Part shown: piece after piece, positions 1 through 25,579 of the stretch
Layout of the letters: the number at the start of each line of letters is the position of its first letter
How positions within the stretch are numbered: the first letter of the stretch is position 1
The notes under the pieces: model-generated
Told to the model about the DNA's origin: nothing
The model's input: the letters and a program-made list of their open reading frames with translations, nothing else
Databases searched by the model: none
DNA from: a virus
Direction: 5' to 3' (one strand)
Virus record (IMG/VR): IMGVR_UViG_3300020473_001135
Location: 1-25,579 of that record
Length of the DNA stretch: 25,579 nucleotides
Position numbers and translations under genes: made by a program

Positions 1-1
1 A

Positions 2-40
2 AAATTACCTTTAGGTAGATCAAAGAAGATAGGAAAGTAG
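2..40 (+). CDS. 3' end of a gene truncated by the window edge
   Basis: The frame open from base 2 reads a short lysine/arginine-rich tail (KLPLGRSKKIGK) and stops at TAG 38-40. The other two forward frames close by bases 18 and 32. The stop lies one base before a GTG that could start the next ORF, as expected in a tightly packed phage operon. Too little is visible to assign a function; it could also be chance reading frame. Confidence 0.3.
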   Translation, partial: KLPLGRSKKIGK

Positions 41-41
41 A

Positions 42-191
42 GTGAGAGTAAGTCAAAACCCGTTAGTCAGATTACTTGCTAGATTAAGAATGCTTTATGC
101 AGATATCAGAGGACATCATGGTAAAAAATGGAACTATGAGCCATCTGAACACTACATGGGCGGACCTAGTAAAAAAAATAAAGGCAAATAA
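42..191 (+). CDS. Small basic protein upstream of bL12
   Basis: An open frame of 49 codons runs from GTG at 42 (AGGA-type ribosome site about 6 bases upstream) to TAA at 189-191. The stop overlaps the bL12 ATG at 191, suggesting translational coupling. The product is strongly basic: an arginine/leucine-rich helix-like first half, an aromatic segment (KKWNYEPSEHYMGG) and a lysine-rich end. An internal ATG at 90 would give a 33-residue form. I do not recognise the family. The basic character and the bL12 neighbour would fit an RNA- or ribosome-associated peptide, but that is inference only. Confidence 0.42.
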   Translation: MRVSQNPLVRLLARLRMLYADIRGHHGKKWNYEPSEHYMGGPSKKNKGK

Positions 192-553
192 TGGCCGATA
201 TAAACACACTGGTTAAAGAATTAGGACAATTAACTGTGCTAGAAGCACTAGAGTTGTCTAAAAAATTATCTAAGGAATGGAACATAGACTTGGATAGCCT
301 ACAGGCCGCTCCTGCTCAAGCATCTGCACCTGTAGTTGAAAAGTCAACTGCTACTGTTACACTTACAGGTTTTGGCGATAAAAAAATAAATGTTCTTAAA
401 AAAGTCAAAGAAATAATGGGACTAGGTTTAATGGAGGCAAAACAATTTGTCGAAGCATTACCAAAAGCAGTTGTAGAAGAAGTTGAAAAAGAACAAGCAG
501 AAAAAGTTAAAAAAGATTTGGAAGAAGCAGGCGGAACTGTAACTTTAACTTAA
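191..553 (+). CDS. rplL: Ribosomal protein bL12 (L7/L12), phage-encoded
   Basis: This is a 120-residue complete bL12, the dimeric stalk protein of the large ribosomal subunit that recruits translational GTPases. The N-terminal dimerisation domain covers about residues 1-33 and its LTVLEALELSKKL pattern resembles alphaproteobacterial L7/L12. An alanine/proline-rich hinge follows at about 36-50. The C-terminal factor-binding domain (about 52-120) keeps KKINVLKKVKEIMGLGL-EAK and the closing EEAGGTVTL. Its length matches cellular bL12, so it is not a remnant. It is the last gene of a plus-strand operon and overlaps the convergent gene by 9 bases. bL12 is among the ribosomal proteins known from viral genomes. 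Incorporation into host ribosomes is inferred. Confidence 0.95.
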   Translation: MADINTLVKELGQLTVLEALELSKKLSKEWNIDLDSLQAAPAQASAPVVEKSTATVTLTGFGDKKINVLKKVKEIMGLGLMEAKQFVEALPKAVVEEVEKEQAEKVKKDLEEAGGTVTLT

Positions 554-1852
554 AGTATTAGAGTCTTCATTAAAATCAATAGCATCAGCAATTACTTGTC
601 TATCATGTGCATTAAGGTTATTAAGTAATCTTTCGCTTTGATTGTATACTGTACCGTCAGTTCTGATACTCAATTGTTCACAACACTTTTTAATGATTTG
701 TTCTTCTGTTAATTTGGCAAACCCTGCCGTATTAATTCTATTATTTTTTATTGCTTTGTTAGACACTGCTACAATGTCTATATGATCTAATACATCTGGT
801 AATCCTTTTTCTCTTAAAATTTGTTCTATTATAGATGCTTTGTCTGAATCAGTGGTTGTATCGTATTTAGGATTTAAAAAATCTAGATTTTTTTCATAGT
901 CGTTAAAATAAGTTTGCCAACTTGTATTCTGTGCTACTCTTGACATTAGTTTTCTTAATTCAGTATCTTCAGCCAACGTTGCATATGCAGTATTGTCTGT
1001 TAATGAGTCAAGATACGTTCTTATGCCAGATAGGTTAGAGATTTCTAAAAGTCTTTGGTTTTCAATTTCTTCTCTAATGGCGGTCAAGATAGTGGCTTGG
1101 TTTGATCCTGACGATATAGTTCGATCTCCTGGAAGAGCGGCTACTCGATTGTGTAAGTTGGCCATGTTACCCGCGGCTGTGTTTACCGCATTGTCGAGAG
1201 AGGTCTGGAAGTCTGTGGAGTCTGCAACTAGAGAATTCAAAAAAGTGACCAACGCATTATTTGAAAATCTCACCGCCGCTGTGGCAGTGGCTAGAGCACT
1301 GATTCTTCTCGAATTTGTGTCTATTAGTTCTAATGTTTGTTTTAATCTTGTGAACACAGGTGCTGAACTGTCTTCGGTTTCTAAAAATTTATTATTAATA
1401 CTACCAAAATGGTCATTAACATCTCTATTTTTTTCTGATGCAGGTACTCCGTATAAATCTGGTATTGTATTTTGAATAGTTTGTACTGATTGTAATAATT
1501 CAAGGAAAGTACCTTGTCCTTGGTCTTCAGGTGTACCTGTGATTGTAGAATCACCCGGAATGATAGAACCATCTAGTATAGTATCTGTATGTCTAATTAC
1601 ATCGTTAAGATAACGTCCAATTTGTAGATGAGGCTGTGCGTTATATAAAGTTTCTAGTGCATCGTTTTTTTGTGTTGTAGTTAATACGGTATTATCGTGT
1701 ATTGCTGTGTCCATATCAAATGCAGATTTGATCCACAAATAGCCATCGTCCTTATCAACATTTTTAATTTCATTAATTGCATTCTCTAAAGCCTGATTAG
1801 AAAAGTTTGGACTGGATTCAACAACTGATTTAAGACCTTTATTAACTGTCAT
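545..1852 (-). CDS. Putative virion (tail/baseplate-associated) protein
   Basis: This 435-residue protein is rich in Asn, Thr, Asp and Ser, with long helical, coiled-coil-like stretches (for example around residues 155-290) and no signal peptide or membrane segment. I do not recognise the family. The start has a good ribosome site (AGGA, 6-7 bases before ATG). It lies three bases downstream of the PAAR spike-tip gene on the same strand, so both are probably on one late transcript. Composition and neighbour suggest a tail or baseplate component. A 160-residue frame on the other strand (993-1475) is its shadow. The 3' end overlaps bL12 by 9 bases, tail to tail. Confidence 0.7.
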   Translation of the reverse strand: MTVNKGLKSVVESSPNFSNQALENAINEIKNVDKDDGYLWIKSAFDMDTAIHDNTVLTTTQKNDALETLYNAQPHLQIGRYLNDVIRHTDTILDGSIIPGDSTITGTPEDQGQGTFLELLQSVQTIQNTIPDLYGVPASEKNRDVNDHFGSINNKFLETEDSSAPVFTRLKQTLELIDTNSRRISALATATAAVRFSNNALVTFLNSLVADSTDFQTSLDNAVNTAAGNMANLHNRVAALPGDRTISSGSNQATILTAIREEIENQRLLEISNLSGIRTYLDSLTDNTAYATLAEDTELRKLMSRVAQNTSWQTYFNDYEKNLDFLNPKYDTTTDSDKASIIEQILREKGLPDVLDHIDIVAVSNKAIKNNRINTAGFAKLTEEQIIKKCCEQLSIRTDGTVYNQSERLLNNLNAHDRQVIADAIDFNEDSNTLS

Positions 1853-1855
1853 GAC

Positions 1856-2170
1856 TTATCCTGCAAACACATTACGTGATCCTTGTACCATATGTTTCAT
1901 ATCAAAAGAATCACGAACTCTGCCAACTCCTATTCCGTAAATGAAAACTGTTCGAGAACCTTTATTAAGTTTTGCACTGTGAGGTTTACAACAAGGCCTC
2001 TTGCCACACATTCTTAATATGGTATGTCGACCTGCTCTATCGCCTCTTCTGGCAATTGGCTTACCATTAGCAAACACTCTTCTCTGGCTGGCTATAACCG
2101 GAGCCTTACTGTCACACTTGTGACCTGTTCTTCCTATATCTCTGTGTCTACATATTCCTCGTGCTGGCAT
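1856..2170 (-). CDS. PAAR-motif spike tip protein
   Basis: This 104-residue protein shows the features of PAAR-family tips, the small conical proteins that sharpen the central spike of contractile tails: an opening MPARGICRHRDIGRTGHKC, the internal strand VFANGKPIARRGDRAGRH, several Cys/His residues in the middle (CGKRPCCKPH) that could bind the metal, and the closing repeat QGSRNVFAG. In T4 the equivalent role is played by gp5.4. A consensus late octamer TATAAATA lies five bases before its ATG. The product is expected at the tip of the tail tube spike, contacting the host envelope. The neighbouring 435-residue protein is probably co-transcribed. Confidence 0.85.
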   Translation of the reverse strand: MPARGICRHRDIGRTGHKCDSKAPVIASQRRVFANGKPIARRGDRAGRHTILRMCGKRPCCKPHSAKLNKGSRTVFIYGIGVGRVRDSFDMKHMVQGSRNVFAG

Positions 2171-2175
2171 AACAG

Positions 2176-2183
2176 TATTTATA
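2176..2183 (-). promoter_or_regulatory. T4-type late promoter octamer (PAAR gene)
   Basis: Minus strand TATAAATA, identical to the T4 late consensus. Only 5 bases separate it from the ATG at 2170, so a start site 5-7 bases downstream would fall on the start codon. Confidence 0.75.
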
Positions 2184-2203
2184 GTAGTAGAAAACGGCTG
2201 TTA

Positions 2204-3304
2204 TTATAACTTAAATTTAGAGAATTGACCTTTTTTAACGTCTTGTTTTATACCACCAACAATGTATGATTCTACTTCTGTTTCTTGTGGTGCTACTTGC
2301 ATACCTTTAGATGATAGCCAATGTTGTGTCCATGGTAGTGGATTTTGTGTTGCTGGAATGTCATACAATGGATCAAAGCCTAATGCTCTCAATCTTTTGT
2401 TTGCTATCCATTCTACATATGTTCCTAACAGTCTTTCGTTTAGTCCTATGATAGATCCATCTTTGAACAAGTGTTTTGCCCATGCTTTTTCTTCATCAAC
2501 ACAATCTTTAAACATTTGAATTACCATTTTATCTGTGCCTTTAATTGCTTTGGTCATTTCAGTATCATCACCTTTGTACCAATTTTTAATTACGTGTGTG
2601 GATAAGTTTAAGTGTGTTGCTTCATCTCTAGCAATTAACGAAAGTATTTTAGCAGAACCTTCCATAAGTTTAAGTTCTCCAAATGCAAAAGTACTAGCAA
2701 ACGAAACATAAAAACGTAAACCTTCTAACAAGTTTACAGTCATCATTGCAAGATATAATTGTTTTTTAAGTTCAATCATATCAACTTTCTTTCCTATTGC
2801 ATAGTCTTGAGCCATTTGTCCAAATTTGTTATAGTTGTCTGTAACTGATTTTGCTCTTTTTAATATTTCTTCATCATTTAATATTGTATCAAACACTTCA
2901 CTTGGATTAGAATAAACATTTTTAATAATGTGTGTGTAACTTCTAGAGTGTAGTGCTTCAAAAAAATCCCAAGTAACAATACAACCTTCAAGTTCTGGAT
3001 TAGAAACATAAGGTAAGAACATAAGACTTGGTCCTCTGCCTTGTACAGAATCTAACAGTGTTTGGTATTTTAAGTTTGATGTGAATATATGTTTTTGTTC
3101 TGGTCTAAATGTTTGATAATCACCTCTGTCTTTTTGTAGTGATACTTCTTCTGGTCTCCAAAAGTATCCTAACATAGTTTGATTTAACTTATCAAACTGT
3201 GGATATCTCATATTGTCGTATCTTTGTACTCCTCCATCTTCTCCAAAAAACATTGGTTGTTTTGTGAAGTCAACGACCTTCTGATTAAAAACTGTCTTTG
3301 TCAT
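2204..3304 (-). CDS. nrdB: Ribonucleotide reductase class Ia, beta subunit
   Basis: The 366-residue protein aligns by eye along its length with E. coli NrdB. It houses the diiron-tyrosyl radical cofactor that drives NDP reduction by NrdA. The metal ligands are all visible: Asp85, Glu116, His119, Glu194, Glu228 and His231. The radical tyrosine is Tyr123 in the HSRSYTH motif. The C-terminal tail ending FSKFKL corresponds to the segment that docks on NrdA. It begins 12 bases after the nrdA stop on the same strand, so the two are almost certainly co-transcribed. It serves deoxynucleotide supply for phage replication. No glutaredoxin or thioredoxin gene is seen nearby. Confidence 0.97.
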   Translation of the reverse strand: MTKTVFNQKVVDFTKQPMFFGEDGGVQRYDNMRYPQFDKLNQTMLGYFWRPEEVSLQKDRGDYQTFRPEQKHIFTSNLKYQTLLDSVQGRGPSLMFLPYVSNPELEGCIVTWDFFEALHSRSYTHIIKNVYSNPSEVFDTILNDEEILKRAKSVTDNYNKFGQMAQDYAIGKKVDMIELKKQLYLAMMTVNLLEGLRFYVSFASTFAFGELKLMEGSAKILSLIARDEATHLNLSTHVIKNWYKGDDTEMTKAIKGTDKMVIQMFKDCVDEEKAWAKHLFKDGSIIGLNERLLGTYVEWIANKRLRALGFDPLYDIPATQNPLPWTQHWLSSKGMQVAPQETEVESYIVGGIKQDVKKGQFSKFKL

Positions 3305-3316
3305 AATATAATTTTG

Positions 3317-5746
3317 TTAAATTGTGCAGGCTTCACACTCACCGTCTTCTTCTGCGGTAGTACTTACCTTGCTGTGTCCGTTTACAGTGCCATTAACAGG
3401 TTGTTCTGGCTCTAGTATAACGTCTTCTCCCTCGTCTTCTTCAACAACTGCACTTAATCCTGCTGGTTGTACTTCCTCTTCTTCACCTTTAAAGTCATAT
3501 GTATTTTGATAGTATGATGTTTTCCAACCAAGTTTATATGCTGTTAACATATCTTGAGCCATTGCAGATAGCGGTACTTCGTTGTTTTCATAGTGTAATG
3601 GATTGTAACTCCAGTTACCCGATATTGCTTGATCAAAATATTTTTGCATCATTGCAACAACATTAATATAACCTTCGTTGCTAGGCATATCCCATAACAA
3701 AGTATAATCATTTTTAAGTTTAGGATAACCTGGTGCAATTTGTTTCAGTGGACCTTTTTTAGATTTCTTAATTGATAGTAATGCTCTTGGTGGTTCAATT
3801 CCGTTTGTTTCGTTACTAACTACGGAAGAACTTTCACTTGGCATTTGTGCTGATAGTGTTGAATGTCTTAATCCATATTTGGCAATATCTTTTCTTAAAC
3901 TTTCCCAAGCCATTCTTTGTTTGTGTGGTACAATTTTATCAACTTCTTTTTTATAGTGATCAATTGGTAGTTGACCATCTGCATATTTTGTTCTATCAAA
4001 TCCTGTGCATTTTCCTTTTTCTTCTGCAAGATCACAACTTGCTCTCAATAAATGATATTGGAATGCTTCAGATAGTCTATCAACTAGTTCCCAAGCCTTT
4101 GGATCAGAATACTTAACACCGTTTTTTGCTAGATAATGTGCAAGTCCAATGTAACCAATACCTAAACTTCTTCTTGCTTTTGTAGAAACTTCTGCCGCTT
4201 TAACTGGATAGTCTTGATAATCAATAATTTGATCTAATGCTCTCACACTAAGATCACATAAGTTCTCTAGTTCACTTACATCTTTTAATGATCCAACATT
4301 AACAGCGGAAAGAATACAAAGTGCAATTTCTCCTTGGTCGTCATCTATGTGTTGTATTGGAACAGTAGGTAATGTAATTTCTTGACATAAGTTTGACATT
4401 GAAACTTTGTCTTTAAAAGACGAGTGTGAGTTACAGTGATCAATATTCATTATATAGATACGACCAGTTTCTGCTCTTTCTTTTAATAGTTCAAAAAATA
4501 AATCTTGTGCTTTTACTGTTTTTTTAGGAATCTTTTTGTCTGCTTCATATTTTTCATACAAGTCATCAAAGTCTTCTGTACCAAATGCATCATATAATCC
4601 TGGAGCAAGGTGCGGTGATATTAAACTAATATCTTCGTCGCTAATAAATCTTTCATAAAACAATTTAGAAATTTGTATTGAGTAATCCATTCGTCTTACT
4701 CTGTTGTCTTCTGTACCTTTGTTATTTTTTAAAACTAGAATGTCTTCTATTTCAGGATGCCATATTGGAAAGTGTACAGTTGCGTTTCCACCACGTACTC
4801 CATTTTGTGTGCAACATCTCACAGTTGATTCAAACTTTTTAAGGAATGGAATCACTCCTGTGTGTTGTACTTCACCACCTCTTATTCTAGAATTAATTCC
4901 TCTAATACGTCCTGCATTAATTCCTATACCTGCTCTTCTGGCAACATATAATCCAATTGCCATATCACTTGAAAAGATAGAAGGAAGTGTATCATCACTG
5001 TCAACAAGAACACAAGAAGCAAATTGTCTAATAGGTGTTCTTACTCCTGCCATAACCGGAGTTGGAATATTAATTTTGTGTAATGAAATTGCATCATAAT
5101 ATTTTTTAACATAACTCATTCTATTCTTTGCAGGATAATCTGCAAACAATGTTGCCGCAATCATCATGTACATATCTTGCGGTGTTTCATAAAGTTGTCC
5201 TGAACTTCTGTCTTGTACAAGATACTTGTCAACAACTTGTCTTAATCCTGAGTATGTAAAGTTTAAATCTCTGTCTCTTCGTATCCATGTGTTTAGTTTT
5301 TTAATATCTGTTTTAGTATATTTTTCTACAATGCCTTTATCGTAGACACCTAATCTAATATTTCTTAAAACTAATTTTAATAATGGAATGTATTCGTATT
5401 GTCCGTGTGCTTCTTTTCTTACGTCATAGGATAAAAGTCTTGCCGCGGCGTATTGATAGTTAGGATTTTCTAAAGTTATTAAATCATTTGCTGAACGTAC
5501 TAAAACGTTTTGAATATCTTTTGTAGTCATGCCATCATAAAATTGTATGTTGGCATTCATTTCAATCTGTGATGCTGAAACACCAGGCAAGTTTTCACAA
5601 GCCTCTTCAACTACGAAATGAATTTTATTAATGTCTAACGGTTCAAGCCTACCATCTCTTTTTTGTACTTTGATTCTAGAAGAGTTGGTGGTCGTCATGT
5701 GAGTTTTCGTTAGCCTCGTTTTGATTTTAGTTTTTATTGTATCCAT
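3317..5746 (-). CDS. nrdA: Ribonucleotide reductase class Ia, alpha subunit
   Basis: This 809-residue catalytic subunit converts ribonucleoside diphosphates to deoxy forms. An ATP-cone allosteric domain spans about residues 26-110. Active-site residues match E. coli NrdA: Cys245 and Cys477 (redox pair), Asn452, Cys454 (thiyl radical) and Glu456 in SNLCQE, and the radical-transfer pair Tyr745-Tyr746 in YYQNT. An acidic linker of about 50 residues leads to a C-terminal CEAC pair (Cys804, Cys807), the swinging arm re-reduced by thioredoxin or glutaredoxin. Homology starts around residue 24, so Met17 (ATG at 5698) may be the true start, particularly as the first ATG lies inside a GATAAATA box. 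Confidence 0.97.
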   Translation of the reverse strand: MDTIKTKIKTRLTKTHMTTTNSSRIKVQKRDGRLEPLDINKIHFVVEEACENLPGVSASQIEMNANIQFYDGMTTKDIQNVLVRSANDLITLENPNYQYAAARLLSYDVRKEAHGQYEYIPLLKLVLRNIRLGVYDKGIVEKYTKTDIKKLNTWIRRDRDLNFTYSGLRQVVDKYLVQDRSSGQLYETPQDMYMMIAATLFADYPAKNRMSYVKKYYDAISLHKINIPTPVMAGVRTPIRQFASCVLVDSDDTLPSIFSSDMAIGLYVARRAGIGINAGRIRGINSRIRGGEVQHTGVIPFLKKFESTVRCCTQNGVRGGNATVHFPIWHPEIEDILVLKNNKGTEDNRVRRMDYSIQISKLFYERFISDEDISLISPHLAPGLYDAFGTEDFDDLYEKYEADKKIPKKTVKAQDLFFELLKERAETGRIYIMNIDHCNSHSSFKDKVSMSNLCQEITLPTVPIQHIDDDQGEIALCILSAVNVGSLKDVSELENLCDLSVRALDQIIDYQDYPVKAAEVSTKARRSLGIGYIGLAHYLAKNGVKYSDPKAWELVDRLSEAFQYHLLRASCDLAEEKGKCTGFDRTKYADGQLPIDHYKKEVDKIVPHKQRMAWESLRKDIAKYGLRHSTLSAQMPSESSSVVSNETNGIEPPRALLSIKKSKKGPLKQIAPGYPKLKNDYTLLWDMPSNEGYINVVAMMQKYFDQAISGNWSYNPLHYENNEVPLSAMAQDMLTAYKLGWKTSYYQNTYDFKGEEEEVQPAGLSAVVEEDEGEDVILEPEQPVNGTVNGHSKVSTTAEEDGECEACTI

Positions 5747-5892
5747 ATTTATCTGTTTTCCGGTTTATAAGTTTTTTGTGCGTATTTTAAAATTTTTATC
5801 ATGGTTCGTAATCATCAAACTCGGTTATCGTTTGACTTTTTTATTATATGCTAATAATATGATAAAAAAAAGTTTTTGTCTACGGATTAATT

Positions 5893-5907
5893 ATCACAAC
5901 TTGTGAT
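5893..5907. repeat. Perfect 7-bp palindrome in the nrdA upstream region
   Basis: ATCACAACTTGTGAT: 7-base arms around one central base, one base after the stop codon of the tail-fibre gene. It lies in the 162-base gap 5747-5908, which is very AT-rich and otherwise holds only a weak TATAAT-like hexamer and GATAAATA (5746-5753) over the nrdA start. It could be an operator for nrdAB or a short transcript-end hairpin. It lacks an immediate U-run, so an intrinsic terminator is not convincing. Confidence 0.4.
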
Positions 5908-5908
5908 T

Positions 5909-7531
5909 TTATACTAGGATTTGAACTTGGTATTCCATCGTTGCGTCTGTGCTTGACGAAGATGTGGTTGTGTATTGTACTCTTATAGTGTCGTTACCAG
6001 CAGTTGAATCACCATCTGAAGTTTTTGCTGTCAGTGTTACACCAGCATCACCATTGGATTCTTCATAATCATCATTGTAAGATGCATATTCACCTGCGGC
6101 ACTTATAGTTAATATTCCTGTTCTATAATTTGTACCTCTGTTTATTTTGTAAGTAATTTTTACACCCTTATCATTTAGTCCAGGAAGGTATATTCCTGTA
6201 TCGGTGGCCGACGATGTGTTGTCTGATAAAGTAATTTGTTTAACTGCTTTTGTATGTAATCCTATTCCTTGTACTTCTGGTGGTGTGTTTGAAGGATCTG
6301 TTGAATCTCCAAAGTTAGTATCTCTTTGTGAAGTTCTTTCAAAAAAGTCTAGTATAGATGTACATTCGTCATTGTCAAATTGTATTACAGGAACTTCATT
6401 TATTGATTGAACACCTTCAAAATTATTTCCAACTGTCTCTGCATACCAGTTACCATATGAAACAATATTTCTTGGACCTACTCCTGAGTCAGCACCTGAT
6501 GCCGGTTTAACATAAATTGCTTGTTGTCCTATATCACTCCAACTTGATCCTGCAAAGTGTACACCTCTAGGACCTTTAGTTAATCCGTTTGTTGATCCGT
6601 CCATGGATTCACCAACCATTGCACCGTAATAAGAAGTTGCAAAATCACAATGAGAAAATCTCATATTTGTTACATCATATGATAGATCAACCAGTCTAGC
6701 AAATTTTGTAAATTGACATTGATCAAAAACTATATTTGAACAAGGTAGAGCAGTTGTTGATCTAACTGTTATACCTTTTGAATTTGATGCATCTGCACCA
6801 CCTGATGCATATGAACCTTGAAACTTACACTTATTAAAATACACATGAGTTGCATTATCAATTGATGCTCCACCATATGCAACTGTGTTTCTAAAAGTCA
6901 TGTTTTCTATTTGAATTTGTGTTGGAGTTGTTGCACTACTTCCACCAATGCTACCATAAGTTTGTCCGTCATCATCTTCAGTAACTATAACTGCATTGTT
7001 ACCTGAGTTTCTTATAATTGTTTTGTCTGGACCTTCACCTACTAAATGTGCGTAAGGTGGTATAGTTAATGCTGTACTAATTCTGTATATGCCTGCAGGA
7101 AAAAATAATATTCTTCTTGCTCTTGTATCATCTTGATCTGTGTCTGAATATAATTCGTCTAATGCTCTTTGTATTGCAGTTGCATCTGCTGTTGAATCAT
7201 CACCTACTGCACCAAAGGCTTTTACTGAAACATAATCATCTAATGTTGCTTGTAAAGTTCTTGAAACATCGCCTGATGCACCTGTTCCTACTGGTGTTGA
7301 ATCTCCCAAGTATCCTTTGTATGTGTATGATAGTGATGTTGTAAAACCTGCTGAGCCAGAAGTCATTATTTCTGTGTTGCCTACTGCTGGAGCACCGTCT
7401 GCCACAGTACCGTTTCCAATATAAAGTCTTTGATCGTCAACTACCCAGCCTAATTCTCCAGCGGCTAATTGTGGCAAATCAGTCTTTTTTCCACGTCTGT
7501 GTTGTATTCTTGATATCTGTACTATCGGCAT
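5909..7531 (-). CDS. Tail fibre: Mtd_N-like domain plus pectate-lyase-type beta-helix
   Basis: The 540-residue protein has a short N-terminal domain (about 1-55: ISRIQHRRGKKTDLP then AAGELGWVVDDQRLYIGNG) like the N-terminus of major tropism determinants and other phage fibres, which attaches to the baseplate. Residues about 100-330 match the pectate_lyase_3 type right-handed beta-helix opening (VKAFGAVGDDSTADATAIQRAL then RRILFFPAGIYRIS) followed by many short beta-rungs. The C-terminal 100 residues are Thr/Ser/Asp rich and may be the receptor-binding or trimerisation end. The enzyme residues of true lyases are not evident, so binding or depolymerising host surface glycan are both possible. 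An AATAAATA octamer precedes the start by 8 bases. Confidence 0.85.
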   Translation of the reverse strand: MPIVQISRIQHRRGKKTDLPQLAAGELGWVVDDQRLYIGNGTVADGAPAVGNTEIMTSGSAGFTTSLSYTYKGYLGDSTPVGTGASGDVSRTLQATLDDYVSVKAFGAVGDDSTADATAIQRALDELYSDTDQDDTRARRILFFPAGIYRISTALTIPPYAHLVGEGPDKTIIRNSGNNAVIVTEDDDGQTYGSIGGSSATTPTQIQIENMTFRNTVAYGGASIDNATHVYFNKCKFQGSYASGGADASNSKGITVRSTTALPCSNIVFDQCQFTKFARLVDLSYDVTNMRFSHCDFATSYYGAMVGESMDGSTNGLTKGPRGVHFAGSSWSDIGQQAIYVKPASGADSGVGPRNIVSYGNWYAETVGNNFEGVQSINEVPVIQFDNDECTSILDFFERTSQRDTNFGDSTDPSNTPPEVQGIGLHTKAVKQITLSDNTSSATDTGIYLPGLNDKGVKITYKINRGTNYRTGILTISAAGEYASYNDDYEESNGDAGVTLTAKTSDGDSTAGNDTIRVQYTTTSSSSTDATMEYQVQILV

Positions 7532-7539
7532 AATACAGT

Positions 7540-7547
7540 TATTTATT
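7540..7547 (-). promoter_or_regulatory. Late promoter octamer (tail fibre)
   Basis: Minus strand AATAAATA, followed by ACTG and 8 bases from the ATG at 7531. It overlaps the stop codon of the upstream nuclease gene. Confidence 0.6.
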
Positions 7548-8250
7548 AAAGGATAGACTTGTAGTATTGTTCTAATTTAGCATACCATTGTCCAACCCAA
7601 TGGTCGTAATTGTCTATTTCAAACGTTTGAAATTCGTTATTTTGTGTGCATATAAAAATCCTACCTGCACTTATTTGCGTGTCATAAAGTTTATTATGTG
7701 CTTCAGAATATGCAACTAATTGAAGATAATAGTCTTCAATCCACTCTTTCTTTTTTAATTTACGTGCTTGTTTAAAATCCATTATTGCTGGAGCACCTTT
7801 GTACACACCAACTAAATCTGTTGTACCTGCATACAGTTCAGGATAGTGTAATGAAACTTCAGAACCCCATACTTCACTTACATCTTTTAATCCGTTATCA
7901 ATAATAACATTAGCCATTGCGTGTGCTTTTTGATGTATAAGATTAGAACCAGGTTTTCTTTCAATACCTTTTACGTGTTTTTCTAATGAGCCGTGCATAA
8001 CTGTTCCTATGTTTGCAGACTCAGTTGCAATTTGTTGTGCTTTTTGTTCGCCTATTCTTTTCTTCCAGGCGTTTAAATGTGTCATATCTTTTGTAGCAGA
8101 TAGCACTGTGGTTACACTGGGCACTTGTCTACCATCTGGGGTTTCATAATGCCTTTTTCGATTTTTGGTAACTTTTTCTAGTTCCTCGTAAGGATATCTC
8201 TGTATGTAGGCAATGCCTTTACTTTTTAACACATCTTCGGTAATTTTCAT
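7546..8250 (-). CDS. PD-(D/E)XK exonuclease (MGME1/Cas4/RecB-like)
   Basis: This 234-residue protein has the motif order of the RecB/Cas4/MGME1 nuclease family: GTVMHGSLE with His86 and Glu90, Asp145 in AGTTDLVGVY, Asp158-Phe-Lys160 as the PD-(D/E)XK core, and Gln177 to Tyr181 (LQLVAY) as the QxxxY motif. The family cuts single-stranded DNA or DNA ends in recombination and replication, and similar proteins are common in marine T4-like phages. A perfect sigma70 promoter sits directly upstream, suggesting early expression, unlike its late-type neighbours. The ATG at 8250 overlaps the sequence TATAAATG; no other in-frame ATG is nearby. Confidence 0.88.
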   Translation of the reverse strand: MKITEDVLKSKGIAYIQRYPYEELEKVTKNRKRHYETPDGRQVPSVTTVLSATKDMTHLNAWKKRIGEQKAQQIATESANIGTVMHGSLEKHVKGIERKPGSNLIHQKAHAMANVIIDNGLKDVSEVWGSEVSLHYPELYAGTTDLVGVYKGAPAIMDFKQARKLKKKEWIEDYYLQLVAYSEAHNKLYDTQISAGRIFICTQNNEFQTFEIDNYDHWVGQWYAKLEQYYKSIL

Positions 8251-8256
8251 TTATAT

Positions 8257-8285
8257 ATTATAGTTTATGATATACTATCTGTCAA
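8257..8285 (-). promoter_or_regulatory. Perfect sigma70 consensus promoter
   Basis: Minus strand TTGACA (8280-8285), 17-base spacer, TATAAT (8257-8262). Only 6 bases lie between the -10 box and the nuclease ATG at 8250, so the transcript would be leaderless or nearly so. The -35 lies within the 3' end of the upstream radical SAM gene. Confidence 0.8.
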
Positions 8286-9560
8286 TGCTAATTCTAGTTC
8301 AGGCAATAACTCTCTCCAAGTAGTATTATTTCTGTGTTTATCTTGCGTATCGTTATATCTAATAAATGCTTTTTGAAAGTGTTTTCTATCTGTGAAGTTA
8401 CAAACATCTTGAGATAAGTTATCAATTTGGTTTTTATAAAAGGTCTTTATTTGATCATACTGGTTAAACAAAGTTAATGATTGTTTTAATTTATTAGCAA
8501 CTTTTATCTTATAAGATTTTGGTGCTATATCATAATTGCATATTGTAGGATACCAAACTTGAGCCATCCAAGAAACATCTAATTGTTTTCCAAGTTTTCC
8601 ATCACAAAATTTAAGCCACCATATTAGAATTTCATCTAACTGATCTATGTTTAATAATTGTATTGCTGGACTTAATGTAATGTTACCGTTTGTTCCTAAT
8701 AGGTTTTTGTAAAACTCTAGATTCTCACAAACTTTTTTAAAGTTACTAGGATATCTTATGTACTCTGTTCGTTTATCAATACCATCAACACTCGCCCACA
8801 CCTTCCAACTTTTTAGTTTGGGTAGCCAGTTTGTTAGTTTAGGGTTTACATTAGTAAGGTTTGTTGTAAGGGTAATAGATAAGTTTTTTAAAGTATCCTT
8901 TTGTTCTAAGTATTCAAACAGTTCCCAGAATTCTGGAATCACAGTAGGTTCTCCTCCTATAACTGTTAAACTATTAATATGTTGAGAAATGTATTCAAAC
9001 AATTTACTTTTAATTTTTTTATTTTGAAACCATTTATATTCTACAGATAAATTGTTAGTCCATATATTAACATTACCACTTTCTTTGTAAATCCAATTTA
9101 GAAAATCATTATCATCTTTTCCTATTTCAAGCAGTTCTTTTCCTATTTGATTTGAATATTGTTGTCCACACATTTTGCATTTTAAATTACAAAGATTACC
9201 AAAGTGTAATTCCATTGTTGTGGGCATAACATCTACTGCACCATCTTCTTTGGTTAAGGCAAAATTTTTCTCCATGTCTTGTGATTCACGCATAGACTTA
9301 TAACCTCTAGATTCTTGTTCAACACATTTAGAACAAGAAGAAATATCTTCACCCTTAATCATTTTTAATCTAATATCTTTTATTTGATTAGAGTTCCAAG
9401 TATTTTCAAGAGAATTATTGTTGATATGTAGACGATTGCCATTACCATCTTCTATGTTATCCATTGTAGCACAACACAATCTAAAACTTCCGCTCATGTG
9501 AATGTACTGATGATTCCACAGTTTAGCACAATAACTTTTACCCATTGTATCTACATACAT
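8265..9560 (-). CDS. Radical SAM protein with N-terminal twitch/SPASM-like cysteines
   Basis: The radical SAM signature CxxxCxxC is at Cys124, Cys128 and Cys131, followed near residue 197 by a GGEPT motif for SAM binding. Ahead of the core are Cys11, Cys29, Cys30, Cys76 and Cys79, which look like an auxiliary iron-sulfur (twitch/SPASM) ligand set placed at the N-terminus rather than the usual C-terminal position. The 431-residue length fits such a two-module enzyme. Members commonly modify peptides, but the substrate here is unknown. It overlaps the upstream radical SAM gene by 23 bases, so the two are probably co-translated and may act together. Met6 (ATG at 9545) is an alternative start. 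Confidence 0.88.
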   Translation of the reverse strand: MYVDTMGKSYCAKLWNHQYIHMSGSFRLCCATMDNIEDGNGNRLHINNNSLENTWNSNQIKDIRLKMIKGEDISSCSKCVEQESRGYKSMRESQDMEKNFALTKEDGAVDVMPTTMELHFGNLCNLKCKMCGQQYSNQIGKELLEIGKDDNDFLNWIYKESGNVNIWTNNLSVEYKWFQNKKIKSKLFEYISQHINSLTVIGGEPTVIPEFWELFEYLEQKDTLKNLSITLTTNLTNVNPKLTNWLPKLKSWKVWASVDGIDKRTEYIRYPSNFKKVCENLEFYKNLLGTNGNITLSPAIQLLNIDQLDEILIWWLKFCDGKLGKQLDVSWMAQVWYPTICNYDIAPKSYKIKVANKLKQSLTLFNQYDQIKTFYKNQIDNLSQDVCNFTDRKHFQKAFIRYNDTQDKHRNNTTWRELLPELELALTDSIS

Positions 9561-10581
9561 TTTGACAAGTAGTTAATTTATAATTTTGAACTTGTCCTTG
9601 TACGCCCTTCCATATCTCGTTGAAATAATATCCGTCTAGTATTTGTTGTAATGGTGTATGACGTATATTAACACTTGCATAGTCTTTGATAATGTTTTTT
9701 GATTCGTGTATTTTTAAATCTCCCAACCAACAGCAAGGACTTACATTACCATTTGCGTGTAAAAATATTTCTATATTATTGTTTGCAAATGAATGACAAC
9801 GAATTTTATTAGTGGTTACCTTTTGTACTTTGACATCTCTTTTGTTATCAATATCTTTTATAGGAAAACTCTTAACGACTCTTTGCCTAGTTACGTGTTT
9901 AATAGTTTTCTCTAGTGGTTTTTCTAATGTGTAATCATCTATTTCTATTTTATCTCTCTGTAACCAGTTGCCATCCTTGTCAAAGTCGTTCCATCTGGTT
10001 GTGGTCTTTTTATTAAACAATGTAAAACCTAATTGTTTGCTTAACTTTTCAGCAGTTTCAATTTGATGTTGATTATGTTTGAATACTAGAAAGTCCCAAT
10101 ATGCTTTGCCACCCATACTGATGAAACTACTAACATTTTCAATTAGTTTGTTCCATTTAACATTTCTTCTATACAGATGATTAGTGTCCTCTAATCCGTC
10201 AATTGAAAAAATTACCTTTACTCCAATTTTGGCCAGTTCCTTATAGAAGTCTGTGTTCCTTGCCCCACCGTTTGTATTAATAGATAAATTGGTTGTAGGA
10301 TTAACAGATTTTACATAATCATATATCTGTTCACATTCTGGATTCATAGTGCCATCACCAACGTTGCCACAAGACCTAAAAGTTATAAGATTTTTTATAA
10401 CTCTATTACCAATTTTATTTTTGATATCATCTAGTGTAGTATGCTTGTTATTGGTAATTTCTTTTACCAAATTTTGTTCTGCATCAAACCTTGCACACAT
10501 TGGACAAGCCGCGTTGCAGTAATTAGATAGTTCGGCATTGATATGGTTGATGGTATCAACCGTTATATAGTTGCTAGGCAT
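9538..10581 (-). CDS. Radical SAM/SPASM protein
   Basis: This 347-residue protein has the cluster motif Cys22-x3-Cys26-x2-Cys29 (YCNAACPMC), a SINTNGG strand and a FSIDGLEDTNHLYRR loop typical of the radical SAM barrel. A C-terminal SPASM-like set follows: Cys in KIRCHSF, two adjacent Cys in SPCCWLG, and CQNVC near the end. Such enzymes use two or three [4Fe-4S] clusters to modify peptides or other substrates. It is clearly paralogous to the plus-strand gene at 21740: the central loop and the following WNKL segment are nearly the same. It overlaps the next radical SAM gene by 23 bases. No precursor peptide is obvious beside it. Confidence 0.9.
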   Translation of the reverse strand: MPSNYITVDTINHINAELSNYCNAACPMCARFDAEQNLVKEITNNKHTTLDDIKNKIGNRVIKNLITFRSCGNVGDGTMNPECEQIYDYVKSVNPTTNLSINTNGGARNTDFYKELAKIGVKVIFSIDGLEDTNHLYRRNVKWNKLIENVSSFISMGGKAYWDFLVFKHNQHQIETAEKLSKQLGFTLFNKKTTTRWNDFDKDGNWLQRDKIEIDDYTLEKPLEKTIKHVTRQRVVKSFPIKDIDNKRDVKVQKVTTNKIRCHSFANNNIEIFLHANGNVSPCCWLGDLKIHESKNIIKDYASVNIRHTPLQQILDGYYFNEIWKGVQGQVQNYKLTTCQNVCRYNG

Positions 10582-10596
10582 ATTAGTAATTATTGA

Positions 10597-10950
10597 TTAC
10601 TGTCTACGTTTCATTGCAGACTTGGCCATCTGCTTAACTTTATCTGTAGAACCTTGGTTATCAAAATCCATTTCTGGATCTGCTTCTGATTCTTTGTCTG
10701 TTTTGATTACTATTTTTTCTTGATCGAAATCTGCTACAACATTTTTTAATGTTTCACCGTTGTCATACATTTGTTTAAACAGATCGTAATTGAACGCAGG
10801 ATATCCTGTGTTAGACATTATGCTTTTTACAGCATCAAAACTTATTTCACTTGATTGATCTTTTTCGTCAGCATCACCTTTCATATTCATTAAGGTGTTA
10901 ACCAATGCTGATTCTAAATCTTTATTAGGTTTAAATTCAAAAAATCTCAC
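10597..10950 (-). CDS. Unknown small acidic protein (GTG start)
   Basis: This 117-residue protein starts with GTG at 10950, supported by a GGGGA ribosome site about 8 bases upstream that overlaps the stop of the preceding gene. The sequence opens with MRFFEFKPN, an aromatic N-terminus resembling the other MK/R-x-x-E openings in this window. It is rich in Asp, Glu, Ser and Lys, and ends in a short basic tail (MAKSAMKRRQ). I do not recognise it. It is separated from the following radical SAM gene by 15 bases and from the preceding gene by 5, so it belongs to the same transcription unit as the 277-residue protein. Confidence 0.7.
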   Translation of the reverse strand: MRFFEFKPNKDLESALVNTLMNMKGDADEKDQSSEISFDAVKSIMSNTGYPAFNYDLFKQMYDNGETLKNVVADFDQEKIVIKTDKESEADPEMDFDNQGSTDKVKQMAKSAMKRRQ

Positions 10951-10955
10951 GGGAT

Positions 10956-11789
10956 TTACTTCCCCGCTAGTTTGCCATAGATTCTATTTGATTGTTCAAA
11001 TACTTCTTTGGATTCTCTTTGCTCTCTGCCTTCAGGTTCTGTGCCACCTGCTTCGGCATCAGAGGCTCCAAACTCATCTGTCTCTGCATCTGTTTCTGAG
11101 TCAAGTGAGTCTAGATCTGTATCCATATTCATCGTGTCATCGGCGCCCATAGGTTCTGAAGCCATTTCCTCTCCGGTCAATATTCTTACACCGTTATCTA
11201 ACTCTTGTCGAGTTGTTGTGAGTGTTGCCTCCGCCTGTTCAATCGCTGGTTGGATTTTTTGCATGAAAGCATCTGCCTTGTCTGCTCCCATTTCGTCTCT
11301 GATTCTGTCTGCTAGTTCTAGCATACCTTCTGTCTTCATTGTTGCTAGATCTTCCAAGTACCCTGTAACTTTATCCATCATGTCCTTGGCCGCTAATATT
11401 AATTCTGATTGTTCTTCAACACCTTCTTTTGTCATTAGTTTGCTAACTACTTTCTTTTCAACTGGATTCAGGGCCATTCCTTTATCTAATTTGTCTTTAG
11501 CACTAATAGCCGATGTTGCCGCCATTTTTTCTTTGTCGCTGTATTCTTTAATTGCTTGATTAACCACGTCTAACATCATTTGACTTTTTTGATAACTGTC
11601 ATCTTTTAGTTCTCTGCCAAAATGTGTGTTTTGTGTTATGTCGTGGATTTTAGTTCTAATTTTGTTTGCATAGTCTTCCAGTTCTTCCTTTGTAAACTTG
11701 CTTAATTCCATAGTTTGATTAAATCTAGTTTCAAACTCTTTTAGTAAAGATTCAGTTGTTATAGGTTTTGTTAGTTCTGTGCTTTGCAT
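10956..11789 (-). CDS. Putative virion or scaffold-like helical protein
   Basis: This 277-residue protein is mostly helical up to about residue 205, then has a strongly acidic, low-complexity Asp/Glu/Ser/Thr segment (about 208-255) and a short helical end (EVFEQSNRIYGKLAGK). It has no membrane segment and few hydrophobic clusters. The layout of coiled helices plus an acidic linker is seen in prohead core or scaffold proteins, but I cannot confirm that family. An AATAAATA octamer five bases before the ATG marks it as a probable late gene. The plus-strand 183-residue frame at 11008-11559 is a Ser-rich shadow of it. Confidence 0.72.
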   Translation of the reverse strand: MQSTELTKPITTESLLKEFETRFNQTMELSKFTKEELEDYANKIRTKIHDITQNTHFGRELKDDSYQKSQMMLDVVNQAIKEYSDKEKMAATSAISAKDKLDKGMALNPVEKKVVSKLMTKEGVEEQSELILAAKDMMDKVTGYLEDLATMKTEGMLELADRIRDEMGADKADAFMQKIQPAIEQAEATLTTTRQELDNGVRILTGEEMASEPMGADDTMNMDTDLDSLDSETDAETDEFGASDAEAGGTEPEGREQRESKEVFEQSNRIYGKLAGK

Positions 11790-11794
11790 AACGT

Positions 11795-11802
11795 TATTTA
11801 TT
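11795..11802 (-). promoter_or_regulatory. Late promoter octamer
   Basis: Minus strand AATAAATA with exactly 5 bases before the ATG at 11789. Confidence 0.6.
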
Positions 11803-11804
11803 AC

Positions 11805-12308
11805 TTATCCTCCAAACGTCTGTGTGAAAATCTCTTGTATTTTAGCCTTATATTCGTCTGCATAGTGGTTAGCATCGTCTAATCGCTGTAGATATATCTC
11901 TGCTTGTGATTCGTCTCGTTCTTTTCTTGCTTGTTTTACCCTTGTTTTTGCAAGTTGTATTTCAAACAGTTTAGATGCAAAATGCGTGTCATGGTCTAAT
12001 ATATGATTAGGTGGTACTTTGTTATCTGCTAGATGATGTGCTACAAGAATTGCTGTTTGTTTTAAGTTTATATCTTCGTATAAAACTTTTGCTTCTATCA
12101 TATCTGCAATCACATACACATATCTTGTACCTGTGTGCTTTTTAGGAACAATAGCAATATTACCAATTAAGATACCTTTTGAAAATTGTTTTGGTAAATG
12201 ACGGAATGGTCGTTTTGCTTCTTCTTTACGTGCAAGTTCGGCCAACTTATGCTTTAAGCCATAGGCCTCAATCTGTCTTACCAGTTCCTGTTTATTTTTT
12301 AGTGGCAT
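11805..12308 (-). CDS. Unknown protein, 167 residues
   Basis: The protein begins with a basic, helical segment (KNKQELVRQIEAYGLKHKLAELARKEE), has a beta-rich centre (KGILIGNIAIVPKKHTGTRYVYVIADM) and a long charged helix at about 115-160. No membrane segment or known catalytic motif is visible. It overlaps the 3' end of the 77-residue gene by 17 bases on the same strand and lies 15 bases ahead of the next gene, so it is an internal member of the block. I do not recognise the family. A structural or packaging role is only suggested by the neighbourhood. Confidence 0.68.
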   Translation of the reverse strand: MPLKNKQELVRQIEAYGLKHKLAELARKEEAKRPFRHLPKQFSKGILIGNIAIVPKKHTGTRYVYVIADMIEAKVLYEDINLKQTAILVAHHLADNKVPPNHILDHDTHFASKLFEIQLAKTRVKQARKERDESQAEIYLQRLDDANHYADEYKAKIQEIFTQTFGG

Positions 12309-12525
12309 TCTTCACAAACCTTATACTTCTATTTAAAGCATATTGCATACCGTTGTCAAGTTTTTTACGAACAAATATTGCCTTGTCGGCAAGTACTTTT
12401 ATTGTTTCAACTTCTTCTGGTGTCAAATCTTTGTCGCGAAATGTACCTTCTCTGTGTGCCTCTATAAACTCTACCTGTTTACTAGACACAAAGACACGTA
12501 CCCGCGGTGCTATTTGTATAAACAT
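12292..12525 (-). CDS. Unknown small basic protein, 77 residues
   Basis: A compact protein with a beta-like start (FIQIAPRVRVFVSSKQVEFIEAH), a middle helix (LTPEEVETIKVLADKAIFVRKKL) and a basic end. I do not recognise it. The ATG at 12525 overlaps the sequence AATAAATG; if that box were a promoter the transcript would begin inside the gene, so expression probably comes from upstream. Its 3' end overlaps the next gene by 17 bases, suggesting translational coupling. Confidence 0.65.
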   Translation of the reverse strand: MFIQIAPRVRVFVSSKQVEFIEAHREGTFRDKDLTPEEVETIKVLADKAIFVRKKLDNGMQYALNRSIRFVKNATKK

Positions 12526-12540
12526 TTATTGTGAAAAATA

Positions 12541-12846
12541 TTAACCCGGCATTTTCATTAGGATTACTACTACCGTTGATAGTAAACCTGCAACTACTGT
12601 ACCTGCTGTTGCTATAATAGTTTTTGTTTGAGACTTATGACCTGCTGTCATTTCTTCATTCATTTTACCTAGTCGTACTTCGATTGCTGAAAGTCTATCG
12701 TGTAGACCTTTATATCTCTCTGAACACAAATCTACGTGTGCTTCTAAGTTTGTTTTTTCTAATTCAGTTGTACTCATATAGTTTCTTATCTCACTTTTTA
12801 GGAGTTGTACCTCCGTAATTATAGCCTGTAATTGTGCCTGTGTCAT
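12541..12846 (-). CDS. Coiled coil plus C-terminal membrane anchor (XhlA-like)
   Basis: This 101-residue protein has a long amphipathic coiled coil (about 5-68) followed by one hydrophobic segment at about 77-97 and a very short tail. This is the layout of XhlA-type lysis or membrane-associated phage proteins, which assist holins at the inner membrane. That comparison rests on architecture, not clear sequence identity. A second ATG (Met24, at 12777) would give a 78-residue form keeping the anchor. No endolysin gene is visible in the window, so a lysis role is unproven. Confidence 0.68.
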   Translation of the reverse strand: MTQAQLQAIITEVQLLKSEIRNYMSTTELEKTNLEAHVDLCSERYKGLHDRLSAIEVRLGKMNEEMTAGHKSQTKTIIATAGTVVAGLLSTVVVILMKMPG

Positions 12847-12891
12847 TGCCTATATGAGCCTTTACTGCCTGTGTGTTTGCCTTAATCATTG

Positions 12892-13362
12892 TTATTTATT
12901 TGTTTCTCCTGCGTATGAAAAGTACGTGTTTATTAGACGTCTATCTTGTGTAATGAAAGTGTTTGTAGGAAATGTAGCAGTTTCTTTGCAAAAATTAATT
13001 ATAGGTACTAAATGGAAGTCATCTACTAATTGTCCTGTAGGATTTTGTACATCACCATATACTTCGTTTTGTTCAGCAAAAAATATAAAGTGCCAACTGG
13101 TTTGTTTACCTTCGTATGCTGTTCCAAATGCTGTATTGCCTAGCACTTCGTTTGTCCTCATTGGTGGAACTTCCCAAGTGATGTTACCTCTTATCTGAAG
13201 GAGTTGTAGCATTGTGTTAAAATTATTATTTTGGTTTCTTGCTATGGCAAGTGTTTGTTTATCATGCACTACTTCTCCACTAGGTGTTTTAAAAGGAAAC
13301 GGTTTGGATAAAACACCATTCTCAGTTATGTCCACAAGAGTGTGGACTCTAAATTCATACAT
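12892..13362 (-). CDS. Unknown conserved-looking phage protein, 156 residues
   Basis: The protein looks like a compact beta-rich domain: alternating hydrophobic strands (YEFRVHTLVDI, ITWEVPP, WHFIFFAEQNEVYG) and a polar tail. It has no signal peptide or membrane helix. The start is two bases after the stop of the sulfotransferase-like gene, so it is read from the same message. I do not recognise the family. Similar small proteins in T4-like marine phages are often simply labelled hypothetical. A virion role is possible but unsupported. Confidence 0.68.
   Translation of the reverse strand: MYEFRVHTLVDITENGVLSKPFPFKTPSGEVVHDKQTLAIARNQNNNFNTMLQLLQIRGNITWEVPPMRTNEVLGNTAFGTAYEGKQTSWHFIFFAEQNEVYGDVQNPTGQLVDDFHLVPIINFCKETATFPTNTFITQDRRLINTYFSYAGETNK
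12893..12900 (-). promoter_or_regulatory. Possible late promoter octamer
   Basis: Minus strand AATAAATA overlapping the stop codon of the 156-residue gene. It would leave a leader of about 40 bases before the ATG at 12846. It also lies 3 bases before an ATG opening a 32-codon frame (12791-12889). Confidence 0.4.
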
Positions 13363-13364
13363 TA

Positions 13365-14000
13365 TTATTTTGCCTTATTGTAATATTGGTAATCTTTTTC
13401 TAAATACTCATCTAACTTTTTTCTTAATTCTGGTCTTCTTCTCATTAAGTTTTCTAATGCAGGCTTCAATGCTTTTGCCATTCTATTAATATAATTTACA
13501 TTTCTCCATCTAGGTTTAACATATGGAAACTCTCCATACATTTTTAGATTATGTTCTCTGGCAAAATCTTGCATTCTTTCATTTAGATCTGGACCAACTT
13601 TTATATAATGATCTACTTTAACCTGTTCAATAAGTTCCCACGGTGCTAGTGTGAATCTATCAAAGTGTGGCCACCATTCCATAATTCTATCATTTTTAAA
13701 CCATGCGTAGTCATCAAAGCAAGTTCCCCATTCAATAACACCTGTCCACCATCTATATTCTGGTTCATGTAATAAAACAAAAGCAGGTTTTTCGTTTGCT
13801 TTTAATTCAGTTTCATCCATTTTTCTTAATCCGCCATAGTCTCTTTTAAGCCATTGTAGTGTGGACTTTGCCGCTGATCCACAATTATGTAACCAACACA
13901 AATTTGATTCTGGTATATCATATATGTAAGGATCTTTCTCCCTCATTTTATTTTCTGGAGAATAGATAATTGCTAACGTATTTTCTATTGGTGTGGGCAT
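13365..14000 (-). CDS. Sulfotransferase-like protein (divergent)
   Basis: Two segments of this 211-residue protein resemble the PAPS-binding motifs of sulfotransferases. The first is WLHNCGSAAKSTLQWL (about 36-51), comparable with the 5'-phosphosulfate loop (PKCGSTS-type) after a short strand. The second is AFVLLHEPEYRWWTGVIEW (about 73-91), comparable with the 3'-phosphate motif FxxxRdPxxRxxSgy. The usual lysine of the first motif is replaced by Asn and the Arg of RdP by His, so activity is uncertain. The TAA of the upstream gene overlaps its ATG. If active it could sulfate a glycan or lipid. An unrelated P-loop-like fold is possible. Confidence 0.5.
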   Translation of the reverse strand: MPTPIENTLAIIYSPENKMREKDPYIYDIPESNLCWLHNCGSAAKSTLQWLKRDYGGLRKMDETELKANEKPAFVLLHEPEYRWWTGVIEWGTCFDDYAWFKNDRIMEWWPHFDRFTLAPWELIEQVKVDHYIKVGPDLNERMQDFAREHNLKMYGEFPYVKPRWRNVNYINRMAKALKPALENLMRRRPELRKKLDEYLEKDYQYYNKAK

Positions 14001-14239
14001 TACTCTTCCTTATATTCTTTTTCGTCAACGTTTCTCTTAACGTCTTCTGGTATAAGTTTTTTTAATCTCTTTGCAAAGATACCTGTTTTTCTGCCACCAC
14101 TTGTTTCAATAATAGGGTGTCCCCATTTGTCTAAAGTTATTGCTTTAATTGTTTGATTGGCAAGATGAAAACGTCCTATCTCTATCTTATCTCCAACACA
14201 GATCTCTACTGCGAATTTTTCAATTTTTTTCTCTTCCAT
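14000..14239 (-). CDS. Unknown small protein, 79 residues
   Basis: The first half reads as a small beta barrel (FAVEICVGDKIEIGRFHLANQ, then IKAITLDKWGHPIIETSG), and the end is highly charged Lys/Glu. It has one of the best ribosome sites in the window (AAGGAG, 6 bases before ATG) and a 17-base gap from a late-type octamer. It follows directly after an intrinsic terminator, so it starts a new transcription unit. Its TAA overlaps the ATG of the sulfotransferase-like gene. I do not recognise the family. Confidence 0.7.
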   Translation of the reverse strand: MEEKKIEKFAVEICVGDKIEIGRFHLANQTIKAITLDKWGHPIIETSGGRKTGIFAKRLKKLIPEDVKRNVDEKEYKEE

Positions 14240-14256
14240 TGAATTCTCCTTTTGGA

Positions 14257-14264
14257 TATTTACT
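14257..14264 (-). promoter_or_regulatory. Late promoter octamer with leader and SD
   Basis: Minus strand AGTAAATA, 17 bases upstream of the ATG at 14239 with AAGGAG in between. It sits right after the U-run of the terminator at 14266-14303. Confidence 0.6.
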
Positions 14265-14265
14265 C

Positions 14266-14303
14266 AAAAGAAAAAGGGCGAACCTAATAAAAGATCCGCC
14301 CTT
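14266..14303 (-). terminator. Intrinsic terminator of the small virion-protein operon
   Basis: On the minus strand, an 11-base stem (AAGGGCGGATC with GGTTCGCCCTT, two G-U pairs) around an 8-base loop, followed by TTTTTCTTTT. It lies 30 bases after the stop codon at 14333. Confidence 0.85.
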
Positions 14304-14332
14304 TTGGTAATTTAGTTTCTATGAATTAACTA

Positions 14333-14875
14333 TTAACCGTTAACTCTAGCACTGTTTACACCGTAAACGATTTCTTCACCTGCTGATGTAACTCCATCTG
14401 CTGGTATGTATCTTACGTCAACGTGTACTGATGCCGCTGAATCGTTCTCAGAAAGTCTTGCTAGAATTTCTGTTTCTAAATCCGCTTCTGCATCTGCAAT
14501 AACACCTGGGTCACTTGAGTCTGCTTGACCTGGATCCATGTTAATGTCTCCAGCCGAGTCTGCTGTGTTGTATTGACCTGGCGTTCCTTCAACTATGAAA
14601 GTGTAAACGTCAATAAGTTCGTCTTCAGTCATTGAACCTGCCGCCGCCGCATCTTTCTCAGTACATTTGTTTCCTAATGAATAAGATTTTGCTAGTAAAG
14701 TTCCTTTTTCTTGGATGATTTCACTGCAAATTTCAAAAGCACTGTCTTTAGTGTCCGGAGTTGTTGCCGTTGTTGCTACTTCGTCGTCAAAGATCATTTC
14801 AATGAAAGTTAAACCTTTACCATTGAAAGATTGTCTTCTAGACATATTTGCTGTTGCATTACTTGTTGCTGGCAT
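14333..14875 (-). CDS. Small virion-type (decoration-like) protein, 180 residues
   Basis: An Ala/Thr/Asp/Ser-rich, Lys-poor acidic protein without membrane segments, typical of abundant capsid or tail decoration proteins. It opens with a Met-Pro-Ala-Thr stretch, then GLTFIEMIFDDEV, which corresponds to hydrophobic strand motifs in the two upstream genes (VDFITVDYIS and LEFFTIDYVD). Three Cys residues are present. It is the last of three genes in an operon that opens with a hairpin leader and ends in an intrinsic terminator, and it has an AAGGAG ribosome site. Strong expression is therefore expected. The assignment as a virion protein is inferred. Confidence 0.75.
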   Translation of the reverse strand: MPATSNATANMSRRQSFNGKGLTFIEMIFDDEVATTATTPDTKDSAFEICSEIIQEKGTLLAKSYSLGNKCTEKDAAAAGSMTEDELIDVYTFIVEGTPGQYNTADSAGDINMDPGQADSSDPGVIADAEADLETEILARLSENDSAASVHVDVRYIPADGVTSAGEEIVYGVNSARVNG

Positions 14876-14894
14876 AATTTATTTCTCCTTATCC

Positions 14895-15326
14895 TTATGC
14901 TACAACTGCCGCAGTTAGAACCGCTAATTGCGTGTGAGTTGCAGTAGTAGAACCATTTTGACCTGAAACTGCTCTAAGAGCCGTTTGCAAAGTTGCTAAT
15001 GATCCACCGCTTGTTGTTTCTGTTAAAGTAAACGCACCTGTACCTGTAGTTGCTTGAGAACCAACAAAGTTGTCAGTTCCTTCAGTCATATAAGTTTTTT
15101 GCGTGTTACTGTCTGCTAAAGGGCCTGCCGCTACAATGTTACCGTATATTCTAACACAGTTTTCACCTGTATTTTGGTCAGCACCTTTTGCCGTTTGAGC
15201 GTTCATGGCATCGACGTAGTCGATTGTAAAGAATTCTAATTCTTTACCCATGCCGTCATATTTTGATGTTGCATGAAAAGTTGTATTACCTTCTCCACCT
15301 GCAACACTTGATCCTGTATAAGCCAT
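14895..15326 (-). CDS. Small virion-type protein, 143 residues
   Basis: A Thr/Ala/Gly-rich protein with the shared family motif LEFFTIDYVD near residue 35 and a conserved later segment, TYMTEGTDNF then LATLQTALRAVSG. Both features recur in the 139-residue gene just upstream, so the two are tandem paralogues. The ribosome site is strong (GAGGAG). The composition resembles surface-exposed head or tail decoration proteins. The middle gene of a three-gene operon, it is 25 bases from the upstream gene's stop and 19 from the next ATG. Confidence 0.75.
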   Translation of the reverse strand: MAYTGSSVAGGEGNTTFHATSKYDGMGKELEFFTIDYVDAMNAQTAKGADQNTGENCVRIYGNIVAAGPLADSNTQKTYMTEGTDNFVGSQATTGTGAFTLTETTSGGSLATLQTALRAVSGQNGSTTATHTQLAVLTAAVVA

Positions 15327-15351
15327 TCTATTTCTCCTCTAGTTTATACTA

Positions 15352-15771
15352 TTATGCTACCTGTGTATCAGACATATCTCTATCAGCCGCTGTTGCAGAT
15401 GATATTGTTGCTGTTACTTTGTCAGGTGTTAGGGCGTCCAATGCTCTTACTGCCGCTTGGATTGCCGCTACTGTTGTTGTTGAACTTATAGTGTCTAAAG
15501 CGTCTGCTCTAACCATGTAAGTTTGCTCTGTGTCTGAGTTACCTAATGCACCCATACCTAGGATATTAACTCCTTGGTTCTGGATTGCTTCAATAGATAA
15601 TTTAAGAGCCGCAGTGTTCGCCGATGCCAAAGAGTGTGTTACCTCTCCTGACACGTCACTGATATAGTCAACGGTGATGAAGTCAACTCTACATCCTTCG
15701 CCTTCATGTGCAAGGTTTGGTGTTTTAAAGTTTCCTGGACCGCCCGCTGGTAGTGTGTTGTCGTATGCCAT
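15352..15771 (-). CDS. Small virion-type protein, 139 residues
   Basis: The first gene of the operon. It carries VDFITVDYIS near residue 30, then TYMVRADALDTI and TVAAIQAAVRALDAL, matching the downstream paralogue. The composition is Ala/Thr/Ser/Asp rich. The ribosome site AGGAGG is close to perfect and the leader contains a 9-bp hairpin, both signs of high expression. It is probably a virion surface component; the exact location is unknown. Confidence 0.77.
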   Translation of the reverse strand: MAYDNTLPAGGPGNFKTPNLAHEGEGCRVDFITVDYISDVSGEVTHSLASANTAALKLSIEAIQNQGVNILGMGALGNSDTEQTYMVRADALDTISSTTTVAAIQAAVRALDALTPDKVTATISSATAADRDMSDTQVA

Positions 15772-15805
15772 TTTTAATCCTCCTATTTCTCTGATTTTAA
15801 TGACT

Positions 15806-15826
15806 ATGTCTCCGCTCCGGAGACAT
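15806..15826 (-). promoter_or_regulatory. 5'-leader stem-loop, probable mRNA stabiliser
   Basis: A perfect 9-base inverted repeat (ATGTCTCCG / CGGAGACAT) around a 3-base loop. It begins only a couple of bases after the start site predicted from the CATAAATA box and lies 35 bases upstream of the ATG. A 5'-terminal stem of this kind is known to protect some mRNAs from RNase E. It lacks a U-run, so it is not a terminator. Confidence 0.6.
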
Positions 15827-15833
15827 TTGTATC

Positions 15834-15841
15834 TATTTATG
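15834..15841 (-). promoter_or_regulatory. Late promoter octamer (virion-protein operon)
   Basis: Minus strand CATAAATA, 62 bases before the ATG at 15771, giving a leader of about 56 bases with a hairpin and a strong SD. Confidence 0.55.
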
Positions 15842-15869
15842 GTAAAGATTGGTAAATTAAGCGATAATA

Positions 15870-16244
15870 TTACGAATTATCCAATTTTAGTTCGGTTTCT
15901 GCCACTACAGACAGCGAAACTGACTTATTATTAACTCCAACACTATCACCCATGTCTCTTATTGCTGTTTGCAGTGTGGCCGCTGTCCAGCCAGGTCTTT
16001 CCATTGTGATGTCTACTCTGCCTGATGCGGCATTGTCAATACGTTGATATAATATTGTACCTCTTTGCAAAATTGTTCTAATTAAATTATGCATTGTTTC
16101 ATCATAATCTAATTCTGTTCTAATATCTAACACTGAACTGTCAGATTGAATTAAAGTTATATGAAAGAACTTTACTTCAGCACCTGCAAAGTTGTCAGTG
16201 CTACCGATAGCGTCAGTTACTTTAAAATTATTTGGTGTTGCCAT
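15870..16244 (-). CDS. Small virion-type protein, 124 residues
   Basis: It carries the family pattern: VKFFHITLIQ near residue 25, an internal helix (MHNLIRTILQRGTILYQRI) and WTAATLQTAIRDMG, close to the LQTALRA segment of the operon downstream. It therefore appears to be a fourth member of the same small family. It has its own octamer (AATAAATA, 7 bases before ATG) and no good SD, unlike the other three, which suggests separate and perhaps lower expression. A virion role is inferred from the family composition. Confidence 0.72.
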   Translation of the reverse strand: MATPNNFKVTDAIGSTDNFAGAEVKFFHITLIQSDSSVLDIRTELDYDETMHNLIRTILQRGTILYQRIDNAASGRVDITMERPGWTAATLQTAIRDMGDSVGVNNKSVSLSVVAETELKLDNS

Positions 16245-16251
16245 ACACCAA

Positions 16252-16259
16252 TATTTATT
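16252..16259 (-). promoter_or_regulatory. Late promoter octamer
   Basis: Minus strand AATAAATA, 7 bases before the ATG at 16244 and immediately after the stop codon of the Cys-rich mini-gene. Confidence 0.6.
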
Positions 16260-16394
16260 CTACCCGTCTACGTGAAATCTCTGCAAACATTTTGGACAAT
16301 CGCAAGTATCACAGTTTTCACAGTTCTTGCAACTGCCATCGCAGTGCGGTCTGCACGAACATCTATAACATTTACTTTTTTCTTGCTCTGTCAT
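16260..16394 (-). CDS. Cysteine-rich 44-residue mini-protein (ten Cys)
   Basis: An ATG at 16394 opens a 44-codon frame ending TAG at 16260-16262. Cysteines are at 9, 12, 14, 18, 22, 25, 28, 31, 33 and 36, giving repeated CxxC and CxC spacings; histidines are at 17 and 41. The first eight residues are charged (MTEQEKSK). It fills the gap between the 282-residue gene, which it overlaps by 23 bases, and the octamer of the next gene, so coding use of this interval is likely. The pattern suggests a metal-binding (zinc or metallothionein-like) or iron-sulfur peptide. No named family is recognised and no clear SD is seen. Confidence 0.68.
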   Translation of the reverse strand: MTEQEKSKCYRCSCRPHCDGSCKNCENCDTCDCPKCLQRFHVDG

Positions 16395-17217
16395 GTATCG
16401 ATTGAAGTAGTTTTACAAAAGTATATCCACCTGTTGCTATGTCGTCTATCATTTTTACAATAGGTGCATAAGCAGACATGATAGGTGCTGGAACTGCCTT
16501 GCCTTGTTTAATCATATCTGCGGCTATTTTGGCACGTCTTACATTAGATGCTCCAACTAATATTCTATATGCAGACATCTCATCTGGAGTTAATTTAACA
16601 CCTGGTTGAGTTCTCTCTGCATCAATTACGTCGTCTAGTTCTAATTTTTGTTTGTCAGCAAACTCTTGTGCTTTTCTTTGTAAGTCTGTTCCAGGCAGTT
16701 TTGCTTTTAATGCCTGTAACAATCTTGTTGTTGTTACTTGTTTTCTTTTTGAATCTAGTTTTGCGTAGTCACTTATTGCTCTTCTCAAGTTACTGTAATC
16801 CATATTACTAATTCCTAATGCTCGTTCTAGTTTGGTTAGGAATGAATAACTGTTTTTAAAATCTCTTAGGTATCTTCTCATGGCAAGTTCAGGTACAGAT
16901 CTTCTTTGTCTCAATGCCATTGCTTGATTTTTATTTGCTAACTTATTGGTAATCGCTGGGTCTCCTACCACTACTGCCATCATGTTATGTAAATCATTAG
17001 AAGTTGATCGCACTCTATCAAATGATCCATATGCCAGTGTTTGATTTGCATAAGATTTAACAAATCCTGCTGTCTGACTAAAGTTTCTTAACAAAGTTAG
17101 TGTTAAAAATGACAAGTATATACGTTCGGTAATTTCCTGAAACGTATATCTTTGTAGGTCGCTTTGTCGTCTTACAACTCTTGCTTCAGATACATACTGT
17201 AAAAAGGGTGTTAACAT
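16372..17217 (-). CDS. Putative internal head protein with capsid-targeting-like N-terminus
   Basis: I place the start at Met3 (ATG 17217), giving 281 residues, because a TATAAATA box overlaps the first ATG (17223) and sits exactly 5 bases before this one. The N-terminus, MLTPFLQYVSEA, resembles the capsid-targeting peptides of T4 internal proteins (MKTYQEFIAEA-type), where the prohead protease cuts after the Glu. The rest is basic and helical, with many Arg and Gln residues and a hydrophobic C-terminal helix (ATGGYTFVKLLQSIHDR). No enzyme motif is visible. An ejected or internal head role is inferred from the N-terminus only. Confidence 0.7.
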   Translation of the reverse strand: MLTPFLQYVSEARVVRRQSDLQRYTFQEITERIYLSFLTLTLLRNFSQTAGFVKSYANQTLAYGSFDRVRSTSNDLHNMMAVVVGDPAITNKLANKNQAMALRQRRSVPELAMRRYLRDFKNSYSFLTKLERALGISNMDYSNLRRAISDYAKLDSKRKQVTTTRLLQALKAKLPGTDLQRKAQEFADKQKLELDDVIDAERTQPGVKLTPDEMSAYRILVGASNVRRAKIAADMIKQGKAVPAPIMSAYAPIVKMIDDIATGGYTFVKLLQSIHDRARKK

Positions 17218-17222
17218 ACACA

Positions 17223-17230
17223 TATTTATA
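17223..17230 (-). promoter_or_regulatory. T4-type late promoter octamer
   Basis: Minus strand TATAAATA, exact T4 consensus, 5 bases before the ATG at 17217. It lies in the short gap shared with the divergent glycosyltransferase-like gene. Confidence 0.72.
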
Positions 17231-17236
17231 GAACCT

Positions 17237-18271
17237 ATGCAACGTAATTTTATATTAACCGATGTAATGAAAACTGGTTATCATCAGGATTTTGAAGAAT
17301 TTATAGATATGCACACTTTAAAAGGTCAGTCTTTTGAATGTACTGGAGAATACTATACTTTACATAATTTTAATATAGACTCATATGATAGAAGATTTGC
17401 TATAATTGATACTAGAATAGCAAATATAAGAATTAAAGATAATAAGGAATTCCATGAGGAATTGCAAAGACGTTGTGATTTATTACACAGTCAAGGCTTT
17501 GTTTTTATTAAAGCGAACCCATGGGAAAGCATAGACAACTTAGAAAAAACTCCATCATATCCAGAAATAGATATAGAACATATACTATGGACAGGTGATG
17601 TAAGTTGGTTTTGGTTTTATATGTATAGAAAACATCTGAATAACAATTACAACTTTAATCATAAAAACAAAAAATATGATTTTTTATATTTGAATAAACA
17701 ATCTAGGCCACATAGATTTGCTTTATACGAAAAAGTACAAGATATAATGTCAAACAGTTTGCATACATTTTGGGATAAAGAAATAAAGTTACCTGCTGAA
17801 TACGAGTTGCCATGGGCACAAGACTATCCTAAAATGGGTAAAGACCAAGATATGTTTGAGAAGCCTTATAATGATACAAAGTATAATTTAATATCTGAAA
17901 CAAACGATAATAACACTGATGTTTTTATGACAGAAAAAATATGGAAACCTATAATTGCTCAACAAATATTTGTAGTGCATGGAAACTATCTGTATTTGCA
18001 AAAGTTAAGAGAAATGGGTTTTAAAACTTTTGGTTATTATTTTGATGAGAGTTATGATTTAGAACAAGATGGCAATAAGAGAGTAGATGCAATTTGTAAA
18101 CTTTGTAAAGATCTACTTTCTAAAGATTGGCAAGATTTGTATTTGCAAACCATTGCACTTAGACAACACAATTACGATACATTTTTTAATAAAGAAAAAT
18201 TACAGGAACAGATTAATAAAACTTTAATTAGTTTTTTGGAATTTGCTGACAGCAGTCAAGTTTCTTCTTGA
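17237..18271 (+). CDS. Glycosyltransferase-like protein
   Basis: This 344-residue protein has segments seen in phage-encoded GT-B-like or GT10/exostosin-like transferases: FLYLNKQSRPHRFAL (about 149-163) and LISET...FMTEKIWKPIIAQQIFVVHG (about 218-249), where the TEKxWxP/A element and the following strand form the nucleotide-sugar site in GT10-type enzymes. It would transfer a sugar to an unknown acceptor such as DNA, virion protein or host glycan. It is a single plus-strand gene between minus-strand blocks and shares a 13-19-base gap with a divergent gene. Its last 48 bases overlap the convergent neighbour. This isolation suggests an inserted accessory gene. Confidence 0.65.
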   Translation: MQRNFILTDVMKTGYHQDFEEFIDMHTLKGQSFECTGEYYTLHNFNIDSYDRRFAIIDTRIANIRIKDNKEFHEELQRRCDLLHSQGFVFIKANPWESIDNLEKTPSYPEIDIEHILWTGDVSWFWFYMYRKHLNNNYNFNHKNKKYDFLYLNKQSRPHRFALYEKVQDIMSNSLHTFWDKEIKLPAEYELPWAQDYPKMGKDQDMFEKPYNDTKYNLISETNDNNTDVFMTEKIWKPIIAQQIFVVHGNYLYLQKLREMGFKTFGYYFDESYDLEQDGNKRVDAICKLCKDLLSKDWQDLYLQTIALRQHNYDTFFNKEKLQEQINKTLISFLEFADSSQVSS

Positions 18272-19444
18272 GAATCCTAATCTATCTACAAGTTTAACAG
18301 CATTACCTGATTTATCAACAGCAACAAATCCTTCTGGATCTGTAACTTCTAATCCTTTATCTGTCTGTTGGAATGATCCAATTGCCATTGCTTGGTTCAT
18401 CTTCTTAAGAACAAAACCTTTTAGTTGTTGTACTGCTTTATAAAAAGTCAACATCGCTTGTAAAGGTTTCTTTGCTCTGTTTAGGAATGCAGGCATCTGT
18501 TTCATTTTGTCTTGTCTTAATGCCAATGCCTTTTGTGCTTTTAGTCCTGCAATTTGTTGTTGCATTTTATCTGCATAAAACTTTTTAAATCCTTGCAAGA
18601 ACTGATTTACATTAGATGGTAACTGTCCTTGTTTAACCATTGCATTGATATACATTTGAAACATAGGCACAAAGTCTTTGTTCTGTCCTAGTTGGCTTTG
18701 TAAATCCCTAGGAACATTTTGTAGTAATGCTTCTAATTTCTCAATGCCATTCATGAATTTTTTTGTTTCGTCTGCTGTAAATTTAGCAGAGCCAGATACA
18801 TCTTTGTAAGTTGCATTGTCAAAAAATACATCTGCTGACGCACCAAATGATTCTACATCTGCACCTGCTGATGCTGTCATGTCTGCAAGTGTTTCACCTG
18901 AGTAAGTTGTATGAAATATTATTCCTACTTTTGCTCTGTCAATTTGTTTACCCAAGTCTGAATCTTCTGGAACTGCGTATGTAATAGTGTTGGGTGTAAA
19001 TGTTATGTGTGGAACATTGTTAAAGTTTTTTCTTGTTATATCATCATCGGTGAATAATAAGTCGCCCTGTACTACTCCTTGTATGTTTATTTTTTTTAAG
19101 TGTACAAGACATTTTAAAAGTTTTTGTCCTAAATCATCTGTGCCATGATTTTTTGCAATATCGTTTTTAGTATAATTCACTTTGGCATTTTGAGCAAATG
19201 CTGATTTAGTTGCAACAAAGAACTTTCCTGTTTCAGGGTGTATACCACAAACAACTGCTGGAGCACCATCCCATTTAACTGACACTGACATTGATTCTGC
19301 TGAAGTACCTTGTAGTGTAACCAGTAAAGCACGGAAATAATCTACAACTCTTTTACCGCCATCAAATCCGTCATATAAAATTATATCTTCTATATGTTCT
19401 AGGTGTGTCCTTTTAAATTCTGTTAGGACATCTTCTATTAACAT
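18224..19444 (-). CDS. Predicted covalent nucleotidyltransferase (ligase-like; DUF6267-type)
   Basis: This 406-residue protein contains, in order, elements of the ATP-dependent ligase/capping superfamily: SVKWDGAPAVV with Lys57-x-Asp59-Gly60 (motif I, AMP-accepting lysine), KFFVATKS at 74-81 (motif Ia/SRxG-like position), VVQGDLLF at 124-131 (motif III) and KVGIIFHT at 172-179 (motif IV, with the usual Glu replaced). The remaining 200 residues are Gln/Lys-rich helices. I recall similar T4-like phage proteins labelled DUF6267. Adenylation activity and a nucleic-acid substrate are inference. AGAGGA precedes the start at good spacing. The 99-residue gene lies 2 bases upstream on the same message. 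Confidence 0.62.
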   Translation of the reverse strand: MLIEDVLTEFKRTHLEHIEDIILYDGFDGGKRVVDYFRALLVTLQGTSAESMSVSVKWDGAPAVVCGIHPETGKFFVATKSAFAQNAKVNYTKNDIAKNHGTDDLGQKLLKCLVHLKKINIQGVVQGDLLFTDDDITRKNFNNVPHITFTPNTITYAVPEDSDLGKQIDRAKVGIIFHTTYSGETLADMTASAGADVESFGASADVFFDNATYKDVSGSAKFTADETKKFMNGIEKLEALLQNVPRDLQSQLGQNKDFVPMFQMYINAMVKQGQLPSNVNQFLQGFKKFYADKMQQQIAGLKAQKALALRQDKMKQMPAFLNRAKKPLQAMLTFYKAVQQLKGFVLKKMNQAMAIGSFQQTDKGLEVTDPEGFVAVDKSGNAVKLVDRLGFSRRNLTAVSKFQKTN

Positions 19445-19446
19445 TG

Positions 19447-19746
19447 TTAATCCTCTTTGTATTCGCCGTCTTTGATTTTAAGTACGTTGTCTTTGATGTC
19501 TTTGTTTTCTTTAATTCTATTAACACCTTTAGAAAACTTAGATGCGTCCATATTTTTTATTGCAGAATGAAACTTTTTTTCTAATTTAAATGCTGTATCT
19601 TGGTCAAAGTTTTCTCTGATATAACCTATTAGTCTAATTGCTGACTCTAGTATGTGAGATGCACGGCTTTCAACCACGTTTTCCTTGTCTTTAGTAAAGG
19701 AAATGTTGCTTAATTCTTCCAGGATACTTTTTGTTTGTTTCTGCAT
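19447..19746 (-). CDS. Unknown helical protein, 99 residues
   Basis: A charged, mainly helical protein: MQKQTKSILEELSNISF, a central segment (ASHILESAIRLIGYIRENF) and a Lys-rich end (KDNVLKIKDGEYKED). No recognised family or membrane segment. It is the first gene of a two-gene unit with the ligase-like protein (2-base gap) and has both a TTGATT-N16-TATAAT candidate and an AGTAAATA octamer 6 bases before its ATG. A partner role for the downstream protein is suggested only by this linkage. Confidence 0.7.
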   Translation of the reverse strand: MQKQTKSILEELSNISFTKDKENVVESRASHILESAIRLIGYIRENFDQDTAFKLEKKFHSAIKNMDASKFSKGVNRIKENKDIKDNVLKIKDGEYKED

Positions 19747-19752
19747 TTTCAG

Positions 19753-19792
19753 TATTTACTCGATATTATAACATATTTGTAATATAAATCAA
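19753..19792 (-). promoter_or_regulatory. Octamer plus sigma70-like promoter
   Basis: Minus strand TTGATT (19787-19792), 16-base spacer, TATAAT (19765-19770), then AGTAAATA (19753-19760), which ends 6 bases before the ATG at 19746. Confidence 0.5.
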
Positions 19793-19828
19793 CGTGGATA
19801 ATGGTAAATGTTAAATATTACAGTGTAT

Positions 19829-20317
19829 ATGAAAGCAAAACGTAAAAAACAACCTAAAAAACAACGTAAAAATCCAAACAAATTTATACAATACAGAACT
19901 CACCATGAAATTCACATGGGTCATGGTCCGGATGAAGACGAAGACTTAGGTATAGTATTAGGCATATTAGGATTTGTTGTAGGTATATGGTGGGGCATAG
20001 TGCATCTAGTTGATATGTTTTTTAATAAACTTGTTTGGTGGCAAGAGCCATTAACTATTATTCCTGTATTGCTTGTTGTGGTGCCAACTGCTATGATAGT
20101 AGAAGTATACGGAAATAATCCTTTGTATTGGTGGCCTCTCTGTTGGGGGACGAAGGTTGGTATTCCTGAAAGAGAACCGTTTAGGGCATATGATGAACAA
20201 CTGGAAATGTTATTAAAGGAGTATGGTCCTAGTAGAGTTTATATGGAAGATTATACTACACTAAAATTTAGAACTAAAAAAGACGCAGTTATGTTTTCTT
20301 TGAAGAACCTTTCGTAA
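19829..20317 (+). CDS. Two-helix membrane protein, unknown
   Basis: This protein has a very basic N-terminus (MKAKRKKQPKKQRKNPNK), an acidic DEDED patch, then two hydrophobic helices at about 40-63 and 75-93, and a soluble C-terminal domain of about 65 residues. I chose the ATG at 19829 over 19808 because GTTAAATA overlaps the earlier one and lies 11 bases before the later; 19808 would add seven residues. Two short helices with a charged N-terminus could suit a membrane-active host-takeover or lysis-control protein, but nothing shows this directly. It ends in a 29-base convergent overlap with the next gene. Confidence 0.68.
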   Translation: MKAKRKKQPKKQRKNPNKFIQYRTHHEIHMGHGPDEDEDLGIVLGILGFVVGIWWGIVHLVDMFFNKLVWWQEPLTIIPVLLVVVPTAMIVEVYGNNPLYWWPLCWGTKVGIPEREPFRAYDEQLEMLLKEYGPSRVYMEDYTTLKFRTKKDAVMFSLKNLS

Positions 20318-20549
20318 ACACACTACCATATTTTGTATTATATTTTTCTAGTTTGTCTGATAGTTCTTGTACTATTTGAGAATAGTCTGCGTTTTGTACT
20401 CTTAAATTACCAACTTCTGCTTCGAGTTTCCTAATTTTTTCTGCTTGTACTCTTTCATCTCTTTGTCTAAACGATTCTTTCATAGATTGTTCTAAATCTT
20501 TTTGTTCTCTTTGAGAATTGTTTAAAAAATCTTTATCTTCCTTGTCCAT
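20289..20549 (-). CDS. Coiled-coil protein, 86 residues
   Basis: An almost wholly helical and highly charged protein with a clear heptad-like stretch (EKIRKLEAEVGNLRVQNADY, continuing to about residue 70) and a Lys/Ser tail. No family is recognised. Its ATG lies inside the 3' end of the small basic gene (17-base overlap), so both are read from the strong promoter at 20676-20704. It is probably an early-expressed oligomeric protein; the role is unknown. Confidence 0.65.
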   Translation of the reverse strand: MDKEDKDFLNNSQREQKDLEQSMKESFRQRDERVQAEKIRKLEAEVGNLRVQNADYSQIVQELSDKLEKYNTKYGSVFTKGSSKKT

Positions 20550-20670
20550 TGTAAGCCTTGAATGATCTTTTTCTTGATTTGTTCATACTGCTACGTTTTG
20601 ACTTCTTCCTATTGCCTTGAGATGTTCTTTTACCCGGGCCTCTTTCATATTTTGCTGATCCTATACGCAT
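20533..20670 (-). CDS. Small highly basic protein, 45 residues
   Basis: An ATG at 20670 opens a 45-codon frame ending TAA at 20533-20535. About one third of the residues are Lys or Arg, with a Gly-Pro-Gly turn and a Lys/Ser-rich centre, ending SFKAYNGQGR. A near-perfect sigma70 promoter stops 5 bases before the ATG, and the next gene overlaps by 17 bases, both arguing that the frame is real. The basic composition suggests binding to nucleic acid. The C-terminal motif looks like small basic proteins I recall from marine T4-like phages, but I cannot name a family. Confidence 0.66.
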   Translation of the reverse strand: MRIGSAKYERGPGKRTSQGNRKKSKRSSMNKSRKRSFKAYNGQGR

Positions 20671-20675
20671 TCTAA

Positions 20676-20704
20676 ATAATATACTAGACAAATATTTCTG
20701 TCAA
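20676..20704 (-). promoter_or_regulatory. Sigma70 promoter for the small basic gene
   Basis: Minus strand TTGACA (20699-20704), 17-base spacer, TATTAT (20676-20681). The -10 ends 5 bases before the ATG at 20670. It overlaps the divergent promoter at 20685-20713. Confidence 0.72.
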
Positions 20705-20721
20705 CCGTATAATAGTAAATA
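20685..20721 (+). promoter_or_regulatory. Sigma70 promoter and late octamer for DUF1178 gene
   Basis: Plus strand TAGACA (20685-20690), 17-base spacer, TATAAT (20708-20713), directly followed by AGTAAATA (20714-20721), which ends 5 bases before the ATG at 20727. This could allow both early and late expression. Confidence 0.65.
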
Positions 20722-20726
20722 ATATT

Positions 20727-21176
20727 ATGATCAAGTACCAACTAATATGTGAATGTGATGCAAGTTTTGAAGGTTGGTTTCCAACAAGTGAAGACTATGA
20801 AAATCAATTAGCAAAAGGACAATTAGTATGTCCTATGTGCGACAGCACCAAAGTGCGTAAAGATATTCAAATGCCAAACATTGGTAAAAAATCTAATCAA
20901 AAATCTCCTAGAGAACGTGGCAGGGAAAATGTTTTAAACATGGCAGGAGATCAAATGGTAATGGGAGGCAGAGCAAGATCTTTATTAAAGTCATTAGAGA
21001 AACACGTCAAAGAAAACTTTGAAAATGTTGGTAACGAGTTTCCTAAAGAGGCACGTAAAGCACACAAAGGTGAAAGAAATCAAGAGTTCTATGGCACTGC
21101 TTCAAAGAAAGAAGCAAAGAAATTACTCGACGAAGGTATAGATCTATTCCACGTACCAAGCATCAAAGACAATTAG
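20727..21176 (+). CDS. DUF1178 family protein
   Basis: This 149-residue protein matches the layout of DUF1178, a small family I know mainly from proteobacterial chromosomes. The N-terminus MIKYQLICECDASFEGWF has Cys8 and Cys10, paired with Cys35 and Cys38 (CPMC), a probable zinc site. A basic linker follows, then the typical C-terminal domain: EFPKEARKAHKGE, YGTASKKEAKKLLDEGI and a closing proline segment. Its molecular role is unknown even in bacteria. Presence in a phage suggests capture from an alphaproteobacterial host. It has its own promoters and stands alone on the plus strand. Confidence 0.87.
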   Translation: MIKYQLICECDASFEGWFPTSEDYENQLAKGQLVCPMCDSTKVRKDIQMPNIGKKSNQKSPRERGRENVLNMAGDQMVMGGRARSLLKSLEKHVKENFENVGNEFPKEARKAHKGERNQEFYGTASKKEAKKLLDEGIDLFHVPSIKDN

Positions 21177-21200
21177 TTTACCTTTACCAGCATCATACGG

Positions 21201-21229
21201 TTGACTTTCAGTACAACCTGTATTATAAT
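21201..21229 (+). promoter_or_regulatory. Strong sigma70 promoter
   Basis: Plus strand TTGACT (21201-21206), 17-base spacer, TATAAT (21224-21229): 11 of 12 consensus positions. The first ATG downstream (21236) is 6 bases after the -10. Confidence 0.8.
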
Positions 21230-21235
21230 AGTGGC

Positions 21236-21310
21236 ATGGTTGTTAGGATAACAGAGATTGAAACTCCGGCAACGTTTATTAACCAAGGAACAAAAGGACA
21301 AAAATGTTAG
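21236..21310 (+). CDS. Possible leaderless 24-residue leader peptide
   Basis: The ATG at the predicted transcription start of the strong promoter opens a 24-codon frame (MVVRITEIETPATFINQGTK...) ending TAG at 21308-21310, overlapping the ATG at 21304 of the next gene. It may be a translated leader, or merely untranslated leader carrying the AAGGA site of that gene. Only its placement supports it. Confidence 0.22.
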   Translation: MVVRITEIETPATFINQGTKGQKC

Positions 21311-21675
21311 AAAACATGATTAAGACTTTTTTTCCTTCTATTAAAAAGGAAAATAAAACCATGGCAAACTCAACTCAATACGTTGTGTACACTAGAAACT
21401 TCAAATCTAGAGCAAAGCAAATCGGTGTATTTGCGGAGCCGGCGTCTGCTTATAAAGTAAACGGTGAAGTTCACGGTGGTAAAATCAAGTTTAAAAACCT
21501 AGCAGTTAAGTCAACTGCAAGAAAGACTGCAACTAACAAGTTGTTATCTAAAGGTTTAGATTTTACAGTAAACATCTTAGGTACAGCACCTAAGTCATCT
21601 GCTTTAGAAATGAAGTCAAACATAATTTCATTACTAAAAAAATCAGGCAGAAAAGTAATTAATTACTCTGCGTAA
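21304..21675 (+). CDS. Small basic protein in its own promoter-terminator unit
   Basis: The product is 123 residues from ATG 21304 (AAGGA five bases upstream) or 104 from ATG 21361 (MANSTQYVVYTRN..., AAGGA ten bases upstream); the second looks more like a natural domain start. It is Lys/Ser/Thr rich with few acidic residues: alternating strands (KINFKNLAVKS-like region, FTVNILG) and a helical C-terminal segment (EMKSNIISLLKKSGRKVIN). A strong sigma70 promoter and an excellent terminator make it a monocistronic, probably early and abundant product. I do not recognise it. A nucleic-acid-binding takeover protein is one guess. Confidence 0.75.
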   Translation: MLENMIKTFFPSIKKENKTMANSTQYVVYTRNFKSRAKQIGVFAEPASAYKVNGEVHGGKIKFKNLAVKSTARKTATNKLLSKGLDFTVNILGTAPKSSALEMKSNIISLLKKSGRKVINYSA

Positions 21676-21691
21676 TTAAATTAGATCTAAG

Positions 21692-21720
21692 GGGCGGTAG
21701 GCAACTATCGCCCTTTTTTT
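21692..21720 (+). terminator. Intrinsic terminator with GNRA tetraloop
   Basis: A nine-base stem (GGGCGGTAG with CTATCGCCC, one G-U pair), a GCAA tetraloop and seven T residues, 17 bases after the stop at 21675. Confidence 0.92.
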
Positions 21721-21726
21721 GTGGCC

Positions 21727-21734
21727 GTTAAATA
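21727..21734 (+). promoter_or_regulatory. Late-type octamer before radical SAM gene
   Basis: Plus strand GTTAAATA, 5 bases before the ATG at 21740 and immediately after the terminator. This spacing supports 21740 as the start rather than the TTG at 21719, which lies inside the terminator U-run. Confidence 0.5.
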
Positions 21735-21739
21735 GTAGT

Positions 21740-22618
21740 ATGAAAACTATTCATGTAGAGGCCAGCACCTATTGTAATGCAAGATGTCCATTGTGTCCTA
21801 GAAGTCTCTATGGATACAAAGTAGAAGGAGTTTATCCTGAATTACATTTAAGCATAGACAAATTCCAAGAGTGTTTATTACAATTTCCAAACAGAACTTT
21901 TGTATATTTCAATGGCAACTTAGGTGACCCTATGATGAATCCTAATATACTTGAACTAGCAAATATGACCGACTGTCGTACTTCAATAACAACAAACGGT
22001 AGTATAGGAACACAGAACACTTGGCAATCTTTAGCCAAAAACAATGTAGAAGTAGTTTTTAGTATAGACGGACTTGAAGATACAAACCATTTATATAGAC
22101 AAGATGTTGAATGGAATAAACTTATGGATAGAGTAAAATGGTTTATTGATGCTGGAGGTAAAGCAACATGGAAGTTTATAACATTTAAACATAATGTCCA
22201 TCAGCAAGAACAAGCAAAACAATTATCAAAACAATTAGGATTCAAAGAGTTTCTTGTAGAAGATCATAGCAGGAATTATGGACCAGCATTGAGTAAAGAA
22301 GGCAAGATAACACACTGGATATTACCTGCAGATGGTTCTAGACAACCAACTCCATATGATGTGCCTGCAGGGATTGATAGGTATAAAAAGACTCATGAAA
22401 ACTTTTTTCCTGAAGAGAAAGTGTATGAAATAGACTGTGAACACGAAACACGATCAACAGTTTATATTGATGCTCGAGGAAGAATAGGTCCGTGTTGTTA
22501 TCAAGGATTTGATTTGCCTTCTTTGCCTTTTGTTGAAATAAAAGATTTCCCTCAAATAAAAGAGTCGTGGCAAACAAATAAATGTAATTTTGTTTGTGCT
22601 ATGTCCTGTGGTAAATGA
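21740..22618 (+). CDS. Radical SAM/SPASM protein, paralogue of 9538-10581
   Basis: This 292-residue protein has the cluster motif Cys12-x3-Cys16-x2-Cys19 (YCNARCPLC), the strand FNGNLGDPMMNP and SITTNGS, then FSIDGLEDTNHLYRQ and WNKLMDRV, nearly matching the minus-strand paralogue. The C-terminal cysteines (DCEHE, GPCCYQG, CNFVCAMSC) are SPASM-like ligands for auxiliary [4Fe-4S] clusters. Substrate unknown; the family often modifies peptides. It has its own late-type octamer. Its TGA is directly adjacent to the TAA of the convergent gene, with no gap. Confidence 0.9.
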   Translation: MKTIHVEASTYCNARCPLCPRSLYGYKVEGVYPELHLSIDKFQECLLQFPNRTFVYFNGNLGDPMMNPNILELANMTDCRTSITTNGSIGTQNTWQSLAKNNVEVVFSIDGLEDTNHLYRQDVEWNKLMDRVKWFIDAGGKATWKFITFKHNVHQQEQAKQLSKQLGFKEFLVEDHSRNYGPALSKEGKITHWILPADGSRQPTPYDVPAGIDRYKKTHENFFPEEKVYEIDCEHETRSTVYIDARGRIGPCCYQGFDLPSLPFVEIKDFPQIKESWQTNKCNFVCAMSCGK

Positions 22619-23041
22619 TTAAAATAAATGATCTGAGTCGTCTTCAATGAACCATTGTTTTGCACCAGTTCCACCTTCGTCTGCTTGAACCCAGTCTGTA
22701 GTAAGAGCGGAAGGTGCCCATCCATCTCCTGAAACTAATGCATCTTTGGCTTCTGTAAATTTTGTTGCCCAAGATTTTGTAGCAGGATTTGTAACAGTTC
22801 CAAATGCAACTGTCCATTTTAGTCCATTGCCGTCGCCTGTAATAGCAAATTGTACCTGCGTTCCATTGTCGTTGATACAAGCCTGTGCTTCAGCAGTTAG
22901 GAAAAAGTTTTTGGCTGTTGTTAGGTTTCCACTAAAACTTTGCGAAACAACGTCCCAAGATGAATCAGCCTGATGCTGTTTTTGGACCATTATCTTCGTC
23001 TGTTTGTTGTGTACTCCGTATGTATTATCCGAGTTTGCCAT
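22619..23041 (-). CDS. Small virion-type protein, 140 residues
   Basis: A Thr/Asp/Trp/Gly-rich protein beginning MANSDNTYGVHNKQTKIMVQ, with beta-type segments (VQFAITGDGNGLKWTVAFG) and a polar acidic end. No signal peptide or membrane segment. The composition resembles the small decoration-type proteins at 14333-16244, but no shared motif is evident. It has an octamer, a 22-base leader and an AGGAGA ribosome site, the same pattern as the well-expressed virion-like genes. A virion component is the best guess. Confidence 0.7.
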   Translation of the reverse strand: MANSDNTYGVHNKQTKIMVQKQHQADSSWDVVSQSFSGNLTTAKNFFLTAEAQACINDNGTQVQFAITGDGNGLKWTVAFGTVTNPATKSWATKFTEAKDALVSGDGWAPSALTTDWVQADEGGTGAKQWFIEDDSDHLF

Positions 23042-23062
23042 TGTTGTTTCTCCTATATGTAC

Positions 23063-24199
23063 TTATTTACCATAATATACTACATTATCTCCCTTAGGAT
23101 ATGTCCTCCATGGGTCAAATATTATAGTGTTATTATCTGCTGTTATTTGGTCTGTTTCATGTACTCGTACGATTACTTGTACAGGGTTATCAAAGCCATT
23201 TACAAGGTGTCCACCGTGTTTTTTAACATAATATTGCACGAGCAATGAGTATGATCCATCTATTAATTGTGTGCCTGGTTTGTATGTGTCTGAAGTAAAG
23301 TATATGTTGTTGCCGTGTTTTAATATTTCAAGTGCCATATTTTCTGCTTGTTTTTCACGTGCAGTCATTATGCTTTCAAACAAATCATATCCTAATCCTA
23401 TATCTTTTGCTAACCAACGTAATGCAATATTATCTCTAGGATGACAAGCACCACCGTCTCCCATACCTGCTTTCATATATGCAGGACTGTTTATTCTTTG
23501 TGTGCTTTTTGCCAGTGCTTTGGTCACAACATCAACATCCATGTTGCCCAGTTTTTGTGCAACTTCTTGCACCATATTAACTAATGAGATTTTAGTACTA
23601 ATAAAAGTATTGTAAAATATTTTAATTGCTTCTGCTTCTTCCCAAGTGCCAAATTCTATTCTAGGATTGTTATCACATATCCTTCCGTAGAAATGCAAGA
23701 GATGTTTTGCTCTATTGGCTGTAACTAGATTGCCTTTCATTGTTCCTATAATAATCATTTCAGGATTAATCATATCCCAACCTACACTACCCATAGCAAT
23801 TAGATAAGGATTATAAATCAGTCTTGTATTTGTGATCAGTGGAGCAAGTTCTCTTCTTGTTGTTCCTGGCAGTACAGTTGATATTAATGCAAGTGTTTGT
23901 TCATTCTTAACATACTTGTTGCATTCTTTTAAAACTTCTTTTACTGAATCATAGTTAAAGTCTTTAGGTGGCAGATGACTTGTAGGGTTTCTTCCATCGT
24001 ATCCTTCTTCGTGTGGAGTAGGAGTTGCAACAAATACAATATCTGATTGTTCTATAACTTCTTGTATTGAATCTTTTATATCTATCTTTGTGCTGGTCTT
24101 AGGTAGTATGTCATAACCAAGTACATTAAATCCTTTGTCGGAGACTGCTTCTGCACATGGCATACCCAGTTTGCCTAATCCTATAAAGCCTATTTGCAT
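23063..24199 (-). CDS. UDP-glucose/GDP-mannose-type nucleotide-sugar dehydrogenase
   Basis: This 378-residue protein has a Rossmann GxGxxG at Gly7-Leu-Gly9-Lys-Leu-Gly12, the FVATPTP strand, Lys203 and Asn197 in the central helix region, and the catalytic loop GDGGACHPRD with Cys252. The family oxidises a nucleotide sugar in two steps to the uronic acid with NAD. It is shorter than usual (about 430), and the C-terminal sugar-binding domain is compact. The substrate (UDP-glucose, GDP-mannose or similar) cannot be read from the sequence. It may feed the glycosyltransferase-like gene at 17237 or alter host surface sugars. Two 11-base repeats lie upstream of its start. Confidence 0.88.
   Translation of the reverse strand: MQIGFIGLGKLGMPCAEAVSDKGFNVLGYDILPKTSTKIDIKDSIQEVIEQSDIVFVATPTPHEEGYDGRNPTSHLPPKDFNYDSVKEVLKECNKYVKNEQTLALISTVLPGTTRRELAPLITNTRLIYNPYLIAMGSVGWDMINPEMIIIGTMKGNLVTANRAKHLLHFYGRICDNNPRIEFGTWEEAEAIKIFYNTFISTKISLVNMVQEVAQKLGNMDVDVVTKALAKSTQRINSPAYMKAGMGDGGACHPRDNIALRWLAKDIGLGYDLFESIMTAREKQAENMALEILKHGNNIYFTSDTYKPGTQLIDGSYSLLVQYYVKKHGGHLVNGFDNPVQVIVRVHETDQITADNNTIIFDPWRTYPKGDNVVYYGK
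23064..23071 (-). promoter_or_regulatory. Late-type octamer with leader and SD
   Basis: Minus strand GGTAAATA, 22 bases before the ATG at 23041 with AGGAGA between. It overlaps the end of the sugar dehydrogenase gene. Confidence 0.45.
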
Positions 24200-24210
24200 A
24201 TGCTTAATTA

Positions 24211-24232
24211 TGGCTCGCTATTGGCTCGCTAT
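24211..24232. repeat. Tandem 11-bp repeat upstream of sugar dehydrogenase
   Basis: TGGCTCGCTAT occurs twice in perfect tandem. On the minus strand it occupies the place of a -35 element just upstream of CATAAT (24207-24212), which is 7 bases before the dehydrogenase ATG. It could be an activator or repressor box. Confidence 0.6.
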
Positions 24233-24252
24233 TAGGTCTTTGGTTTTATTGG

Positions 24253-24489
24253 TTATGCTGAATAATCTGGTAGAGGACCGCCGTACTTTTTACCTTTGAC
24301 TCTTTTTCCTGCAACCTTTTGTGTCTTGCCACGTATCTTTTCACTACGGTTACCTGTACGTTTTCTTTTGCCCTGTGACTTACAAGAAGATATCCACGAT
24401 GCTGGTAATGATGATGCTGGTTTAGAACACACACCTGCTGGTGCTGGACCTATGTTTTCATCAGTGTTATAAATCTCGTATATCTTCAT
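24253..24489 (-). CDS. Small basic protein with MKIYEI N-terminus
   Basis: I start at Met10 (ATG 24489, 78 residues) because GTTAAATA lies 8 bases upstream; the in-frame ATG at 24516 would precede that box. It opens MKIYEIYNTDENIGP, has a Pro/Ala/Ser middle with two Cys, then a strongly basic stretch (CKSQGKRKRTGNRSEKIRGK) and ends GGPLPDYSA. The basic body suggests binding to DNA or RNA. The opening resembles other MK/R-x-x-E/F starts here, including the divergent basic gene at 24661, so both may be packaged head proteins; this is inference. No family recognised. Confidence 0.7.
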   Translation of the reverse strand: MKIYEIYNTDENIGPAPAGVCSKPASSLPASWISSCKSQGKRKRTGNRSEKIRGKTQKVAGKRVKGKKYGGPLPDYSA

Positions 24490-24497
24490 TGTGCTTG

Positions 24498-24535
24498 TAT
24501 TTAACCTATATAACATACTGAGTTGATCTTGTTAA
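24498..24535 (-). promoter_or_regulatory. Sigma70-like promoter plus octamer
   Basis: Minus strand TTAACA (24530-24535), 17-base spacer, TATATA (24507-24512), then GTTAAATA (24498-24505), 8 bases before the ATG at 24489. Confidence 0.5.
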
Positions 24536-24565
24536 AATGTAGCACCCTGTAATATATTGTTACTT

Positions 24566-24637
24566 TAAGGTCTCTTAAGGTAGTTTAAGGTAAGGTTTAG
24601 TTAAGGTCTTGTAAGGTCTTGTAAGGTCTTGTAAGGT
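24566..24637. repeat. Phased TAAGGT direct-repeat array
   Basis: Eight copies of TAAGGT start at 24566, 24576, 24586, 24591, 24602, 24612, 24622 and 24632. Most are spaced 10 bases apart, and the last four form a TAAGGTCTTG tandem. The array fills the divergent intergenic region 24517-24660. The 10-bp phase places sites on one face of the helix, as for cooperative protein binding or DNA bending. It carries no interrupted spacers like CRISPR. Confidence 0.85.
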
Positions 24638-24647
24638 CTAATCCTGC

Positions 24648-24655
24648 AATAAATA
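24648..24655 (+). promoter_or_regulatory. Late promoter octamer (basic protein gene)
   Basis: Plus strand AATAAATA followed by CTGAT and the ATG at 24661 (5-base gap). The CTG after the box recurs in other promoters here. Confidence 0.62.
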
Positions 24656-24660
24656 CTGAT

Positions 24661-25215
24661 ATGAAGATCAAAGAATTCATAGTACCAAAAAAATCTGAAG
24701 ATACTACATCTAGTGGCACAATATATAGTATCGAGTCGGAACCGGAGACACAAGATATAGTGCCACAAGATCATGTGCCACAAAGAAAAAAGGTACAAGA
24801 GGTTGACATCATTCCGGAGATGATTGACGGTAAAGTTTTAGAGCAGGCCGACCACTCTGCAATCACAGAAGGTGTGAGCCAAATTTTTAGAAGAAAAAAA
24901 GGTGGAACTCCAACCAAAGGATTTAGATGTACGAGCGGTCCAAGGAAAGGCAGAATAGTTGCCAAACCTTCAACCTGTTTTCAAAAATTAGATCCGGCTA
25001 AAGGAGCAAAGATAAGAAAGAAAAGACAGATCAAAGCGAAGTTGGCAGGTAAGAAACTTGCTCGAACAAAAAGAACAGGAGCCGGTGCTCAAAGATTAAA
25101 ATCTATTCAGCCTAAGAAGATGAAAGGTTCACAGCCAAGAATGGGTAAGACTGTTAGATCAGGAAGAAGACCATTAATAAAATCTAAAACTATCAAACCA
25201 AAAAGACGAAAATGA
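24661..25215 (+). CDS. Highly basic protein, possible packaged DNA-binding protein
   Basis: The 184-residue protein has a short start (MKIKEFIVPKK), an acidic to neutral first 75 residues containing a QDxVPQ repeat, and then an extremely Lys/Arg-rich C-terminal 105 residues beginning with GFRCTSGPRKGR and a second Cys in STCF. It looks able to bind nucleic acid over much of its length. The MKIKEF opening is reminiscent of T4 capsid-targeting peptides, so an internal head protein is plausible but unproven. It lies behind an octamer and the phased repeats. Its TGA overlaps the next gene's ATG (ATGA), implying coupled translation. Confidence 0.75.
   Translation: MKIKEFIVPKKSEDTTSSGTIYSIESEPETQDIVPQDHVPQRKKVQEVDIIPEMIDGKVLEQADHSAITEGVSQIFRRKKGGTPTKGFRCTSGPRKGRIVAKPSTCFQKLDPAKGAKIRKKRQIKAKLAGKKLARTKRTGAGAQRLKSIQPKKMKGSQPRMGKTVRSGRRPLIKSKTIKPKRRK
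24717..24785. repeat. 15-nt repeat units inside a coding region
   Basis: CACAAGATATAGTGC (24749-24763) and CACAAGATCATGTGC (24764-24778) are in tandem, followed by CACAAAG, with a variant CACAATATATAGTAT at 24717-24731. In frame they encode the QDIVPQDHVPQ repeat. The same unit recurs beyond the next gene at 25435-25495, in both orientations. Confidence 0.65.
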
Positions 25216-25406
25216 AATACATAGATTGGTTGAAGAGACAAATCAAGTTCACTCAATTTAAAAATGTTATTAGATTTCCAAGTGAGAAAAGATTAAACCA
25301 AATTGAAGAAGAGAAATTTTTGGATGATTTGGCCAATAACACACCAAACTCAGAACAGTTTGACAAAAAGAAAAACGGCAAACCAACAGTCTGGCCGATA
25401 TTCTAA
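25212..25406 (+). CDS. Small charged protein, 64 residues
   Basis: The ATG at 25212 overlaps the upstream stop in an ATGA arrangement. The product begins with an amphipathic basic helix (MKYIDWLKRQIKFTQFKNVI) followed by a charged helix (EKRLNQIEEEKFLDDLANN) and a polar end (KKNGKPTVWPIF). I do not recognise it. Coupling to the basic protein suggests that the two are made in equal amounts and may interact. Confidence 0.7.
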   Translation: MKYIDWLKRQIKFTQFKNVIRFPSEKRLNQIEEEKFLDDLANNTPNSEQFDKKKNGKPTVWPIF

Positions 25407-25434
25407 CATATAGTATCATCACATAAGACCAACT

Positions 25435-25495
25435 ACTAGATATTGTGGCACTAGATATTGTGTCAAAAAAAAAGATCGGCACAAGATGTAGTGCC
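25435..25495. repeat. 15-nt iteron-like units in the intergenic right end
   Basis: ACTAGATATTGTGGC (25435-25449) and ACTAGATATTGTGTC (25450-25464) are tandem; their reverse complements match the units in the gene at 24717-24785. A third unit, CACAAGATGTAGTGC (25480-25494), is in the opposite orientation inside GGCAC...GTGCC arms. The rest of 25407-25579 has no gene I can support, being AT-rich with short palindromes such as CCTAGG. Confidence 0.65.
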
Positions 25496-25579
25496 ATTCG
25501 GTCTGGCGAATTAGTCGCTATTTTACTAGGTTTTTTAGCCTACATTATATATACCAATTTTTTGACCCTAGGTTGACGG

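Follow-up and report, generated by a model that had tools for sequence, protein, structure and literature searches.

The 25,579-base stretch analysed here, referred to as the window, corresponds to a complete IMG/VR record. It has a GC content of 34.7% and is 99.996% identical to part of an 84-kb contig (G001). In the window, ten copies of the hexamer TAAATA end 5-8 bases before the ATG of a predicted gene (Table 1), a spacing referred to below as the gap. The genes behind these leaderless-type boxes include a PAAR protein, a tail spike and virion structural proteins, and the corresponding sites in three related contigs (G027-G029) front virion structural proteins and an endolysin. Judged by these predicted products (virion and lysis), the genes serve late functions. 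The window also contains TAAATA boxes followed by a leader, a terminator directly upstream of one of the boxes, and sigma70-type promoters.

Table 1 Promoter-like and terminator features of the window. Gap, bases between the box and the start codon.
Feature	Position	Strand	Gap	Start codon, gene and remarks
TAAATA box	2176..2181	-	5	ATG 2170, PAAR-domain protein (1856-2170); full TATAAATA at 2176-2183
TAAATA box	7540..7545	-	8	ATG 7531, tail-spike-like protein (5909-7531)
TAAATA box	11795..11800	-	5	ATG 11789, virion structural protein-like gene (10956-11789)
TAAATA box	16252..16257	-	7	ATG 16244 (15870-16244)
TAAATA box	17223..17228	-	5	ATG 17217 (16372-17217); full TATAAATA at 17223-17230
TAAATA box	19753..19758	-	6	ATG 19746, virion structural protein-like (19447-19746)
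TAAATA box	20716..20721	+	5	ATG 20727 (20727-21176)
TAAATA box	21729..21734	+	5	ATG 21740, radical SAM protein (21740-22618)
TAAATA box	24498..24503	-	8	ATG 24489 (24253-24489)
TAAATA box	24650..24655	+	5	ATG 24661 (24661-25215)
TAAATA box, leadered	14257..14262	-	17	ATG 14239; right after stem-loop/T-run terminator; SD AAGGAG
TAAATA box, leadered	15834..15839	-	~62	ATG 15771; leader with hairpin, SD AGGAGG
TAAATA box, leadered	23064..23069	-	22	ATG 23041 (22619-23041); SD AGGAGA
Stem-loop and T-run terminator	21692..21720	+		Terminator half of the cassette, immediately before the 21729 box
Sigma70-type promoter	8257..8285	-	6	ATG 8250, exonuclease-like (7546-8250); TTGACA-17-TATAAT
Sigma70-type promoter	20676..20704	-	5	ATG opening only 45 codons; TTGACA-17-TATTAT
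Sigma70-type promoter	21201..21229	+	6	ATG opening only 24 codons; TTGACT-17-TATAAT

A first-pass annotation of the window had listed ten octamers with a TAAATA core ending 5-8 bases before a start codon, seven of them at exactly 5 or 6 bases. Both statements held: all ten boxes were recovered where it had placed them, with a gap of 5 in six cases, 6 in one, 7 in one and 8 in two. It had further stated that no Shine-Dalgarno (SD) site occupies the gap, which was confirmed for 10/10 ATGs, and that several boxes share a following CTG, found here as TAAATACTG at three boxes, with the full TATAAATA octamer in only 2/10. Its remark that TAAATA is common in AT-rich DNA failed for the window, where the hexamer is depleted, with 20 copies on both strands vs 44 expected from the dinucleotide content. 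At half of these copies (10/20), an ORF of ≥50 codons begins with an ATG at gap 5-8, vs 0.34/20 expected (P = 3e-13), the probability that a random window position has such an ATG-ORF at gap 5-8 being 0.017. With A/T-only hexamers as the null, the probability is 0.027 and the window's 10/20 correspond to P = 3e-11. Positions and statistics of the boxes are thus direct observations. SD motifs are present at seven window genes without a box and at two genes with a more distant box, hence SD-led translation also operates in this phage.

Several local arrangements accompany the boxes. The box of the tail-spike-like gene adjoins the end of the upstream gene, and a sigma70-like TATAAT at 20708 lies just upstream of the 20716 box. 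At 17217-17237, two divergent genes have start codons only about 20 bp apart, and the late box of the minus-strand gene sits between them, beside the plus-strand ATG. Four small consecutive minus-strand genes (124-180 aa) occupy 14333-16244; the first (15870-16244) is preceded by a gap-7 TAAATA, and three genes of the run carry strong AGGAG-type SDs (starts MAYTGSS.., MAYDNTL.. and MPATSN..). A short tandem repeat, (GTAAGGTCTT)n, is located at about 24605-24640, just upstream of the 24650 late box.

The first-pass annotation had also asked for the TAAATA-to-ATG distance to be compared with controls on more sequence. We applied this test to related contigs totalling about 1.5 Mb, to contigs of up to 357 kb and to named phages; it revealed a very strong gap-5 peak in the window's clade. 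Two IMG/VR scans with window proteins supplied 110 related loci, to which larger contigs were added (131 contigs or contig pieces); the gap histogram is based on 111 sequences, the window included, with about 1.5 Mb and 750 distinct TAAATA sites. An ATG follows at gap 5 in 214 of the 750 sites, at gap 6 in 82, at gap 7 in 34 and at gap 8 in 42, while counts at the remaining gaps are mostly in the single digits or low tens; minor peaks are seen at 21 and 27. Other A4T2 permutations are about 1.5 to 2.7 times more frequent than TAAATA in the clade and produce no comparable peak, their modest peaks being mostly a shifted-frame echo of TAAATA. ORFs of ≥60 codons are opened by 214/220 gap-5 ATGs vs 4/78 at gap 27.

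To remove the effect of relatedness, the downstream proteins were clustered into families, 65 in all. A member at gap 5-8 occurs in 40/65 families and one at exactly gap 5 in 29, vs about 3 for other gaps, showing that the geometry is conserved. For the family of the window gene 16372-17217, the gap is 5 in all 64 distinct members, and the start codon is therefore fixed at 17217, the correction that the first-pass annotation had derived from the box spacing. The family of the tail-spike-like gene displays gaps of 7-8 only, and gaps of 6-8 make up a third of sites. Another in-frame start is available upstream at 79/217 gap-5 sites. In some cases a co-directional stop codon immediately precedes the box, so that the gene behind it could also be read from the upstream transcript and the box is not necessarily the sole source of its mRNA.

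The boxes are frequently coupled to terminators, an adjacency that is directly observed. Among the clade's distinct GCCCTTTTT terminator tails, 62/81 have a TAAATA 6-10 nt further downstream, the distance being 7-8 nt in 55 cases. An ATG then follows at gap 5 in 40 cases and mostly at gap 12-24 in the rest, several of which have an AAAGGAG leader, including clear cases at gap 17-20. Both forms of this cassette are present in the window, the leaderless form at 21692-21740 (+) and the form with an SD leader at the 14262 box (-). A terminator that ends about 20 nt before the ATG limits any leader independently of the box and leaves no room for one. The fixed spacing to the terminator would moreover be typical for a promoter rather than for a translation signal. 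The boxes at 14262 and 23069 (minus strand) precede leaders with strong SDs; hence, not every box is leaderless. After the 15839 box and before the SD-led start at 15771, a perfect hairpin (TGTCTCCGGAGCGGAGACA) is found at 15805-15839 (-); in the predicted leader it could conceivably contribute to 5'-end protection or translation control.

Start codons and their surroundings differ between box-led and SD-led genes. SD sites were detected at 1/217 of the gap-5 sites, 1/68 at gap 6 and 1/71 at gaps 7-8, vs 29/46 at gaps 25-40, and the start codons at gap 5 are ATG in 223 cases, GTG in 3 and TTG in 0. This near-exclusive use of ATG without an SD is as leaderless initiation requires. Two hallmarks of a leaderless mRNA, an AUG start without SD and a promoter -10 element at start-site distance, are thus present, while a 5' end at the start codon is so far a prediction. 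As internal calibration we used TAAATA sites with an ATG 15-40 nt away, which are free of the start-codon constraint. At these long-leader sites a pyrimidine occupies box+5 and A/G box+6, with the pyrimidine-purine (YR) step in 21/35 families vs 23% expected (P = 3e-6). The same step is observed at box+5/+6 of the gap-8 sites, three bases before the ATG (89% Y, 87% R). Since this initiator step is fixed to the box in both classes, the start site appears to be set by the box as well, and at gap 5 it would fall on the A of the ATG. In agreement, a pyrimidine precedes the ATG at 88% of gap-5 sites vs 34% of SD-led starts, and an A does so at only 2% vs 58%. The absence of SDs and the initiator signature are as such shown; the start site itself is inferred.

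Sigma70-type promoters display a parallel arrangement. Three of them had been described as sharing the geometry, with gaps of 6, 5 and 6; they exist, with the -10 boxes at 8262 (-), 20681 (-) and 21224 (+), but only that at 8262 (-) opens a clear gene, a 234-aa phage exonuclease (7546-8250). When the relatives were scanned for TTGACA-16..18-TATAAT-like promoters with two mismatches or fewer, peaks were obtained at gaps 5/6/7 with 12/19/16 families, vs about 4 per other gap. Gap 6 is the textbook distance for a box at -12..-7. The mode of 6, one base more than for the late box, is as expected if both promoter types start on the ATG.

The virion-type proteins of the window's clade match the jumbo phages Atu_ph07 (490 kb), Phosso (469 kb) and PA5oct, and, from the overlap of its contigs with a 137-kb contig, its genome should exceed 200 kb. 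When the structural and replication proteins of the Pelagibacter phage HTVC008M were compared with the 131 clade loci, which are fragments, no match was obtained. On this basis we tentatively assign the phage to a marine jumbo-type lineage rather than to the T4/cyanophage (Kyanoviridae) core, which is marked by the structural proteins gp17, gp18, gp20 and gp23, with the reservation that the contigs are fragmentary. A placement with T4-like cyanophages, which match nrdB and a 406-aa protein, was rejected on the same two observations. The single-cell phage AG-345-F15, although the best nucleotide match, was likewise discarded as a near relative, as it behaves like a cyanophage with leaders. Genes of the clade encode DnaK, ClpX, SufBD, tripartite transporters, DNA ligase, ThyX and many radical SAM proteins, and contigs G001-G009 and G027-G029 carry many host-type genes, including Hsp20, SufB/D, tripartite tricarboxylate transporters and CsgG/CsgF-like curli genes. 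At 191-553 (+) the window encodes a homolog of ribosomal protein bL12, the best bacterial match of which is 53% to an alphaproteobacterial MAG. A host assignment through this protein was not informative.

A late sigma factor of the gp55 type was identified in two large, more distant relatives, G031 and G032 (357 and 307 kb), both of which encode a gp55-like protein (phrog_12791, E about 1e-78) and have a single protein (51-52% identity) as their link to the clade. The family is also represented in HTVC008M and Atu_ph07. The clade's own gp55 was not found in 26 clade contigs, nor on the overlapping 137-kb contig, all fragments, and gp33/gp45 of HTVC008M gave no tblastn match in the fragmentary clade contigs. 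The T4 late promoter proposed in the first-pass annotation hence holds as a kind of element, on the basis of the gp55-like sigma in the two relatives.

The T4 late promoter (TATAAATA) spans -13 to -6 (PMC1524935) and is served by sigma gp55 with gp33 and gp45; at a gap of 5, +1 therefore coincides with the A of the ATG. The elements share the TAAATA core, the lack of an apparent -35 element, the purine start expected at box+6 and the use before virion and lysis genes. The window's clade has a T4-type 8-mer with a conserved core, which is invariant by the selection of sites, enriched at starts and depleted elsewhere. However, positions -13/-12 differ, with T rather than A at -12 in 57% of the clade's sites, SDs are absent, and T4 leaves leaders (3/136 TAAATA at gap 5-8, 29 at 15-35). 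In the Rak2-like jumbo phages (CBB, GAP32) an ATAAATA motif before structural genes and a gp55-like sigma without gp33/gp45 have been reported (PMC5259590), similar to the late motif and to the sigma of the window phage's large relatives, but CBB lacks gap-5 enrichment (4 sites vs 10 control) and Atu_ph07 exhibits little (15 vs 9).

The enrichment, taken as the ratio of TAAATA sites at gap 5-8 to the number that permuted hexamers would predict, is 12x in G001, 14x in G002, 9x in G027, 13x in G028 and 9x in G029. It amounts to 7x in G031, 2x in G032, 4x in HTVC008M, 3x in Mosig, 3x in P-HM2 (3 sites) and 2x in Melnitz, and is none to 1.6x in T4, Syn9, AG-345-F15, Atu_ph07 (40 kb) and CBB (50 kb). 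In G031/G032 the gap-5 peaks of 19 and 11 sites stand beside 54 and 55 leadered sites; G031 (L246-L263) in addition contains nine TAAATA with an ATG at gap 4, a shift absent from the window's clade. The Pelagibacter phages HTVC008M and Mosig EXVC030M share the gap-5 peak (12 and 5 sites) on annotated gene starts, including those of head completion, DNA end protector, baseplate and tail completion proteins. They differ in belonging to another family (Kyanoviridae) and in using leaderless and leadered late promoters about equally often. Most HTVC008M gap-5 matches, when all ORF lengths are counted (11/14 by list comparison), are CDS starts set by its own annotators, and a separate box precedes each of its gp2- and gp4-type genes, which diverge with 26 bp between them. 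Examples of its gap-5 ATGs are at 18943 (+), 18916 (-), 19456 (+), 31132 (+) and 75830 (+) of KC465899. Late promoters of SAR11 myophages had been sought in an earlier study without success (PMC7029224). The nearest dataset would be that of the Syn9 transcriptome paper (2016); Syn9 has no gap-5 sites in the present scan. In leaderless bacterial genes the -10 box precedes the start by about 10-12 bp (Zheng et al. 2011, PMC3160421). The inference rule is the same as here, a leaderless mRNA being deduced from a -10 element that precedes the start codon by the start-site distance, although those are cellular sigma70 promoters and not targets of a phage late sigma.

We propose that TAAATA corresponds to positions -11 to -6 of a late promoter of the T4 type (gp55 class), from which transcription would start at a fixed distance, on the sixth base after the box. 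In the window's clade this base would usually be the A of the start codon (gap 5) or lie 1-3 nt before the ATG (gap 6-8), and the first genes of most late units would be expressed from mRNAs that are leaderless or have a 1-3 nt leader, translated by the leaderless route (5'-terminal AUG, no SD). The same promoter can be joined to an SD leader of 15-30 nt, as in a minority of genes, and many units carry a composite cassette of the upstream unit's terminator, 7-8 nt, the box, 5 nt and the ATG, with sigma70-type promoters arranged in parallel at their own distance (gap 6). A T4-type late promoter starting on, or 0-3 nt before, the A of the ATG is clearly the most likely interpretation, supported independently by the long-leader initiator at box+5/+6, the terminator cassette and the sigma70 peak at gap 6. 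Use of the box by gp55-RNAP, the exact start site and leaderless translation are nevertheless inferred from sequence alone. The leaderless mRNAs predicted in the first-pass annotation are consequently supported but remain a prediction, as no 5' ends have been mapped for any of these phages.

That an AT-rich hexamer merely happens to fall at this distance in start regions that are themselves AT-rich can be all but dismissed. Nothing beyond the AT-richness of the contig speaks for it, and it was rejected on the window statistics (P = 3e-13) and on the recurrence of the peak in 29 gene families without such a peak for permuted hexamers. Alternatively, TAAATA may be no promoter but a translation signal in the RNA, an A/U-rich ribosome-binding element that replaces the SD. 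The fixed distance to the AUG and the missing SD would fit, as would the few boxes at the end of a co-directional upstream gene. However, we regard this as very unlikely, because the box also occurs 15-40 nt before SD-led starts with the initiator signature at box+6, keeps a constant 7-8 nt from terminators irrespective of its distance to the ATG, has an analogue in the sigma70 -10 boxes with their own peak, and is the known late promoter core in T4-related phages.

It is also conceivable that the promoters are real but that transcription starts 1-4 nt further upstream or is scattered, with very short leaders of 1-5 nt, so that the mRNAs would be functionally but not strictly leaderless. The third of sites at gaps 6-8 would agree with this, as would the 1-2 nt by which T4-type and sigma70 start sites are known to vary. 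We consider it unlikely, since the mode is sharply 5, and A is avoided (2%) and pyrimidine favoured before the ATG, as for +1 at the A. Harder to set aside is a habit imposed by the host, in which phages of streamlined marine bacteria with many leaderless genes adopt compact host-like starts and nothing is specific to the promoter. The geometry is common to two unrelated phage lineages, the marine jumbo clade and the SAR11 phages HTVC008M and Mosig, and TATAAT-N6-ATG exceeds the control in many alphaproteobacterial genomes (142 of that class examined, as background only). On the other hand, the host of the window's clade is unknown, and SD-led genes with strong AGGAG are present in the same contig, so that the balance tips slightly against this view, which concerns the cause and is compatible with the late-promoter explanation.

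Taking the late-promoter explanation further, a bolder reading is that a marine jumbo-type lineage, and convergently some SAR11 phages, express most late and many early units as strictly leaderless mRNAs via a recurrent terminator-promoter-ATG cassette in which transcription start equals translation start; we lean narrowly towards it. If so, late translation would be shifted to the leaderless route, which may be linked to phage ribosomal proteins (bL12 in the window, bS21 in SAR11 phages); for bL12, a link to unusual translation is possible yet speculative.

In conclusion, tailed phages are generally considered to make leaderless mRNAs only occasionally, with lambda cI as the textbook case, and the literature searched, mostly without subscription papers, yielded no description of late transcription without leaders for T4-related or marine (jumbo) phages. 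The sequence evidence presented here predicts that one group of ocean phages expresses its late virion and lysis genes mainly from such mRNAs, unlike T4 and most of its relatives. If this is true, gene finders that expect an SD would misplace starts in these phages, and the late regulon of SAR11 phages, for which the earlier prediction failed, would be readable directly from the position of the box. The phages would also depend on recognition of the 5'-AUG by host ribosomes, which raises the question of whether phage-encoded ribosomal proteins favour leaderless translation.
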